Below are positions 1-64,000 of a DNA stretch of 64,000 nt, one piece after another. The position numbers were made by a program, and so were the translations under genes. Each line of letters opens with the position of its first letter. The first letter of the stretch is position 1. The stretch lies in assembly GCF_000158095.2 (NCBI RefSeq), contig NZ_CM011002.1:1007228-1071227 (forward strand), written 5' to 3'. The notes under the pieces are model-generated. The model made no database searches. It saw nothing but the letters and a program-made list of their open reading frames with translations, and was not told where the DNA came from. The stretch is from Roseibium alexandrii DFL-11. Its GTDB lineage: Bacteria; Pseudomonadota; Alphaproteobacteria; Rhizobiales; Stappiaceae.

Positions 1-37
1 CGCTCATTTGCATTTTAAGCAAGCTCAACAGACCGCG

Positions 38-1267
38 TCAGGTCGCCTTTTCATATACCAGCTGCCTGACGTCGATGTTGCCTGAGCGAAAACCAGCTTC
101 GCAGTAGTGCAGATAGAACTCCCAGAGCCGTTTGAACCGTTCGTCAAAACCCATCGGACGGATTTGCGGCCAGGCAGTGCGGAAACGTTGACGCCACTCC
201 AGAAGCGTGCGCGCGTAATCCTGCCCGAAGATTTTCTGATCTTTCAGATCGAGGCCAAGGGACTTACCGATTTCCGAAAGTTTTCCGGGAGGTGGAAGCA
301 TGCCGCCTGGGAAAATGTAGCGTTGAATAAAGTCGGTGCCCGACCGGTAGTCCTCGAACATCTGATCCTGGATCGTGATGATCTGAAGGCCCGCCTTGCC
401 ACCTGGTTTGAGGCAATCCGAGACCTTTTCAAAGTAGGTCGGCCAGTATTTTTCGCCGACTGCCTCGAACATTTCGATTGAGGCAATCCGGTCGTAGACG
501 CCTTTTTCGTCCCGGTAGTCCTGGAAGACAATCTCAACCTTCTCATTGAGACCCGCCTTGAAGATCCTTTCTCTGGCGTAATCATACTGCTCGCGAGAGA
601 TTGTCAGGCCTCGGACGTTCGCCCCGACCGTTTTGGCGACGTGCTCTGCAAAGCCGCCCCAACCGCAACCTATTTCCAGAACAGAGTGTCCGGGTTCGAT
701 CCCCGTCTGGCGAACAAGCGACGCGTATTTTTCAAACTGCGCTTGCTCCAAACTGTTGGTTTCATTGCTGAAGATCGCAGACGAGTAGGTCATCGACGGG
801 TCGAGCCACTCCTGATAGAACGCATTTCCCAGATCGTAGTGCGCCGAGATATTGCGCTTGGAACCGCGCTTTGTGTTCGCGTTCAGCCAATGACGGAGTG
901 ACAACAGCAAACGGGCCAGTGGGCGGCCACGCAAGGCCTCCAAAGTAGACGCCTGATTGAGCGCGAAAATCTCGAGGAAAGTCGTGACATCCGGAGACGA
1001 CCAATACCCGGCCATGAAAGCTTCACCGACACCAACATCGCCGCCTTTGACGGCCATGGTGAAAAATTTCCAGTTATGGATTTTCAGAACGCCGTTTGGC
1101 CCAGGTTCCGTCCCATTGATCCGGAACATGCGCCCGTCCGGAAAAGTGACGTCGAGTGTTCCATAGCGGATATTGATTGCCAGGTTTGCCGCCATGCGCG
1201 CTAGCCGTGGCGTCCCCTTGAGTTGCGTGCGGAGATTGTCCTCGGACAACACAATAGGCCCATTCAT
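38..1267 (-). CDS. Cyclopropane-fatty-acyl-phospholipid synthase family methyltransferase
   Basis: SAM-dependent methyltransferase of the Cfa/CMAS family, acting on unsaturated acyl chains of membrane phospholipids. The 409-residue protein has the YDLGN segment before the fold, the SAM-binding VLEIGCGWGG motif near residue 200, and a C-terminal region rich in aromatic residues, all normal for the family. The frame is open upstream to 1306, but the ATG at 1267 is preferred: it is preceded by AAGGGG at a good distance and overlaps the stop of the upstream gene in an ATGA junction. It is the last gene of a three-gene operon with DUF1365 and an FAD oxidoreductase. In Rhodobacter, Cfa-like enzymes in this context include one that methylates a diene on the way to furan fatty acids, so the product may not be a cyclopropane; that is inference. 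Confidence 0.9.
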   Translation of the reverse strand: MNGPIVLSEDNLRTQLKGTPRLARMAANLAINIRYGTLDVTFPDGRMFRINGTEPGPNGVLKIHNWKFFTMAVKGGDVGVGEAFMAGYWSSPDVTTFLEIFALNQASTLEALRGRPLARLLLSLRHWLNANTKRGSKRNISAHYDLGNAFYQEWLDPSMTYSSAIFSNETNSLEQAQFEKYASLVRQTGIEPGHSVLEIGCGWGGFAEHVAKTVGANVRGLTISREQYDYARERIFKAGLNEKVEIVFQDYRDEKGVYDRIASIEMFEAVGEKYWPTYFEKVSDCLKPGGKAGLQIITIQDQMFEDYRSGTDFIQRYIFPGGMLPPPGKLSEIGKSLGLDLKDQKIFGQDYARTLLEWRQRFRTAWPQIRPMGFDERFKRLWEFYLHYCEAGFRSGNIDVRQLVYEKAT

Positions 1268-2142
1268 GCCGAACCCCTTGAAATGTTGTTTGTTGTTTCT
1301 TGCCAAAGTTTCGGAGCCGTGCTCCGGCCCGCGCTATCATCCCTACCATCATTCGCAGGCCGCGGATGAAATGGTACACGCTTGCGCCAGATTTTAAAGG
1401 CTTGCCAATGAATGGCCGCCATCACCTTGAAGGTCAAAAGCGGAACCCGTGCAAAGGCGCGCATCAAAGACCATGTGGTCAAGGGTTCCTGCGCGCCGGA
1501 AAAGGTCGCTGACAGCAACGGGCCTGTGTCGTCCGTCTCTAGGATCCGGACCCGCACCGCTTTGCCCGGCGGTAGCATTCGAAAGTGATAATGCTGCTGC
1601 ATGCTGATAAACGGCGACACATAAAACTCTTTGCGCTGATCCTGTCGAACACCGGCATCGCTGATCTGTCCGTCACGCACCGGCCCGACATAGGTATGAA
1701 GACCGCCGAACGTGTTGCGGACCTCATAGACAAGTGCGGTCAGCCGGTCGTGCTCATCATAAGCATAATAGACGCTGAGCGGATTGAAACCGTACCCCAA
1801 AAGCCGAGGGTAGGCGAGGAGCACAACCCGGTGCGCACGCACCAAACCCTCTTTCTGCAGCAAGCTGTCGATGTGTTGTCTCAACGAGCTTCCGTCTCGC
1901 GGGCCATGGTCTTTTTCATGGAAGGAGAGAAGGTTGAACCGGTTGACCGAAAACATCCAGCTCATCTTTGTGGCTTCTTTCAATCGATCGATATCGATCA
2001 GAAGATTGAAAACGTCATACGAGAACCGGTGCTGTTTTGGTTTCATGCGCTGGTGCATGACAACGCCATTGTAAAGCGCTGCCGCTGCTTGCGGCGCGGG
2101 ACCGTTGTCCGACATCCTGTTTGTGGCAGGTAGAGGTATCAT
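1264..2142 (-). CDS. DUF1365 domain-containing protein
   Basis: A 292-residue protein of the DUF1365 family, whose biochemical role is not settled. The family-typical stretches YNGVVMHQRMKPKQHRFSYD (near residue 24) and LLGYGFNPLSVYYAYD (mid-protein) are visible. It is coupled on both sides: its start overlaps the stop of the FAD oxidoreductase by 4 bases, and its own stop overlaps the start of the cfa-like gene by 4 bases. DUF1365, a flavin oxidoreductase and a Cfa-like methyltransferase recur together in many proteobacteria, which points to shared work on membrane acyl chains. The first in-frame ATG is accepted as the start because of the overlap. Confidence 0.88.
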   Translation of the reverse strand: MIPLPATNRMSDNGPAPQAAAALYNGVVMHQRMKPKQHRFSYDVFNLLIDIDRLKEATKMSWMFSVNRFNLLSFHEKDHGPRDGSSLRQHIDSLLQKEGLVRAHRVVLLAYPRLLGYGFNPLSVYYAYDEHDRLTALVYEVRNTFGGLHTYVGPVRDGQISDAGVRQDQRKEFYVSPFISMQQHYHFRMLPPGKAVRVRILETDDTGPLLSATFSGAQEPLTTWSLMRAFARVPLLTFKVMAAIHWQAFKIWRKRVPFHPRPANDGRDDSAGRSTAPKLWQETTNNISRGSA

Positions 2143-3437
2143 TCAGCGGCTTCCAGCATCACCGGCTCTTGGCGATCGCGTTCCCAAGGCAAAACAGCGC
2201 CCAATGCCTTTGCCACGTTGAGGCCGGATGCCAATCCGTCCTCGTGGAAACCATGACCATTCCACGCGCCGCAATACCATGTGTTGTTCACACCCTGGAT
2301 CTTGCTGAGCTGCTGCTTGGCCGCCAGGGCTTTGGCATCAAACTGCGGGTGGTCGTAGATGTATTTGGCGAAGGTCTTGTCTTCGCGCGGTGCCTGAAAC
2401 GGATTGAGCGTCACAAAGACCGGCTTGGAGCGGTCAAGGTTCTGCAACCGGTTCATCCAATAAGACACGGTTACATCACGCGTTTCACCCGCCTCGCGGT
2501 CAGACATGTAGTTCCAGGATGCCCAGACCTTTTTCTTCTTGGGCATCAGGTGTTCGTCCCGGTGCAGATACACCTCGTTCGGGCGATACCGGATTGCGCT
2601 CAGTATCTCCCGTTCTTCCGAGCTCGGATCGCCGAGCATGGCAAGGCTTTGGTCCGAATGACTGGCGAGGATGACGTGATCAAACGTATCAGTGTGGCCG
2701 GTCTCGTCGCGAACCACAACTTTCCCATCGGTCCGGAGAATTTCGGCAACCGGGCTGCCAAGACGGATCTTGTTTGCAAACGGCTCGGTGAGCTTCTTCA
2801 CGTAGTTGCGGCTGCCACCGGACACCGTCCGCCACAGCTGACGGTCGAAAGATAGGAGCTGGTGATTGTCGAAAAAGGCCACGAAACTCTCGGCCGGGTA
2901 GGCGCGCATCTCATTGATCGGCGTGGACCAGATGGCTGCCCCCATTGCAAGGAGGTAGTCGTTGATGAAACCGCTGGAATAGCGCTCCGCCTCCAGATAG
3001 CCACCAAGCGTCTGACCCGCGAGCCGGCCCGATTTCATATCCGCAACGGCTTGTTTGTTAAAGCGGAAGATGTCCCGAAGCATTTTCAAGAACCGCGGCG
3101 AAACGATATTCTTTCGCTGAGCAAATACGGCGTTCAGACCGTCACCACACCACTCCAGTTTGCCCCGGTCAGCTGACAGCGAAAAGCTCATGTCGCTGAT
3201 CTCGGTTGCAACACCCAAGTGATCGAGAAGGGCCGTGAAGTTCGGATAGTTGAGCTCGTTATAGACGATGAAGCCTGTGTCGACGCTCATAGGTGTGCCG
3301 TCATAGTCGATATCGGCCGTTGCGCTGTGGCCACCTGGCCGGTCTCTTTTCTCGTAAAGAACGACATCGTGGTGGCTGTTAAGTGCCCATGCAGCACTGT
3401 TTCCGGAAATACCCGAGCCGATGACGGCAATCCGCAT
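2139..3437 (-). CDS. FAD-dependent oxidoreductase (NAD(P)-binding Rossmann, amine-oxidase-like)
   Basis: Flavoprotein of 432 residues starting with MRIAVIGSGISG, the dinucleotide-binding GxGxxG of the family, followed by an acidic residue at the end of strand 2 (LYEKRDRPGGHS) as in amine oxidase/desaturase-like enzymes. The frame runs open to 3557, but the ATG at 3437 has AAAGGA upstream and places the Rossmann motif at the N-terminus. It heads the operon with DUF1365 and the cfa-like gene. The substrate is probably a membrane fatty acyl chain, judged only from the neighbours. A promoter resembling the alphaproteobacterial RpoE/ChrR class lies about 85-110 bases upstream of the start. Confidence 0.88.
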   Translation of the reverse strand: MRIAVIGSGISGNSAAWALNSHHDVVLYEKRDRPGGHSATADIDYDGTPMSVDTGFIVYNELNYPNFTALLDHLGVATEISDMSFSLSADRGKLEWCGDGLNAVFAQRKNIVSPRFLKMLRDIFRFNKQAVADMKSGRLAGQTLGGYLEAERYSSGFINDYLLAMGAAIWSTPINEMRAYPAESFVAFFDNHQLLSFDRQLWRTVSGGSRNYVKKLTEPFANKIRLGSPVAEILRTDGKVVVRDETGHTDTFDHVILASHSDQSLAMLGDPSSEEREILSAIRYRPNEVYLHRDEHLMPKKKKVWASWNYMSDREAGETRDVTVSYWMNRLQNLDRSKPVFVTLNPFQAPREDKTFAKYIYDHPQFDAKALAAKQQLSKIQGVNNTWYCGAWNGHGFHEDGLASGLNVAKALGAVLPWERDRQEPVMLEAAE

Positions 3438-3521
3438 GTTAAATCCTTTGGCTTGGCAGGGCCGCCTAAATCCCAGCGTTGGGACGCCCATTCGGTTGGT
3501 CAGTTGGTATTCAAGACCGTC

Positions 3522-3547
3522 TACGGGGGAGTTTAAAGTGCGGATCA
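3522..3547 (-). promoter_or_regulatory. Candidate RpoE(ChrR)/ECF11-type promoter for the FAD-DUF1365-cfa operon
   Basis: On the minus strand TGATCC (3547-3542) is followed after 16 bases by CGTA (3525-3522), giving TGATCC-N18-TAGAC. The Rhodobacter sphaeroides RpoE consensus, as I recall it, is TGATCC with a TAAGA-like -10 about 18 bases on. Transcription would start near 3515, leaving a leader of roughly 80 bases. Cfa-type genes belong to that singlet-oxygen regulon in R. sphaeroides, which fits. The -10 is imperfect. Confidence 0.45.
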
Positions 3548-3682
3548 CGCAGGACAATGAATTTCCTATGAAAATTCAATTCGAGGCAAAGGTGTGTTGA
3601 AAATGGAGAGATAACCAGCTGCTGCTTGCGGCGCAGTCATTTAAAGAGTGTTGGTTCGTGGCACTCTTGCGTGGTCAAGGGG

Positions 3683-3708
3683 CGCGGCCCGCTCTGTCGA
3701 GCGGGCCG
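3683..3708. terminator. Perfect 10-bp hairpin between minus-strand genes
   Basis: GCGGCCCGCT and AGCGGGCCGC form a perfect 10-bp stem with a 6-base loop. It sits 30 bases past the stop of the secreted-protein gene (3738-4334) and before the next operon, the position of a terminator. There is no clear T-run on the minus strand, so termination is only likely. Confidence 0.5.
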
Positions 3709-3737
3709 CATCAACCTGTTCGCGGGGACTATGGCGA

Positions 3738-4334
3738 TCAGGCTTGAAGCGTGTCGACCAGCCAGGTCCATGCAACCTTCACCTGACTTGTGGCTGCGTT
3801 GAAAAACGCAACAACCCGTTCCCAAACGGTCTGGCCGAAGTCGGCGATTTCGAGCATCGTGCCCTTACGAACGGGCTCGTCCGATGTTTCAATCAATTCA
3901 ACTGCCGCTGCGTTGCCACCATCATTGATCACCCGCCGGGTCACAACAAGTGCGCCTTCGGTCACGATACGGGATTCATCCTTCTCCGCGACCATCGTCT
4001 GCGGATCCAGTGCATTGACCACGACCGCGCGTCCATCCGGCAACAGATGCGTTTCGTTGGTGCTGACTTCGGAATCGTAAATCACCTCACCATAGGAATC
4101 GATCAACTCGACCCAAACGACGTCGCGGCCATTCAAGTGAACTTCTCCAACCCATATGGTGAGTTCGCTCTCAAGCGGATCCTTTTGATCCAGGCTCGCA
4201 GAGGCGACCGTTACCTCAAGGCTGTCTTCCGGCAGAGTAATCGTTTCTTGCGGCAAAGGACTGGCTGCCGCGCTTCCCGCAAACGCGAGGATGAGGCCAA
4301 GCGCAAACGCTCCTGCTTTGGTATTCCGTTGCAT
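3738..4334 (-). CDS. Hypothetical secreted protein
   Basis: A 198-residue protein with a clear Sec signal peptide: basic start, hydrophobic core AFALGLILAFAG, and a cleavage site after SAAAS-P or close to it. The mature part is acidic, rich in beta-prone segments and has no cysteine. The last 35 residues form an amphipathic, aromatic-rich tail ending VAWTWLVDTLQA. I do not recognise a family. It stands alone, with a hairpin after it and a 600-base gap before it, so it is probably monocistronic and periplasmic. Coding style matches the backbone. Confidence 0.65.
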   Translation of the reverse strand: MQRNTKAGAFALGLILAFAGSAAASPLPQETITLPEDSLEVTVASASLDQKDPLESELTIWVGEVHLNGRDVVWVELIDSYGEVIYDSEVSTNETHLLPDGRAVVVNALDPQTMVAEKDESRIVTEGALVVTRRVINDGGNAAAVELIETSDEPVRKGTMLEIADFGQTVWERVVAFFNAATSQVKVAWTWLVDTLQA

Positions 4335-4937
4335 GATCGCCTCCCAAGGCTAATACAACTCAATTTACCGCGCTTTGGGGCCTTGTGATCCTGGTCCGTT
4401 TTGGACTTCTTGACCAAATTCCTTTTGTTTTTCGTCTTTTAGCGAGAAAGCGCCCCTTTATGCGCAGCCACTATTTCGCCATTATCGCACCACAATCTGG
4501 TGAATGGGTGTAATAAACATCACAAAACTGCTTGTTTCTGGCTACTTTCCGTTAATAAGTGTGTCTTGATAGCCTCAGTGCAAGAAAAATCACGCTGACG
4601 TGATGTTATCTTCATTGTAAGTATTGCGGATAAAATGTGCGGTTGGTCGCGTCTGTTGCGGTTTGGCAACGAAAAGAGGCCCGTTTTGAGCAAAAAACCA
4701 GTAAGCTTCTTTCCGAAATAAATTGAATATGTGCATTGATCACTCTGACCTCTGCGGAAGGTCGAGGTCTGTGGGCCTGATCAGTTTTCATCTGTCTTTC
4801 TGGAGTGATTATCAAAAATCACGAGAAGGAATTTAAAGTTGTTCCCAAAAATTAATTAATAAATGCGTAATTCATTGGGTTCTCAATAACGTTGTGAGGC
4901 CAAGTTCCAGATAAATTGCCAAGAAAGGTAAGGGAAC
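4335..4937. other. Gene-free 600-bp divergent intergenic region
   Basis: AT-rich spacer between the divergently transcribed secreted-protein and binding-protein genes. It must hold both promoters. The short frames across it show no start signals or recognisable protein, and I see no RNA gene. Confidence 0.5.
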
Positions 4938-5705
4938 ATGAAATACGCAGATCTTAAGCCATTCGTGAATTTACTGCCAATTCATGCTGTTTTGGTTGGA
5001 AGTGTTTCACTTTCATCTGCAGCCTTGGCGGATACTGTAATTGTTGGCGTTGAAGATCTAACATACTACCCGCATTACACGATGGACGGCGGGGAGTATG
5101 GTGGTTTTGGGCGGGCACTACTGGATGCATGGGCGTCTGATAACGGACACACGCTGAAATATGAGGCGTATCCGATCAAGCGCTTGATGGAAAACCTGGT
5201 CGAAGGCACGGTCGACATCAAATATCCGGACAATGCCTATTGGTCGGCGGATCTGAAGGATGGCAAGCCGGTGGTCTATTCCGACAAGGTGGTGGAATAT
5301 ATTGACGGGGTCTCGGTGACGCCGGGCAATGTCGGCAAGGGTATGGACTCGGTCAAGAAGCTGGGCACAGTGCGCGGCTTCACACCGTGGTCTTGGATCG
5401 ATCTGACGTCGTCCGGTGACGTTGAGTTGTCGGAAGTGAAATCCCTAGATGGTCTGATCAAACAAGCCATAAACAGCCGTATCGATGCTGCGTATGCCAA
5501 CGTTGCAGTCATACAGCACCAGTTGGGTGAGATGGGGCAACCGGATGCGCTCGCGTTCGACCCGGATCTCAAGCATACACGCGACTACTATTATGCGAGC
5601 ACAACGACAAAGCCGGAGTTGATTGCGGACTTTAACTCTTGGATGTTTGAAAACGCCGACAAGGTCGCCGCATTAAAAGCTGAGTACAAAGTGACCCTGG
5701 ACTGA
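4938..5705 (+). CDS. Periplasmic substrate-binding-like protein (SBP_bac_3 type), orphan
   Basis: A 255-residue exported protein. A long signal peptide with hydrophobic core and SSAALA cleavage region is followed by VIVGVEDLTYYPHYTMDGGEYGGFGRALLDAWA, the usual opening of extracellular solute-binding family 3 proteins. The two-lobed length is normal. No permease or ATPase gene is nearby, so it may be a stand-alone sensor or a degenerate ABC partner. AAGGTAAGGG upstream of the ATG is a strong ribosome binding site. It is the last backbone gene before the left end of the island. Three other binding-like proteins lie in the window. Confidence 0.75.
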   Translation: MKYADLKPFVNLLPIHAVLVGSVSLSSAALADTVIVGVEDLTYYPHYTMDGGEYGGFGRALLDAWASDNGHTLKYEAYPIKRLMENLVEGTVDIKYPDNAYWSADLKDGKPVVYSDKVVEYIDGVSVTPGNVGKGMDSVKKLGTVRGFTPWSWIDLTSSGDVELSEVKSLDGLIKQAINSRIDAAYANVAVIQHQLGEMGQPDALAFDPDLKHTRDYYYASTTTKPELIADFNSWMFENADKVAALKAEYKVTLD

Positions 5706-5855
5706 TCGACGGCAGTCAACGACAGGGTGGGGCTGGCGGTTTCCGTCAGTCCTTGACTTTCTTTGAAGTTTTAAACGCTAATCCCCGAGCGCGCGAACGG
5801 GTCTCAAAACCGATTGTGCGCCGAGCTGAACGAATTCAATTTTCTGGAAAAATGA

Positions 5856-5871
5856 GTGGCTCCCTGAGTAG
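5856..5871 (-). repeat. Left attachment site (duplicated tRNA-Asn 3' end)
   Basis: GTGGCTCCCTGAGTAG is identical to 38335-38350, which covers the CCA end, discriminator, acceptor strand and first T-stem bases of tRNA-Asn. The match stops abruptly at 5872. It is typical of the displaced tRNA end left at the far side of an integrated element. Confidence 0.85.
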
Positions 5872-5955
5872 AATGCCAACCTTTCGATATAATTTTCATA
5901 AAGCACTGAAAAATAATAGCAAAGAAATTTGATAGATAATTTAGAAACCCCACTA

Positions 5956-5978
5956 TTTACCCCAAACTTACCCCAAAA
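5956..5978 (+). repeat. Left-end iterons, two TTACCCCAAA copies
   Basis: TTTACCCCAAA at 5956 and CTTACCCCAAAA at 5967 are 11 bp apart, one helical turn. The same motif is repeated four times next to the integrase at 38193-38237. They are good candidates for arm-type integrase binding sites. Confidence 0.65.
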
Positions 5979-6987
5979 GATTTTTGTTGGATTGCGACGG
6001 GGCGATGAAATCAGAGCTTTTCAAGTCGTGTTGTTTGAGAGTTTCGGAGACCGAATTGCAAACCGGCGGTCTTGCCGTGGCCGATGTTGGAGAATCACCC
6101 CATGCCAATACAGTTTGGCATGCCATGCCAACCACAGTGGGCATGCATAAGAACAGTATTTATAAAACAACATTGTCTGATGAAAACGAGCTCAATCGCT
6201 CAAGCAATGGCTACACTCCTCGTGATCGAAATGGGGTTCGGTAAGAGCTGTTCTTGATCAGTTGCAGGATGGTTCTACTTGAAATTGCTTTGACGCGAAT
6301 ATGGCTGATTTCAATGTGAGTAGGCATGTATCTCAACAATCTCAAAGTCTTATGAAGTAATTCCCAAAGATCGCATCAATCGGTAAACCTCTGTCCGACG
6401 AGGATACTAAGCGCGACCAGAAACAAAAATTTGGTTGGTTCGGATTTCCTGAATGCGAGGAAAAAGATACAATATTTCAACTGCATGCGACTTGGAGCAG
6501 GTCGCTTGAACGCAAGTAAGAAGTCGCTTCAGTTGGCTAATGCACAGCTTTTGGGGGATCCGGGGGTTGATTTAGTGCGACACTAAACGTTAGGGATTCA
6601 TCAGTCTCAATAAGTGCGCCACCGGGCAACCGGGCGGCGCATTTTTCGTTTTAGTGCATCTAGTGCCGGGGAGGCGGGAATGTTGGATCAATCTCAAAAC
6701 CGAGATCATTTAGGCAGCATCGGGCAGAGCGAGCACATGAGATGTGGCCAGAAAAACGCGCGGGTCCTTTCAGGTCGTTATCTGTCCCACGAGGTCATTC
6801 GCCATCCCGGGACACGGACGCACGTGGTGTTCGCCGAAGTGTCAGGTTCATGGTCAGGGTCATGTTGATATTGATTGGGATGCGAAAAGCTTTAACGAGT
6901 AAGTGCAGTGATGACTTCGAATTCCTTGCCGGCTCCGGCGCTTCTTCCATCTGATCGCAGATATCCTAAGTCACTTAGATATAGGGT
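5979..6987. other. Gene-poor left flank of the island
   Basis: About 1 kb with no convincing gene. It holds a perfect 8-bp inverted repeat CATGCCAA/TTGGCATG (6101-6122), a 7-bp palindrome TTTAGTG-CGA-CACTAAA (6571-6587) that could be an operator, and a terminator at 6615. Small frames at 5929-6257 and 6614-6954 overlap one another and have no recognisable product. Confidence 0.45.
6615..6647 (+). terminator. Rho-independent terminator-like hairpin
   Basis: TGCGCC(A)CCGG...CCGG(GC)GGCGCA forms a GC-rich stem closed at 6641 and followed directly by TTTTTCGTTTT. No gene is seen upstream of it, so it may end a small RNA or be the tail of a lost gene. Confidence 0.6.
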
Positions 6988-7710
6988 TTATTGTTTAGAC
7001 CAAGCGCGAAGACGCCGAGCGGCGGCACGGCCGACGGTGATCGGTTCGCCTTGACCCTTTAGGGTGACCGCCTGCTTTCCAGCCTCCGCGTGCCTGATCG
7101 TTCTGATGGCAGCGCGGTTCATGATTAAGAACCGGGAAATACGCACGAAATCGGGATGCTCAATATCCGCTTCAAATTGTCCCAACCTCTTGCTCACCAG
7201 TATCTCTCTCTCGTGGGTGAGGTGAATACGCGTGTAATCGCCCTCAGCCTGAAGCATTGCAATATCGCGTAGCACCAGGAACTGAATTGTACCATCCACA
7301 CGGATCGTGACCCGTTGTTCGTCACTAGCAACTGCCTTTGCTTCCAAGTGCAGTTTGTTCAACCTGAGGCGATCAATTGCCCGTTTTAACCGATCGGGCT
7401 CGACCGGTTTTAAAAGGTAATCGACAGCGCCATGGTCAAAGGCCTGGACAGCGTGGTCGGCATGCGCAGTTACAAAAACGATTTGGATTTGGCTCTGCTT
7501 GCCATCCAAGAGTGCAAAACCATTTGGGCGATCCTGTCCGAGGTTTATGTCGAGGAAGACTGCGTCGGGGGAAAGGGCTTTGAGTTGCGAACTGGCTTCT
7601 GCCAGGTTCGCAGCCGCTCCGACGACCTCCACGTCGTCGTGTGAGGCGCACATACGGCTGAGCAACCGTCGGGCTGGGGGCTCGTCATCCACGACTATTA
7701 GGCGAAGCAT
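6988..7710 (-). CDS. LytTR-family response regulator
   Basis: A 240-residue two-component response regulator. The receiver domain covers residues 1-120, with the acidic pair D8-D9, phospho-acceptor D54 (in AVFLDINLG), T81 and K101 all in place. Residues 130-238 form a LytTR DNA-binding domain (RDIAMLQAEGDYTRIHL, then FVRISRFLIMNRAAI), typical of the AlgR/LytR class. It overlaps the 3' end of the sensor kinase gene by 13 bases, so the two are translated together. The neighbouring divergent gene is a giant autotransporter whose upstream region carries a LytTR-like direct-repeat pair, so it is the obvious candidate target. Confidence 0.92.
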   Translation of the reverse strand: MLRLIVVDDEPPARRLLSRMCASHDDVEVVGAAANLAEASSQLKALSPDAVFLDINLGQDRPNGFALLDGKQSQIQIVFVTAHADHAVQAFDHGAVDYLLKPVEPDRLKRAIDRLRLNKLHLEAKAVASDEQRVTIRVDGTIQFLVLRDIAMLQAEGDYTRIHLTHEREILVSKRLGQFEADIEHPDFVRISRFLIMNRAAIRTIRHAEAGKQAVTLKGQGEPITVGRAAARRLRAWSKQ

Positions 7711-8831
7711 GGTTCACCTTGGAGTTGGAGCTCAACGACCACGTCGTCTTTGTCAGGGCGGAGCTGAAGTTGATGACGCGATGGAAAGTGTACATCAAGC
7801 CGACGGCGAAGATTAGCAAGGCCAATGCCTGTATCAGTCTTGCCCGGGACCAGTTGTCCCTTGTTTTTTACTTGTAGGATCAGGACCTCGTCATCGCTCA
7901 GGGCTGACACCCGAAGTTTTAAATCCGAGGAAGCGCCGTGCTTAAACGCATTTTCTACCAGAACCTGGAGTGTCCAGCGAGGTAAAAGGTGTTCTGCAGC
8001 AGAGCCCGAGACATCGAGCTCCATCCGAAAAGGTAATTCAAAGCGGCCTTCCTGGATCTTTAAATAGGTGTGTAGACTATCGATCTCCTCACCCAAAGAG
8101 CAGACTGGGTGCTGATGCTGTTCCAGGTTATGGCGCAGAAAAGCAGCTGTGTTGCGGGTCATGTCTAGCGCAACTTCAGGATTGTCGTGAATCTCCGCCG
8201 CAATGGTGTTCAGTGCATTGTACAGAAAATGTGGATCTAGTTGTGTGCGCAGATGATTCAGTTCAGCGCGTGTTGCATTGTTTTCAGCGAGAATGCGCCT
8301 TGTTTCGGCTGCTCGGGCTCTGCTCCACGACATCGTCCAGGCATAGAGCGATACCCAACTTACCAGGATCGCAAAATAGTAGGCACCGGGAATCGCTGCC
8401 ACATCTCCGTCGCGCCATGGGAGAGTCTTGCCAAAACCCGCAAGGATTCCACCACCAATTGCTGCCAGCGCGATAGCCGCAACGATACAAAAAATCAAAC
8501 CCAATACTGCGAAACGTGGGCCGAATATCTTAACACCCAAACGGGACACAGTCAGATGAAACCCGGCTGTGATGGCGTATGCGAGGGGGTCGAGCACCAA
8601 CGTCATTGTCGCGGCAAGTGCCGTATCATTGAACAAAATAACGCGCGCGCCGAACCCGAATGTGGCCAGGAAAATCCAGACGGTCGTGTGTGCCTTCAGC
8701 AGAGGAAAGCCAACATCATCTGGGGTCAGGCCAGTTCCGTTGAGTGCCCCGTGTTCAGCGGAAGAACGCGGATCAAGCTGAAACGCGCCCATGGGGTTCT
8801 CGGTGCGCGTTATTAGGTCTATCAATTTCAT
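7698..8831 (-). CDS. LytS/YehU-type sensor histidine kinase
   Basis: A 377-residue membrane histidine kinase. The N-terminal half has about four hydrophobic segments (near 48-66, 72-94, 106-132, 148-168) and no periplasmic sensor domain of note. The His_kinase domain follows with phospho-accepting H201 in LRTQLDPHFLYNALNTI, the family hallmark. The ATPase domain shows the N box LVENAFKHGASSD and the G box DTGIGLANLRRRL. It is the first gene of the pair with the LytTR regulator. The signal is unknown; membrane or envelope state is an inference from the autotransporter next door. Confidence 0.92.
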   Translation of the reverse strand: MKLIDLITRTENPMGAFQLDPRSSAEHGALNGTGLTPDDVGFPLLKAHTTVWIFLATFGFGARVILFNDTALAATMTLVLDPLAYAITAGFHLTVSRLGVKIFGPRFAVLGLIFCIVAAIALAAIGGGILAGFGKTLPWRDGDVAAIPGAYYFAILVSWVSLYAWTMSWSRARAAETRRILAENNATRAELNHLRTQLDPHFLYNALNTIAAEIHDNPEVALDMTRNTAAFLRHNLEQHQHPVCSLGEEIDSLHTYLKIQEGRFELPFRMELDVSGSAAEHLLPRWTLQVLVENAFKHGASSDLKLRVSALSDDEVLILQVKNKGQLVPGKTDTGIGLANLRRRLDVHFPSRHQLQLRPDKDDVVVELQLQGEPCFA

Positions 8832-8945
8832 AACAAAGGTTGCTGACCTTCGCGGTTCTGTTTCTCACCAATGACCTTGCGAGTCCTTCGCACAACAGTC
8901 AATGGTGTCTGCAACCTGATGTGCGCATCGTCCCGGCCCAGTATG

Positions 8946-8978
8946 CTAGTTCATCGAGTGTTTTTGCCGGTTCATCGA
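8946..8978 (+). promoter_or_regulatory. Candidate LytTR operator: two direct GTTCATCGA repeats
   Basis: GTTCATCGA occurs at 8949-8957 and again at 8970-8978, exactly 21 bp apart. LytTR regulators bind paired direct repeats around GTTN[AG][TG] spaced by two helical turns, and GTTCAT fits that core. The pair lies between the kinase start (8831) and the autotransporter start (9086), about 110-140 bases upstream of the latter. Confidence 0.55.
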
Positions 8979-9085
8979 ACGTAACTTGCGATGTCTCCGG
9001 TGCGGCTGAGAAGGTCGACCCTGCAAGTCAGGGGTGGGCCAAGTCTTCGCCCCGTACGACTGAAAGTTGCTTGGGGGGCGCTTGG

Positions 9086-12000
9086 ATGACATATCGCATG
9101 TTGACGGCTTGCCATTGGCAGGATCGCAATAGTTTCGGTCAGGTCCTTTGCCTTGGTGCAGGCAAGGTGGGATTGCTCGTCTCAACATCCGCACTCGCCC
9201 TGCTCATGTCCAGCCCGCTCCTGGCCGATGACTGTTCGGGATCTGTAACCTACGGCGATGCAAGCTGCACGCTGAATGCTGGGACCACCGACGGCGTTTC
9301 CATTGTCCAGTTCGGTTTCCAATCCGGAAACACAATGACCTTGGTCAACAACGCAACACTTTCGCAAAATACGGACACAGCAAACCACAACGAGAACAGC
9401 AACGAGCTGTTTCTTGATTTCTTCGGGTTGAACGGCACGACCGATGACGGTGTCAACGGCACTCAAGGGCCGCAGATTTCGGTCACGAACAACGGGGACA
9501 TTACAACCTCGGGCACCTCGTCTCAGCAGGATACGGTGACCGAAGTCGCGCCAATCGAAATCTTCAGTTTTGGTGGCAACGGTGCCGAGCCGGGTAACAA
9601 TGCAACCGGTGGAACCGGTGCCGAGGGCGGCATTGTGAGCGTCACCAACAATGCGAACATTCTGCTTGAGCAATCCGCGACCCTAGACGTTTCCGCGCAA
9701 TTGAGGGGCATCCGGGCACACAGCGTTGGCGGAGATGGCGGTGATGAAAACCCGAGTTATGTCTTTGGAGATCAGCTTGGCGGCCCGGCGGGAGATGGAA
9801 ACCAGGTCACCGTGACGAATGCGGCCGGCGGCACAGTTACGCTCGGCAGTGAGAGTGCGCCCGTGTTCGGCAGCAATCTCGGCCGTGGGATTGAGGCGGT
9901 AAGCCAGGGGGGCACGGGTGGCCAGGACAATGGTCCAGGTGGAGCCGGCGGGACGGTCACACTCACCAACAATGGCTCCGTCAGCGTGTACTACAGCGAA
10001 CTGGCGGCCGGAAACGACGGGGTGTCTGGACTCTACGCCCGCAGCGATGGGGGGGATGGCACAGCGTCGTTTGACAACGATGATGACGGCGGGGACGGCG
10101 CATCAGCCGGGACGGTTACTGTCACCAACTCAGGGTCCGTCCGCGTGGATACGTCTGAAACGGCAAATGCGATTGGGGGCTATCAAGCCGGGATCTTTGC
10201 CGAGTCGATTGCTGGAAACGGCGGCGCGTCGTCCAACAAGGCTGCCGGTGGCGTTGGTGGCGCAGCCGGATCGGTCACCGCCGGCAATACGGGTTCTATC
10301 GTGACGATAGGGTCCGGGGTGGCCGGTGTCATGGCCCGGTCTGTCGGCGGCGTCGGCGGGAACGGCAATGGCGATTCAGATTCGACCGGTGGTGCCGGGG
10401 GAACCGGCGGCAATATTCAGGTGAACCTCGGCGGATCTGTCTCGACGGGCGGGCGGGAAGCCTACGGCGTGATTGGTCAATCGGTGGGCGGTCTGGGTGG
10501 CGGAAATGCCGGTACCGGTGGCCGCGGAGCAAATGGTGGGACGGTCGGCCTTTTCAGCAACTCGGGGACTGTCACAACCAGCGGCGATCTTGCGTCGGGG
10601 ATCACCTTGCATTCGATCGGCGGTGGCGGCGGCACCGGCGAGGACTTTACCGGGGTGCTGGCCGGATCCGGCGGCAACGGGGGCAATGGGGGCAACGCTG
10701 GCAAGGTGGAAATAACTTCTGCCACCGGGGTAACAACAAGTGGTGACTACGCAACTGGTCTGGTCGCGCAATCCATCGGTGGATCCGGGGGGACGGGCGG
10801 CATCGGCGCGGGGCTTGTGCTTGGCCTTGGCGGTGATGGCGGCGGAGGTGGCGCGGCCGGAAATGCCATTGTCAACAACACTGGCAATCTGGTCATGACC
10901 GGATACGGATCGGGTGCCATTGTGGTCCAGTCGATCAGCGGCGGCGGCGGCTTGGCCGGCATGGACGGCGGCGCATTGTCAATTGGCGGTCAGGCGGGCA
11001 GCGGGTCGAATGGCGCGCGCGCGTATGCCACCAACAATGGCGATATCACAACCAGCGGCGATGCCTCTACCGGGATTTCTGTCCAGTCCATCGGGGGCGG
11101 CGGAGGTTCGGCTGCAGGCAGCGCCGGTATATTTGTCGTTGGCGGTTCAGGCTCTGCCGGTGGCAATGGCGGCGAGGCTGAGGCCTATCACGTCGGGGGG
11201 CAGATCACGACGGCGGGCGAGTTCTCCCACGGGATTTCAGTCCAGTCCATCGGCGGCGGCGGCGGCTCCGGGGGTAACGTGTTCGATCTGTCTGTTGCCA
11301 ATGTCGGCCGCGGCGGTGTCGGGGGCGATGGCAGCGTCGGTGGCAATGGCGGATCGGTGTGCCTTACCGATGTGTATGACACGAGCATAGGCTGCTCGAC
11401 TGCGCCCAGCGACAGCGGATCGAAAGCCGCTCAAGCGAGTTCTTCCGGCATCCTGACGACGGGCGATTTCTCCGTCGGGGCGATGGCGCAATCCGTCGGC
11501 GGTGGCGGCGGCAACGGCGGGTCCGCGACCGGGGTCGACATTGCGTCCATTACAAATATCCAGATCGGAGCGTCCGGCAGCGCGGGCGGTAACGGCGGCA
11601 CGGTTCGCATGGCGTTCAACCAGCTGCAGCTGGAGACCAGAGGAAACAATGCGCAGGGCCTTATCAGCCAATCCATAGGCGGAGGTGGCGGAAACGGGGG
11701 CAACGCCTTGAACGGGGGAGCCGTGACGCTTGTTCCGGTTCAGGTGGGCGGCAGTTCCGGCATCGGCGGTGATGGCGGAGAGGTGACCACAGTGCTCGAT
11801 GGCTCGTTTCTCGTGACCCGGGGGGCTAGCTCGGCGGGGGTCGTCAGCCAGTCGGTCGGTGGCGGCGGAGGCACGGGGGGCTCGGCAACCGGTTATAACG
11901 GCAGCATCGGTGTCAGCATAGATACGGCAGTTGGCGGCACGGGAGGACCGGGTGGCGACGGGCAGGCCGCAAGTGTCGTAGTGAGCCAGACCACCATTGG

Positions 12001-15000
12001 AACCGGTTTCAACTTTGCACCAGGCGAGCCGATGCCCGATGAATCGGCAACAGACTCCCATGGTATTGTCGCCCAGGCCATTGGCGGCGGCGGTGGTGTC
12101 GGCGGAACGGCAACGGCCGATGCCGTCACTTTGGCCGCCCCAACTGGCGAGGACGTCTCCTTCGCAGTTTCTATTTCGACCGCCGTCGGCGGCTCGGGTG
12201 GCGTCGGCGGCAATGGGGCGTATGTCGGTGTTGGTCTCCGAGGCGGCAGCTCCGTCCTTACTGGAGGGGACGGCGCCATAGGGATCCTGGCCCAGTCGGT
12301 GGGTGGCGGCGGCGGTGATGGCGGCGGCGCGTCCTCGCTTTCAGATACAATCGGAGATGCCAATACGATCTCGCTCGATATAAGCACCAGCATTGGGGGT
12401 GATGGCGGAAGCGGTGGAAACTCCGATGTCGTTGTCATCGGCCTCGATGAAGATACATTTGTCGAAACGTTTGGCGACCATGCCAACGCGGTTGTGGCCC
12501 AGTCGATCAGCGGTGGCGGCGGCAATGGCGGGGTTGGCAGCGCCTCCAGCAACAAGATCGGAGGCGGGTTTAACGCGTCTCTGGACATAGGCGTGGGCGG
12601 GTCTGGGGGAACCTCCGGTTCAAATGACACCGTCACCGTCGAACTTGCATCCGGCGCATCCATCCGCACGCATGGAGCCAACGCCCACGGTCTTGTGGCC
12701 CAGGCCATTACAGGCGGTGGCGGCACCAGCCAGGGGGGCAATATCGGACTGTCGGCTTCTGCCGGTGTTGGTGGCGAAGGGGAAGGCGAGGGTGGAACCG
12801 GTGGTGAAGAGGACGAGACCGAGATTTCCGGAAGCGTCAATGTCAGTGTCGGTAGGACCGGTGGGGGTAGCGTGACCGCCGGGTATGTCGATCTGGCAAC
12901 CGGTGGGATGATTTCAACCGACGGAGGCGATTCAGACGGCATCATTGCGCAATCGATTGGCGGATCCGGCGGGATCGGGGGATCTGCCGGAAGCGATGCG
13001 GGCGATGAAGGCGACGACGGCAACGGATTTCTTGGAGGTGACGATGAAACAAGCTATGCGCTTACAGCCTCTGCTGGCGGCACAGGCGGTACCGGCGGGG
13101 ACGGTGGCGATATCGGTCTGACCCACACCGGAACCGTAACCACGCTGGGAGACTGGTCTGACGGGATCGTTCTGCAATCCATCGGCGGCGGCGGCGGCAC
13201 GGCCGGTACCGCCACCGCGGCGGGCAGCGGTGCAACCGCCACGGTGGATCTTGCCATTGGCGGTACCGGCGGAACAGGCGGGAGCGGGGGCGCGATTACA
13301 GCCAGCTTCACGGGTGGCAGTTCAGCGGTTTCCACGAAAGGTCACGCTGCGCACGGCGTTCTCATCCAAAGCATCGGTGGCGGCGGAGGTCACGGCGCTG
13401 ACGGATCGGATTCGGCAACTGCGACAATTGCTGTCGGCGGCGGACTTGGCGGTGGTGGAGGTGCGTCGGGGCATGGCGGCCAGATCACCGTGACCGGGGA
13501 CATGCTCACGGTCTCCACACAGGGCAATGATGCCTTTGCACTTGCCGCACAGTCGATTGGGGGCGGAGGCGGCACCGCTGGAGCGGGCAGCAGCAAAGCC
13601 TCGGATGACGATGACAGCCACAGCTTCGAGCTGTCCGTGGGCGGCAATGGCGGCGGCGGCGGCGGTGGCAACACGGTCAGCATTGACAGCGGAGTCACCC
13701 TCTCAACGTCGGGTGACCGGGCATTCGGTATTCTAGCGCAGTCGATCGGGGGCGGAGGCGGTGTCTCCGGCAGCGCCGATGGCGCCAGTATCAAAAAACT
13801 GAACATCAACGGCACCAGCGGGGCAACAGGTGACGGTGGGGCCGTTTCCATCACCCTGGAACAAGGATCGGGCATCACAACGGCCGGGCGCGGGGCGCAT
13901 GCCATCGTCGCCCAATCGATTGGCGGCGGCGGCGGTATCGTGGGAGACACCAGCCGGGCATTCACAAATGGCGCTATCCTGATCAACCCCGGTGACGGGA
14001 TCGGCGGCGCAGTGACTATGGATGTCAATGCCGATATCACTACGACAGGGAACGGCGCATTCGGCATCTTGGCTCAGTCGATTGGCGGCGGGGGCGGCCT
14101 TGCCGGAGACAGAAACGGTGTGTTTGCCGGCAGCAGCGCGTCTGGCACCACAACCGGCAGCGGCAGCGGCGGTGCGGTTTCGGTCACCCAATCCGGAACC
14201 ATCGCCGCAAGTGGCGCGGGCTCAATCGGTATCTATGCCCAAAGCACGGGTTATGGCGAGAGCAGCCAACCCATCAGCATTCAGATCAACGGCACCGTAA
14301 CCGGTGGCACGGGCGACAGCTCGAGCGCGACGCAGACGGTTGGCGGTACATCCGCCAACACGCTCCAAGTGACGGCCGATGCCTTGGTGGTGGCTGGCAC
14401 CGGAGGTCATGCCATCCGGCACGAAATCCGGGAAACGGGCGGGGCTTCGGCATCGAGCACACTGCTCGTGGACAACACCGGCACCATTGACGGTTCCATC
14501 TCACTGCATGAGGCAAATGGCCCAGTCCTGGGCCTCATACAAAACCACGCAAGCGGGACCTTGCGGGGAGCGACACAATATGCCGGTCACATGACCAATG
14601 CCGGTATCGCTCAAATCGGCGATAAAGGTGCCAATGGGACGACGCGGCTAACCGGCAACTTCAGCCAGGAACAGAGCGGGACGTTGCAAGTCGGCGTGGA
14701 CTTCGTCGGCGCGCGCAGCGATATCTTTTCGGTCGAAGGGGATGCGGCTCTCGCGGGATACCTGTCTGTAAACCCGGGCACCTTGGCGCCTAATGTCGAG
14801 CTGGACGTGGTGACTATTGCCGGGACGGTCACGGGGGACGTTGTAGCCGCCGAAAATCCTGCGGTGATCTACAATGTTCGCAGGGAAAACAACACCATCA
14901 AGGTATCGGCAACGGATACGCGTTTTGAAAGCGCGTTTGCCGCCATCAATGGCAACCAACGCAATGTTGGTGCGTATATGGATACTCTCTTCGATACCAG

Positions 15001-16033
15001 CAGCGGGACCTATGGAACATTGCTTGCAGATCTTGAACGGCTGGCACAAAGCGATAGCACGGGGCAAGCCTACGGCCGCGGCCTATCCGTGGTGTCTCCG
15101 GGTGGTTCTCAGGCAGCCGTCGCTGCGCAAACGCAGTTGGCACAAGGCCGTCTCGGAAAAGTATTGAGTTGTCCGCAATTCTCTGGCGTCGCAGCTATTT
15201 GGGAAGAACAAACATGTAGTTGGGGCACTTTGGGAGCTGGGGCAGTCAATCAAGATGGCACACCCGGCTATGACGGTACCGTCTTTGGCATGGCGGCCGG
15301 CGGTCAATTTGAATTTCAGCCTGACTGGTTCCTCGGTTTCGCAGCAGGCTATGAGAATTCCTCCTATGACGGCGACTACGGCTTGTCGAGTGTTGACGGT
15401 GATACGGGCTTCATCGCCGCCGCCTTGAAGCGGCAGTGGGGCGCATTGCTTCTATCGGGCGCCGTGTCAGGGAGTTACGGCACATTCGACACGAGCCGCT
15501 TGATTGATCTGCCGAGTTACAACGGGCTTGCCCGGGGGGATATGGATGTTGCGACCATTTCCGGCCGTGTGCGCGCTGCCTATACCATCGGCAGCCAACC
15601 AGCCTATGTGCGCCCTTTTGTGGATCTGGACGTTATCAGCACATATGCCAGCGGGTACGAAGAACGCGATGCCGGTGTCTACAATTTAAAGGTGGCCAGT
15701 GAAAGCCAGACGGCCTTTATCGCAACCCCTGCGTTGGAAGTGGGAACGCACCTAGAACTGTCAGACAGTTGGGAAGCTCGAGGTTTTGTTAGGGGTGGCG
15801 TGAGCATTTCAAGCGAGGACGAGTGGACGACTTCTGCTTCCTTAAGTGAAGCGTTTGCGGGGTCTGGTACATTTGATAGCGCAATTCCAATAGCTGACGT
15901 CGTTGGTCGGGTAGCAGCTGGCGCACAGCTTACACATGAAGCCGGGTTTAACTTGATCGCGGAATATGAGAGCGCATTCGGCAGCGGCTATTCCAGCCAC
16001 AGCGGCACACTGAAATTCTCCTACAAGTTCTGA
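9086..16033 (+). CDS. Giant glycine-rich autotransporter (type Va adhesin-like)
   Basis: An outer-membrane autotransporter of about 2,315 residues. The frame is open from 8840, but the ATG at 9086 follows a G-rich Shine-Dalgarno and starts an extended signal peptide of about 46 residues ending SSPLLA-DD. The passenger is a regular repeat array: about twenty units, each carrying Q-[SA]-[IV]-[GST]-GGGG after a 'TxGxxAxG[IVL]xxQS' strand and separated by Gly/Ser/Thr-rich beta-helix-like stretches. Residues from about 2,030 to the end form the autotransporter barrel, ending in FSYKF with the terminal aromatic. Cysteines are few. It is divergent from the LytS/LytTR pair, which probably controls it. 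The likely role is adhesion or biofilm, by family analogy only. Confidence 0.92.
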   Translation: MTYRMLTACHWQDRNSFGQVLCLGAGKVGLLVSTSALALLMSSPLLADDCSGSVTYGDASCTLNAGTTDGVSIVQFGFQSGNTMTLVNNATLSQNTDTANHNENSNELFLDFFGLNGTTDDGVNGTQGPQISVTNNGDITTSGTSSQQDTVTEVAPIEIFSFGGNGAEPGNNATGGTGAEGGIVSVTNNANILLEQSATLDVSAQLRGIRAHSVGGDGGDENPSYVFGDQLGGPAGDGNQVTVTNAAGGTVTLGSESAPVFGSNLGRGIEAVSQGGTGGQDNGPGGAGGTVTLTNNGSVSVYYSELAAGNDGVSGLYARSDGGDGTASFDNDDDGGDGASAGTVTVTNSGSVRVDTSETANAIGGYQAGIFAESIAGNGGASSNKAAGGVGGAAGSVTAGNTGSIVTIGSGVAGVMARSVGGVGGNGNGDSDSTGGAGGTGGNIQVNLGGSVSTGGREAYGVIGQSVGGLGGGNAGTGGRGANGGTVGLFSNSGTVTTSGDLASGITLHSIGGGGGTGEDFTGVLAGSGGNGGNGGNAGKVEITSATGVTTSGDYATGLVAQSIGGSGGTGGIGAGLVLGLGGDGGGGGAAGNAIVNNTGNLVMTGYGSGAIVVQSISGGGGLAGMDGGALSIGGQAGSGSNGARAYATNNGDITTSGDASTGISVQSIGGGGGSAAGSAGIFVVGGSGSAGGNGGEAEAYHVGGQITTAGEFSHGISVQSIGGGGGSGGNVFDLSVANVGRGGVGGDGSVGGNGGSVCLTDVYDTSIGCSTAPSDSGSKAAQASSSGILTTGDFSVGAMAQSVGGGGGNGGSATGVDIASITNIQIGASGSAGGNGGTVRMAFNQLQLETRGNNAQGLISQSIGGGGGNGGNALNGGAVTLVPVQVGGSSGIGGDGGEVTTVLDGSFLVTRGASSAGVVSQSVGGGGGTGGSATGYNGSIGVSIDTAVGGTGGPGGDGQAASVVVSQTTIGTGFNFAPGEPMPDESATDSHGIVAQAIGGGGGVGGTATADAVTLAAPTGEDVSFAVSISTAVGGSGGVGGNGAYVGVGLRGGSSVLTGGDGAIGILAQSVGGGGGDGGGASSLSDTIGDANTISLDISTSIGGDGGSGGNSDVVVIGLDEDTFVETFGDHANAVVAQSISGGGGNGGVGSASSNKIGGGFNASLDIGVGGSGGTSGSNDTVTVELASGASIRTHGANAHGLVAQAITGGGGTSQGGNIGLSASAGVGGEGEGEGGTGGEEDETEISGSVNVSVGRTGGGSVTAGYVDLATGGMISTDGGDSDGIIAQSIGGSGGIGGSAGSDAGDEGDDGNGFLGGDDETSYALTASAGGTGGTGGDGGDIGLTHTGTVTTLGDWSDGIVLQSIGGGGGTAGTATAAGSGATATVDLAIGGTGGTGGSGGAITASFTGGSSAVSTKGHAAHGVLIQSIGGGGGHGADGSDSATATIAVGGGLGGGGGASGHGGQITVTGDMLTVSTQGNDAFALAAQSIGGGGGTAGAGSSKASDDDDSHSFELSVGGNGGGGGGGNTVSIDSGVTLSTSGDRAFGILAQSIGGGGGVSGSADGASIKKLNINGTSGATGDGGAVSITLEQGSGITTAGRGAHAIVAQSIGGGGGIVGDTSRAFTNGAILINPGDGIGGAVTMDVNADITTTGNGAFGILAQSIGGGGGLAGDRNGVFAGSSASGTTTGSGSGGAVSVTQSGTIAASGAGSIGIYAQSTGYGESSQPISIQINGTVTGGTGDSSSATQTVGGTSANTLQVTADALVVAGTGGHAIRHEIRETGGASASSTLLVDNTGTIDGSISLHEANGPVLGLIQNHASGTLRGATQYAGHMTNAGIAQIGDKGANGTTRLTGNFSQEQSGTLQVGVDFVGARSDIFSVEGDAALAGYLSVNPGTLAPNVELDVVTIAGTVTGDVVAAENPAVIYNVRRENNTIKVSATDTRFESAFAAINGNQRNVGAYMDTLFDTSSGTYGTLLADLERLAQSDSTGQAYGRGLSVVSPGGSQAAVAAQTQLAQGRLGKVLSCPQFSGVAAIWEEQTCSWGTLGAGAVNQDGTPGYDGTVFGMAAGGQFEFQPDWFLGFAAGYENSSYDGDYGLSSVDGDTGFIAAALKRQWGALLLSGAVSGSYGTFDTSRLIDLPSYNGLARGDMDVATISGRVRAAYTIGSQPAYVRPFVDLDVISTYASGYEERDAGVYNLKVASESQTAFIATPALEVGTHLELSDSWEARGFVRGGVSISSEDEWTTSASLSEAFAGSGTFDSAIPIADVVGRVAAGAQLTHEAGFNLIAEYESAFGSGYSSHSGTLKFSYKF

Positions 16034-16801
16034 CACAGGTCTGTCGCAATGAAAAATGGGTGAAGCACAACAGAGCGAAGTGTTGTGGTGTATCGTTCAA
16101 CTTCAGGAGGAATCCGGCCGGAAAATTCCGCCTCAATAGGTAGAAATTTTAGCAACGCTCTAACACAATGTGACCGCGGGGTGTTTGGCGACTGCCGCCG
16201 ATGTTGGTGATCAAGCCGGACAAACCGACCTTTTTTCTGTGGCTGCGCCAATGCCTGACTTCCCAGTGTAACGTGGGACTGCATCCGTACCCTTGCGGAA
16301 ACTCTTTAGGGATCGGCGGGATTGTAGATACCTTGTTCTTCAATATAGGCTCTACTAAGAATGCCGTTCCAGATGGCCTGCCACTAGAAATCAATGAAAG
16401 CAGAGCCCGGTTAACTTGACATATGATGACCTTTGTTTACGCGAGAATGTCGACGTAAATCCCCGGCGACCAATCCAAAATGGCTGAAGCCATCTATGCC
16501 ATCCAAGCCTTACTGGCAACCCGGGCCGCAGACGCGGCAGGGGCAGAGCGCGGTGCCCTGTGTGGCGCCGTACCGTCCAGGCAACGGCTCTCATAGGATC
16601 AGAAAACGCTGCTTTGGGCCCTTGACGGCCCGCGCGATTTGCGCGCCATCAAGGGCGGATGGTTCGTTCGCGGTGCAAGGTCCTGAGAGCGTTTAAGACG
16701 GCGCTCTTGCCCGGGCTTCGGTCCAGAACCCGGTCCACGCCCCTCAGACGACGGGCTTCGGAGTGGCTACTTCTTTTGCTCAGATGGCTTCCGTTTCGTT
16801 C
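16034..16801. other. Gene-free 770-bp region after the autotransporter
   Basis: No convincing gene. Two hairpins are visible: CACAACA/TGTTGTG (16066-16087) just past the autotransporter stop, and a longer one, GCCCTTGA...TCAAGGGC with an inner CGCGC/GCGCG stem, at 16618-16656. Small overlapping frames on both strands have no recognisable product; this may be decayed DNA. Confidence 0.45.
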
Positions 16802-17593
16802 TCAGGCCCCTTTATATATCGGCGTCCGGCGAGCAATCCATGCATCAAGACCTTCAATAACGTCTTTTGTGGCTGCCATTCGAGCGAATTGTTCCCGCTC
16901 GATGAGAAGGCCTTCTTCTATGGTTGTGTTCAAACCTCTTGTGACAGCAGAAATAATTCTCGATGCTGCAAGGGGAGAATGTCGGAGCACACGGTCTGCC
17001 AGATCAATTGCGGCCGGAAGCAACTCATTATGTGGAACGACTTTGTTGACCAACCCGAGTTCATACGCTCGCTGGGCTGAGAATGTGTCTCCAGTTAACA
17101 ACAATTCCAGAGCTCGTTTCCGACCTGCAAGACGTGATAATCGCTGCGTGCCTCCAAACGTCGGCGGGATACCGATGTTAATCTCGGGCTTGGCAAACAC
17201 GGCTTCTTCACTTGCTACTGCCAAATGAACCGCTTCCGTTATTTCACAACCGCCTCCAAATGCGACGCCATTTACGGCTGCGATTATGGGTTTCGGAAAG
17301 GCTTCCAGGCGCGCCGTCATGGTCTGCCCACGCTTGCAGAACTCTCTGACGGCAACCTCCACATCTTCTTTGATGCTTTCAGTGAATTCGTGAATGTCGC
17401 CGCCCGCTGAAAATGCTCGATCACCAGCACCGGTAATAACAACAGCACCAATACCGCGGTTTTGTTCTATCTCGTCGAGGAGCGCCAACATCTGATCATT
17501 GGTTTTATAGTTCAAGGCATTGAGTTTCTCAGGGCGGTTTAGCGTGAGAATGGCCACCCGGTCCTTCTGCTCAAAAAGTATGTTGGTTTGCAT
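16802..17593 (-). CDS. Enoyl-CoA hydratase/isomerase family protein (crotonase)
   Basis: A 263-residue crotonase-fold enzyme, normal length. Family marks are LNRPEKLNAL near residue 18, the oxyanion-hole segments GDRAFSAGGDI and NGVAFGGGCEI, and the catalytic-region motif KPEINIGIPPTFGGTQRL, with glutamates in the usual hydratase positions. It probably hydrates or isomerises an acyl-CoA, but the substrate cannot be read from sequence. It is divergent from a TetR regulator gene 77 bases away, which suggests local control. It is alone in its operon. Confidence 0.9.
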   Translation of the reverse strand: MQTNILFEQKDRVAILTLNRPEKLNALNYKTNDQMLALLDEIEQNRGIGAVVITGAGDRAFSAGGDIHEFTESIKEDVEVAVREFCKRGQTMTARLEAFPKPIIAAVNGVAFGGGCEITEAVHLAVASEEAVFAKPEINIGIPPTFGGTQRLSRLAGRKRALELLLTGDTFSAQRAYELGLVNKVVPHNELLPAAIDLADRVLRHSPLAASRIISAVTRGLNTTIEEGLLIEREQFARMAATKDVIEGLDAWIARRTPIYKGA

Positions 17594-17645
17594 GTCAGCT
17601 TCTCCTGCTTGTTACGTTGACTTAACGCTACAAATCGTGAGAGAC

Positions 17646-17657
17646 TGAGTAAACTCA
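17646..17657. promoter_or_regulatory. Palindrome TGAGTAAACTCA, candidate TetR operator
   Basis: TGAGT-AA-ACTCA is a perfect 5-2-5 palindrome, 13 bases upstream of the TetR start and 53 upstream of the crotonase start. This is the usual place for an autoregulatory operator serving both divergent genes. Confidence 0.4.
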
Positions 17658-17670
17658 CTGGTTAGTATAC

Positions 17671-18252
17671 ATGAGGCAAATGGCTGAAAATAATACGAAA
17701 AACCAAATAGTAGACGCTGCAAACCGTCTATTTTATCAGGAAGGTATTCGGGCTGTCAGCGTGGACGCTGTTGCCGAAGCTGCGGGGGTAACCAAGAAGA
17801 CGCTGTATTATCATTTCAAGAGCAAGGACGAGCTGGTGACCAGTTATCTGGAATCTCGGGATCACCCGAACCTTGCTCTTTTCTCCAAATGGTTCGATGA
17901 CGCTGATGGTGACGTAACGGATAAAACAGCTGAAATCTTTTTGAAGGTTGCGCAAAATGCAAGGCACCCGAAGTGGAAAGGATGCGGTTTTATCCGAACC
18001 GTCGCGGAACTTGCCAACATGCCGGGTCATCCAGCAGTTCTCGTGGGCGCAAATCACAAGAAGAAGTTTGAGGCTTGGCTCTCAGAGCAATATCAAAGTG
18101 CGGGTCACTGCAGGCCGGAAAGACTGGCACGCAGTATTGTGCTCCTCATGGAAGGTGCTTTTTCTGCCATGCTCATCCACCGTGACGCAACATACGCCGA
18201 GGATGCAGCCGAAACGGCACGTGAACTCGTTGCGATCTCAAAGAAAAGATAG
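17671..18252 (+). CDS. TetR/AcrR family transcriptional regulator
   Basis: A 193-residue regulator. The N-terminal DNA-binding domain is clear: AANRLFYQEGIRAVSVDAVAEAAGVTKKTLYYHFKSKDELV, about residues 15-55. The C-terminal part has the shape of TetR ligand-binding domains with a conserved GCGFIRTVAELA segment. The start could be the ATG at 17671 or that at 17680; neither has a strong ribosome binding site. It is divergent from the enoyl-CoA hydratase gene and probably represses it and itself. Confidence 0.88.
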   Translation: MRQMAENNTKNQIVDAANRLFYQEGIRAVSVDAVAEAAGVTKKTLYYHFKSKDELVTSYLESRDHPNLALFSKWFDDADGDVTDKTAEIFLKVAQNARHPKWKGCGFIRTVAELANMPGHPAVLVGANHKKKFEAWLSEQYQSAGHCRPERLARSIVLLMEGAFSAMLIHRDATYAEDAAETARELVAISKKR

Positions 18253-18534
18253 CCGATGTGTGAATTGCCTGGCCATTGTGTCTGACCAATTCTTCAAATC
18301 AGTTTGACCAATGCTGCTCCTTTTTTAGAAGCACCAAATCGACACAAGAGAAGTTCAAGAGACCATGGCGATCTCCTGAACCTCCTGCATAGCAAATTGT
18401 TCGTCTGCTTGCTTAATCAGACTGCCGGCTTAGGAGCGGCAGCCTCTGCCGCTGCCGCGGCAATGGCTTCCTTTTCGCCATCATCGAGTTTTGTGTTTTC
18501 CGGCAGCTGGACCCGAACCTCCTTGCGGGCAAAC

Positions 18535-19017
18535 TGGATGCCGACCCTGGTTGCCGCCGCCGGTGGGCCCGACAATCTTCCCGAGCAGCTGCTTGAAGGG
18601 TATGACGGGTATACCGTTCATCTGGACGGCTACAACCAGCTCCCCTACCTCCTTGGAACGGGGGACAGCAGCCGGGATGAAATCATCTATTATGAGGGCA
18701 CCGACCTCCAGGCTGTCCGGTACCGGGACTGGAAGGCGCATTTCGTGATCCAGGAGCATGGCTGGGCCGGACCGAAAGAAGAGCTAAATGCGCCGCTGCT
18801 GTTCAATCTCCGCCGGGATCCTTACGAAAAGGCGGCGGAAGAGAGCGGAATGTACACCCGCTGGATGGGCACCAAGATGTGGGCTTTTGGTCCCGCAGCC
18901 CGGCTGGTGCAAACGCACCTGGAAACGTTTCAGGCCTTTCCGCCACGGGGCACGGCCGTCAGCAATGAGAGTGAGGTGCAGGCACAGACGAGCTCCGAGG
19001 GCGGATTTGCCCAATAA
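18535..19017 (+). pseudogene. C-terminal remnant of an arylsulfatase
   Basis: From WMPTLVAAAGG onward the frame reads like the C-terminal quarter of type I arylsulfatases: VHLDGYNQLPYLLG, then YRDWKAHFV and APLLFNLRRDPYEKA. The catalytic N-terminal part with the formylglycine CxPxR motif is absent. Upstream of about 18535 the similarity stops inside an unrelated, low-complexity stretch. The open frame extends back to 18304 but that part is not sulfatase. This is a truncated, presumably dead gene in a decayed stretch of the island. Confidence 0.65.
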
Positions 19018-19161
19018 AGGCGGTGGATGCGGCCCGCACGGGTTTTGGACACGGTCATGGGGTCTCTTCTGGGGGCCGTTGGCCACGCGCGGGGGGGGAT
19101 TTGCCAGCGCTCTTCGTGATTTGGCCTGTGATCCGGCCGTGATTTATCCATTCTCTGTCCA

Positions 19162-19186
19162 TGATCCGGCGCGCTGCGCCGGATCA
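19162..19186. repeat. REP-like palindrome TGATCCGGCGC/GCGCCGGATCA
   Basis: Perfect 11-bp stem with a GCT loop. Partial copies of the same core (GATCCGGCCGTGAT) lie at 19130, and a second stem TCACGCC/GGCGTGA at 19207-19228, so this is a small palindrome cluster. Confidence 0.55.
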
Positions 19187-19248
19187 CTTGGTCACGTCGT
19201 GTGGGGTCACGCCCGCGCACCGGCGTGATCGGTCTTTTCAAGGGTGAT

Positions 19249-19276
19249 CGTCTGTTGTCGACCGTCTGTTGTCGAC
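19249..19276 (+). repeat. 14-bp tandem repeat, two copies
   Basis: CGTCTGTTGTCGAC occurs twice in direct tandem (19249-19262, 19263-19276). Function unknown. Confidence 0.6.
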
Positions 19277-20275
19277 GGGGGCTCGTTGGCGTGGTTTCGG
19301 GCGCCAATGAGGCGTTTTGGTGCGTTGGTAGACGCTTTTGGACAGAACGGTGTGACCGGTGTTCATTCGCGATAACAGTAACGGGCGGCCTTCAAACGCG
19401 CTCTGGGAGGCGTGTTATGGGAGGCGCGGTGTCCACACCCTGCTAAAAGGCGGGCGAAGAAACCCTTTCTGAGTGGGATGTCTTTTGACCGCGGCCGACT
19501 GTACCGGTGCCTAACCGCTTTTTTAATCTTTGCGCAACAAAAAAAGATCTGCCGGCGTATTGCAGGCAGATCTTGAAAAGTGACTGTGCAAGAGGCCCAA
19601 CCACGGCCTCCGGCACCTTAAAAAATTTGAGAGCCGGATTTAGGCAAGCTGACACGTTTGACAGGGCTGGGCGGGCCAAACCGGCGTTTCTAGCTGCATG
19701 CAAAAAAACGGCACTGGAGGTGTGCAGGTTGCATTTCGATTAACCAGGCCTAGCCTGGCTCGCGATCCATTGACGCCAGGTTACTTTCAGCGGCTTTTTG
19801 GGCTGACCTTTTTAAATCCGTTCCGCAGACGGCGATGTCTCCTTGAGAAGTGGAATTATCAAAAGCCAACGGCGGTTCGGTAAAAGCAGGACCCAGCAGT
19901 TTCCGTCCTGTTGCTGCGGGTGGCTAGCTTGGCTTCGGAACGGGAGCTTCCTACATTTATGGCGCGGGACGCCCGCCAAGGAAACGTCGCCGAATTTCTG
20001 GTCGGGGAGGGCGGTGACGTCTGTTTCGGCGTTCGGGTTTGCAGTGCAGAATGACGTGCGGGATGATGCCCCGTTAGAGATCGAGGTCAAGCATGTAGGG
20101 CAGTGATCGATTGAGCAGCAACCGACTGCTTTGCGCTGCGAACTCTGCCCTTCTCTGCATTGCAGCCTAAGTCTGCAACGGAAATTCGTCCAGGATGGGT
20201 GGGGTGCCTATATGGTCTTGATCGGCGGTTTGCCGGTCTGGAGTTTTGTTGCGGGACAAAGGGCGAATCTGCCTT

Positions 20276-21454
20276 TCAGTCTGCGTGATCGGACCCCCGC
20301 TGATCGATTTTGACCACCGCTGCAGTGGTCACTGCTACTAACGCAATCCCCGCCCCGAAGTATCCAAGAGCCGCAAAGCCAACTGATCCCACAACCAAGC
20401 CACCAATGCCCGCACCGATTCCCTGTCCGAGGTAAATGACGGACGTGTTGAGAGCGAGGGTCAATGCACTTTGCCTAGGATCAGCTTGCACGAGAGCCTT
20501 TTCGATGGCTGGGGACGGTGCAATGAGAGTAGCTGAAGTCAGAAGGATCACGAGCGCCACAACCGCGATGGTGAACCACGAATTTGAGGTGCCGGTCAGG
20601 AACACGACGCTCCAGACACCAAGAACGACTGCAAAGACGAGATACATGATCCGCATGTTCGGCAGGAAGGCTCGCCGGTCCGCAAGCCTGCTGCCCACGA
20701 CAAGACCGCCGATCGACCCAAAGCCGATGGCTGACTGCATTGCACCGATCCCAGCGCCTTCAAGACTTGTGGATGCGGTGATGATCGGACCAAGATATGC
20801 GATGATGGGATAGGCGGCAATAAATGACGAGCTGATCAGGAAGAGCGCCAGGAGCACAATCGGCTTTTTCACAACGGACCAATCGGATTTCGGCGGCGCT
20901 TTGTCGGCGGCGCTCGATGGGACCAAGAATGCGATCGCAGGGATCACCGCCAAAGCGACCACGGCGGCAAACACAAAGGTTGCGCGCCAGCCAAAAGCGC
21001 TGCCGATGACTGTGCCGAACGGAACGCCAACAATGAAGGCAATGGTGAGGCCAGAAAGGATCATGCCGAGGGCTTGCCCCTGACGCTCTGCCGGGACGAG
21101 GCTTGCCCCGATAGAACCGGCCATCGGCATGACGCCCGCCGACACAATTGCGACCAAGACCCGAGCCGCAAGGAACCCCTCGAAAACGGGCAAAAACGCC
21201 GTTACCAGATTGATGGCCGAGACGCCGGCCAGAGAAGCGATCAAGACTTTCTTGCGTTCGAACCGCGACAAAGCACTGACCACCAGTGGGGACGCCAAGG
21301 CGCTTGCAATGGCAAACACCGCAACAAGCTGACCCGCCGAAGAGACAGTCACACCAAGATCGCGAGCCAGGTCCGCCAAAAGGCCTGAGAATACATAGCT
21401 CTGGGTACCCACGACAAAAGCCGCAAGCGCAAGGATATATATGGCCGTGGGCAT
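20276..21454 (-). CDS. MFS transporter (DHA1 drug-efflux/AraJ-like)
   Basis: A 392-residue inner-membrane transporter with twelve hydrophobic segments. The loop 2-3 signature of the superfamily appears as SRFERKKVLI near residue 65, and motif C-like GVPFGTVIGSAFGWR lies near 145, as in proton-driven drug exporters of the DHA1/AraJ group. Substrate not predictable. It is divergent from a LysR regulator gene 250 bases away, which may control it together with the downstream NmrA gene. Confidence 0.88.
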   Translation of the reverse strand: MPTAIYILALAAFVVGTQSYVFSGLLADLARDLGVTVSSAGQLVAVFAIASALASPLVVSALSRFERKKVLIASLAGVSAINLVTAFLPVFEGFLAARVLVAIVSAGVMPMAGSIGASLVPAERQGQALGMILSGLTIAFIVGVPFGTVIGSAFGWRATFVFAAVVALAVIPAIAFLVPSSAADKAPPKSDWSVVKKPIVLLALFLISSSFIAAYPIIAYLGPIITASTSLEGAGIGAMQSAIGFGSIGGLVVGSRLADRRAFLPNMRIMYLVFAVVLGVWSVVFLTGTSNSWFTIAVVALVILLTSATLIAPSPAIEKALVQADPRQSALTLALNTSVIYLGQGIGAGIGGLVVGSVGFAALGYFGAGIALVAVTTAAVVKIDQRGSDHAD

Positions 21455-21707
21455 TTGGGGTCTCCTTCGCTCAGAGTGTTTTAGAGATCACAGGGACTTA
21501 ACAAGTTCGGAATTTGCTTGCCGGTGTTTGGGCCCGGCATGCTCTGCGCGCCAAATTTTGACCGTCGAAATCTGGTGACGGGATCTGTCTTGAACGACAC
21601 GTATGGACGCCCCCGAAGGTTGCTCGTCGGGGTTAAATGCTATGTTGCATCAAAGTTGGATAGAGTGTGAAATGCGCACAACATGCGCAATAGAGTGACA
21701 AACGAAG

Positions 21708-22562
21708 ATGGATAACTGGAATGAATTTCGCACTGCGGCTCATGTCGCCCGTTTGGGAACTGTGAGCGCCGCTTCCGCCGCGCTGGGCGTTCACAGGATA
21801 ACCGTGACCCGACACATTGATGCCTTGGAAGGTTTGCTTGGCGCCAAGTTGTTTCAGCGTCATGCCCGTGGGTTCACTCCGACAGAACTCGGGTATGAAC
21901 TCCTCAGGATTGCTGATGCAACCTATGCACAGTTCGGTGAGCTCAAACGATTGGCCCGCGGTGCTTCCGACGAGCTTGAGGGAACGGTCATCATCACAGC
22001 ACTCGACGTCTTGGTTCCTTTCATCCTGCCTATGATCGCCGATGTCCGAGCCCGTCATCCCAGTTTGAACGTAAACCTTGTCAGCAGTGACCGGGTCCTT
22101 AAGCTGGAATACGGAGAAGCCACGCTTGCGTTCCGTATCGGACCAAAACCCGATCACCCGGATAACGTTGTTATCCCGGCCCTGAAACTAGAGATGGGCC
22201 TTTATGCAGCACCGCAATACCTTCAAAAACGCGGACACCCGCTAAAATCCGGGGAGTTCGCCAACCATATATATGTCGGGCCAGACGACAGTTGCCCGCG
22301 CCCACCTTACTTCGATTGGCTGGATGCGAATGTTCCATCGGATCGGGTTCATATCCGATGCAACAATGTGGCGACTTCCTTTGAAGCTGTTAAAGCGGGA
22401 ATTGGTGTCGGCTTTTTGCCGCGCGCGACAGCCGAAGCGAACGGCTGCGTACAGATTTGTGAACGAGAGCATTCGTGGAACGAGACGGTCTGGGCAGTCA
22501 CCCACATGGACCTTCACAGAAGCTCTAAAGTTCAGGCGATTCTTGCAGCAATTCGCAGGTGA
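21708..22562 (+). CDS. LysR family transcriptional regulator
   Basis: A 284-residue LysR regulator. Residues 3-62 form the winged helix-turn-helix (NWNEFRTAAHVARLGTVSAASAALGVHRITVTRHIDALE), and the C-terminal part is the substrate-binding-like effector domain. It lies between a divergent MFS transporter gene and a codirectional NmrA-family gene 120 bases downstream. Control of the transporter is likely by layout. GATGG precedes no alternative start, and the first ATG gives the normal N-terminus. Confidence 0.9.
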   Translation: MDNWNEFRTAAHVARLGTVSAASAALGVHRITVTRHIDALEGLLGAKLFQRHARGFTPTELGYELLRIADATYAQFGELKRLARGASDELEGTVIITALDVLVPFILPMIADVRARHPSLNVNLVSSDRVLKLEYGEATLAFRIGPKPDHPDNVVIPALKLEMGLYAAPQYLQKRGHPLKSGEFANHIYVGPDDSCPRPPYFDWLDANVPSDRVHIRCNNVATSFEAVKAGIGVGFLPRATAEANGCVQICEREHSWNETVWAVTHMDLHRSSKVQAILAAIRR

Positions 22563-22588
22563 TGGACGGCCGCAGTAATGTCACTTTT

Positions 22589-22607
22589 ATGAGCATAACA
22601 TGCTCAT
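22589..22607. promoter_or_regulatory. Palindromic operator candidate upstream of the NmrA gene
   Basis: ATGAGCAT-AAC-ATGCTCAT, perfect 8-bp arms with a 3-base centre, about 75 bases upstream of the NmrA-family start and just past the LysR stop. The shape suits a dimeric repressor; which one is unknown. Confidence 0.45.
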
Positions 22608-22681
22608 ATCGCGACCTACTCAACACATGAGTAACAATACATCTTTCCGGTACCACCAACTTATCCGGAGTGATTGTGCCC

Positions 22682-23557
22682 ATGTTCTCATCCCCAAAAG
22701 TCTATGATCGTCCAATTGTTGTTACTGGTGCCACCGGCAAGCAAGGCGGTGCCGTTGCAAAGCATCTGCTGGCGCATGGCCATAAAGTGCGGGCTCTTAC
22801 GCGGAACCCGAATAAGCCCGCAGCCCTTGCCCTTGCAGAATCAGGAGCCGAAATCGTGAAGGGTGACCTGGAAGACCGGGCGTCGCTGGATGTGGCCCTG
22901 AGTGACGCTGCTGGTCTCTACTCGGTACAGGATTTTCTGGAAGCGGGTGTCGATGCGGAAGAACGCCAGGGAATGAACCTGATTGCTGCCGCAGCAGCGT
23001 CCAACATCGACCATGTTGTCTATACCGGCGCATCCACAATGGACCGCAACACCGGTGTTCCGCACCTTGAAAGCAAGTGGACCCTGGAGATGGCGGTCCG
23101 CGCTTGCGGCAAACCCTGGACGGTGTTCCGGCCGGCCGCATTCATGGACAACTGGGAATGGGAGCGGGAGAGCATCGCCAAAACCGGTGCGATCTATTAC
23201 CCGATGCGCCCCGACATGCCTTATGCGCAAATCGCCTGTGACGACATTGGTCGCATGGTCGCGCTCGCGTTCGAGCAACCCGGTTTCTGGGCGAACAAGG
23301 CGTCTCCGATCACCGGTGATATCTCGACCATGCACGAGGTCGCTGCCTCGCTTGGGCGTGTGATGGGCCAAGATGTTGCGTACGATCAGATCAGTTACGT
23401 CGAGGCCGGGAAGGCTATGGGCGAAGAACTGATGCTGATGTTCAAGTCCTTCGACGAACTCGGCATGGATGGCAGTCCTTATAACCTACGTCAGTGGCTT
23501 GGCGACATAACTGATTTTGAAACCTACCTGCACACTGCCGGGTGGGGCGAAAACTGA
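22682..23557 (+). CDS. NmrA family NAD(P)-binding protein (atypical SDR)
   Basis: Rossmann-fold protein of about 291 residues: VTGATGKQGGAVAKHLLAHGHKVRALTRN is the NmrA-type dinucleotide motif, followed by VYTGASTMD and FRPAAFMDNW, typical of NmrA/HSCARG and quinone-reductase-like SDRs. The usual Tyr-x3-Lys is not obvious, as in NmrA-like members that sense redox state rather than catalyse. The start is either the ATG at 22682 or a GTG at 22676 or 22670; GGAG at 22667 suits the first two. It begins a run of three codirectional genes with DUF924 and an NTF2-like gene. Confidence 0.85.
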   Translation: MFSSPKVYDRPIVVTGATGKQGGAVAKHLLAHGHKVRALTRNPNKPAALALAESGAEIVKGDLEDRASLDVALSDAAGLYSVQDFLEAGVDAEERQGMNLIAAAAASNIDHVVYTGASTMDRNTGVPHLESKWTLEMAVRACGKPWTVFRPAAFMDNWEWERESIAKTGAIYYPMRPDMPYAQIACDDIGRMVALAFEQPGFWANKASPITGDISTMHEVAASLGRVMGQDVAYDQISYVEAGKAMGEELMLMFKSFDELGMDGSPYNLRQWLGDITDFETYLHTAGWGEN

Positions 23558-23617
23558 GACATCGACGCAAGCGCGGCGGCGTCCAAGCCGCCTGCGCACT
23601 AGCGTGAGGACGATCCA

Positions 23618-24175
23618 ATGACCGTTAGTATCCAAGATGTGCTGCACTTTTGGTTCGCAAAAGGCGCGGCTCTCAATTGGTTCGAGGTTGACAAGGCGTT
23701 TGATGCCGATGTTAAAAACCGTTTCAGATCCACATTACACGCCGCGGCGAACAGCAAGCTTGAGCATTGGACAGAAACCATCGAGGGGCGCCTGGCCCTT
23801 ATCATCGTACTTGACCAATTCAGCCGCAACATCCATCGCGGAAATGCAGCCGCCTACGGCAATGACAACGCTTGTCTCTTGCTTGCGAAACATGCGCTTC
23901 GTATGGGCGACGACCTTTGGCTGAAGACCTATCGCCCCCATGATTGGCGCATTTTCCTCTACGTGCCGTTCATGCACAGCGAAGATATCGAAGATCAACG
24001 CAGGAGCCTTGAGCTCTTCCAGACGCACGGCCCCGAGCCAGGCGTGGCTCATGCACGTCATCACCTTGAAATCGTGACGCGTTTCGGCCGTTTCCCGCAC
24101 CGGAACTCAATCCTCGGCCGCGACAGTACGTCAGAAGAGCTGGCTTTCCTGGCAATGAAGGAGATCGCAGGATGA
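23618..24175 (+). CDS. DUF924 family protein
   Basis: A 185-residue protein of the DUF924 family, with the characteristic VLHFWFAKGAA opening, LALIIVLDQFSRNIHRG in the centre, and FPHRNSILGRDSTSEELAFL near the end. The fold is TPR-like and the biochemical role is not established. It follows the NmrA gene by 60 bases and overlaps the next gene by 4 bases (ATGA), so the two are coupled. Confidence 0.9.
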   Translation: MTVSIQDVLHFWFAKGAALNWFEVDKAFDADVKNRFRSTLHAAANSKLEHWTETIEGRLALIIVLDQFSRNIHRGNAAAYGNDNACLLLAKHALRMGDDLWLKTYRPHDWRIFLYVPFMHSEDIEDQRRSLELFQTHGPEPGVAHARHHLEIVTRFGRFPHRNSILGRDSTSEELAFLAMKEIAG

Positions 24176-24624
24176 CTCAACGCTACGAGACCGGCGAGGA
24201 GATAACCCGCGCCTTTTTTGAAGCTTGGAACGCTCAGGACCTGGACCGATTGGCCGGTCTGTTCGTTGAGGACGCAGACTTTGTGAACGTCGTGGGTCTC
24301 TGGTGGACGACGCGGCGCCAAATTCGCAAGGCCCATGACTATGGCTTCCGTAAGATATTTCAGAAAGCCCGCGTTGAAATCGTCGCTCTGAAATCCCGCC
24401 CTTTGGGTGATGACGTTGAGGTCGTTCACACCGTCTCGACACTCGACGGCCAGACCGATGAACACGGTATCATCGCAGGCCAACGTACCGCCGTCATCAC
24501 CATAGTCGCACACAGGCAGAGGGAGGGCGGTTTCCGGATCGAGAGTTGTCAGAACACCGACCGTGTGGACGGCGCCGACACGCATCTCAACACAGGTGCC
24601 GGGTTCCGTCCCGCCTCCAATTAA
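24172..24624 (+). CDS. SgcJ/EcaC-type NTF2-like protein
   Basis: A 150-residue protein with an NTF2-like fold: ITRAFFEAWNAQDLDRLAGLFVEDADFVNVVGLWWTTRRQI is the standard opening of the SgcJ/EcaC/DUF4440 group. Members act as small lyases, isomerases or binding proteins, and the substrate is unknown here. Its start overlaps the DUF924 stop by 4 bases. No signal peptide. It closes the small operon; the next 770 bases hold no intact gene. Confidence 0.8.
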   Translation: MTQRYETGEEITRAFFEAWNAQDLDRLAGLFVEDADFVNVVGLWWTTRRQIRKAHDYGFRKIFQKARVEIVALKSRPLGDDVEVVHTVSTLDGQTDEHGIIAGQRTAVITIVAHRQREGGFRIESCQNTDRVDGADTHLNTGAGFRPASN

Positions 24625-25392
24625 ACAGGTTAGAGAAGCCTGATCGGGTTTCCATGAGTGGATAACGTTCCAAAAAGCGCGTGACAAACGGTGGGTCATC
24701 ATCGGAGGTAAGGGCTGGGAGGGGATCTGGGTGCAACCTTCGGCCCGGCGGCGTCGATCAGTGGGTGAGGAGATGCTATTTGCCGGACCGTCTTGAGGAA
24801 TTTCCGGTTTGGCGCAGGTGTGCGGCTGCCACAGGAGTTGTGCGGGACGCGGTCCTCAGATCCGCGACACTGCTCGTCAGTCTGGTCGGGTTTTTGGGCG
24901 TTGCGCTTGTGCTTGCCTATAAGTAGAAGGGCGCCGAGAAGCGCTTATCAACCGCCATCTGACCGGGCCAGGCCTGACGGTGTAAAGAGGCCTACGAGTA
25001 TCAAGCGGGCTACAGCGACATCGCCCGTCCATGACCGATGTGGGTCGCCTCCCGGGGGCGTGACAGTGGGACAGTGTGGCAAAACCGGCTCCAAAACGGC
25101 CATTTGCTCCAAGCGCATCGAGGGTCCACTTCGTGCCTTTTTTTGCCGCCCCCGCCAAAGAGTCCGAGGGGACATTTGGATCAAACCGGTTTGAAAAATG
25201 ACGATGAAACCCAGGGCGAATTTCCTTTGGGGAAAGCCGGAGAGTGCCAAATAAAATTTGAGTCACTAGACTGTTGGGTTTGCCGAATTTTATCGTTAAT
25301 TCTGAAAACGTTAAGAATTTTCAGTACTTTTATTTTAAATTATTGCGCTTTGGTGAAGCAACTGTGATTGCTATACTCAGGATCAGCCCATT
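24625..25392. other. Gene-poor 770-bp stretch
   Basis: No intact gene seen. The frame 24681-24926 ends in a membrane-helix-like stretch (TLLVSLVGFLGVALVLAYK) and could be the tail of a lost membrane protein, but has no other support. A 28-bp segment at 25092-25119 is repeated at 30822. Confidence 0.4.
25092..25119 (+). repeat. Dispersed repeat, copy 1
   Basis: CAAAACGGCCATTTGCTCC followed by AAGCGCATC matches 30822-30849 at 24 of 28 positions. Both copies lie in gene-poor parts of the island. Confidence 0.45.
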
Positions 25393-25785
25393 ATGCCCAA
25401 TGTCCCCACCGTCCCGGCTCGTCACAGCGGCGTTGTTTACGTTTTTGACACTGCGGTTGACGGATAACAGGACCTGCTCGCAGGGATCGACCGTCCGGCA
25501 GATGTGCTTCTGATCGATGGGAGGTGCGGCGGGTTTCAGCAGCTCGCCGATTAGTTTGTCGGCCCAAGTGCCGTCGAAAAAGTGCACATCGGTTCTCATG
25601 GCCAGGATGGCGTACTGGTGCTGGGCACAGATGTCTTGTCGCGTGAGACGCTGCACAAACACTCAGACGCATTGATGGTCCTCAACCGGGCCCTGAGCGA
25701 AACCGCAGACATTCTTCTTTATGGCTGTGAGATCTCCAGAACGGGAAAAGGCGAAGCGTTCGTTGCCGCCCTGGCGGAGCTTCGG
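25393..25785 (+). pseudogene. DUF4347 domain remnant with two in-frame stops
   Basis: One reading frame from the ATG at 25393 gives a DUF4347 domain: DVLLIDGRCGGFQQLAD, then VEKVHIGSHGQDGVLVLG, then SETADILLYGCEISRTGKG and AFVAALAEL. It is broken by TAA at 25465 and TAG at 25552 and loses similarity at about 25785. DUF4347 normally opens very large surface adhesins (cadherin/RTX type), so this is the dead stump of such a gene. The break coincides with the end of the convergent binding-protein gene. Confidence 0.75.
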
Positions 25786-26526
25786 CTAGTTCGATTCTAC
25801 AGAAGAGTTCGCTTTGGGCCTGAAAGCTGGATGGATAGCGTTGCTGCGTTTGGAGGGAACAAGTTTACTTAGTATTTGATCTAGCTTCTCACCGCATTCG
25901 TTTCTTCTGATTACTGCCTTGGCCGGAAAAGCTCTGTAAAACTCGCGGCGGATACGGGCTTCAAGACCAAGTTTCTTGATTGTTTTCTCAGTCGTCTGCT
26001 CAGCATAAATAAACGCATCTATTCGACCGAGCATGAGTTTTCTTAAAGAACATTCTATGCAATCGCTTTCAATGACTGGAAAAGGAAAGAAATGCGCATG
26101 TTTAGCTTCAGTCTCAATAGTCTTAAGCTCGTCTTCATAGTCTGAGTCTAGGGAATTCCTCTCTGAACTCGTGTACACATAGAATGGTACCTCGAAAAAG
26201 GTTGCCTCCGAGTACATAAGATTTTCATCAATAAACGCTCTATCATCGGCCTGAAGCATTGGCAGATGCATATCTGCGCGCCCAACCGATACGCTTATTA
26301 TTGACCGTCTGAACGGTGTTATTTCGTAGGTCAGTTTGACGCCAATGTCATCAGCCAACTCGCTTACGAAATTTACCATGGGGCTCTTCTTGCCGGGCTC
26401 GGTAATTCCAGGGGTCAAACCAAAGCTGACCCGCCATAGCTTATCGATATTACAATCCGCGGCTTTGACAGAATAAGTCATCAAAAAAATAAATAAAGAT
26501 GATAGGAAAAATGCGATAGGCCGCAT
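25786..26526 (-). CDS. Periplasmic substrate-binding-like protein, orphan
   Basis: A 246-residue exported protein: signal peptide with core FFLSSLFIFLMTYSV and cleavage near VKA-AD, then a family-3-like body (NFVSELADDIGVKLTYEITPFRRSIISVSVGRADMHLPML). Four cysteines are present, including CIEC. No ABC transporter genes adjoin it. The base composition is distinctly AT-richer than most of the window, suggesting a separate origin. Its 3' end abuts the broken DUF4347 remnant, so the last residues may come from fusion with foreign sequence. Confidence 0.65.
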   Translation of the reverse strand: MRPIAFFLSSLFIFLMTYSVKAADCNIDKLWRVSFGLTPGITEPGKKSPMVNFVSELADDIGVKLTYEITPFRRSIISVSVGRADMHLPMLQADDRAFIDENLMYSEATFFEVPFYVYTSSERNSLDSDYEDELKTIETEAKHAHFFPFPVIESDCIECSLRKLMLGRIDAFIYAEQTTEKTIKKLGLEARIRREFYRAFPAKAVIRRNECGEKLDQILSKLVPSKRSNAIHPAFRPKANSSVESN

Positions 26527-26862
26527 ATCAGTTTTTCTTTCGATATTAGTATTCTATCGCCGAAAGTAGCTGCAGAAAAATAGATTTCAATATGTGGATT
26601 TTATCAATGAATGATGTGTTCCGATAATTCTCATATAGGCCCAATGTCATTGATTTCAGGCTTATTGAGTTAATATAGTAATCTTCAGATGTGTCGCTTC
26701 TGCTGATGTATGGGGCCTTCCCCTTGAAGAGAGGCGGAGACATGTGCGGAACCGCCTATCGTAGCCTTAGGCCTGTTGATCCCCGCTGATTGGAAGCGGG
26801 TGGTAATGTCAAAGATCTTAAGCACTTTCGTTTTCAGGCGGCGGCTCAATGCTATTTTTTGG
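26527..26862. other. Gene-free spacer
   Basis: AT-rich 340 bases upstream of the binding-protein gene. A 65-codon minus-strand frame (26546-26743) ends 20 bases before that gene but has no recognisable product, so I do not call it. Confidence 0.4.
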
Positions 26863-27099
26863 TTATTGTAGAGCTGTGCCACGCTCATATGTTTGCGAGT
26901 AGACCGATTGCCGGCTGCGATGTTTCGAACCTAGCCATTTGCGCAGTTCCGGCGGCATCTGTCCGGTTTTCCCGAATTCGACAAACTTCTCCAGAATGGG
27001 TCCTGAGGGACAACCCTCGAATGACTGGGCCAACGCAGGCGAAGCAGCAGCCACTACGGCCGCGGCAAGAAATCCCTTTATGAGTTTCGTCAGCACCAT
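26863..27099 (-). pseudogene. Truncated exported protein, possibly MBL-fold hydrolase N-terminus
   Basis: A signal peptide (FLAAAVVAAASPALAQ) is followed by SFEGCPSGPILEKFVEFGKTGQMPPELRKWLGSK, which resembles from memory the start of exported alphaproteobacterial MBL-fold hydrolases. After residue 56 the sequence turns into unlike, basic residues and stops at 78, so the catalytic domain is missing. The family assignment is tentative. It may alternatively be a small secreted protein. Confidence 0.4.
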
Positions 27100-27146
27100 C
27101 GTCTTACTCCAAGTAGACCTGTCCGTTTTTCTGTGTCGTCTGCAGG

Positions 27147-28631
27147 TTACTTTAATGGTATGAGTTTGCCGGGGTTCATTATGTTGTTCGGGTCAAGAGC
27201 TGTCTTGATCGCACGCATGGCCGCCAGCTGCGCCGGCTCTTTCAATTTCGTCATGACGGGCAGCTTGCTCTGACCGATGCCGTGCTCTGCGCTGAAGGAT
27301 CCGTTCAAGCGCGTCAGAAGAGCGAAGGCCACCTCTTTGGCCGTTTCCAATGGCAAGCCCGACCAATCATAGCTAGGAGCTGCCGCGAGCGCATAATGCA
27401 GATTGCCATCCCCGAGATGCCCTATGGTCAGCGGTTGGAACCCAAGGCTGTGCGCTTCCTGGTCCATTTCGGTCACAAATGTCGCGACGTTTGCCAGTGG
27501 CAGGGAAATATCGAGTATGTGTGCGGGACCATTTGCCGTGATGGACTCTAGAACCGACTCGCGCATGCGCCACAGCTCGCCACGCTGTCGTTCCGATTGC
27601 GCCAGCATCGCGTCCACGATGAACTCCGCTTCCATCAGTTCTGCCAGAATTTCCATCAGGTCGTTCTGCAGACCGATCGAGCCATCTTGGAGAACACGGC
27701 CGTCTGCCGGACGAATCGAGGCGACTTCCAGCAGCACGCCTGTTTCCACTGTCCCCTCAAGCGGCGGGCGGATATCGGGAAAAGCGCGGCAGATTACGTC
27801 GATCGCGGGCTGAGACATGTATTCAAACGCCTCGACCGCACCGCCCGTTCGATCCTGAACCTTGTTCAAGACTTCAATTGCCTGATCCAAGCTTGCAACA
27901 GAGAGAAACGCCGTAGCGCGCGCTGTCGGCTCAGGAAACAGTTTGAAGACCGCAGCCGTAATGACCCCCAGCGTCCCTTCGGCGCCGATCAAAAGATCCT
28001 TGAAGTCATAACCGGTATTGTCCTTGCGCAGTCCCGTCAGGGCGTTGATCACGGATCCATCCGGAAGCACAGCTTCAATCCCGAGGCAAAGCTCGCGCGT
28101 GTTGCCGTATCGAACGACATTCGACCCGCCGGCATTGGTCGCAAGATTGCCGCCGATCGTGCAGCTGCCCTTGGCCCCGAAACTCAGCGGGAACGCCAGA
28201 CCGCTCTTGGCCACTTCGGCTTGCAAGGTCTCAAGAACAACACCTGCTTCCGCAACCACCGTCCTCCCGGCGGCATCCAACGACCGGATCTTGGTCATGC
28301 GTGTCAGGGACAGGATGACAGAGGGCTTTCCAGGCACGGGAACGCCACCCCCGCACAGGCCCGTCCGTCCGCCCTGGGGAACGATGGCGACGCCGGATGC
28401 AGCACATGCGGCAACAACCTCGGTGACTTCCGCCGTGCTGGCGGGACGGACAACGGCCAGCGCCTCGCCGCGATACTTACCCGTCCAGTCTTCCGTGTAA
28501 GCAGCCATATCCCCGGACAGGGCCAGGATGTTTGCCGGACCAACAATCTCAGATAAACGCTCCAAAAGAACGTCGTTTTCTGCCTCTAAAAGACGGCTCC
28601 CCAACAAGGTATAAACTCCACATTGAAACAC
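27147..28631 (-). CDS. FAD-binding oxidoreductase, GlcD/D-2-hydroxyacid dehydrogenase type
   Basis: Flavoenzyme of about 490 residues of the FAD_binding_4 plus FAD-oxidase C family (glycolate oxidase GlcD, D-lactate, D-2-hydroxyglutarate dehydrogenases). It shows VPQGGRTGLCGGGVP for pyrophosphate binding, GNLATNAGGSNVVRYGNTRELCLG, then GHLGDGNLHY and the terminal SAEHGIG...LDPNNIMNPGK. The substrate is probably a D-2-hydroxy acid. The frame opens with GTG at 28631; a TTG at 28607, 8 bases after GGAG, is an equally good start. It is divergent from a GntR gene with paired operators between them, and a truncated TPP-enzyme gene lies beyond it. Confidence 0.88.
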   Translation of the reverse strand: MFQCGVYTLLGSRLLEAENDVLLERLSEIVGPANILALSGDMAAYTEDWTGKYRGEALAVVRPASTAEVTEVVAACAASGVAIVPQGGRTGLCGGGVPVPGKPSVILSLTRMTKIRSLDAAGRTVVAEAGVVLETLQAEVAKSGLAFPLSFGAKGSCTIGGNLATNAGGSNVVRYGNTRELCLGIEAVLPDGSVINALTGLRKDNTGYDFKDLLIGAEGTLGVITAAVFKLFPEPTARATAFLSVASLDQAIEVLNKVQDRTGGAVEAFEYMSQPAIDVICRAFPDIRPPLEGTVETGVLLEVASIRPADGRVLQDGSIGLQNDLMEILAELMEAEFIVDAMLAQSERQRGELWRMRESVLESITANGPAHILDISLPLANVATFVTEMDQEAHSLGFQPLTIGHLGDGNLHYALAAAPSYDWSGLPLETAKEVAFALLTRLNGSFSAEHGIGQSKLPVMTKLKEPAQLAAMRAIKTALDPNNIMNPGKLIPLK

Positions 28632-28647
28632 GCCACAATCCCAGCAT

Positions 28648-28698
28648 CTAACATGTTACATGTTGGAATTTATTGCTAAATACCATGTAACATGTTAG
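28648..28698. promoter_or_regulatory. Paired GntR operator, inverted 15-mers with TAACATGTTA cores
   Basis: CTAACATGTTACATG (28648-28662) and CATGTAACATGTTAG (28684-28698) are exact inverted copies 21 bases apart, each with the palindrome TAACATGTTA. They fill the gap between the divergent FAD-dehydrogenase and GntR genes, so they are strong candidates for the GntR binding sites controlling both. Confidence 0.7.
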
Positions 28699-28732
28699 GA
28701 TTCAAGCTGAGCTGAACCAGCACGGTGGACGG

Positions 28733-29437
28733 ATGAAAGAAATTTTTGACAGGATTGTTCCAGCGCCCTCTTTGACGGAAGTGACCGCCAACCGCATTCG
28801 CGACGCGATTACCACAGGAGATCTGCCACTGGGTCACAAACTGTCGGAGCAGCGTCTGGCGGACATGCTCGGCGTCAGCAGATCTCCTGTCCATGACGCC
28901 CTCGCGATCCTGCAGTCCGAAGGGCTTGTCAACATTTCGCCAAAGCGCGGCTCTTACGTCTTTACGCCGGACCTGAAAGAGGTGGACAACATTTGTGAAC
29001 ACCGCGCCCTTTTGGAAACCGGGTCGGTCAGGCGGGCCATCGCCCGCAACAAAGACAAGCTGGTAGCGGGATTGCAGTCCTGCGTGGACGAAATGGAAGA
29101 AGCGCTGCGGGTAAACAGTTCAACTGACTACACCCGGGGCGATCTGCGTTTTCACGAAACAATCGTGCGCGCGAGCTGCAACCGCTCCATTGCCTCAGCT
29201 TACAAGCGGACCATCAGCCCGCTGATAGCGCTGCGCACGCACCTGTTTACTATCATGAACGCCAATATCGAGCGTTCACTGGACGAACATGTGGAACTGC
29301 TCGATGCCTGCAAGCGTGGCGATGCCGACCTAGCGGCGGCACTGCTGGAAGACCACATCGGCCATCTGATCGAAGCCTATCGTCAAGAACTCTCAAGCCA
29401 GACCGGGTTTGAAGATGCAATCACCGCCAGCCGATAG
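28733..29437 (+). CDS. GntR family regulator (FadR subfamily)
   Basis: A 234-residue regulator with an N-terminal GntR winged helix-turn-helix (NRIRDAITTGDLPLGHKLSEQRLADMLGVSRSPVHDALAILQSEGLV) and an FCD effector domain, where the metal-binding residues Asp and three His appear as in RGDLRFHETIV and later DEHVELLDAC and EDHIGHL. It sits head to head with the 2-hydroxyacid dehydrogenase gene. The two inverted 15-mers upstream are its probable sites. FCD regulators usually respond to small organic acids, in keeping with the dehydrogenase. Confidence 0.9.
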   Translation: MKEIFDRIVPAPSLTEVTANRIRDAITTGDLPLGHKLSEQRLADMLGVSRSPVHDALAILQSEGLVNISPKRGSYVFTPDLKEVDNICEHRALLETGSVRRAIARNKDKLVAGLQSCVDEMEEALRVNSSTDYTRGDLRFHETIVRASCNRSIASAYKRTISPLIALRTHLFTIMNANIERSLDEHVELLDACKRGDADLAAALLEDHIGHLIEAYRQELSSQTGFEDAITASR

Positions 29438-29482
29438 TTATTTACCGAACTCCCTGACCTGACCGGATCGAAAGGCAATCTC

Positions 29483-29629
29483 GTGGAAACGTCCAACACA
29501 GACCATTTGGTCGATGCAATTGTGGCCAATGACGTTGATACCGTTTTTGGCATTCCCGGTGCACACACCTATGAATTGTCAGATGCGCTGCCACGCCGGT
29601 CGAACAAAATCCTTTTCATCCATATTTGA
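29483..29629 (+). pseudogene. N-terminal stump of a thiamine-pyrophosphate enzyme
   Basis: From the GTG at 29483 (AAAGG upstream) the frame reads VETSNTDHLVDAIVANDVDTVFGIPGAHTYELSDALPRR, the N-terminal pattern of acetolactate-synthase-like TPP enzymes, and then ends at a TGA after 48 codons where these proteins normally continue for 500 residues. It follows the GntR gene by 45 bases, so it was probably part of the same catabolic locus before truncation. Confidence 0.7.
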
Positions 29630-29753
29630 AGTATAAGGAGGAACTCAGCAGCTTTTTTAGCGTTTGCGGTGGCAACAGAGTAAGATCGCAAAAAATGAGA
29701 ACCACCATGAAGCGAAAATATCAGCGCACCATCGAAGATCTAAAAGATATGCT

Positions 29754-30638
29754 CTAATTCAATGCATCCCGCCATGAGTGCTTTGGTTCAAAACCGACGA
29801 TCCGCTTAGCTTTCTTGTTTGAGAAAAAGGTTTCGTTCTCATCCATTTCGCAACGCACTTCTACACCGTGATAGAACTGCTCAATCACTTGATCCGATGT
29901 GATGCCAACCGACATATCGTCGTTCGATACGTTAAATACTTGGTATCCCATTCCATCTGTTTTCAAGCAGCAGTCGACCATATGCCCCAAATCGCGGGCG
30001 TCGATATAGGCAAAAACGTTACGGCGACGCAGAGCCGGGTTTTCCATGAAAGCTGGGAACATCTCGGCATATTCATGCGGTTCAATTACATTATTAATCC
30101 GTAATCCATAAATGTCGGCGCCTGTACGAGCCTGAAAAGACCGCGCGGTAACCTCATTGCAGACTTTCGACATAGCATAGCTGTCATGCGGTACCGTTGG
30201 GTGGCTCTCATCAACCGGCACGAAATCGGGTTTTAACTCTCCGTCCGCAAAGCAAATGGCATAAGTCGTCTCAGAACTTGCAAAGATTACCTTGTGTACG
30301 CCCAGCTTCACTGCGGCCTCGATCACGTTATAGGTGGTCAAGGTATTCTGCCGAAAGCACTCGCCGTCTGTACCAATCATAACGCGGGGGATAGCCGCGA
30401 AGTGCACAACGGCGTCATAGGTCGGCACGCCGGTGCCAGCATCCAGTTCCGCGCCTTCAACGAATTGGGACATGGCACCAATGACCTGACCCGCATCGCA
30501 AAGGTCGATTAACAACTCCGGACAGTCAAGCCCAGAAGGTCTTCGATCCACGTTCACCACATGGTGGCCTTGCGCCTGCAAGTATTGGATTGCCCATTTA
30601 CCCGCCTTGCCGCTGCCACCTGTGAAAAAAACTCTCAT
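29754..30638 (-). CDS. NAD-dependent epimerase/dehydratase family protein
   Basis: Extended short-chain dehydrogenase, 294 residues. TGGSGKAGKWAIQYL is the cofactor GxxGxxG region, NVDRRP closes the second strand, VHFAAIPRVM follows, and the catalytic pair is in YAMSKVCNE. The C-terminal part is shorter than in sugar-nucleotide epimerases. Substrate unknown, probably a nucleotide sugar or related sugar. It stands alone, its 3' end 124 bases from the TPP-enzyme stump, and its codon use is more AT-rich than the flanking core. Confidence 0.85.
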   Translation of the reverse strand: MRVFFTGGSGKAGKWAIQYLQAQGHHVVNVDRRPSGLDCPELLIDLCDAGQVIGAMSQFVEGAELDAGTGVPTYDAVVHFAAIPRVMIGTDGECFRQNTLTTYNVIEAAVKLGVHKVIFASSETTYAICFADGELKPDFVPVDESHPTVPHDSYAMSKVCNEVTARSFQARTGADIYGLRINNVIEPHEYAEMFPAFMENPALRRRNVFAYIDARDLGHMVDCCLKTDGMGYQVFNVSNDDMSVGITSDQVIEQFYHGVEVRCEMDENETFFSNKKAKRIVGFEPKHSWRDALN

Positions 30639-31533
30639 CTTATCCCCCCATTTTTACCACCTGAGCGCCCTCTTCATTTGATCAGATGATGAACCATGGT
30701 TGGTTTTGATGGCAAGGCCTGGCCCGAGACCCAACCGATATTCGGAAAAGGCTGTGCAACTAATATGTCCATGTGGAAAAATTGAAAGCAAAACTATTTC
30801 GCTGGACTGGTTGTTATTTTGCAAAACGGCCATTCGTGCCAAGCGCGTCTAACGTTAGCCTCCGACCCTGACGAGAATTGGTTGAAAATGGCCCAAACCT
30901 GCCGTTTGCACCAGGCGCAGCAAAGGTCTGCTCCGAGCCAACAGGAGACCCCTGGAATTTTTGCTGTGCGCGCTCGCAGCATGGGTTTCGCCGCGATTGC
31001 CCAATTCTCATAATTGCAAAGTCTTGGAATGCCGGCCCTTCAAGCACCGTGCAGCGAAGAGTGTGTTGGAAATTCGCCCGTCACAGACAAAGTGACAATC
31101 AATTGTGTAAGCAGATCGCAGATTTGGTGCACTCTGTAGGGCTGAATTCAAGTCGCCTAAGACTTGCACATGTGAAGCGGCTTTGGCTTTGATTCTGCGG
31201 AGCAGGTGTGATCCTCCATGGCCGATATTTAGAATCGCACAGCTTTGGTGGCTGCGCAAAGACTATTCGATAACCCTCATGGATTTGCTGGCGTGAGCAA
31301 TGGTCCCGCCTTCCATGCCGTAGAAAACGCCAAATGTTTGACTACCCCGCTCCAGGCGGGTTTGGGTGCGCCTAACCTCTACCCCAATTCCGAAAATAAA
31401 TTCAGAAAAGTTCCAAAGCCGGGTATTGCCTAGCACGGAACGCGTACTTCGGAGCAATGCTCATGGGATACCGGAGTACCCGCCAATTGGCTTACGCAGA
31501 GGTTTGAATGTTTCACCGCGTGCGTATTCGACG
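30639..31533. other. Gene-poor 900-bp stretch
   Basis: No convincing gene. It contains one copy of a dispersed 28-mer (30822-30849). A minus-strand frame at 31263-31457 has no recognisable product. Probably decayed insertion DNA. Confidence 0.4.
30822..30849 (+). repeat. Dispersed repeat, copy 2
   Basis: CAAAACGGCCATTCGTGCC followed by AAGCGCGTC matches 25092-25119 at 24 of 28 positions. Confidence 0.45.
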
Positions 31534-32457
31534 CTACGCATCGCAATGGTTGAGTTGCGATCTGATCCACTGCGTTTGTGGATCAGAGTCATTTCGGCGA
31601 TGCCAGACAACCGAAACTGGAAAGGACGGGATGTCCAGAGGCGGTCTGCAGGTGACAAGGCCAAAGCGACCCGCAAAGGCCTCAGCCACGCGGGCCGGGA
31701 GGGTTATTAGCGCATCGGATGCCGCCGCAGCTGCAAGCGCTGGCACGAATGCGGGCAGCCCAAGTACGACCCGGCGCTGCCGTCCCAATTTTTCCAGGTG
31801 AGTGTCCACGACACCATGAAGCTGAGCACTTGGCGACGTCAGGATATGATCCATCGCGCAATAGGTCTCGAGATTGAGAGGTGTTTCTAAGGACAATGTC
31901 TGGGGACTTCCGGCGACAAGATAGGTGTCTTCGTAGAGGACCTCGGCCCGACAGGTCTTCGGCACGTTCCGGAAAAAACCCAGCGCCAGATCAACTTCGC
32001 CATCTTGCAATGACTGCATTGCCTCTCTACGGCCGCGCGGAACTACTGAGAGGTCAAGCCCCGGAGCTGTATTTCGAAGCCGTGCCGCCAAGGCGGGTAT
32101 GAGCACGGCTTGCTCGGCATGCATGGCCGCCAATCGCACCTGTCCTGTCGCTGTTCTCGGATCGAATGCGCGCGCGACACCAAGAGCCTGCCGTAGTGTC
32201 TCGACAGCGTTGGCGATTGGGGCCTGCAGGGCTAGGGCTGTGGCGGTCGGCTCCATACCGTGCGGACGGCGAAGGAATAACTCATCCCCAAATACCTCGC
32301 GCAATCGCTTCAAAGCCTGGCTGATCGCAGATTGCGTCAGGCCCAGTTCATGGGCCACATCCATCGCCTTGCGGTGTTTCAGCAAACCGAGGAACACCAA
32401 AAGCAGAGTTAAATCCAACCGCCGGAGTTCGGATTTACTTAATTCAGACATTAGCAT
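31534..32457 (-). CDS. LysR family transcriptional regulator
   Basis: A 307-residue LysR regulator with the DNA-binding domain at residues 8-70 (LRRLDLTLLLVFLGLLKHRKAMDVAHELGLTQSAISQALKRL) followed by a substrate-binding-like domain. It is divergent from the MBL-GST-ABM-DJ1 gene series, 110 bases away, and is the likely regulator of that operon. ATG at 32457 or 32451 could start it; they differ by two residues. Confidence 0.9.
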   Translation of the reverse strand: MLMSELSKSELRRLDLTLLLVFLGLLKHRKAMDVAHELGLTQSAISQALKRLREVFGDELFLRRPHGMEPTATALALQAPIANAVETLRQALGVARAFDPRTATGQVRLAAMHAEQAVLIPALAARLRNTAPGLDLSVVPRGRREAMQSLQDGEVDLALGFFRNVPKTCRAEVLYEDTYLVAGSPQTLSLETPLNLETYCAMDHILTSPSAQLHGVVDTHLEKLGRQRRVVLGLPAFVPALAAAAASDALITLPARVAEAFAGRFGLVTCRPPLDIPSFPVSVVWHRRNDSDPQTQWIRSQLNHCDA

Positions 32458-32567
32458 TATTCGTTATCACTTAATTCTGGTGAGCGGTAGTCAAAAGTTA
32501 ACAGTCCATCGGTTCGGCGGAGTGCTTCACTCTGATCCGCCCGACGCTTCGTTTTCAGGAGGTACCC

Positions 32568-33446
32568 ATGCAACTGCTAGATAGACGAACCTTCATGGCG
32601 CTTTCGGCGGCCACCGCCGCGACAACTCTTGCTGGGCCTGCGCGAGCCGCGAACGGTCGTGCGGACATCTTTACGGCCGACCTCTGGGGGGCAGCTGTGG
32701 ATAGTGCGATCATCGTCGGCGAGGAAAGCGCCGTGTTGATTGACGCGCAATTGACAGTGCCGAACGCCAATAGACTGGCGGATGTCATAGCGGCGACAGG
32801 AAAGACGCTTGAGACAATCTGCATCACACACGTTCACCCAGACCATCACCTGGGGCTGGCCGCGATCATGGATCGTTTCCCGGATGCGAAGCCGGTTGCG
32901 CATCCGCTGATACAATCTCAATTGTCGGCAGCGGCTCGCTGGATGCTCAGCACGATGTCTCAAGGTGCCGAACCCGGAACTTTCGCGGACCGCGTGGTCG
33001 TTCCCGCACCGATGACGAGCAATACGATCATACTCGAGGGCGAACGGATCGAAGTCCTTGAACCGATGCACGGCGACACGGACCTGCTAACGGCGGTGCA
33101 CATTCCCGCACTCGATACACTGATCGCCAGCGACTTTCTGTATTCCGACACGCATCAATGGATGGCGGAAAACACGACACCTGAACGGCTGGCCCGGTGG
33201 CGCGCTAGCCTTGATCAACTCGAGGCCATAGGGGCCGGGACCATCGTGCCGGGGCACGAAGGTCCGGGTGCGGTGCGTGATTCATCCATCTTCGGTACGA
33301 CCCGCGCCTATATCGACCAATGGGAGGCGGGACTCGCAGAGACATCCAACGCCGAAGATCTGAAGGCCTCAATGCTGTCGGGCAATGAGGAGAAAGCCTT
33401 GGAATGGGTTCTGGACAGCTCTGTCGCCGCTGTCTACCCCAGCTGA
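32568..33446 (+). CDS. MBL-fold metallo-hydrolase with Tat-like signal
   Basis: A 292-residue metallo-beta-lactamase-fold hydrolase. The N-terminus DRRTFMALSAATAATTLAG has twin arginines and a cleavage region near ARA-AN, so export by Tat is likely. The zinc motif THVHPDHH gives H88, H90, D92 and H93; a further histidine is in MHGDTD and another in VPGHEG. AGGAGG precedes the ATG. It is the first gene of an operon with GST, an ABM-domain protein and a DJ-1-like protein. Members of this group degrade lactones or thioesters; the true substrate is not known. Confidence 0.88.
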   Translation: MQLLDRRTFMALSAATAATTLAGPARAANGRADIFTADLWGAAVDSAIIVGEESAVLIDAQLTVPNANRLADVIAATGKTLETICITHVHPDHHLGLAAIMDRFPDAKPVAHPLIQSQLSAAARWMLSTMSQGAEPGTFADRVVVPAPMTSNTIILEGERIEVLEPMHGDTDLLTAVHIPALDTLIASDFLYSDTHQWMAENTTPERLARWRASLDQLEAIGAGTIVPGHEGPGAVRDSSIFGTTRAYIDQWEAGLAETSNAEDLKASMLSGNEEKALEWVLDSSVAAVYPS

Positions 33447-33498
33447 AAATGAGAGTAGTTCGGGGCCGGATCGCGATGCAAATGAGACGAGGTGCGTA

Positions 33499-34200
33499 GT
33501 GTCTGCACTATCCGAGTTTCCAATTACAAACCGCTGGCCCCCCAGCGATCCCAGCGTGATCCAACTCTACGCTTTCCCGACACCCAATGGCGTGAAAGCC
33601 TCGATCGCACTGGAGGAGCTCGGATTGCCCTACGAGGCGCACCGCGTCACGCTGGCCGAAGCCGATGTCAAGAGTGAAGCGTTCCTGTCTCTTAATCCGA
33701 ACAACAAGATCCCTGCGATCATCGATCCGAATGGACCGGATGGTGCGCCGATCGCACTTTGGGAGTCTGGGGCAATCCTGATCTATCTTGCCGAGAAGAC
33801 GGATAAGCTTTTGGGCGCAACGGAAGCAAGCAGGTACCAAGTTCTAAAATGGCTGATGTTTCAGATGGGCGGCATTGGCCCGATGTTCGGCCAACTCGGT
33901 TTTTTTGTGAAGTTGGCAGGCACTGAAGTTCAGGATCCCTTGCCACGCGAGCGCTACGTCAACGAGGCGAAACGACTTCTCAACGTTGTCGAAAACGCAC
34001 TGGAGGGGCGTGAATGGATCGTAGAGGACTACTCCATCGCCGATATCGCGCTGGCGCCATGGTTGGGGATGATGGAGAACTACGAGGCGAAGGACCTCGT
34101 TGGATGGACTGAACTAAGGAACATCCCAGCATACCTTGAGAGGTTCAATGCGCGCCCGGCCGTGCAGGTCGGCCGCAATACGCCTCCACGCAATATCTAA
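33499..34200 (+). CDS. Glutathione S-transferase family protein
   Basis: A 233-residue GST of the YghU/Ure2-like type. VIQLYAFPTPNGVKASIALEELGLPYEAHRV is the thioredoxin-like N-terminal domain with an Asn in the active site, and NNKIPAIID is the glutathione-contact segment. The C-terminal helical domain has EGREWIVEDYSIADIALAPWL, the N-capping region. The open frame extends back to 33385 but overlaps the MBL gene; the GTG at 33499 with GAGG six bases upstream is the better start. Second gene of the LysR-controlled operon. Confidence 0.88.
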   Translation: MSALSEFPITNRWPPSDPSVIQLYAFPTPNGVKASIALEELGLPYEAHRVTLAEADVKSEAFLSLNPNNKIPAIIDPNGPDGAPIALWESGAILIYLAEKTDKLLGATEASRYQVLKWLMFQMGGIGPMFGQLGFFVKLAGTEVQDPLPRERYVNEAKRLLNVVENALEGREWIVEDYSIADIALAPWLGMMENYEAKDLVGWTELRNIPAYLERFNARPAVQVGRNTPPRNI

Positions 34201-34364
34201 GGCTGCATCGGGGATCTGTTGCGGTCGTTCCGCGCCACCACTCACAGGAACCACCGGGTTGACCAACACTAGTGCGACGCCAGAACACGAGCCTATCCGT
34301 TTCTGGGCAGTTGGCGCAGACTGGCGAAGGCAGATGACCAGCCCCAAAACCTGAGGCGCGCGAC

Positions 34365-34919
34365 ATGAGCGACACAGTCACCATCGTTGTTCGGCAATAC
34401 GTCAAACCGGGCCATGAAGAGGCTTACGAGGCTTGGTTGAAACGGATGACCGAGGGGGCCCAGGCGAATTTTCCCGGTTATCTGGGTGTGGGATTTCATC
34501 GCCCCGAAAAAACCGGCGGCCACTATCGCCAGATCTTCCGCTTTGACAGCATCGACCAACTGGAAGAGTTCGAGCGTTCCGAGTACCGGGCGAAGATGCT
34601 GGCCGAGGGGTCCAAACACTTTGCCACCGACCCGACACTGGAACGGATGACCGGGCTCGAGTTCTGGTTTGATCCCCCGCTTGGCACGAGGGTGGCGCAG
34701 CCCAGCCCTCATCGTATGGCAATGGTCATGATTGCGGTTGTGTTCACAATGATCCTAATCCTCAGCACTACGATCACCGCGCTAACACCGCATTGGCCGC
34801 AACCGCTGCGCCTGCTGCTGACGGTCTGCATCCAGGTCACGCTGATGACATACGTGGTTATGCCATGGCTGACGCCACGCATTGCCAGATTTGTTTATCC
34901 AAAATCAGAAACCGTTTAG
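34365..34919 (+). CDS. ABM-domain protein with two C-terminal membrane helices
   Basis: Residues 1-100 are an antibiotic-biosynthesis-monooxygenase-like ferredoxin fold (VTIVVRQYVKPGHEEAYEAWLKRM, then FPGYLGVGFHRP). Residues about 115-140 and 148-165 are hydrophobic helices, and the tail MPWLTPRIARFVYP is conserved in a second, decayed copy at 35785. So this is a membrane-anchored ABM protein of 184 residues. Catalysis is unproven. It follows the GST gene by 160 bases and precedes the DJ-1-like gene by 17. Confidence 0.82.
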   Translation: MSDTVTIVVRQYVKPGHEEAYEAWLKRMTEGAQANFPGYLGVGFHRPEKTGGHYRQIFRFDSIDQLEEFERSEYRAKMLAEGSKHFATDPTLERMTGLEFWFDPPLGTRVAQPSPHRMAMVMIAVVFTMILILSTTITALTPHWPQPLRLLLTVCIQVTLMTYVVMPWLTPRIARFVYPKSETV

Positions 34920-34936
34920 TTTGAAAGGAATACCGC

Positions 34937-35674
34937 ATGTCTGATGCCGCTGATTTTCCAAGCAAAAAGAGGGTGCTTATCATTGCCGGCAACCCCGGCA
35001 CCTCACCGGTAACCGGGTGGCCTGTCGGCTTCTGGTTCTCCGAGTTAAGCCATCCATATTGGACTTTCGTCGAGGCTGGTTACGATGTCGATATTGCTTC
35101 ACCGGCCGGCGGCGATCTTGTTCCCGACGGCATGTCGGATCCGGAAGATGAGAGTGGCTATTCGGCGCATGACCTGATCTCGCTCGGGTTCAAGAAATCG
35201 GAAAAGCATGCAGCGCTGTTGAAGGGAACGAAACCGACCAACGAGATTGACCCGGTAGCGTATGACGCGATCCTTGTTGCGGGCGGCGGGTCGCCTATGG
35301 TGACAATGATCGGCGACGATGACTTGCATGCGTTCGTGGCGCGCGCCTATGAGGCTGGAAAGATCGTCGCCTTGCTGTGCCACGGTACTTGCATCCTGCT
35401 TAAAACCCGGCTGTCCAATGGTGACCTGCTTGCCAAAGGTAAGACGTGGACAGGATTCGCGGACAGCGAAGAGACGTATGTCGAGGCCGCCGTCGGCCAA
35501 CCGTTTCAACCCTTCTGGATCGAAAAGGAAGCAAACAAGCTGGAAGACACCAATTTTATTGTCTCCGGAATGTGGAAACCGTTTGCCGTGCGCGACGGAA
35601 ACCTGATCACCGGGCAGCAGCAGGATTCCGGTTTTGCAACAGCCGAACTTGTCGTTCAGGCACTGGGCAAGTGA
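34937..35674 (+). CDS. DJ-1/PfpI family protein (type 1 glutamine amidotransferase-like)
   Basis: A 245-residue protein of the DJ-1/PfpI superfamily, close to the Hsp31/YajL type of chaperone/glyoxalase. The nucleophile-elbow segment is ALLCHGTC with C148, and SPAGGD and AGGGSPM are typical earlier turns. The nearby Asp and Glu of the triad cannot be fixed from sequence alone. AAAGGA precedes the start. As the last enzyme of a run with MBL and GST it points to detoxification of a reactive carbonyl or electrophile; that is inference. Confidence 0.88.
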   Translation: MSDAADFPSKKRVLIIAGNPGTSPVTGWPVGFWFSELSHPYWTFVEAGYDVDIASPAGGDLVPDGMSDPEDESGYSAHDLISLGFKKSEKHAALLKGTKPTNEIDPVAYDAILVAGGGSPMVTMIGDDDLHAFVARAYEAGKIVALLCHGTCILLKTRLSNGDLLAKGKTWTGFADSEETYVEAAVGQPFQPFWIEKEANKLEDTNFIVSGMWKPFAVRDGNLITGQQQDSGFATAELVVQALGK

Positions 35675-35784
35675 GTAATCATACCGTTGATTGGAGTGGA
35701 TTTCGAGCTTACTGAATCGGGATGGGAGGCCCCAACCGCTTGCAAATCTGAATCACCACTTTGCCTGTTGATGACCTACATCAC

Positions 35785-35844
35785 ATGCCGTCGCTGACGC
35801 CGCGGATTGCGCGCTTCATGTACCCCGGGAGTCGAACAGCCTGA
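35785..35844 (+). pseudogene. Remnant of a second ABM-protein C-terminus
   Basis: The frame MPSLTPRIARFMYPGSRTA matches MPWLTPRIARFVYPKSETV, the end of the ABM protein at 34365-34919. Just before it LLMTYIT matches its preceding residues but in a shifted frame. So a duplicated copy was lost except for this tail. Confidence 0.6.
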
Positions 35845-35940
35845 CTTTTCAGGGCAAGAACATGTTCGGTGAACGACAGAGGCGAGCAGTTCGCAAAACG
35901 GCGATGACGCCTGCTTCTCTCAAACACAGAGAACAACCAC

Positions 35941-36312
35941 ATGACAAAACTTCGGATTTTTCTTGTTGCATCAACAGTGGGCATCTACGCCCTGACCCTC
36001 ATCGCCATCGTCGGTCACGGGTGGCTGTGGCCGGTGACGGCCATTCGCGATCTGGTCGCGTTGAACTGGCGCTCCCAATTCAACTTCGATTTCGTAATCT
36101 ATCTTGTTTTGTCCTCTTGCTGGATCGTTTGGCGCGAGGGAGCTGGCGGGAAAGCGTATTTGTATGGTTTCTTGAATATTTTTCTTGGTGGCATGTTTGG
36201 CTTTCCTTATCTCTTGCTTCTCTCCTACCGCGCGAAGGGTGACGTCAAAAGAATTCTTCTTGGGGTCAACGCCAGTAAGAGTGGCAGGCAGTCTGATAGC
36301 CTCAGCCGATAG
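35941..36312 (+). CDS. Small hypothetical membrane protein
   Basis: A 123-residue protein with three hydrophobic segments, near residues 5-30, 49-65 and 76-95, and a basic C-terminus. No family recognised. It follows the DJ-1-like gene and the ABM remnant in the same direction and might have been part of that transcription unit. No strong ribosome binding site, so confidence is moderate. Confidence 0.55.
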   Translation: MTKLRIFLVASTVGIYALTLIAIVGHGWLWPVTAIRDLVALNWRSQFNFDFVIYLVLSSCWIVWREGAGGKAYLYGFLNIFLGGMFGFPYLLLLSYRAKGDVKRILLGVNASKSGRQSDSLSR

Positions 36313-36873
36313 AACGTAGGAATGCTGCCAAGCTTTCTGAAAACACCTTTTGCCGAACGTATGCGATCCTCCACCTTTCATGCGGCGGCCCGGCGTAGCT
36401 TGCGTTGGTGCACAGTTCTAACTTCTGGTCTGTCCTATGACTAGCTTGTTTGAGCAGGTGACATGGAAAGTGCGACTTCGGATTCGGGCAGTCTGACGCA
36501 TTTGAGTGACTGATCTCGCAGCTTCCGACGTGCGGCAGACAACTGGCTGCAGCAAATGCTGCGTCAGCAATAGCTGCAGTTGCACACGACCGCTCCGTCT
36601 TTGGAGCCGACATTTGTTTCCTCCGCAAAGAATGTCCGCTTCCCGCCCATTCCGGCCCCAAGCCGATCTTGGTGCGGAGCGCGGAAAAGGTCCGGGTCCT
36701 CCAGGCCTTTATTCGCCGCAGACATCAGATAGGACGGCAAGCGGATCCGCGCCCGGTACCCTTGAACCCGGCTGGCGGTATTGAACACCAATAGCCCTTC
36801 CGCCCGGTAGGGACTGGCCGTCGACCGGTCGCAGGTCACAGGTTGCGACTTTGGTGGAAACATCCCCCCCACG
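36313..36873. other. Region between membrane protein and integrase
   Basis: 560 bases. A 102-codon minus-strand frame (36564-36872) begins 2 bases past the integrase stop and may be a real small gene translated after it, but it matches nothing I know. A short palindrome GCAGCA-AA-TGCTGC lies at 36549-36562. Otherwise nothing. Confidence 0.35.
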
Positions 36874-38163
36874 CTAACCGTAAAACGCCAGTTTTTCGAT
36901 CACGGTCTTCTTGTGTTCCAATGTTGGGCCGGTGCCATAAACGGGCCGGTCGAACTTGTGGCCCATGAGCTCAGTTTGCATCCGGTCGGGAACGTCCAGG
37001 GCCGTCAAGCCATCCTGGAATGTATGCCGCAAACTGTAGAAGCTGTGGTTCGGGGTTTCGCGCAAATTGTGATCGGACAGGTACTTGTTGACCGCTGCCG
37101 AGAGGGATGATGTTTTTGCCATATAGCGGCGTTTTTTAAGCCCAACCAAAAGCCGCGCGCCGTCCAGGGCCGAACCGCACAACGGCACAATCCGTTTTGA
37201 ATATTTGGTTTTGATCTTCACCTTATCGTCGGGCTCAATGATCAAATGTGGAATGTCCGCGTCCAGGCGGAACTTCTCATTAGGTGCGCGGGCCGGTTCC
37301 GATGGCCGTGCGCCGGTACTGGCAACGATCATCAGAAGCGCGCGTGCTTCATCGTTCATGGACGCGATGCCCGGCAAGATCTTGTTTTTGATCCAATCAC
37401 GCGAGAACGGATATTTTTCGCCCTCAATCCCTTCGGAAAAGTAGGTGTCCTGGAAGGGCTTGATATGATCGATCCGGTGGAACTTGCACACGACGCGGTG
37501 CATCTTGTTGAGGTGCGTAAGGTCTTTGTTCGCCGTGGAAGGTTTCAGGCCGTCAACTTCGATCCGCTCCAACCACCAGTCGCGGAAATCCAGCGTGTGA
37601 AACTGGGAAATCTCGTCAATGTGACAATCACTGACAACCTTGATCCAGTTGGCAATTGCCCGTTTTTTGGGGTTTCTCCAAACCCGCATTTGATCGGCGT
37701 TTTTCCCTGTTGTTTCGTCCTTGGCGATCTTCTCATATTCCGCCAACAGGGCACCCATCTTGATCCGGGGTTTGTCTTCGGTGCCAAAAATCGCTTTGAA
37801 GTGTGCCGGGTTGTCCGGATCATTTCTTGCCAAGATATTCGCTCGTCGAACAAATTCGGCGGCGGGCAGTTGTATCACTTCGGAAAAGGGCCGGTATTCA
37901 ATGCCGAAAACCGACGCTAGATCGATCGCCGCGCGGTAGCGGTCATTGCTGTGAGCGCTGCCGCTTTTGACAAGGCTTGCCCAATAGGCCGTAACCCGCC
38001 GGTTGACTTCACCCGCTCGAACGACGGCTTCGGCATAATCTCGGGTTTTGAGGGCCTGGCGCACCCAGCGGCGGCGGTCAACCCATTTATAAGCGGCAGG
38101 TACAGCGCGTTGGAAGTGATACCAGTCACCTCGTTTTACGACATATCGTTTGTACTCGCTCAT
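36874..38163 (-). CDS. Tyrosine-type site-specific integrase (DUF6538 N-terminus)
   Basis: A 429-residue phage-type integrase. The N-terminal part (RGDWYHFQRAVPA, then TRDYAEAVVRAGEVNRR) is the DUF6538 arm/core domain of alphaproteobacterial island integrases. Catalytic residues are R286 in STGARPSE, a lysine near 320, R379 in YSLRHTF (with Tyr where the first His of HxxR usually is), H402 in LMGHK, and the nucleophile Y409 in PVYG. The gene starts 170 bases from the tRNA-Asn end, with iterons between them, and points away from the tRNA into the island. It should excise and insert the element at the tRNA 3' end. Confidence 0.93.
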   Translation of the reverse strand: MSEYKRYVVKRGDWYHFQRAVPAAYKWVDRRRWVRQALKTRDYAEAVVRAGEVNRRVTAYWASLVKSGSAHSNDRYRAAIDLASVFGIEYRPFSEVIQLPAAEFVRRANILARNDPDNPAHFKAIFGTEDKPRIKMGALLAEYEKIAKDETTGKNADQMRVWRNPKKRAIANWIKVVSDCHIDEISQFHTLDFRDWWLERIEVDGLKPSTANKDLTHLNKMHRVVCKFHRIDHIKPFQDTYFSEGIEGEKYPFSRDWIKNKILPGIASMNDEARALLMIVASTGARPSEPARAPNEKFRLDADIPHLIIEPDDKVKIKTKYSKRIVPLCGSALDGARLLVGLKKRRYMAKTSSLSAAVNKYLSDHNLRETPNHSFYSLRHTFQDGLTALDVPDRMQTELMGHKFDRPVYGTGPTLEHKKTVIEKLAFYG

Positions 38164-38192
38164 GATTGAGCCGATCAGATATGCGAGGCGCG

Positions 38193-38237
38193 CTTACCCC
38201 AAATTTACCCCAATATTTACCCCGTTCTTACCCCAAA
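38193..38237 (+). repeat. Integrase-end iterons, four TTACCCC copies
   Basis: CTTACCCCAAA (38193), TTTACCCCAAT (38204), TTTACCCCGTT (38216) and CTTACCCCAAA (38227) are spaced 11-12 bp. Two further copies lie at the other island end. They lie just upstream of the integrase gene and so could also control its expression. Confidence 0.65.
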
Positions 38238-38334
38238 TTACGGGATTTCAACCGGAAGTAAAAAGTTCGGGCGAAATTATTGGCGGAAAACAGCCGTTTT
38301 TGTCAAGGTGGTTGTTGGGGTGCAATTAGAAAGT

Positions 38335-38350
38335 GTGGCTCCCTGAGTAG
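38335..38350 (-). repeat. Right attachment site within tRNA-Asn
   Basis: GTGGCTCCCTGAGTAG, identical to 5856-5871, covers the 3' end of tRNA-Asn. Insertion here keeps the tRNA whole. Confidence 0.85.
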
Positions 38351-38411
38351 GACTCGAACCTACGACCCAGCGATTAACAGTCGCTTGCTCTACCAACTGA
38401 GCTATCAGGGA
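38336..38411 (-). tRNA. tRNA-Asn (GUU)
   Basis: On the minus strand a 76-base cloverleaf is complete: acceptor TCCCTGA paired with TCAGGGA, D arm, anticodon loop CTGTTAA with GTT, variable loop, T arm with GTTCGAGTC, discriminator G and encoded CCA. Its 3' end serves as the island's attachment site. Confidence 0.95.
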
Positions 38412-38724
38412 TCACCGTGCCGGGGCAGTGCGTCACCGCCCCCGCCGATGGAGATGCGTATAACGCAGCCCTTATCCATTTGCCAAGCCCTGAAATGCGT
38501 TTTTTTCATTCCATCGTTATTTTTTCGTCAGGTATGTGGAAAACTACAAATTTTTCAGATGCCTAGTTGTATCGATCGGTTTTTAACAGAAGCGCTTTGC
38601 CGGTCATAGTTCTGCGTTGCCGCCAAGATGGAACCCAAAACGCTGCGTTTTCCAACTGGCAATGGCAATTTGCGGTCAAACATATGGCTAAGAAGACTTA
38701 CCTCCGTAAACACTCTTGCTTGTG
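38412..38724. other. Divergent promoter region between tRNA-Asn and the cobalamin riboswitch
   Basis: 310 bases with no gene. It should hold the promoters of tRNA-Asn (minus) and of the cob operon (plus). Small frames here overlap the riboswitch and are not supported. Confidence 0.45.
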
Positions 38725-38957
38725 TGGTCGATTGGTTCCGGTTAGGAAGGAAACAGACGGTTCTGGTGCTGGAGTGATCCGGCCCGGATGAAACGGGAAT
38801 CCGGTAGGTCTTCATTTATGATTGATCCGGAGCTGCCCCCGCAACTGTGAGCGGCGAGTGCTGGCACAAAACCCACTGGGTACCTCTGAGCGTTGTTCTC
38901 AAGGCTTCCGGGAAGGGGTGCCGGTCACAAGGAACCGCGAGCCAGGAGACCGGCCGT
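38725..38957 (+). promoter_or_regulatory. Cobalamin (B12) riboswitch
   Basis: Contains the standard conserved blocks in order: GGGAATCCGGT, the B12 box AGCTGCCCCCGCAACTGTGA (38831-38850), ACCCACTGGG, a GGGAAGG stem, and the closing GAGCCAGGAGACCGGCC. It precedes cobU by 50 bases; the last stretch includes GGGAG, the cobU ribosome binding site, next to GACGGC segments able to pair with it, so control of translation is likely. It should switch off the cob operon when adenosylcobalamin is plentiful. Confidence 0.93.
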
Positions 38958-39006
38958 CGATAGAGTTTAACCGCAAGGCTGTCGGGCGGACGGCTGGGAG
39001 ACACAT

Positions 39007-39558
39007 GTGACGCAGTCTGACCATGGCCGGTCTACCCTCGTTTTTGGCGGGGCCCGGTCCGGAAAAAGCACCTTTGCAGAAAGGCTTGCAGCTCGAAGCA
39101 GCCTGGAAAGGGTGTATGTCGCAACGGGTGCCGCTTTCGATGACGAGATGGCGGACCGTATTGCCCTTCACAAGGACCAACGCGGATCTTACTGGATTAC
39201 CATTGAAGAGCAGCTGGATCTCGCAGGGGTGCTGAGCCGCGAAAGTGCCGCGCACCGGGTTATCCTCGTTGACTGCCTGACCCTTTGGCTGTCCAACCTG
39301 ATGTTTTCTGACAAGGACATAGCTGAGGAAACGGCGCGCTTGATTGAAGCCACCAAGGGTCTTGCCGGGCCGTGTGTGTTTGTCTCCAACGAAGTCGGCA
39401 TGGGGATCGTGCCGGAGAACCGCTTGTCGCGGTCGTTCCGGGACGCGCAAGGCCGTTTGAACCAGGATATCGCATCGGCGTGCCATCAGGTCGTGTTTGT
39501 CGCTGCTGGACAGCCGCTTCTTCTCAAACCCTCGCATCAACCGGAGATCGGATTGTGA
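39007..39558 (+). CDS. cobU: Adenosylcobinamide kinase / adenosylcobinamide-phosphate guanylyltransferase
   Basis: Bifunctional enzyme of the nucleotide-loop assembly (CobP in Pseudomonas denitrificans naming), 183 residues. It phosphorylates adenosylcobinamide and transfers GMP to it. Visible motifs are the P-loop GGARSGKST (residues 14-22), VDCLTLWLSNL and the highly conserved SNEVGMGIVPENRLSRSFRDAQGRLNQ. It begins with GTG, six bases after GGGAG; an ATG two bases earlier is out of frame. It is the first gene after the riboswitch and its stop overlaps the cobW start in a GTGA junction. Confidence 0.94.
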   Translation: MTQSDHGRSTLVFGGARSGKSTFAERLAARSSLERVYVATGAAFDDEMADRIALHKDQRGSYWITIEEQLDLAGVLSRESAAHRVILVDCLTLWLSNLMFSDKDIAEETARLIEATKGLAGPCVFVSNEVGMGIVPENRLSRSFRDAQGRLNQDIASACHQVVFVAAGQPLLLKPSHQPEIGL

Positions 39559-40670
39559 CTTCTTCAACGCTTAGGCCGGGTCAAAAAATCCCGGCAACCA
39601 TCGTGACCGGTTTTCTTGGCGCGGGAAAAACGACCTTGATCCGCAACCTGTTGCAAAATGCCGGCGGCAAGCGGATCGCGCTTATCGTCAACGAATTCGG
39701 CGATATGGGATTTGACGGATCGCTGGTGAACGGCTGTGCGGACCCGAGCTGTTCGGCAGAAGAAGTTGTGGAGCTAACCAATGGCTGCATTTGCTGCACG
39801 GTCGCCGATGACTTTCTGCCCACCATGGAAATGCTGCTGGCTCGTGAAAACCCGCCGGAGCATATCGTAATAGAGACATCCGGTCTTGCCCTGCCGCAGC
39901 CGCTGGTCCGGGCCTTTTCGTGGCCATCGGTAAAACCAAAAGTCACTGTGGACGGTGTTGTCACGGTTCTGGACGCAGCTGCGCTTGCAGAGGGGCGGAT
40001 CGCCTTGGATGAAGCCGCGCTGGAAGCCCAGCGCGCCGCGGATGAAGCGCTGGATCATGAAAGCCCGGTTGAGGAGCTTTTCCAGGATCAACTGCGCTGT
40101 GCAGATCTTGTGGTGCTGAACAAGGCCGATTTGGTCGCGGGCGATATTCTTGCGGGTGTTCAGGCAAAAATTGCAGCTGAGGTCCGCCCGGCCGTGCATA
40201 TCGTTGCGTCTGAAAAAGGCACTTTGCCGATCGAGGTTTTGCTTGGCCGCGGCTCAGCGGCTGAGGATGACATGGCCTCCCGTCACGAACATCACCATCA
40301 CCACCATGATGATGACCATCACCATGATCACGATGATCATCATCACGACCACGACCACCATCATGATCATCACCACCACGATGACTTTGAAAGCCATGTG
40401 ATCGAGGCGCCGGTTTTTGCGTCGCTGAAGGAAGCTGAAGCGCAGGTGCTTCAGGCCATGGCATTGATAGGTGTTCTTCGGATCAAAGGGGCGGTTCAGG
40501 TGGATGGCAAGGCCGCGCCGGCCATGGTTCAGGCTGTCGGTCCGAGGGTTGAAACCTGGTTTGCATCAGGTGCGGAGAGTGCGGGCAAGTTGGTGGTGAT
40601 TGGGCTCAAAGGTTTCGATTTGGGCGCTGTTCGCGGGGCGCTATCGGGGCTTGCAGAAGCGGCTGAGTGA
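39555..40670 (+). CDS. cobW: CobW-type G3E GTPase
   Basis: A 371-residue GTPase of the COG0523/G3E metallochaperone group, taken to supply cobalt to the CobNST chelatase. The Walker A motif is GFLGAGKTTL (19-28), the metal-binding GCICC lies near 77-81, and NKADL is the guanine-specificity motif. A His/Asp-rich run of over 30 residues, near 245-276, should bind metal. The C-terminal CobW domain follows. The frame is open from 39372, but the GTG at 39555 overlaps the cobU stop (GTGA) and is the sensible start. Second gene of the riboswitch operon. Confidence 0.93.
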   Translation: MTSSTLRPGQKIPATIVTGFLGAGKTTLIRNLLQNAGGKRIALIVNEFGDMGFDGSLVNGCADPSCSAEEVVELTNGCICCTVADDFLPTMEMLLARENPPEHIVIETSGLALPQPLVRAFSWPSVKPKVTVDGVVTVLDAAALAEGRIALDEAALEAQRAADEALDHESPVEELFQDQLRCADLVVLNKADLVAGDILAGVQAKIAAEVRPAVHIVASEKGTLPIEVLLGRGSAAEDDMASRHEHHHHHHDDDHHHDHDDHHHDHDHHHDHHHHDDFESHVIEAPVFASLKEAEAQVLQAMALIGVLRIKGAVQVDGKAAPAMVQAVGPRVETWFASGAESAGKLVVIGLKGFDLGAVRGALSGLAEAAE

Positions 40671-40802
40671 TTTCAGGCGCCGTTACATGCTGATGTTGCC
40701 GGGCTGTGTCCTGCAATTCAACGGAAGCCTTTTCTCACTGAAAAACAGCGACGGATCTCATGGATCTGCCATGGGATGACATAATAACGAGAAACCATCC
40801 AG

Positions 40803-43800
40803 ATGCACATTCTCGCAAGCCAGACGCGCCGGATCGACGACGGGGGCGATGCTGTCGACCTCGCTCAGCAGCCTGCCGACATCCTGTTTTTGTCCGCCGC
40901 CGACACCGAGCTTGGAAGTCTGGCAGCGGCGCAGTCAGGCTTAGGGTCGGGTGCCCCAAGCCTACGTCTTGCGAACCTGATGGCACTGTCGCATCCGTAT
41001 TCGGTTGATCTTTATGCAGAGCAGACGGTTCGCGGATCCCGGATCGTAATCCTGCGCGTTCTTGGAGGTGTTGAGTATTGGCGCTACGGGTTGGGGCGGT
41101 TTGTTGAAGAGGCGCGCGCCAGCGGTATCGATCTTGTTGTCATACCCGGTGACGACAAATGGGATGAAGCTCTCACAAGCCATTCGACGCGCAGCACGGA
41201 TGATGTGCGTCAGATGTGGCGCTACTTCATTGAGGGCGGGCCTGAGAACTACGCCAACGCATTGCGGTTTGCCGGTCACCTGATCGGGCAGACCGAAGAG
41301 CCTGCGCATGCGGTTCTTCTGCCAAGAGCCGGGATTTACCTGCCTGGCCATACCGCGCCGGGTCTGGAAACGGTGAGATCAACCTGGGCAGACCCGAAAG
41401 CTCCCGTCGCTGCGATCACCTTTTACCGGGCGCTGGTGCAAGGGTCCCAGACCGCGCCTGTCGATGCTTTGGTCTCAGTACTCGCAGATGCCGGCGTCAA
41501 TGCGCTGCCGGTCTTTGTCTCCAGCCTCAAAGAAGCAGAATCGATTGCTGTTCTGGACGCCTTGTTTGAAGGGGCGCAGCCGGATGTCGTACTGAATGGC
41601 ACTGCATTTGCCGTTTCCAAGGCCGGCATTGAGCACCAGCCCACACCGCTCGATAAATGGGGCAAGCCTGTTCTTCAGGTCGTGTTCTCATCCTCATCGA
41701 GGGAGGGCTGGGAGGAGAGCGATCAGGGGCTGTCAATCCGCGACCTTGCGATGCATGTGGTGTTGCCGGAAATCGACGGGCGGTTGTTGACCCGGGCCGT
41801 GTCTTTCAAGGAAGAGGGTGTATTTGACCCAGAGACGCAATCGACGCCCGTGAAATTCACCCCTGTGCAGGATCGCATGCGGTTTGTGGCCGACTTGGCG
41901 GCCAACTGGGCCCGCCTTGGACGGGTTGCTGTAAAAGACAAAAAGACCGCGCTGATCCTGGCGAACTATCCGAACAAGGATGGCCGTCTTGCCAACGGGG
42001 TCGGCCTCGATACGCCAGCCTCCTGCGTTTCTGTGCTCAATGCTATGAAACAGGCCGGATATGATGTCGGAAATGCCCCGGAAACGTCGACGGGCCTGAT
42101 GGACATTTTAACGTCCGGCGTAACCAATTCTCTTGCGCAGAGGCAGGAGAGGGTGTGCTATGAACAGCTGTCACTTACCACTTATGCCGCCGAGTTTGCC
42201 AAACTGCCCGAAGTGGTCCGTACAGCTGTTCAGGATCGATGGGGCAACCCGGAAGACGATCCGCACCTAGTCGACGGTACGTTCCGGTTGGCGCTGCATC
42301 GGTTCGGCAATCAGGTCGTCGGCATCCAGCCCGCACGTGGCTTCAACATTGATCCCAAAGAGACCTATCACGACCCGGATCTGGTGCCGCCGCACCACTA
42401 TTTCGCGTTTTATATCTGGCTGCGCCGGGAGTTTGGCACTGATGCGGTGATCCATCTCGGCAAGCACGGAAATCTGGAATGGCTGCCTGGCAAGGCGCTC
42501 GCCCTCTCTGAAGGCTGCTTTCCGGAGGCCGTGCTTGGCCCCATGCCGAACATTTATCCGTTTATCGTCAATGATCCGGGTGAGGGGGCGCAAGCGAAGC
42601 GGCGCACATCCGCAGTGATTGTTGACCACCTGACACCGCCGCTCACGCGGGCCGAAAGCCATGGCGTTGCCGAGGAGCTGGAGACCCTGCTGGATGAGTA
42701 TTACCTCGCAAGCGGTGTCGATCCTCGGCGGCTCAAGGCGCTGACCCGGGACATCCTGGATGCGGCCAGCCGGCACGGCCTCGACAAGGATATCGGCATC
42801 ACCGACGAGATGGACGAAGACACCCGTCTTGCCCGGCTTGATGCACATTTGTGTGATCTGAAGGAACTTCAGATCCGCGACGGCCTGCATATTCTGGGCG
42901 AGAGTCCGGAGGGTAACCTCCTGACTGACCTGCTGTCGGCCCTTGTGCGGGTTCCGCGTGGCGGTGGGGCGCGGCAGAACAGTCTTCAGCGGGCGCTTTC
43001 AGAGGACTTGGGGTTTTCCGCGTTTGACCCGCTTAATTGTGATTTTGCGGCACCTTGGGCCGGAGCGAAGCCGGATGTGCTTGCAAGTGTCTCTGACGCG
43101 CCATGGCGCTCAAATGGCGATACGGTTGAGCGGCTTGAGTTGCTCGCGCAACGAATTGTCGCGGGCGATATAGTCACTTCGTTGGACTGGCCGGCGGTGC
43201 AGGCGGTGCTGGCTGAAATCGAAGAACGGATCCGCCCGTCGGTGACCGGTTCCGGACAGTCGGAGCTGGACGCAGTCTTGACCGCGCTGAATGGCGGGTT
43301 CGTCAAACCGGGCCCGTCAGGCGCGCCGTCTCGTGGCCGGCCGGATGTCTTGCCGACGGGTAAGAACTTCTACTCGGTCGATGTGCGGGCTGTTCCGACA
43401 GAAACAGCCTGGCGTCTCGGCCAACAATCGGCCTCGCTGGTGGCCGAGCGGTATTTTCAGGAAGAAGGCGAGTGGCCGGCGTCGTTGGTTTTGACCTGCT
43501 GGGGCACGGCCAACATGCGCACGGGCGGCGATGATATTGCGCAGGCGCTGGCGCTGATCGGCGCCAAACCGGTCTGGGAAACTGCGTCAGGGCGCGTTAC
43601 AGGCTTTGAAATCCTGAAATTGTCGGAGCTCGGACGCCCGCGAATTGACGTGACCTTGCGAGTGTCCGGCTTTTTCCGGGATGCTTTCCCGCATCAGATG
43701 GACCTTTTTGACAGCGCTGTGCGGGCAGTCGGTCAACTGGAAGAGCCGGAGGATGCCAATCCCGTTGCCGCGCGCATGAAACAGGAAGAGGCGAAATTGG

Positions 43801-44543
43801 CTGCCGCAGGCCTTTCGCCAGATGAGGCCCAGCGCCGGGCCGGGTTCCGGGTGTTTGGCTCAAAACCCGGCGCCTATGGGGCTGGGCTTCAAGCGCTGAT
43901 CGACGAAGGGATCTGGGATGAACGCGGTGACTTTGCCGAAGCTTTCCTGACCTGGGGCGGCTATGCCTATGGCGGCGGTGCGTCGGGTGATCAGGCGCGC
44001 GGCGAACTTGAAGGGCGGCTGGCTTCCGTTGATGCGGTTTTGCACAATCAGGACAACCGCGAGCACGACCTTCTCGACAGCGATGATTATTATCAGTTCG
44101 AGGGTGGTCTGGCGGCAACGGTTGAGCACCTGAAAGGCGACGTGCCAAAAGTCTATCACAACGACCACTCGCGTCCCGAGCGCCCGGTTGTGCGTTCCTT
44201 GTCTGAGGAAATCGGCCGTGTCGTGCGCGGTCGGGCTGCCAACCCGAAATGGATCAAGGGCGTGATGCGTCATGGCTACAAAGGCGCTTTCGAAATGGTG
44301 GCAACGCTCGACTATCTGTTTGCGTTTGCCGCAACGACCAGGGCTGTCGGCGATCACCATTTTGATCAGCTTTACGAGGCCTATTTGGGCGATGAAGTCG
44401 TGCGCGACTTTCTTCAGGACGCGAATCCGGCAGGCTATCAGGAAATGCTGGCACGGTTTCAGGAGGCGCTTGATCGTGGCCTCTGGACACCGCGCCGCAA
44501 TTCGACCCATGCTGCACTGAATGATTTGAACAAAACACAATAA
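40803..44543 (+). CDS. cobN: Cobaltochelatase subunit CobN
   Basis: Large subunit of the aerobic ATP-dependent cobaltochelatase, 1,246 residues, normal length. It inserts Co2+ into hydrogenobyrinic acid a,c-diamide together with CobS and CobT, which are not in this window. The CobN/magnesium-chelatase H-type body is evident, for example ARGFNIDPKETYHDPDLVPPHHY, HLGKHGNLEWLPGKALALS, and TCWGTANMRTGGDDIAQALALIG. It follows cobW by 130 bases and precedes cobO by 14. Confidence 0.95.
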   Translation: MHILASQTRRIDDGGDAVDLAQQPADILFLSAADTELGSLAAAQSGLGSGAPSLRLANLMALSHPYSVDLYAEQTVRGSRIVILRVLGGVEYWRYGLGRFVEEARASGIDLVVIPGDDKWDEALTSHSTRSTDDVRQMWRYFIEGGPENYANALRFAGHLIGQTEEPAHAVLLPRAGIYLPGHTAPGLETVRSTWADPKAPVAAITFYRALVQGSQTAPVDALVSVLADAGVNALPVFVSSLKEAESIAVLDALFEGAQPDVVLNGTAFAVSKAGIEHQPTPLDKWGKPVLQVVFSSSSREGWEESDQGLSIRDLAMHVVLPEIDGRLLTRAVSFKEEGVFDPETQSTPVKFTPVQDRMRFVADLAANWARLGRVAVKDKKTALILANYPNKDGRLANGVGLDTPASCVSVLNAMKQAGYDVGNAPETSTGLMDILTSGVTNSLAQRQERVCYEQLSLTTYAAEFAKLPEVVRTAVQDRWGNPEDDPHLVDGTFRLALHRFGNQVVGIQPARGFNIDPKETYHDPDLVPPHHYFAFYIWLRREFGTDAVIHLGKHGNLEWLPGKALALSEGCFPEAVLGPMPNIYPFIVNDPGEGAQAKRRTSAVIVDHLTPPLTRAESHGVAEELETLLDEYYLASGVDPRRLKALTRDILDAASRHGLDKDIGITDEMDEDTRLARLDAHLCDLKELQIRDGLHILGESPEGNLLTDLLSALVRVPRGGGARQNSLQRALSEDLGFSAFDPLNCDFAAPWAGAKPDVLASVSDAPWRSNGDTVERLELLAQRIVAGDIVTSLDWPAVQAVLAEIEERIRPSVTGSGQSELDAVLTALNGGFVKPGPSGAPSRGRPDVLPTGKNFYSVDVRAVPTETAWRLGQQSASLVAERYFQEEGEWPASLVLTCWGTANMRTGGDDIAQALALIGAKPVWETASGRVTGFEILKLSELGRPRIDVTLRVSGFFRDAFPHQMDLFDSAVRAVGQLEEPEDANPVAARMKQEEAKLAAAGLSPDEAQRRAGFRVFGSKPGAYGAGLQALIDEGIWDERGDFAEAFLTWGGYAYGGGASGDQARGELEGRLASVDAVLHNQDNREHDLLDSDDYYQFEGGLAATVEHLKGDVPKVYHNDHSRPERPVVRSLSEEIGRVVRGRAANPKWIKGVMRHGYKGAFEMVATLDYLFAFAATTRAVGDHHFDQLYEAYLGDEVVRDFLQDANPAGYQEMLARFQEALDRGLWTPRRNSTHAALNDLNKTQ

Positions 44544-44557
44544 TCGGGAGACACACC

Positions 44558-45196
44558 ATGACCGCCGATACGGATAAACCCGAGCTTACGGAAGACGAAC
44601 TCAACGCGCGCCATGCGGAAAAGATGCGCAAGAAAAAGGCCGCGCGCGACAAGATTATGGCGACCAAGACCATCGAAAAGGGATTGGTGATCGTTCACAC
44701 CGGAAAGGGCAAGGGCAAGTCGACGGCCGGGTTCGGTATGGTCTTCCGTTCCCTTGGCCATGGTCACAAGGTCGGCGTTGTCCAGTTCGTGAAAGGCCGG
44801 ATCGAAACTGGCGAACGCATGGCGCTTGAGCGGTTCCACGATCTGGTGACGATCAAGCGCATGGGTGAGGGATTTACTTGGGAAACCCAGGACCGGCAGC
44901 GGGATATCGATGCGGCTCAACAGGCCTGGGACGCTGCCAAGGACATGATCCGCTCCGGAGACTTCCGGCTGATCCTGTGTGATGAACTCAACATCGTGCT
45001 GCGCTACGACTATCTCGACATCAACGAGGTCGTTGACTTCCTCAAGAATGAAAAGCCGGAAGACGTCCACGTGATCATCACCGGACGGAACGCCAAGGAT
45101 GAGCTGCTTGAAGTCGCGGACCTTGTCACGGACATGACGCAGGTCAAGCACCCGTTCCGGTCTGGCGTAAAGCCGCAAGAAGGCATTGAGTTCTAA
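44558..45196 (+). CDS. cobO: Cob(I)yrinic acid a,c-diamide adenosyltransferase
   Basis: A 212-residue corrinoid adenosyltransferase of the CobO/BtuR/CobA type, attaching the 5'-deoxyadenosyl group to cobalt. The P-loop HTGKGKGKSTAGFG (residues 47-60) and the LILCDELNIVLRYDYL and VIITGRNAKDELLEVADLVTDM motifs are standard. GGGAG precedes the ATG. It acts directly after the chelatase in the pathway, matching its place behind cobN. Confidence 0.95.
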   Translation: MTADTDKPELTEDELNARHAEKMRKKKAARDKIMATKTIEKGLVIVHTGKGKGKSTAGFGMVFRSLGHGHKVGVVQFVKGRIETGERMALERFHDLVTIKRMGEGFTWETQDRQRDIDAAQQAWDAAKDMIRSGDFRLILCDELNIVLRYDYLDINEVVDFLKNEKPEDVHVIITGRNAKDELLEVADLVTDMTQVKHPFRSGVKPQEGIEF

Positions 45197-45205
45197 GACC
45201 GAGCG

Positions 45206-45673
45206 ATGCCTTACACAGTTGAACGCGCCAGCAGCGCGGACTCTCACGAGATCACGCTGCTGCTGCGCGCATCCATTATTGAGCTCTGCGGGCTTGACCA
45301 TGGTGACAATCCGGATCGCTATAAAGCCTGGCTGAAAAACAAAACCGCGCCGAATGTGGAAAGCTGGATCGATGGTCCGGGGGCAGCGTTTGTCGTCCAG
45401 GATCAGGACAAACGCATTCTCGGCTTTGCAATGGGGACACCCAAGGGGCACATTCCCTTGATGTATGTGTTGCCGGATGCGCGTTTGACCGGGGTGAGCA
45501 AAACCTTGATGCGGGCGCTTGAAGACACGTTTCGCGACCGCGGTCTGGATGAGTCTTGTCTTTCCAGCACGCTCACGGCGGAGCGCTTTTATAAATCCCT
45601 TGGATATGCTGAAACCGGAGAGACCAAAACCCAGCTGGACATGACCTTCCGGTGCTTCAAAAAGGGCCTTTGA
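45206..45673 (+). CDS. GNAT family N-acetyltransferase
   Basis: A 155-residue GNAT-fold protein. VERASSADSHEITLLLRASI opens the fold, AFVVQDQDKRILGFAMG is the central beta pair, and the acetyl-CoA-binding turn is the RLTGVSKTLMRALEDTF helix. The tail SSTLTAERFYKSLGYAETGE is typical. It lies inside the cob operon, 9 bases past cobO and 1 base before the YrhK gene, though it has no known role in cobalamin synthesis. Substrate unknown. Confidence 0.85.
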   Translation: MPYTVERASSADSHEITLLLRASIIELCGLDHGDNPDRYKAWLKNKTAPNVESWIDGPGAAFVVQDQDKRILGFAMGTPKGHIPLMYVLPDARLTGVSKTLMRALEDTFRDRGLDESCLSSTLTAERFYKSLGYAETGETKTQLDMTFRCFKKGL

Positions 45674-45674
45674 A

Positions 45675-45983
45675 ATGAGCAAGCTGTTTGATCATAGCCT
45701 TCGCAGCGCGTCTCCGGACCATGCGGAGATCGTGCGCAAGTATGAACTCTACCGGACAATAGTTGAGTTTCTCGCAGCGCTCATGTTCGTGATCGGCAGT
45801 ATCTTCTTTTTCTACGAGAGCCTGCTTTATGCCGGAACCTGGCTGTTTCTGATCGGCTCGATCCTGTTCGGGGTGCGGCCGACCATCCGGCTTCTTCTGG
45901 AGCTGAAACTCGCCAACCTCCCGGTGCCGAAGGAATTCCGGCCATATGGCGCGCCGCCGGTTGATGAGCCGGTGAGCCGATGA
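45675..45983 (+). CDS. YrhK-domain membrane protein
   Basis: A 102-residue protein with two closely spaced membrane helices ([18 protein letters not shown] and [19 protein letters not shown]), the layout of YrhK-domain proteins. AAGGG lies 10 bases before the ATG. Its stop overlaps the start of cobQ (ATGA), so it is translated with it. Its role is unknown; placement inside the riboswitch operon hints at an envelope link, not more. Confidence 0.82.
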
Positions 45984-47467
45984 CAAACAGCACTGGCCGC
46001 CGCACACCGGCTCTGATGATCCAGGGGACCGGATCCAATGTCGGCAAGAGTCTGATTGTTGCCGGGCTGTGCCGCCTCTATGCCAATCGCGGCATGACGG
46101 TCCGCCCGTTCAAGCCGCAGAACATGTCCAACAATGCCGCTGTCACCTCCGACGGCGGCGAGATCGGCCGGGCGCAAGCCTTGCAGGCGATGGGATGCCG
46201 CGTACCGCTGACCGTGCACATGAACCCGGTTCTCTTGAAACCCGAAACGGATACTGGCGCGCAAATTATCGTTCAGGGAAAGCGCTTCGGCACCATGCGC
46301 GCCCGCGAATATGGCAAGCAGAAAGCAGAGCTTTTGCCGAAGGTTCTGGAGAGCTTTACAAAACTTCAGTCAGACGCCGATCTCGTCATCGTGGAAGGCG
46401 CGGGCAGCCCTGCCGAAATCAACCTACGCGCAGGTGACATCGCCAACATGGGGTTTGCGGAAGCAGCCGACCTGCCTGTTGTCCTGTGCGCTGACATTGA
46501 CCGGGGCGGTGTCATTGCTTCGGTGGTGGGTACCCATGCAGTGCTGGAGCCGTCCGAGCAGGATCGCATCAAGGCGTTTTTCATCAACCGGTTTCGCGGC
46601 GATCCGAGCCTCTTTGATGACGGCATGCGCGAGATCGCCCAGCGCACCGGCTGGCTGGGCCTGGGCGTTGTGCCGTGGTTTGCAGATGCCAACAAACTGC
46701 CTGCGGAAGACGCGCTGGATCTTGCAAGCGGCGCGGGCAGGGGCGGGATCAAGATCGTCATTCCGGTGATTTCCCGGATTGCCAATTTCGATGATCTCGA
46801 CCCGTTGCGTATGGAAGCGGATGTCTCTCTCGAGTTGATCCAGCCCGGAACGCCCTTGCCGGGAGATGCGGATCTCGTCCTTCTGCCTGGATCCAAATCA
46901 ACCATCGGCGATCTGGCGTTCTTCCGGAAACAAGGCTGGCACATTGACTTGGCAGCTCATGTGCGCCGGGGCGGCCATGTTATCGGGATATGCGGCGGTT
47001 ATCAGATGCTCGGCAAAACCATCTCCGACCCTGATGGCATCGAGGGATCGGCCGGAACTGTCGAAGGGCTGGGGCTTCTTGATGTCGAAACGGTACTGAC
47101 GGCGGATAAATCGCTCGTCGAGGCTGAGGGCAAGCACCTGGCATCGGGTGCCAGTGTCAAAGGATACGAGATCCATATCGGTCGCACATCCGGGCCTGAT
47201 TGCGCCCGGCCATATCTCCACATCCGTGATGCGGGCGGGACGCCGAAACTGGACGGGGCGCAGTCATCAGATGGCCGTATTGCCGGAACCTATTTGCATG
47301 GGCTCTTTACCGATGATGGTTTTCGGAAAACCTATCTGAAAGGCTTCGGGGCGGTATCCGACCTTGCCTACGAGCACCAGATCGACACGGTGCTTGATGA
47401 ATTCGCGAAGCATTTGGAGCGTGTGCTGGATGTTGAGGTGATCTTGGAGATTGCAAACAACCGATAG
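45980..47467 (+). CDS. cobQ: Cobyric acid synthase
   Basis: Glutamine-dependent amidotransferase of 495 residues that amidates the b, d, e and g side chains of adenosylcobyrinic acid a,c-diamide. The N-terminal ATPase part has [18 protein letters not shown] (residues 13-30) and [10 protein letters not shown]. The triad-type glutamine amidotransferase domain follows, with its nucleophile cysteine in [13 protein letters not shown] near residue 338 and the late histidine in GTYLHGLF. The start overlaps the YrhK stop by 4 bases. Last recognisable cobalamin gene on the plus strand. Confidence 0.95.
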
Positions 47468-47497
47468 GTCCGGCGATCGTTTTTTAAGGGAGTTCTT

Positions 47498-47974
47498 ATG
47501 GAATACATTGGGACCGTTCAGGTCCGACTATTCGCCATTTTTCTTCTGGTTAGCAATTTGAGCACTTTGTTGAGTTTTGCTTTCTTCGCCGCAAATTCTG
47601 ATCCAGCCCTGCAAATTGTGTCCTTTGGCGCTGTCGGCGGTGGTCTGCTCATAGCTGGTCTGCTGTTCTTCTTTCCCCAACTTGTTCTACGCGATCTGAA
47701 AACACCTGATCCGCAAGCAGAACCGGATCACATCCCATCTGAAAATATGCTGCAGATCGCGATAGTTGTGATTGGTCTCTACTTCACAGTTCGCGGTCTG
47801 CAATCGTTGTTCAACGCCGTCTTGTTCAAGTCTTATATGGACTCTCAATCGGCTTTGGCTGTTCTGGCAAACCCGGAACTTGGCAACGGATTGTTTACGC
47901 TGGGGATGGGAGTGTTTCTCACGATTGGCACACGCCGATTTACTAACTTCATACTAGGCCTGAGGCGACTTTAA
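47498..47974 (+). CDS. Hypothetical four-helix membrane protein
   Basis: A 158-residue protein with about four hydrophobic helices (near 9-31, 40-60, 85-107, 130-150) and a charged central loop rich in Asp, Pro and Glu. No family recognised. AGGGAG precedes the ATG. It lies 30 bases after cobQ in the same direction and may be cotranscribed, but nothing ties it to cobalamin. Confidence 0.7.
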   Translation: MEYIGTVQVRLFAIFLLVSNLSTLLSFAFFAANSDPALQIVSFGAVGGGLLIAGLLFFFPQLVLRDLKTPDPQAEPDHIPSENMLQIAIVVIGLYFTVRGLQSLFNAVLFKSYMDSQSALAVLANPELGNGLFTLGMGVFLTIGTRRFTNFILGLRRL

Positions 47975-48068
47975 GCGGCAGTGTGATCCAGCCGAGTATT
48001 GCAAGCTTATACCCGACATGTGTTCCGATGGGCTGGCGCGGCGCACGCATCTCGTGTAGGCGGGATAA

Positions 48069-49061
48069 ATGAGACTGCTTTCATCTTCCACGCCCCTTTC
48101 CAGACCAGCTGCCGGGATTGTCTTTGTTCTTGCCGGCGTGACGGCAATTTCCGTCAACGACATGCTGATCAAGCAGTTGTCGGGCGGATATCCCTTGCAT
48201 CAGATGATTTTTGTCCGGTCCCTGATCGGTCTCATTTTCATGCTGTTTCTTGTGCATTTCGAGGGTGGTTGGACGATTCTGAAGACACGGCGGCCAATTT
48301 TGCATGTCGTCCGTTGCGTGATGGTTCTGATTGCAAACATGAGCTTTTTCACCGCGCTCGCCGTTGTGCCACTTGCCGATGCAACAGCGCTGTTTTTTGT
48401 TGCGCCGCTGCTCATCACGCTATTGTCGATCCCCATACTTGGCGAGAAGGTTGGACCCTGGCGGCTTGGTGCAGTCGGGATCGGTTTCTGCGGAGTCGTC
48501 CTGATGATGCAGCCCTGGAAAACCGATCTGCAGATTGAAGGTGGGCGCGCGGTTCTGATTCTGCCTGTTATTGGCGCAGCGGCCTATGCCATGATGCAGG
48601 TCTTGACGCGGAAACTGGGTGTTGCAAGCAAAGCCTCCGCCCTTGCTGTTTACTTGCAGTCCGGATTCCTCATTGTATCCATAGGGTTTTTCCTGGTCGC
48701 CGGGGATGGCCGTTACGCTGACAGCTTCGACAACGCCAGCCTGCAGTTCTTGCTGCGCGCCTGGGTTTGGCCGCCGGAAGAGGATGTCTATTGGTTTGTT
48801 GCGCTCGGGCTTTGTTCCGGTGTCGTTGGGTACACCATGTCGCAAGCTTACAGAATCGCGGATGCGGCAACGATTGCGCCGTTTGAATATATTGGTTTGC
48901 CGCTCGCCGTTTTCTGGGGCTGGCTGATGTTCGGTGAATTGCCGGCGCCGGTGGTCTTTGGGGGAATTGGTCTGATTGTCGGCGGCGGTCTTCTGGTGTT
49001 CTTGCGCGAACATCAAAAACAGCGAAAGCTCGCACTTGCCACGAAAATTGGCCGCCGTTAG
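48069..49061 (+). CDS. DMT superfamily transporter (EamA family)
   Basis: A 330-residue transporter with ten hydrophobic helices and two EamA repeats, the first from about residue 12 and the second from about residue 158. Short motifs such as PLADATALFFVAPLLITLLSIPILGEKVG and FEYIGLPLAVFWGWLMFGELP are typical of each repeat's end. It exports or imports a small metabolite that cannot be specified. It is convergent with the DUF938 gene 44 bases away. Confidence 0.9.
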   Translation: MRLLSSSTPLSRPAAGIVFVLAGVTAISVNDMLIKQLSGGYPLHQMIFVRSLIGLIFMLFLVHFEGGWTILKTRRPILHVVRCVMVLIANMSFFTALAVVPLADATALFFVAPLLITLLSIPILGEKVGPWRLGAVGIGFCGVVLMMQPWKTDLQIEGGRAVLILPVIGAAAYAMMQVLTRKLGVASKASALAVYLQSGFLIVSIGFFLVAGDGRYADSFDNASLQFLLRAWVWPPEEDVYWFVALGLCSGVVGYTMSQAYRIADAATIAPFEYIGLPLAVFWGWLMFGELPAPVVFGGIGLIVGGGLLVFLREHQKQRKLALATKIGRR

Positions 49062-49104
49062 GGCAATAGTCCCCACCATCTGGCCGTTGTGACTGCTGGG
49101 AAAA

Positions 49105-49731
49105 CTAGCCTCGTTCCCAGACCACAAGCTGGTTGTTGGCAGGCATGGCGTGATCTACGGCGAAGGTCAGGCCCGTGTTTTGGGCAAGTGCGTCGAGTTC
49201 TTCAAAGTCACGGATGCCGCTCACTGGGTTCCAGCTTTTCAGCTGGACATCAAAGGCGGCATTGCTTTCAGTGGTGAAGGCGCCGCCGTACTTGAGTGGT
49301 CCATAGACGCAAAGAGCGCCGTCCTGTGTGCACAGGACTTCGCCAGCACGGGCGAAAAACTCTTCCACATGCTCAAATGACATGATGTGCAGTGTGTTGG
49401 CTGTAAAAATGGCATCGAAGGCCTCCGGTCCGTCCGGTGCTGGCAGAGGCCATGGAGGCGAGGCGACGTCGAGGGCAATCGGAGCGGGTGTCCGGTCATT
49501 GCCGTCTTGTTTCAGCCGTTCAGCGATGCCCGGAACGTTGTCCGGCAAATCGCTACATTGCCATGTGATATGCGGCAAGGCGTTCGTGACGTGAACTGCG
49601 TGCTGGCCGTTGCCGCTGCCGATCTCCAGAACCTTTGTTCGGTTCGCCAGGATTGGCCGCAAGGTCTCCAGAACGACGTCCTTGTTGCGGTCAGCGGCTG
49701 CAGAAAAGGGAAGCATGGGTTTGTCTCTCAA
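49105..49731 (-). CDS. DUF938 family methyltransferase-like protein
   Basis: A 208-residue class I SAM-dependent methyltransferase of the DUF938 family. The opening MLPFSAAADRNKDVVLETLRPIL is family-specific, and the SAM motif KVLEIGSGNGQHA is clear. Then come ALDVASPPWPLP and DAIFTANTLHIMSFEHVEEFF. Target unknown. Its start overlaps the cbiB stop by 4 bases (ATGA), so it belongs to that minus-strand operon. Confidence 0.88.
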   Translation of the reverse strand: MRDKPMLPFSAAADRNKDVVLETLRPILANRTKVLEIGSGNGQHAVHVTNALPHITWQCSDLPDNVPGIAERLKQDGNDRTPAPIALDVASPPWPLPAPDGPEAFDAIFTANTLHIMSFEHVEEFFARAGEVLCTQDGALCVYGPLKYGGAFTTESNAAFDVQLKSWNPVSGIRDFEELDALAQNTGLTFAVDHAMPANNQLVVWERG

Positions 49732-50705
49732 ATCAAGAAAAGAACAGCCAGAAGCAGAACAAGCGCGGCTTCGATACCATACGCGCCGACAAGAACCTTG
49801 AGGCCGCGCGAGATGTCATCAGCCGTTGCGTCCCGGCGTCCGTTTGCGTTCATATATGGATCATCAACCGTGTATCCAGGATAGGTCCGTTGACCGGCCA
49901 ACGCCAAGCCGAGCGCACCGGCCATTGCCGCTTCCGGCCAGCCGGCATTGGGGGAGCGATGCTGTTTCGCATCCCGAACCATGGCCGAAAAACTTTTTCT
50001 GACGGATCCGCCGGCAAGCGGCGCCGCTAGCGCCAGGAACATACCTGACAATCGGGAGGCAGGAAGATTGATCAGGTCATCAAACCGTGCCGATGCCCAG
50101 CCGAAATCAGTATATATCTCGTTCTTGTGCCCGATCATGCTGTCTGCTGTGTTCACCGCTTTGTAGGCTATCAGGCCCGGCAGTCCCAGAACGGCAAACC
50201 AGAAAACCGGCGCGACAATGCCGTCTGAAAAATTCTCGGCGCAGGATTCGATTGCAGCGCGGGAGACACCCGCTTCGTCCAAGGAGTTCGGATCCCGGCC
50301 AACGATCATGGCGACTGCCTGCTGGCCACCGGCAAGGCCGTTGTTTAGTAAGCCGATTCTCACCGCTGCAACGTGCTCATAAAGGCTTTTTTGAGCGATC
50401 AACACTGCAGCAATAACGACGATCAGGAATTCACCGAAAGGGATCGCGGTTGCGAATTCCTGAACGAGGAAGCCCAGCGCAATACTCCCGACCAACAAGA
50501 TCAACAAGGTCACGATCCCGGCGACCCGGCGGGTCTGAGGGCGCCAGTCTTTGCGGTTCAGTGCTTGATCAAGTGCTGAAATAACTTTGCCAATCCAGAC
50601 CACTGGATGGGGCAGGCGACGCCAAAGCCAGTCCGGATCACCGACAATCCCGTCGAGGATCAGGGCGGCGAGTAGCAGCCAAAGCGCGTTTTCATAAAGC
50701 AGCAT
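49728..50705 (-). CDS. cbiB: Adenosylcobinamide-phosphate synthase CbiB
   Basis: Membrane enzyme of 325 residues (CobD in P. denitrificans naming). It joins adenosylcobyric acid with aminopropanol or its phosphate. Hydrophobic segments recur throughout. Conserved stretches are LILDGIVGDPDWLWRRLPHPVVWIGK at the start, GRDPNSLDEAGVSRAAIESCAENFSDGIVAPVFW in the middle, and KAVNTADSMIGHKNEIYTDFGWASARFDDLINLPASRLS. It lies 10 bases after the decarboxylase gene and overlaps the DUF938 gene. Confidence 0.94.
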   Translation of the reverse strand: MLLYENALWLLLAALILDGIVGDPDWLWRRLPHPVVWIGKVISALDQALNRKDWRPQTRRVAGIVTLLILLVGSIALGFLVQEFATAIPFGEFLIVVIAAVLIAQKSLYEHVAAVRIGLLNNGLAGGQQAVAMIVGRDPNSLDEAGVSRAAIESCAENFSDGIVAPVFWFAVLGLPGLIAYKAVNTADSMIGHKNEIYTDFGWASARFDDLINLPASRLSGMFLALAAPLAGGSVRKSFSAMVRDAKQHRSPNAGWPEAAMAGALGLALAGQRTYPGYTVDDPYMNANGRRDATADDISRGLKVLVGAYGIEAALVLLLAVLFLI

Positions 50706-50714
50706 GGGTGCTGG

Positions 50715-51716
50715 TTAGAGGTCTTTTTGAACCGCTGCAAGCGCGTCGGTCAGGCGTGCCAGGTTTTCAGCGCCACCCGGCAGGCCGAAGCGGATCCAGG
50801 TTGGTGCGTAGTCGAAGACCCGGGTCCAGATCCGCTGTTTGGCAAGTGCGTCATGCAGCTTGGCGGCAGATCTCGTCCCGGCAAGCGCATATAGCGGGGT
50901 GCCGCCAAAGACGCTGAGCATGTTCTGTTGCAGCGCCAGTGTGAGATCGGCCATTTCGTCGGCCAGTTGGCGGGTCATGGATTTTTGCCAGGCTTGGTCT
51001 TTCAGTGCGGCCGTGCCGAGTTCCAGAGCCGGGCCGCTGAGGCACCAGCTTTCCAGAAGGGCTGAGACCTTTGCGATCATCGGCTTTGGTCCTGCCAAAA
51101 AACCGAGACGCAGGCCGGCCAGACCAAAGAACTTGCCGAACGAACGCAAGATCAGGATGTTTTCATTGCCCATATGCGGCAGAAGGCTTGAACCGGGCAT
51201 GACATCGGCAAAAGCTTCGTCCACCACAAGGTACCCGCCGCGCTCCGTCAACGTTCTGGCGATCTCCAGAAGACTTTTGACATCAACAAGTTGACCGTCG
51301 GGATTGTTCGGATTGACGAGCAGAACGATTTTCGCATCGGCGGGCAGGGCGTAAATACTGGATAGTTCGACCGGTTTGCGGCCGTCCCGGGTCCACACGT
51401 CTGCATGGCTGGTATAAGTTGGGGCCGCCAGGGCAACAGGGCCTTGGGGCAGAAGCTGCGGCAACACTGACAAAAGCAGCTGGGTGCCGGGCCCTGCGGC
51501 AAGTCCAAGATGATCCGGCACTGCATAGGTCTGTCGCGCAGCGCCAATAAGCTGATCCTGGGCAGACTGTGCGGGCAGGGAAGTCCACGCTTTATCGGAA
51601 AACCGGTCCGGGACTGGATAGGCATGCGGATTGATGCCGGTCGACAAGTCTAGCCACTGGTCAGGTGTCCCGCCAAAGCGCTCGATTGCTTCGCTCAAAT
51701 CTCCGCCGTGCTTCAT
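50715..51716 (-). CDS. cobD: Threonine-phosphate decarboxylase
   Basis: PLP-dependent aminotransferase-fold enzyme of about 333 residues (CobC in P. denitrificans naming; CobD in Salmonella). It makes the aminopropanol-phosphate linker used by CbiB. The start MKHGGDLSEAIERFGGTPDQWLDLSTGINP is standard, as are LVNPNNPDGQ, VVDEAFADV and RSFGKFFGLAGLRLGF, where the lysine binds PLP. The frame is open from a TTG at 51761, but the ATG at 51716 gives the family N-terminus. It forms an operon with cbiB and DUF938; no riboswitch is seen in front of it. Confidence 0.93.
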   Translation of the reverse strand: MKHGGDLSEAIERFGGTPDQWLDLSTGINPHAYPVPDRFSDKAWTSLPAQSAQDQLIGAARQTYAVPDHLGLAAGPGTQLLLSVLPQLLPQGPVALAAPTYTSHADVWTRDGRKPVELSSIYALPADAKIVLLVNPNNPDGQLVDVKSLLEIARTLTERGGYLVVDEAFADVMPGSSLLPHMGNENILILRSFGKFFGLAGLRLGFLAGPKPMIAKVSALLESWCLSGPALELGTAALKDQAWQKSMTRQLADEMADLTLALQQNMLSVFGGTPLYALAGTRSAAKLHDALAKQRIWTRVFDYAPTWIRFGLPGGAENLARLTDALAAVQKDL

Positions 51717-51964
51717 GACCCGGTCAGTCCTGTGTGATGCGCAAGCCGCATGGTTGTCCAAGGCTGCTATCTAGCGGATATCAATGATAAAAGTACAGGC
51801 GGATCACGACTTATGCTGCGTTAGAAACGGCACGTGAGACAAGGTTGCAGTTTTGCGCGTGGGAAAAAGACATTGTCGATTTGACCAAGTCGCCAAGGTC
51901 TGCAGATCAAGTTACCAATTCTCGTGTGTGTTTTGTATGGTAGGTTTCAGTCAAGGGAGACGCA

Positions 51965-52840
51965 ATGCCCGGATCACGTGCAGTGCTTGTCTTTGTCCTG
52001 ATGCTCTGGATGTCCGCAAGTGCGGGTGTTCAAGCACAGCAGATCGTGCGGCTTGGGATCGAACATTACGATGATGGTGATGACCGTTACGAAGTTTCCT
52101 TGCTGAAACTCGCATTGGAACATTCCGGAGAGGATGCCGTCCTTGAGGTGGTTTCGCTCGGTGATACGACGCAGGAACGCGTGTTGATCGAGTTTGAGCA
52201 AGGCCGCTCAAATTTTGATGTTTTTTACAGCGGCGGATCGCCGCAACGCGAAAAACGTTTTGAGCAGATCGACATCCCCTTGAGCCGCGGCCTGCTTGGT
52301 CACCGCATATTTGTGACCCGCAAGGACCAGCTGGATCAGCTGGCGCAAATCAAGACATTGGATGAGTTTCGCGACTATGCTGTGATTGGCTCCGGCTTCG
52401 GCTGGCCGGACACGGATATTTTCAGGGCAGCCGGGTTTAAGGTTCTGCCGGCGGAATGGAAAAACATCTGGCGGATGCTGTCTGTCGGCCGCACGAATGT
52501 GTTCAATCTCGGTGTCCATGAAGCCCATGCCGAAAGAGCGAATTTCGATGAAATCTATCCAAACCTCACCGTCGATAACAATCTGCTTGTGAAATACCGC
52601 TTCGGGTTTTTCTTCTACGTGCGAAAAGACAACCGTGCCGTGGCAGAATTGATCGAGCGCGGGCTAGAACGGGCCTATGAGGCCGGTGCCTTCATGCAGC
52701 TTTTTGAAACACATCCGCGGATTCAAACGGCTTTGGGTCATATTCGGCAGAACGATCTGACCGTACTGGAAATTGCGAATCCCTTTTTGTCTGACCGGCA
52801 CCGTGCGATCCCGGACCGGTATTGGCATGATGTAAAATAG
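51965..52840 (+). CDS. Periplasmic binding-like protein, orphan (paralogue of 58707-59588)
   Basis: A 291-residue exported protein. The signal peptide (VLVFVLMLWMSASAG) ends near VQAQ-Q. The body has the family-3-like features RVLIEFEQGRSNFDVFYSGG and FRDYAVIGSGFGWPDTDI, and ends with NPFLSDRHRAIPDRYWHDV. The paralogue at 58707-59588 shares length, order and the tail NP(F/N)L...PDxYWH. Neither has an ABC permease nearby, so both may be sensors or accessory proteins. GGGAG lies upstream of the ATG. Confidence 0.75.
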   Translation: MPGSRAVLVFVLMLWMSASAGVQAQQIVRLGIEHYDDGDDRYEVSLLKLALEHSGEDAVLEVVSLGDTTQERVLIEFEQGRSNFDVFYSGGSPQREKRFEQIDIPLSRGLLGHRIFVTRKDQLDQLAQIKTLDEFRDYAVIGSGFGWPDTDIFRAAGFKVLPAEWKNIWRMLSVGRTNVFNLGVHEAHAERANFDEIYPNLTVDNNLLVKYRFGFFFYVRKDNRAVAELIERGLERAYEAGAFMQLFETHPRIQTALGHIRQNDLTVLEIANPFLSDRHRAIPDRYWHDVK

Positions 52841-52926
52841 CCAGGCTTCATGTTGACACGCGGGGGCGCTTGGCTGAAAATAGAACAAAATAAGAACATC
52901 AAGCTGTGCGCAGGATTAAATTGACC

Positions 52927-53175
52927 ATGTCTCACCCAAGGCGAACCCGGTCTCCACTGGACTTTGACCGGGATAAGTTACTGCAATCACTGGGAAGTGC
53001 CCGTGCGGCGTTGATTGAGGCGCATCGAAGCATGAAACCGAAGTCGGGCCTTGCGCGCTCTGCAGATGCAGTCGTGTCTGAAATTGATGAATTTGCCCTG
53101 GTTCTGACCGGATCGCGTGACTTTTTTCATCTTAAAGCCCACGGAACACCGCCATCCAGGGACGATCCGAGCTAG
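52927..53175 (+). CDS. Small hypothetical protein
   Basis: An 82-residue basic protein from the ATG at 52927, open from a GTG at 52906. It has a helical middle (LLQSLGSARAALIEAHRSM) and no signal or membrane segment. No family recognised. It follows the binding-like gene by 87 bases. Codon use matches the backbone, so it is likely real. Confidence 0.5.
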   Translation: MSHPRRTRSPLDFDRDKLLQSLGSARAALIEAHRSMKPKSGLARSADAVVSEIDEFALVLTGSRDFFHLKAHGTPPSRDDPS

Positions 53176-53205
53176 GGCTGCGATTTCCGGGAGATCAGAT
53201 CAGCG

Positions 53206-54366
53206 TCATCCAACTTTGGCCGATGCAGGAGCTTCGGCAAGGCCATGCTGGGTTTCATGGACCAGTTGATCCACCACGGCCTCCAGTTTCGTGCGGTCGA
53301 TCAGGCTGTCTTCCGTAATGTCGCCTGCAAGTGCCAGCTGACGATCAGCTGATGTACCGCGCTCTGCAATCGTCCGGATGTGGGCGATCTCCGCTTCACA
53401 GCCAAAAAACGCAGCATCTGCCGCCACCAGCTCGCTGATTTCGTCGACCAGATCCTTGAACGCGATGGATTTCTTCTGGCCGAAGTCGATCAGGTTGGCG
53501 GCCGAGCCATGCCTCTGCGCCTGCCAGCGGTTTTCCGCGAGCAGGAACCTGGAATAGTGCCGCCACCCCTGATTAGCGCGCCGCAAGCGGTAGAGCATCC
53601 GGCACAGGCACCGGAAGAGCGCTGCAATTGCAACGGCATCCTCAACGCACGGGCAGACATCCGTCACCCGCATTTCAAGGGTTGGAAACCGGTCGGAGGG
53701 TCGAAGGTCCCACCAGATCTTGGTCGCATCCTCAATGACGCCGGCTTGAACCAGCATGTCAATTGTGTGGCGGTAGTCTTCGTGGCTCTCAAATCGCGGC
53801 GGCAATCCGGTGCGGGGCAGCTCGTTGAATACCGACAACCGATAGGATTTCAGTCCCGTGTTCCGGCCCCGCCAGAAAGGCGAAGACGTGCTCAGCGCCA
53901 GAAGGTGGGGCAGGAAATAGGTCAGCTGATTGAAAAGATCGACGCGCAGCTCTGCATCTTCAATACCGATATGAACATGCATGCCGCAGATCAGGAGGCG
54001 CTTGGCGACAACCTGCATGACCCTCGCAAGATCGTTGTAGCGTTCCTTGTCGGTGTGTGGCTGCTCGGTCCATTCCGCAAAGGGATGGGTCGAGGCGGCA
54101 ATGGGTGCCAGGCCATGTCGGGCGGCCTCATCGGCTATGGTTTTGCGGAAATAAGCCAGTTCTGCCTTCACTTCGCCAAGCGTCATGCAAACCGGGGTGC
54201 CAACTTCGATCTGGCATTGAAGAAACTCCGGGCTGACTCGGCCTTCAAGCGCGGTTTCGCAGGCAGAAAACAAATCGGTAGGCGGGGAGCTCGCGATATT
54301 GCGGCTGGCGCGGTCGACCAGAAGATATTCTTCCTCAATCCCGATGCTGAAGCTGGGCTCTTTCAT
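53206..54366 (-). CDS. Carboxylate-amine ligase (GCS2/YbdK family)
   Basis: A 386-residue member of the glutamate-cysteine ligase type 2 family (YbdK-like). It opens with FSIGIEEEYLLVD, has CGMHVHIGIED in the middle with the metal-binding residues, and LPRTGLPPRFESHEDYRHTIDMLVQAGVIEDATKIWWDLRPSDRFPTLEMRVTDVC, all diagnostic. Members make gamma-glutamyl-type amide bonds weakly or have unknown substrates. It is convergent with the small gene on its left and stands alone before tRNA-Cys. Confidence 0.92.
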   Translation of the reverse strand: MKEPSFSIGIEEEYLLVDRASRNIASSPPTDLFSACETALEGRVSPEFLQCQIEVGTPVCMTLGEVKAELAYFRKTIADEAARHGLAPIAASTHPFAEWTEQPHTDKERYNDLARVMQVVAKRLLICGMHVHIGIEDAELRVDLFNQLTYFLPHLLALSTSSPFWRGRNTGLKSYRLSVFNELPRTGLPPRFESHEDYRHTIDMLVQAGVIEDATKIWWDLRPSDRFPTLEMRVTDVCPCVEDAVAIAALFRCLCRMLYRLRRANQGWRHYSRFLLAENRWQAQRHGSAANLIDFGQKKSIAFKDLVDEISELVAADAAFFGCEAEIAHIRTIAERGTSADRQLALAGDITEDSLIDRTKLEAVVDQLVHETQHGLAEAPASAKVG

Positions 54367-54574
54367 CTAAACAGCTTGCGGGAGCAGGCTTTGCGGGGTC
54401 AAGCACGAATTATTGCGTAGTGCACCATCGATATTTGCGGTGAGAGCCCTCTTGTGGCTCCGGCGGGCTCAGCTTGACCGGATGGCGAAACTCAAAACAC
54501 CAGGGCAGATGCCGCGCGGATCTGGTGCCAGGTTGCCGAGATCGGCTTGATAGTATGAAATTTTCGAAGAAAAG

Positions 54575-54648
54575 TGGAGGCCCCGACCGGAATCGAACCG
54601 GTGTACACGGATTTGCAATCCGCTGCGTCACCACTCCGCCACAGGGCC
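54575..54648 (-). tRNA. tRNA-Cys (GCA)
   Basis: A 74-base cloverleaf on the minus strand: acceptor GGCCCTG paired with CGGGGCC, anticodon loop TTGCAAA with GCA, T arm ACCGG-TTCGATT-CCGGT, discriminator T and encoded CCA. No duplicated end is seen nearby. Confidence 0.95.
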
Positions 54649-54898
54649 CCTCGGTGGTGTGCCGCGCCTTATCAAACACTTGGCGCGGCAGGTCAAGTCC
54701 TGATTGATTGGCTGATAACATTTCCACTGGGACACCCGTGGAAAGGTCTGTATGACTGATTGTCAGCGGTAAAAAATCTCCCGGAATTCAAAGGGTTTGG
54801 TGATAGAGCCGCATCTGGTGCTTGTCAGGGCGGGTTTGCCTCGGTATGGAACCAGCCGAAGAGGTGCCGGGACGCCGGCAATTCAAGCGAGGGCCGAT

Positions 54899-55561
54899 AT
54901 GACGGACTTTAACCAGTCCCGCCGCAAGATGGTGGACAACCAGTTGCGTACCAACGATGTGACGGATCACCAGATCCTGGATGCAATGGAGGTGGTTCCG
55001 CGCGAACGGTTCGTTCCTGCATCGAAGCGGGCAGTGGCCTACATCGATGAAGATCTGCCCATTGGTGCTTCCGGGTCAGGCCGATACTTGATGAAGCCGC
55101 ATATCTTCGGAAAGCTGATCCAGCTGGCGCAGATCAGTGCGGACGACATTGTGCTCGTGATTGGAGCCGGCAGCGGCTACAGCACGGCGGTCGCGGCAAA
55201 GCTGGCGGCATCTGTCGTCGCCCTGGAAGAAAACGCGGATTTGGCCCGCGATGCTGGGGATCTCCTCGTTGATCTCGGAACTGAAAACGCGGTCGTCGTG
55301 GAAGGTCCGCTGGTGGATGGGTATGCTGCGGAAGGCCCATATGACGTTATACTGATTGATGGTGCGGTTGAAGTTCTGTCCGAGGCTTTGCTGAAACAGT
55401 TGAAGTCTGACGGCCGCCTTGTTGTCATCGAAGGCCAAGGCGGAGCAGGTGTGGCCAAGCTGTATCAGAAATCGGGCGAAGTGGTGAGCGGACGGTTTGC
55501 CTTCAATGCGTCGGCAGCGCTGCTTCCCGGTTTTGCTCAAGCCGCAGAGTTTACCTTCTAA
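54899..55561 (+). CDS. pcm: Protein-L-isoaspartate O-methyltransferase family
   Basis: A 220-residue SAM-dependent methyltransferase of the Pcm family, which repairs isoaspartyl residues. DFNQSRRKMVDNQLRTNDVTD is the alphaproteobacterial version of the N-terminus, with VIGAGSGYSTAV (about 87-98) as the SAM motif. The frame is open from 54797, but the ATG at 54899 has GAGGG six bases upstream. It precedes tolC by 217 bases in the same direction, an arrangement common in alphaproteobacteria. Confidence 0.9.
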   Translation: MTDFNQSRRKMVDNQLRTNDVTDHQILDAMEVVPRERFVPASKRAVAYIDEDLPIGASGSGRYLMKPHIFGKLIQLAQISADDIVLVIGAGSGYSTAVAAKLAASVVALEENADLARDAGDLLVDLGTENAVVVEGPLVDGYAAEGPYDVILIDGAVEVLSEALLKQLKSDGRLVVIEGQGGAGVAKLYQKSGEVVSGRFAFNASAALLPGFAQAAEFTF

Positions 55562-55778
55562 AGGTCTGTAAAAAGAATTGTTTCCGGTCTGATCTGAAGA
55601 CCGGGCATGATCGGCCAGTTTCACGTGTTGTGTTATGCAGTGTGCTCCGTTAGAGCCTGTTGCCTATAAGCCGCACTGGAAGATTTTCATTAAATCTGAG
55701 CCCCTACCGGTTGAAGATGGACACCGGTGAGTTTACTCAGGTTTTAAGTGTACGTGGGTGATCCGGAAGGAGTGTAGA

Positions 55779-57170
55779 GTGTCTGGTCGTTCAAGGGTGA
55801 AAGCAATGGCACTAACGAAAGGACTGATGAGCGGGGTTGCCGCCGTCGTCTTGTCCGGCTTCATTGCGTCCTCGGCCAGTGCAGACACGATCCGTGATGC
55901 GCTGTCTCTCGCCTATGCGAATAATCCGACCCTGAATGCTGCCCGGGCCCAGCTGCGCGGTGTTAATGAAAATGTGCCGCAAGCACTGGCCGGCTGGCGG
56001 CCTACAGCTTCGGCTGCTCTGGCTGCTGGTGGTGTTCGGTCTTCTCTTAACGGCCGGCAAGCCTATCGGAACAACGCTGCCATCTCGCTGACCCTCAGTC
56101 AGGCGGTTTTCCGCGGTTTTCGCACGGTCAATTCCACCCGTCAGGCCGAAGCTGTTGTCCGGGCCCAACGCGAAAGCCTGATGTCGAGCGAACAGGACAC
56201 GCTGCTCAGTGCAGCGACGGCCTATGTCGACGTGATTCGCGATACTGCGCTTGTTTCGCTTCAGCGTAGTGACTTGGCGTTCCTTCAAGAACAGGTGCGT
56301 GCAGCGCGCGACCGGTTTGATGTGGGCGAGGGCACCCGGACCGACGTGTCCCAGGCTGAAGCGCGTGCCGCGGAAGCTCAGGCATCGTTGAACACGGCGC
56401 TTGCCAATTTGAACACCAGCCGGGCGATTTACCGTCAGGTGATCGGCGTTGATCCGAAGAGCCTCTCGGCGGACACATCCATCACACGCCAGGTGCCAAA
56501 GTCTTTGGATGTTGCGCTTCAGACCAGTGAAGAGAAACAACCTCTGATCCAGCAAGCGCAACACTTGGTGGATGCTGCCATCTTCAATGTGAAGACCATC
56601 GAGGGGGAGTTGCTGCCTACTGTCTCGGTTGATGCGAGTGTCGGCCGGAATTGGAACCCCTCAAACACGATCGATCTCAGCAACGAAGCGCAGATCTTCG
56701 GCAATGTGAGCATCCCGATTTATCAGGGCGGCGGCGTTTATTCACGTGTCCGTCAGGCCAAGGAAGAGCTGGGTCAGACCCGTCTACAGCTGGATGTCGC
56801 TCGCGATCAAGTCCGCGCAAACGTGATCACCGCTTGGGGCATCTTCCAGGCTGCTGAAGCGTCTATCGTTGCCGCGCGTGCTGCTGTTGAAGCACAACAG
56901 CTGGCTCTTGAAGGCGTGATCGAGGAACAGCGGGTCGGCCAGCGGACGACGCTCGATGTTCTGGATGCGCAGCGCGAACTTGTTATCCAGCAATCCAATC
57001 TTGTGACTGCCCAGCGGAACCGGATCGTTGGCGGATATCAGCTGGTGGCGGCTGTTGGTCAGCTGGACGCGGAGTCCCTGAGCTTGAACGTCAACGTTTA
57101 TAATCCCGAGCAGCATTACAGGTCCGTCCGCGGCAAGTGGATTGGTCTGCGGACGCCAGATGGGCGCTGA
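55779..57170 (+). CDS. tolC: TolC family outer membrane efflux protein
   Basis: A 463-residue outer-membrane channel of type I secretion and RND efflux. A signal peptide (GVAAVVLSGFIASSASA-D) is followed by two OEP repeats, each with long helices and a short beta segment. The first opens DALSLAYANNPTLNAARAQLRG. Starts possible are GTG at 55758 or 55779 or ATG at 55806; AAGGAG six bases before the GTG at 55779 decides. A terminator follows the stop by 43 bases, so it ends its transcript. Confidence 0.92.
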   Translation: MSGRSRVKAMALTKGLMSGVAAVVLSGFIASSASADTIRDALSLAYANNPTLNAARAQLRGVNENVPQALAGWRPTASAALAAGGVRSSLNGRQAYRNNAAISLTLSQAVFRGFRTVNSTRQAEAVVRAQRESLMSSEQDTLLSAATAYVDVIRDTALVSLQRSDLAFLQEQVRAARDRFDVGEGTRTDVSQAEARAAEAQASLNTALANLNTSRAIYRQVIGVDPKSLSADTSITRQVPKSLDVALQTSEEKQPLIQQAQHLVDAAIFNVKTIEGELLPTVSVDASVGRNWNPSNTIDLSNEAQIFGNVSIPIYQGGGVYSRVRQAKEELGQTRLQLDVARDQVRANVITAWGIFQAAEASIVAARAAVEAQQLALEGVIEEQRVGQRTTLDVLDAQRELVIQQSNLVTAQRNRIVGGYQLVAAVGQLDAESLSLNVNVYNPEQHYRSVRGKWIGLRTPDGR

Positions 57171-57213
57171 GGAACAACCGCTACTCCCTTTGCTAGAAGT
57201 AGGACGCTAATGG

Positions 57214-57240
57214 AACCGGCTTTGGCCGGTTTCTTTGTTT
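57214..57240 (+). terminator. Rho-independent terminator after tolC
   Basis: AACCGGC-TTTG-GCCGGTT, a 7-bp stem followed by TCTTTGTTT, 43 bases past the tolC stop. Confidence 0.8.
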
Positions 57241-57434
57241 CTGGAGTTTGTAGAGAGCGATTCGGATTGCAATTACCCAAAAGTTTACAAAAAGTGGACT
57301 TAAAAGGGGAAAAGCCTATCTCAGGCCGTGCGGTTGCTTTGCGCGTTTCCAGATGATCCGCATAATTTCATTAACGAATCATCCGGGGGACTTCTGGTTG
57401 GAGCGTAGAGTAGCCAACAAGTACGGGGGACGTC

Positions 57435-58199
57435 ATGTCACAGGCGAGCAAGGCTGAAGAGCCGTCGATGGAGGAGATCCTCGCATCGATACGCCGGATC
57501 ATTTCTGATGAAGACTCCCAGAGCGCGGACTCCGGCAATGAACAAGCAGACGAAACCCCAGTAGAAGCAAAGGCGGAGGATGATATGGGTGATGCCTCCG
57601 AGATGTCACAAGACGACCTCGACAAGCTGTTCGATATGGACGGTGATGACGATGTTGCCGAAGACGAAAGCGCGGATGACATGGCTGCGGCCATGATGGC
57701 CGACGCTGCGGAAGATGAAAGCGATGCGGGGGACGACGATGTCCTCGAACTAACGGAAGAGCTTGCTGTCGAATCCACCGACGATCTGGATATGGTCGAT
57801 GGACTTGCAGAAGACCTGGACAATGTGGACGGTGACGTTTCGTTTGCACCGGACCCGGAGCCTGCGGAAGACATCATGGCCCCGCCAGGGCCAGAAGCCG
57901 AACCCGAGGCGCTGTTCGAGCCGGAAGAGCCGGCGATCCAGTCGAAGCCGATTCCGGATGACCTGCCGGATGTTGCACCTGAAGACTACCTGACATCCGC
58001 TGCGACAGGGCACGCGGTTCATGCGGCGCTCGACAATTTTTCTGACATGTTGATCAGCACGAAAGCGCAGACCATTGAAGAGATGGTTCGTGACATGCTG
58101 CGTCCGATGATCAAGGCGTGGCTTGACCAGAACCTGCCGCCCATGGTGGAGCAGATGGTCAAGAAGGAAGTCCAGCGAGTGATCCGCCGGCGCGACTGA
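57435..58199 (+). CDS. PopZ-like DUF2497 polar organising protein
   Basis: A 254-residue acidic protein. Residues 9-28 (EEPSMEEILASIRRIISDED) are the short N-terminal helix of PopZ/DUF2497. The centre is a very acidic Asp/Glu/Pro-rich linker, and the C-terminal 60 residues (EEMVRDMLRPMIKAWLDQNLPPMVEQMVKKEVQRVIRR) are the oligomerising helices. In Caulobacter PopZ organises the cell pole and anchors the centromere through ParB. It is upstream of valS, as in many alphaproteobacteria, though here two minus-strand genes intervene. Confidence 0.9.
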   Translation: MSQASKAEEPSMEEILASIRRIISDEDSQSADSGNEQADETPVEAKAEDDMGDASEMSQDDLDKLFDMDGDDDVAEDESADDMAAAMMADAAEDESDAGDDDVLELTEELAVESTDDLDMVDGLAEDLDNVDGDVSFAPDPEPAEDIMAPPGPEAEPEALFEPEEPAIQSKPIPDDLPDVAPEDYLTSAATGHAVHAALDNFSDMLISTKAQTIEEMVRDMLRPMIKAWLDQNLPPMVEQMVKKEVQRVIRRRD

Positions 58200-58225
58200 T
58201 CCTGAGGATACTCGGATGTATGAGA

Positions 58226-58654
58226 TTACTGGGGCGGCCGGAGACGGCAGCCCCTGAAGTTCGTTTGGGCAATGCCTGTACAAAGCTCGTACCACTCGCA
58301 CCCAGCACATGCCTGCCGAATGCTTCCGTCCTGAAAAGCCAAACGTAGTCTGGAAATGTCTTCGCCGCTGAGGCGGAGAGGGCCAATTGATAGCGGTTTG
58401 CCGGAGAGCAGCAGCCCGATGTTGTGTGCGGCCAGTCGATCCCGCTCGCGCACGCTTTCATTGTAACAGTGACAGGTGTTGTCGTTCAGCATGGGCACAC
58501 AAATGTCGTCCGGACCGTCGACCAGTTCAATGGCCGCACCGTCATTGAGGCGTTTTACGATGGCTTTGTAGGACGCCACGAAGGCAGGTGTGTAGCCCTT
58601 TCCGGCGAAGGTCAGCATGCATAGCAAATGGTGCGCGCGGAGGCGGATGGTCAT
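58226..58654 (-). CDS. DUF1284 domain-containing protein
   Basis: A 142-residue protein with the DUF1284 opening RLRAHHLLCMLTFAGKGYTPAFV and cysteines at DICVPM, TCHCYN and ACAGCEWYELC...GC, a pattern that suggests a metal or iron-sulfur site; this is inferred. It is convergent with the popZ-like gene (27-base gap) and precedes nothing obvious in its own direction. Function not established. Confidence 0.85.
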   Translation of the reverse strand: MTIRLRAHHLLCMLTFAGKGYTPAFVASYKAIVKRLNDGAAIELVDGPDDICVPMLNDNTCHCYNESVRERDRLAAHNIGLLLSGKPLSIGPLRLSGEDISRLRLAFQDGSIRQACAGCEWYELCTGIAQTNFRGCRLRPPQ

Positions 58655-58706
58655 GAGAACAGTTTTCGTGCTGGCTTTGGTATCCGTACTGTCGAGGCGG
58701 TCTAGA

Positions 58707-59588
58707 TTACTCGGCTTCGCCCGGAAACTTATGCCAGTAGTAATCCGGAAGGGAAGCTGTTTCCGCCGTCAGATTGGGATTGTCGAAACGGATCGGCCGC
58801 CGGCTGTCGAGATTTAACTCCGTGAAAATCTCCCGGATCATCGGGTGGGTTCTGAAGTATTGAATGAAACTGCCGTCCTCATACGCGGTCACCAGGCCCG
58901 TTTCGATGATCTCCGCAAGTTCCGCGTTGTGCTTGCCGGTAAAGAAATAGAAGGGAAACCGGTCGTAGATCAGGACAACTTCCTGCTCGATATCATAGTC
59001 CAGTTGGACGTATTCCATCCGCTCGCTCAGGATTTCAACAGAAGCCCGCGGATATGCATCGGCATCCGCCGCGGCAATCATCGGATAAAGCTGGCTTTTC
59101 CGGGCGGTTTTTACTGTCAAACCCGAGCCTTCAAGGATAATGATGTCTCCCCAGTCGATACCTTGAAGGAATGTCATGTCCTTTAGGTCGCCCACCGTGT
59201 TGACCGGTAAAAACTTGTTCTGGCTGCCTTTCGGGATCGCGTTGATCCGGGCACCAATCAGACCACGCACCAGTGGAACGCGGATCGGCAGGGCAATCTC
59301 TTCGTAGTGTTTTGAAGTGCCCGCCGCATAGAGATTGAACTCCGAACTCGCCGGGTCGGTGAGTTTTTCCATGACCTCTACGGCGGTGAGGTCTTTGGAG
59401 TTCTCCGGCAATACGATCTTGAACGGGCGATCCTGTTTGGAAAGGGCGAGTTCCAGGAGGGGGACCGTGTACTCCGGTATAGACGCAAGCTGCGGCAGAC
59501 GTATTTCGATTGGCTGGTCAGCAGCAGCCGTCCCTGCAAAAAACAGTGTGGCCATCAAACCGATGATACCGCATTTGGGTATCGTCAT
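58707..59588 (-). CDS. Periplasmic binding-like protein, orphan (paralogue of 51965-52840)
   Basis: A 293-residue exported protein with a signal peptide (GLMATLFFAGTAAA-DQ). It shares with the 51965-52840 protein the layout around LVRGLIGARI, GSGLTVKTARKS-type turns, FYFFTGKHNAELAEIIETGLVTAYEDGSFIQYF, and the tail DNPNL...LPDYYWHKF. It has no ABC partner nearby. It follows DUF1284 in the same direction with 52 bases between (this gene is upstream). Ligand unknown. Confidence 0.78.
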   Translation of the reverse strand: MTIPKCGIIGLMATLFFAGTAAADQPIEIRLPQLASIPEYTVPLLELALSKQDRPFKIVLPENSKDLTAVEVMEKLTDPASSEFNLYAAGTSKHYEEIALPIRVPLVRGLIGARINAIPKGSQNKFLPVNTVGDLKDMTFLQGIDWGDIIILEGSGLTVKTARKSQLYPMIAAADADAYPRASVEILSERMEYVQLDYDIEQEVVLIYDRFPFYFFTGKHNAELAEIIETGLVTAYEDGSFIQYFRTHPMIREIFTELNLDSRRPIRFDNPNLTAETASLPDYYWHKFPGEAE

Positions 59589-59879
59589 TCGAAACTCCTT
59601 TCCGGTGCGCAGCTGGCGCAGGTGTCATAGGCCGGATTAGACGACGAAATTTCTACTCAAAGCCTAATTCCAGCTGAGAAACCGGGCAAGCAACTTTGGG
59701 TAACGAGCCATTGGATCCTCATCTTGAAGGTCAACCGGATCGCCCAACGCAATTGTTTACAGCCCTGGAAGGGATAGAAGCGTCGAACCATCTCTCTTAG
59801 GCAGTTGACTTGCGGGGCGGCTTCCGATTTACACGGGAACTCACGATTTTCTGGACAACTTCCCCATTGAGTGACCCTG

Positions 59880-62810
59880 ATGCTGGATAAGACCTACGAT
59901 GCGGCCAGCGTTGAGCCGCGGATTTACGAAACCTGGGAAAAGGCGGAGGCCTTCAAGGCCGGAGCCGGTGCCAAGGACGGCGCCGATGCCTTTACCATCG
60001 TAATTCCGCCGCCGAATGTGACAGGCTCCCTGCACATGGGCCATGCGCTGAACAACACGCTGCAGGATATCCTTGTCCGCTGGAAACGCATGCAAGGTTA
60101 TGACGTTCTGTGGCAGCCGGGCACCGACCACGCGGGCATTGCAACGCAAATGGTTGTCGAGCGTGAGCTTGCCGCTGACAACAAGCCGGGGCGCCGCGAC
60201 ATGGGGCGTGAGGCCTTCATCGAGCGGGTCTGGGAACAGAAACGCAAGTCGGAAGGCACGATTCTTGGTCAGTTGAAGCGTCTTGGTGCGTCTTGTGACT
60301 GGAGCCGGACCGAGTTCACCATGTCGCCGAATCTGTCGGACGCTGTGCTGAAGGTTTTTGTCGATCTCTACAAGGAAGGCTTGATTTACCGGTCCAAGCG
60401 GCTGGTCAACTGGGATCCGAAGTTTGAGACGGCGATTTCCGACCTTGAGGTCGAGAATATCGAGACTGACGGTCACATGTGGCACTTCAAGTACCCGCTG
60501 GCCGGCGGGGAGACTTATGAGTATGTCGAAAAGGATGAGGACGGCAACGTCACCCTGTGCGAGACGCGGGACTACATCTCCATTGCCACCACGCGCCCGG
60601 AAACCATGCTTGGAGACGGCGCCGTCGCCGTTCACCCAAAGGACGAGCGTTACAAGCCGATCATTGGCAAGCTCTGTGAGATTCCGGTCGGGCCGAAGGA
60701 ACACCGCCGCCTGATTCCAATCATCACCGATGAGTATCCGGATCCCGATTTCGGCTCCGGTGCGGTGAAGATCACCGGCGCGCATGACTTTAACGACTAT
60801 CAGGTCGCCTTGCGCGGCAAGATCCCGATGTACCGGCTGATGGACACACAAGGGTCCATGCGGGCCGACGGGGCGCCATACACCGAAGAAGCGCAGAAGG
60901 CGCAGGCGATCATCGACGGCGCGCAATTGACCATCAACGAGATCGATGAAATCAACATCGTTCCCGACGAGCTGCGCGGTCTGGACCGGTTTGCGGCGCG
61001 CAAGCGTGTCATTGATCAAATCACCGCGGAAGGGCTTGCCGTTATGGTCCCGGCCAATTATCCGGACGTTGCCTGGATGAAGGGGCAGGCGCCGGAGTGG
61101 GACGAGACCGGAAAAGCGAAAATCCGCAAGCTTGGCGAGGACGAAGAAGGTCCGGCCGCGTTGCCGATGGTCGAATCCAAGAAGATCATGCAGCCGTTTG
61201 GCGACCGCTCAAAGGTCGTCATCGAGCCGATGCTGACCGACCAGTGGTTCGTGGATGCTAAGACGCTGGCGGAACCGGCGCTGAAGGCCGTTCAGGATGG
61301 GGACACAAAATTCGTTCCGGGGAACTGGGACAAGACCTACTACAACTGGCTGAACGACATTCAGCCCTGGTGTATCTCGCGCCAGCTCTGGTGGGGCCAC
61401 CAGATCCCGGTCTGGTATGATGAAGACGGCAACGAATACTGCGCAATGAGCGAGGATGAAGCTGTCGAAATGTCAGGCGGCAAAACCCTGATGCGCGATG
61501 AAGACGTGCTCGACACGTGGTTCTCGTCCGCGTTGTGGCCGTTTTCGACGCTCGGCTGGCCGCATCAGACACCGGAACTTGAGCGCTACTACAAGACGGA
61601 CGTTCTGATCACCGGCTTCGACATCATCTTCTTCTGGGTTGCCCGGATGATGATGCAGGGCATCCACTTCATGAAGGAGGTGCCGTTCCACACGGTCTAC
61701 ATCAACTCGATCGTGGTCGATAAGAACGGGAAAAAGATGTCCAAGTCTTTGGGCAACGTTCTCGACCCATTGGAAATGATCGCGAGTTATGGCGCGGACG
61801 CGACCCGCTACGCTCTGGCCAGCCAGGAGGTTCAGGGACGCCGGACACTGCGCATGTCAGATCAGGCAGCCGAAGGTGGCCAGCGCTTTGCGACCAAACT
61901 CTGGAACGCGGCCAGATTTGCTGAAATGAACGGCTGTGGCCGGGTTGAAGGGTTCGATCCGTCGACTGCGAGTCATACGCTCAATCGCTGGATCGCGACC
62001 GAAATGGGCAAGTGTATTGCCGAAGTCACGCAGGCGCTGGACGACTACCGGTTCAACGATGCCTCTGGCGGGATCTACCGGTTCACCTGGAACACGTTTT
62101 GCGACTGGTACCTTGAACTCGCCAAGCCGATCTTCAACGGGGACGACGAGGCGGCCAAGGCCGAAACACGCGCAACGGCTGCCTGGGCGATCGACGAGAT
62201 TCTAAAGGTCCTGCATCCGTTCATGCCGTTCCTGACCGAAGAGCTTTGGGAACGTCTTGGCGACGAGGGCCAGAAAGCAGGTGAGCTGTTGATGCTGAGC
62301 GCGTGGCCGAAGCCGCTTGTCAGCGATGAGTCGGCCGCCGGGGAAATCAACTGGCTGGTCGATTTGATCTCTGAAATCCGCTCGGTTCGTGCTGAAATGA
62401 ACATTCCGGCCGGAGCCAAAGTCCAGCTGGTTGTTGTCGGCGCAAACGACGTATCAAGGAGCCGGATCGCGACTCATGAGCCTGCGATCCAGCGTCTGGC
62501 GCGTGCCGAGCACATCTCGATGGCAGATGCGGCTCCTGCTGGATCTGCGCAGATCATTATCGGTGAAGCAACGATCTGCCTGCCTTTGGCCGGGGTGATC
62601 GATCTTGCTGCTGAAAAGGCGCGCCTTTCCAAGGATGCCGGCAAGCTGGAGGCCGATATTTCGAAGATCGAAAAGAAGCTCTCCAACCCGAAGTTTGTCG
62701 AAAAGGCTCCGGACGAAGTGGTTGCCGGCGAGCGGGAAAAGGTAAGCGAAGCCAAGGAAAAGCTGGATAAGATCAACATCGCCCTCAGCCGGCTTGCCGA
62801 AATCGGCTAA
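59880..62810 (+). CDS. valS: Valine--tRNA ligase
   Basis: Class I aminoacyl-tRNA synthetase of 976 residues. HMGH (about 52-55, in TGSLHMGHALNN) and KMSKS (619-623, in GKKMSKSLGNVLDP) are both intact. The editing domain lies between them (TTRPETMLGDGAVAVHP), then the anticodon-binding domain and a C-terminal coiled coil (from about residue 905). The frame is open from a GTG at 59871; the ATG at 59880 gives the usual MLDKTYDAASVEPRIYETWEK start. Essential housekeeping gene, normal length. Confidence 0.97.
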   Translation: MLDKTYDAASVEPRIYETWEKAEAFKAGAGAKDGADAFTIVIPPPNVTGSLHMGHALNNTLQDILVRWKRMQGYDVLWQPGTDHAGIATQMVVERELAADNKPGRRDMGREAFIERVWEQKRKSEGTILGQLKRLGASCDWSRTEFTMSPNLSDAVLKVFVDLYKEGLIYRSKRLVNWDPKFETAISDLEVENIETDGHMWHFKYPLAGGETYEYVEKDEDGNVTLCETRDYISIATTRPETMLGDGAVAVHPKDERYKPIIGKLCEIPVGPKEHRRLIPIITDEYPDPDFGSGAVKITGAHDFNDYQVALRGKIPMYRLMDTQGSMRADGAPYTEEAQKAQAIIDGAQLTINEIDEINIVPDELRGLDRFAARKRVIDQITAEGLAVMVPANYPDVAWMKGQAPEWDETGKAKIRKLGEDEEGPAALPMVESKKIMQPFGDRSKVVIEPMLTDQWFVDAKTLAEPALKAVQDGDTKFVPGNWDKTYYNWLNDIQPWCISRQLWWGHQIPVWYDEDGNEYCAMSEDEAVEMSGGKTLMRDEDVLDTWFSSALWPFSTLGWPHQTPELERYYKTDVLITGFDIIFFWVARMMMQGIHFMKEVPFHTVYINSIVVDKNGKKMSKSLGNVLDPLEMIASYGADATRYALASQEVQGRRTLRMSDQAAEGGQRFATKLWNAARFAEMNGCGRVEGFDPSTASHTLNRWIATEMGKCIAEVTQALDDYRFNDASGGIYRFTWNTFCDWYLELAKPIFNGDDEAAKAETRATAAWAIDEILKVLHPFMPFLTEELWERLGDEGQKAGELLMLSAWPKPLVSDESAAGEINWLVDLISEIRSVRAEMNIPAGAKVQLVVVGANDVSRSRIATHEPAIQRLARAEHISMADAAPAGSAQIIIGEATICLPLAGVIDLAAEKARLSKDAGKLEADISKIEKKLSNPKFVEKAPDEVVAGEREKVSEAKEKLDKINIALSRLAEIG

Positions 62811-62837
62811 TTGAGGCCGTACAATCTGCTTGATAGA

Positions 62838-62871
62838 CGGCCCGGATGCGCTTGTTGCCGCGTCCGGGCCG
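62838..62871 (+). terminator. Hairpin after valS
   Basis: CGGCCCGGATGCG and CGCGTCCGGGCCG form a 13-bp stem with one G-U pair, 28 bases past the valS stop. The T-run after it is short, so termination may need help. Confidence 0.6.
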
Positions 62872-62974
62872 CATTTCAATGCCAGTGGTTTGACACCAAC
62901 ATTTGCGTCACCGTGCAACAAACTCATATTTGCAAATGTGGGTGTCTTAAAAACCACTAGCCAAGTCTATGTTT

Positions 62975-63054
62975 CTAGTGGATCTATTACATTCGACATT
63001 TGAAAAATGTGCCCATCCGCAAATGGGTTTCAAATGTCGAATTCGATCCACTAG
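62975..63054. repeat. 80-bp imperfect inverted repeat
   Basis: CTAGTGGATC (62975-62984) pairs with GATCCACTAG (63045-63054). Next, ATTCGACATTTGAAA (62991-63005) pairs with TTTCAAATGTCGAAT (63028-63042), and inside that CCCAT pairs with ATGGG. So nearly the whole 80 bases can fold into one hairpin, with only short mismatched bulges. It lies between valS and the DUF2155 gene. Confidence 0.75.
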
Positions 63055-63080
63055 CGCCCGGTCCCCAGGCAGGGATAGGA

Positions 63081-63665
63081 TTGAAATTGCGAATCTGGTC
63101 GGAGCTGATGCCCCACGTGTTTTTTGATGGTCGAACTGTTTTAAAGCCTGCCGCAATGGCATTCGGGCTCGGGATGCTTGCTTTTCAGCCGCAGACTGCG
63201 CTCGCGCAGGCGGAATCGGAAAAAATTGAAAACCCGGTGGCTGTATTCTCGGGGCTCGACAAGATCACGGGCCGGATCATCAACTTCGACGTCTATGTTG
63301 GCGAAACGGTTCAATTTGGCGCTCTTCAGGTGACGCCGCGGGTCTGTCACACCCGCCCGCAAACCGAGTCGCCGCTGACGACCGGATTTGTCCAGGTCGA
63401 TGAAATCACCTTGAACAACGAGGTCCGCCGGATCTTTTCCGGCTGGATGTATGCGGCAAGTCCGGGCCTTCATGCAGTTGAGCACCCGGTCTACGACATC
63501 TGGCTGACCGACTGCCGTCTAGCGTCCAAGGTACCGCCGCCGGAGGACTATGACGGTCCGCCGATCAAGGGTGTCGTTGCAGAAGGCGAAGATCCTCTGG
63601 CAGGTCCTGACGATGGGGTCGATACCGGACCCGGTATCCCCCGTGCCAAGCCGTTTCAGGGGTAA
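63081..63665 (+). CDS. DUF2155 domain-containing exported protein
   Basis: DUF2155 family protein, typical of alphaproteobacteria; function not established. The signal-peptide core lies at AAMAFGLGMLAFQPQTALAQA and the domain from NPVAVFSGLDKITGRIINFDVYVGETVQFGALQVTPRVCHTRP, ending with VYDIWLTDC; the two Cys may pair. The tail is Pro/Asp-rich. The open frame begins at 63000 inside the long hairpin, so that start is unlikely. TTG at 63081 has AGGG six bases upstream; ATG at 63108 is the alternative. Confidence 0.82.
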   Translation: MKLRIWSELMPHVFFDGRTVLKPAAMAFGLGMLAFQPQTALAQAESEKIENPVAVFSGLDKITGRIINFDVYVGETVQFGALQVTPRVCHTRPQTESPLTTGFVQVDEITLNNEVRRIFSGWMYAASPGLHAVEHPVYDIWLTDCRLASKVPPPEDYDGPPIKGVVAEGEDPLAGPDDGVDTGPGIPRAKPFQG

Positions 63666-63694
63666 ATCTCGAATTTGATTGGTATCGCAGCAAC

Positions 63695-63723
63695 AAAAAA
63701 CCCGCCGGATTGGCGGGTTTTTT
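63695..63723. terminator. Bidirectional terminator between convergent genes
   Basis: AAAAAACCCGCC-GGATT-GGCGGGTTTTTT: GC-rich stem with A-run on one side and T-run on the other, between the DUF2155 and hydrolase genes. Confidence 0.85.
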
Positions 63724-63744
63724 ATTTTCTGATTGTCTCAGGAA

Positions 63745-64000
63745 TCAGTCGATGTCGACATAATCGGTGGGTGTCAGGCCGAGGCGGCCATCGACATAAT
63801 CCCCGCAATTGTCGATCAGCGTGTCCATGTCGTTTTCAAAGAAATGGTTCGCGCCCGGGATCGTCTGGTGATCGATGACGATGCCTTTCTGAGTTTTCAG
63901 CTTGTCGACCAACGTCTGAACGTCCTTTTGCGGAACCACCTTGTCCTGCTCGCCGTGAATGATCAGGCCGGAGGAAGGGCAGGGGGCCAGGAACGAGAAG
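63745..64000 (-). CDS. Alpha/beta hydrolase, C-terminal part (runs off the window)
   Basis: Minus-strand frame open to the window edge. It reads LIIHGEQDKVVPQKDVQTLVDKLKTQKG and then IPGANHFFENDMDTLIDNCGDYV, the acid and histidine parts of an alpha/beta hydrolase catalytic triad (D in GEQD, H in NHFF), as in the small COG2945-type hydrolases. The nucleophile lies beyond the window. The gene ends with TGA at 63745, 22 bases past the terminator. Confidence 0.85.
   Translation of the reverse strand, partial: FSFLAPCPSSGLIIHGEQDKVVPQKDVQTLVDKLKTQKGIVIDHQTIPGANHFFENDMDTLIDNCGDYVDGRLGLTPTDYVDID

Follow-up and report, generated by a model that had tools for sequence, protein, structure and literature searches.

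Tycheposons and VEIMEs are marine, phage-carried integrative elements with cargo, a general description that the island below would share. Cos-type PICIs (EcCICFT073, SaPIbov4/5) are integrated islands that bear a helper-type cos site, in some cases two, and are packaged in helper particles (PMC6092414). In the usual view, satellites are about one third the size of their helper (PMC10803314, PMC6092414). PICMIs are marine satellites without capsid-remodelling genes, whose packaged DNA has the size of the helper's (PMC10803314). The I55-type islands of Pseudomonas combine an integrase, direct repeats and defence cargo, have no transfer genes and are transduced as a satellite (PMC12595487).

The locus studied here lies in a 64,000-bp stretch of the Roseibium alexandrii DFL-11 genome (G000, three contigs), hereafter the window (G000:C1:1007228-1071227), and is an island which we regard, at a probability of roughly 0.7, as a cos-type phage satellite of natural-cosmid build, moved by a Cronusvirus-like helper phage. 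As in cos-type PICIs, an integrated island carries what is, in our case, very probably a helper-type cos site. However, PICIs have roughly a third of the helper's genome length and possess a regulatory and replication module, whereas this island is close to full helper length (32.5 kb, against prophages of 33.7 and 38.6 kb) and almost all cargo; no regulatory or replication genes of its own were recognised in the window, while sister elements keep an initiator-like gene. With PICMIs it has in common a marine setting, the lack of capsid-remodelling genes and, if packaged as predicted, helper-sized DNA in the particle. PICMIs reach helper size as concatemers, need alpA, use a primase and have ends that suggest headful packaging, whereas such genes were not found in the island and, of the core alpA, int and primase, Pfam recognised only int. 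I55-type islands resemble it in their integrase, direct repeats and lack of transfer genes; they reside at tmRNA and are carried by a jumbo phage, and no island cos is described in the passages concerned (PMC12595487). The nearest phages are the Cronusvirus phages and the Roseibium prophages G029:C10 and G008:C5, which have a cos block before terS like the block in the island; the G029 prophage also shares the tRNA-Asn target, with an integrase 64% identical, but all of these are full phages, with structural genes for which no counterpart was found in the island. Among titles and abstract openings on phage satellites and related marine islands, a survey with most subscription papers outside its scope, none describes this class.

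Boundaries, target tRNA and integrase

The ends of the island and the features next to them are as follows (window coordinates).

5856..5871, reverse strand: left attachment site, a copy of the tRNA-Asn 3' end (exact 16-bp repeat; single copy at the G004 empty site)
5957..5974, forward strand: two TTACCCC repeats, probable arm-type integrase sites
6101..6145, no strand assigned: two palindromes, CATGCCA..TGGCATG
6574..6650, forward strand: terminator-like hairpin segment, common to the prophages of G029 and G008:C5
6758..6867, forward strand: very probable cos (packaging) site, from position in prophages and short conserved strings; 6793-6805 aligns with the 13-base cohesive end of RcCronus
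36874..38163, reverse strand: tyrosine integrase with DUF6538 domain (Pfam, PHROG)
38194..38239, forward strand: four TTACCCC repeats, probable arm-type integrase sites
38335..38350, reverse strand: right attachment site inside the tRNA-Asn 3' end (exact 16-bp repeat)
38336..38411, reverse strand: tRNA-Asn (GTT), the target gene

A first-pass annotation of this DNA had proposed a tRNA-targeting tyrosine-recombinase island with two visible ends, and the repeats, the tRNA, the integrase and the empty site all agree with it. The exact 16-bp repeat of the tRNA-Asn 3' end that it placed at 5856 and 38335 was found in both copies (GTGGCTCCCTGAGTAG, 5856-5871 and 38335-38350, 32,479 bp from copy to copy), against a chance expectation, by our own arithmetic, of ~3e-5 per 64 kb on two strands for one given 16-mer. 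The tRNA-proximal, inward-pointing integrase is likewise borne out, its ORF (36874-38163, reverse strand) starting ~0.17 kb from the tRNA 3' end. An empty site, for which the annotation had advised a search among relatives, is present in the related Roseibium genome G004, where the two flanks join at one intact tRNA-Asn without the island: window 13-5882 corresponds to G004:C11:491355-497217 and window 38329-47955 to G004:C11:497185-506805, both 91% identical, with one repeat copy, at 497191. The T-rich, trailer-like sequence seen to the left of 5856 also holds, since TTTTCTGGAAAAATGAG of the window resembles TTTTCTGGGAAAGAG, which precedes the tRNA 3' end in the G004 empty site. In G003 both flanks are 2.6 kb apart, with other DNA in between. 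The label 'binding protein' given to 4938-5705 was not confirmed, there being no Pfam match. To the right of the island, ahead of the cob genes, a cobalamin riboswitch is situated at 38741-38972.

The integrase matched the PHROG integrase family (E 9e-16) and Pfam DUF6538 above cut-off, and Pfam Phage_integrase under cut-off; its counterpart in G027 is 95% identical. The TTACCCC repeats of the left end also occur in G027, in G007 and beside other DUF6538 integrases, and are probably arm-type sites of the integrase. Nine of 14 loci with relatives of this integrase (L007-L017, L023-L025; own locus included) have a tRNA gene in the flank examined, of five kinds (Asn, Ser, Thr, Gly, Leu); the family targets several tRNA genes. 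The palindromes of the left module, perhaps an operator or an origin, are kept in G027, and one of them in G007. The string TAAGTGCGCC at 6611, which resembles the nick region of MOBQ oriTs, was rejected as an oriT, being one arm of the terminator-like hairpin and present in prophages too.

The annotation had seen no transfer genes, and none came to light: neither a relaxase nor mating-pair genes, which would define an ICE or conjugative element, had a Pfam match among 27 window ORFs (26 in the island), and no conjugation gene appeared in that scan or in the PHROG scan of nine ORFs. Its remark that the island would need help to move fits as well, and the likely kind of help is indicated by a feature absent from it, the phage cos site at 6758-6867.

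A very probable phage packaging site inside the left end

The 110-bp block at 6758-6867 lies 0.9 kb inside the left island end and forms the final part of the conserved left module; it also recurs elsewhere in Roseibium, outside copies of that module. An iterated profile search seeded with the window copy collected 35 block copies among 57 loci. Four Roseibium prophages or fragments carry it (G029, G008:C5 and two contigs of G031). The G029 prophage (G029:C10; 33,676 bp, at tRNA-Asn) has PHROG matches to minor tail, TerS, TerL, portal, major head, head-tail joining and tape-measure proteins. Here the block occupies the interval from the minor-tail gene to terS, and the same position is taken in G008:C5 and in the two G031 contigs, one of which is cut within terS. 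An IMG/VR contig with the same layout of minor-tail gene, block and terS is probably the G008 prophage itself. No such block was found near the more distant TerL (39%) of G013:C84.

The TerL and TerS of these prophages are ~45% and ~40% identical to their Cronusvirus counterparts, and the genome ends of RcCronus and vB_DshS-R4C are situated between the minor-tail gene and terS, preceded in both by the string CGGGTCCTT. The RcCronus record has 13 identical bases at its start and end, which align with GGTCATTCGCGAC of the block; the publications give a 13-base 5' overhang for RcCronus (PMC8601537) and a 14-base 5' overhang for R4C (PMC6836515). Profile scores across genera were modest (phi3LM21 E 2e-4, Psul1 0.004, Pben1 0.03; R4C and RcCronus not significant), and the cos identification therefore rests on position and short conserved strings, which make the block very probably a cos site. 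It would provide the island with the packaging signal of a helper phage, a function read from its position in prophages.

A sequence-only model of 26 copies, from which the window, G027:C46 and G007:C19 were left out, finds the window block at E 2e-23; these copies were first picked by likeness to the window, so that the test is not fully independent, and it is the prophage copies that tie the block to cos. The best hit of the model in 3.9 Mb of order-1 shuffled sequence had E 1.7, and 1.96 Mb of real sequence (overlapping regions included) gave 47 hits at E ≤1e-6. The cosB-like repeats are of TCAGG type in the window, and those of the four prophages differ.

Three other identities for the block were dropped: a structured RNA (no worthwhile consensus fold on either strand, and no Rfam match at 5800-7000), a protein-coding segment (the reading frame is broken between copies) and a dispersed REP-like repeat, abandoned once the block was seen before terS in prophages.

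The same ends with other cargo in another species

An element of 33,290 bp occupies tRNA-Asn in G027. It has 1.03 kb in common with the window at the left end (92.6% identity) and 1.7 kb at the right end (90.3%, extending through the tRNA), and no DNA in common in the island interior (blastn, pieces of at least 80 bp), while the chromosome past the tRNA is ~77% identical across the next 9 kb. Two shared ends at 90-93% beside a ~77% chromosome, around wholly different cargo, therefore show this to be a real, transferred element. The integrase pair has dN 0.027 and dS 0.46 (dN/dS 0.06), whereas all eight core genes tested past the tRNA have dS of 1.25-2.7, near saturation; judging from these values, the element moved between the lineages after their split and its integrase stayed under selection. 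A decayed copy in G007 has a 0.85-kb insertion in its left end, two TGA and one TAG in the integrase reading frame, and no tRNA found at its right end. In all three copies (window, G027, G007) the conserved left module stops at ~6866, and no plasmid or phage records carrying this module were found.

These comparisons bear on the possibility that the island is a prophage relic of the lambda-dgal kind, in which bacterial DNA replaced the structural genes and an immobile island kept its cos as a leftover. The decayed G007 copy, the terminator-like segment that the left module shares with prophages and the island's lack of any visible replication or excisionase gene would all suit such an origin. 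We nevertheless consider it unlikely, since the two species share the ends but not the cargo, the transfer postdates their split and the integrase has been under selection (dN/dS 0.06), and since this cos block is also retained in islands that have different integrases.

Cargo and missing phage genes

Between its ends the island carries the following.

6988..7710, reverse strand: LytTR response regulator (Pfam)
7698..8831, reverse strand: histidine kinase (Pfam)
9086..16033, forward strand: 2315-aa Gly-rich autotransporter-like protein (by eye; no Pfam or PHROG match)
16802..24624, no strand assigned: enoyl-CoA hydratase, TetR, sulfatase C-terminal piece, MFS, LysR, NmrA-like, DUF924, SnoaL-like (Pfam)
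27147..35674, no strand assigned: FAD-linked oxidase, GntR, epimerase, LysR, metallo-hydrolase fold, GST, ABM, DJ-1/PfpI (Pfam)

Overall this is a two-component system, an autotransporter-like protein, regulators, and transport and oxidoreductase genes. The match at 18304-19017 covers the C-terminal part of an aryl-sulfatase only, probably a broken gene. For the sole piece of cargo tested (20276-24624, 4.3 kb), just fragments of 28-234 bases occur elsewhere in 45 Roseibium genomes.

In Pfam and PHROG scans, which unrelated virion genes could escape, the island showed no gene for a terminase, capsid or tail, and among 28 proteins of the G029 prophage none but the integrase matched the window at E 1e-3; within these comparisons the island is an integrated element that lacks a complete virion gene set. 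By the same means no excisionase, replication or regulatory-module gene was recognised. A homologue of the prophage replication initiator lies beside cos in the sisters G008:C6, G008:C9, G003 and G013:C50, and the window is without it. The own genome has no terminase like those of the prophages (best match 24% identity, E 1e-4).

Sister cos sites and element sizes

The cos model gave 44 matches, in 13 of 45 Roseibium genomes; in a 297-genome sample of the order, under a stricter filter with 12 candidates scored per genome, it matched in two, both Roseibium. A related TerS or TerL lies within 1.5 kb of four of the 44 sites and is missing at 38, and two are at contig edges; the IMG/VR contig adds a fifth site with terminase, beyond the 44. 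The 38 do not equal a number of islands, for several stand in tandem in one element, others are close to the end of a contig, and the comparison would overlook an unrelated terminase. In the Roseibium genomes examined, cos sites without terminase outnumber those in prophages that could supply particles. In IMG/VR no stretch matched the window integrase or the strict cos pattern, and TerS led to one contig.

These counts also bear on another route, by conjugative mobilisation, transformation or unspecific transduction, with cos incidental. Many tRNA islands exist without phage sites, and particle transfer is here a prediction; but each of the three left-module copies retains cos, as do many other Roseibium islands, and the sole oriT-like string belongs to the terminator-like hairpin, which leaves such a route very improbable in our estimate.

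Sister cargo, judged visually on the N-terminal 50 residues of each called gene, includes polysaccharide-type genes (G008:C6, G003), restriction-type genes (G013, G008:C9) and metabolic genes (G013). A second cos site of the own genome (G000:C1:4104602-4135894; L128, L167, L168) is 31.2 kb from tRNA-Arg(CCT), with an integrase beside the tRNA and transport and catabolic-type genes between tRNA and cos; a left att was looked for and not found, and no convincing tRNA-Arg(cct) repeat was seen in G003. A 16.1-kb island at tRNA-Phe (G008:C9:2130-18306, L138) carries restriction-type genes and a pair of cos sites separated by 8.4 kb, and the genome in question, G008, also holds a full prophage with the same cos type. 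Tandem cos copies ~150 bp apart occur in G013:C51:56333-58270 (L140) and in L133, L134, L141 and L144. In L133 (G062:C10) and L136 (G014:C15) a cas3-like gene (by eye; type I-C guessed) starts ~0.1 kb from cos, pointing away.

Eight cos islands could be bounded.

32,479 bp: window, no related terminase
33,290 bp: G027:C46, no related terminase
33,471 bp: G008:C6, no related terminase
32,454 bp: G003:C2 at tRNA-Lys, no related terminase
34,349 bp and 16,239 bp: G013:C51, two islands, no related terminase
16,099 bp: G008:C9, no related terminase
~19.4 kb: G027:C69, if a 12-nt repeat is its end, no related terminase

Five of them measure 32.5-34.3 kb, two 16.1-16.2 kb and one ~19.4 kb, with prophages of 33,676 and 38,609 bp for comparison, which is suggestive of a one-unit and half-unit pattern. 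That packaging does not set the length and the sizes fell out by chance is a possibility to be taken seriously, if the less favoured one: the bounded islands are only eight, one of them of ~19.4 kb, G014 has a 28.6-kb tRNA-bounded piece without cos (a cos site lies just outside), and the own genome was sampled at seven of its 14 integrase matches, in other regions, with cos in none. Against chance stand the clustering of five and two islands in such narrow ranges and the lengths of the three cos-less tRNA-repeat islands of the own genome (8.8, 12.9 and 24.7 kb).

Proposed movement and its implications

The reading of the island as a phage satellite is supported by the empty site, the transferred ends with other cargo, the prophage-like cos, the lack of virion genes and the near-prophage length. 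On this evidence the island probably travels as cargo in phage particles and not by transfer genes of its own. During growth of a Cronusvirus-like cos phage in the host cell, the island would be excised; the helper terminase would cut island DNA at cos and package it at about one helper genome length, and after injection into a new cell the island's own integrase would insert it at tRNA-Asn. Replication is assumed to be supplied by the helper, because the island is without the initiator gene that several sisters keep beside cos. With a length of about one helper genome, neither capsid remodelling nor concatemers would be needed to fill the head. No close terminase of this kind is encoded in the island's own genome, so that an external helper is required; and because the window and the four prophages differ in their cosB-like repeats, the prophage terminases may be unable to act on the island, and the right helper possibly lies outside this set. 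Weighing against the satellite reading are the blank IMG/VR searches for integrase and strict cos, the missing excisionase and replication genes, the ~19.4-kb sister and the modest scores across genera.

More tentatively, and at a little below even odds, we propose that Roseibium has a class of natural cosmids, each consisting of an exchangeable integrase, a shared phage cos and at most ~30 kb of cargo of host type (genes for surface proteins, polysaccharides, restriction systems and metabolism); cos-to-cos packaging would keep their length close to one helper genome or half of one.

How an integrase island without transfer genes moves can be tested directly for this island and its sisters, given a packaging site, a candidate phage family and a possible length constraint. 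If ordinary phages of 33-38 kb carry islands that are one unit long and almost all cargo, the view that satellites are about one third of their helper would need widening, and cos sites could be used as a search key for hidden satellites.
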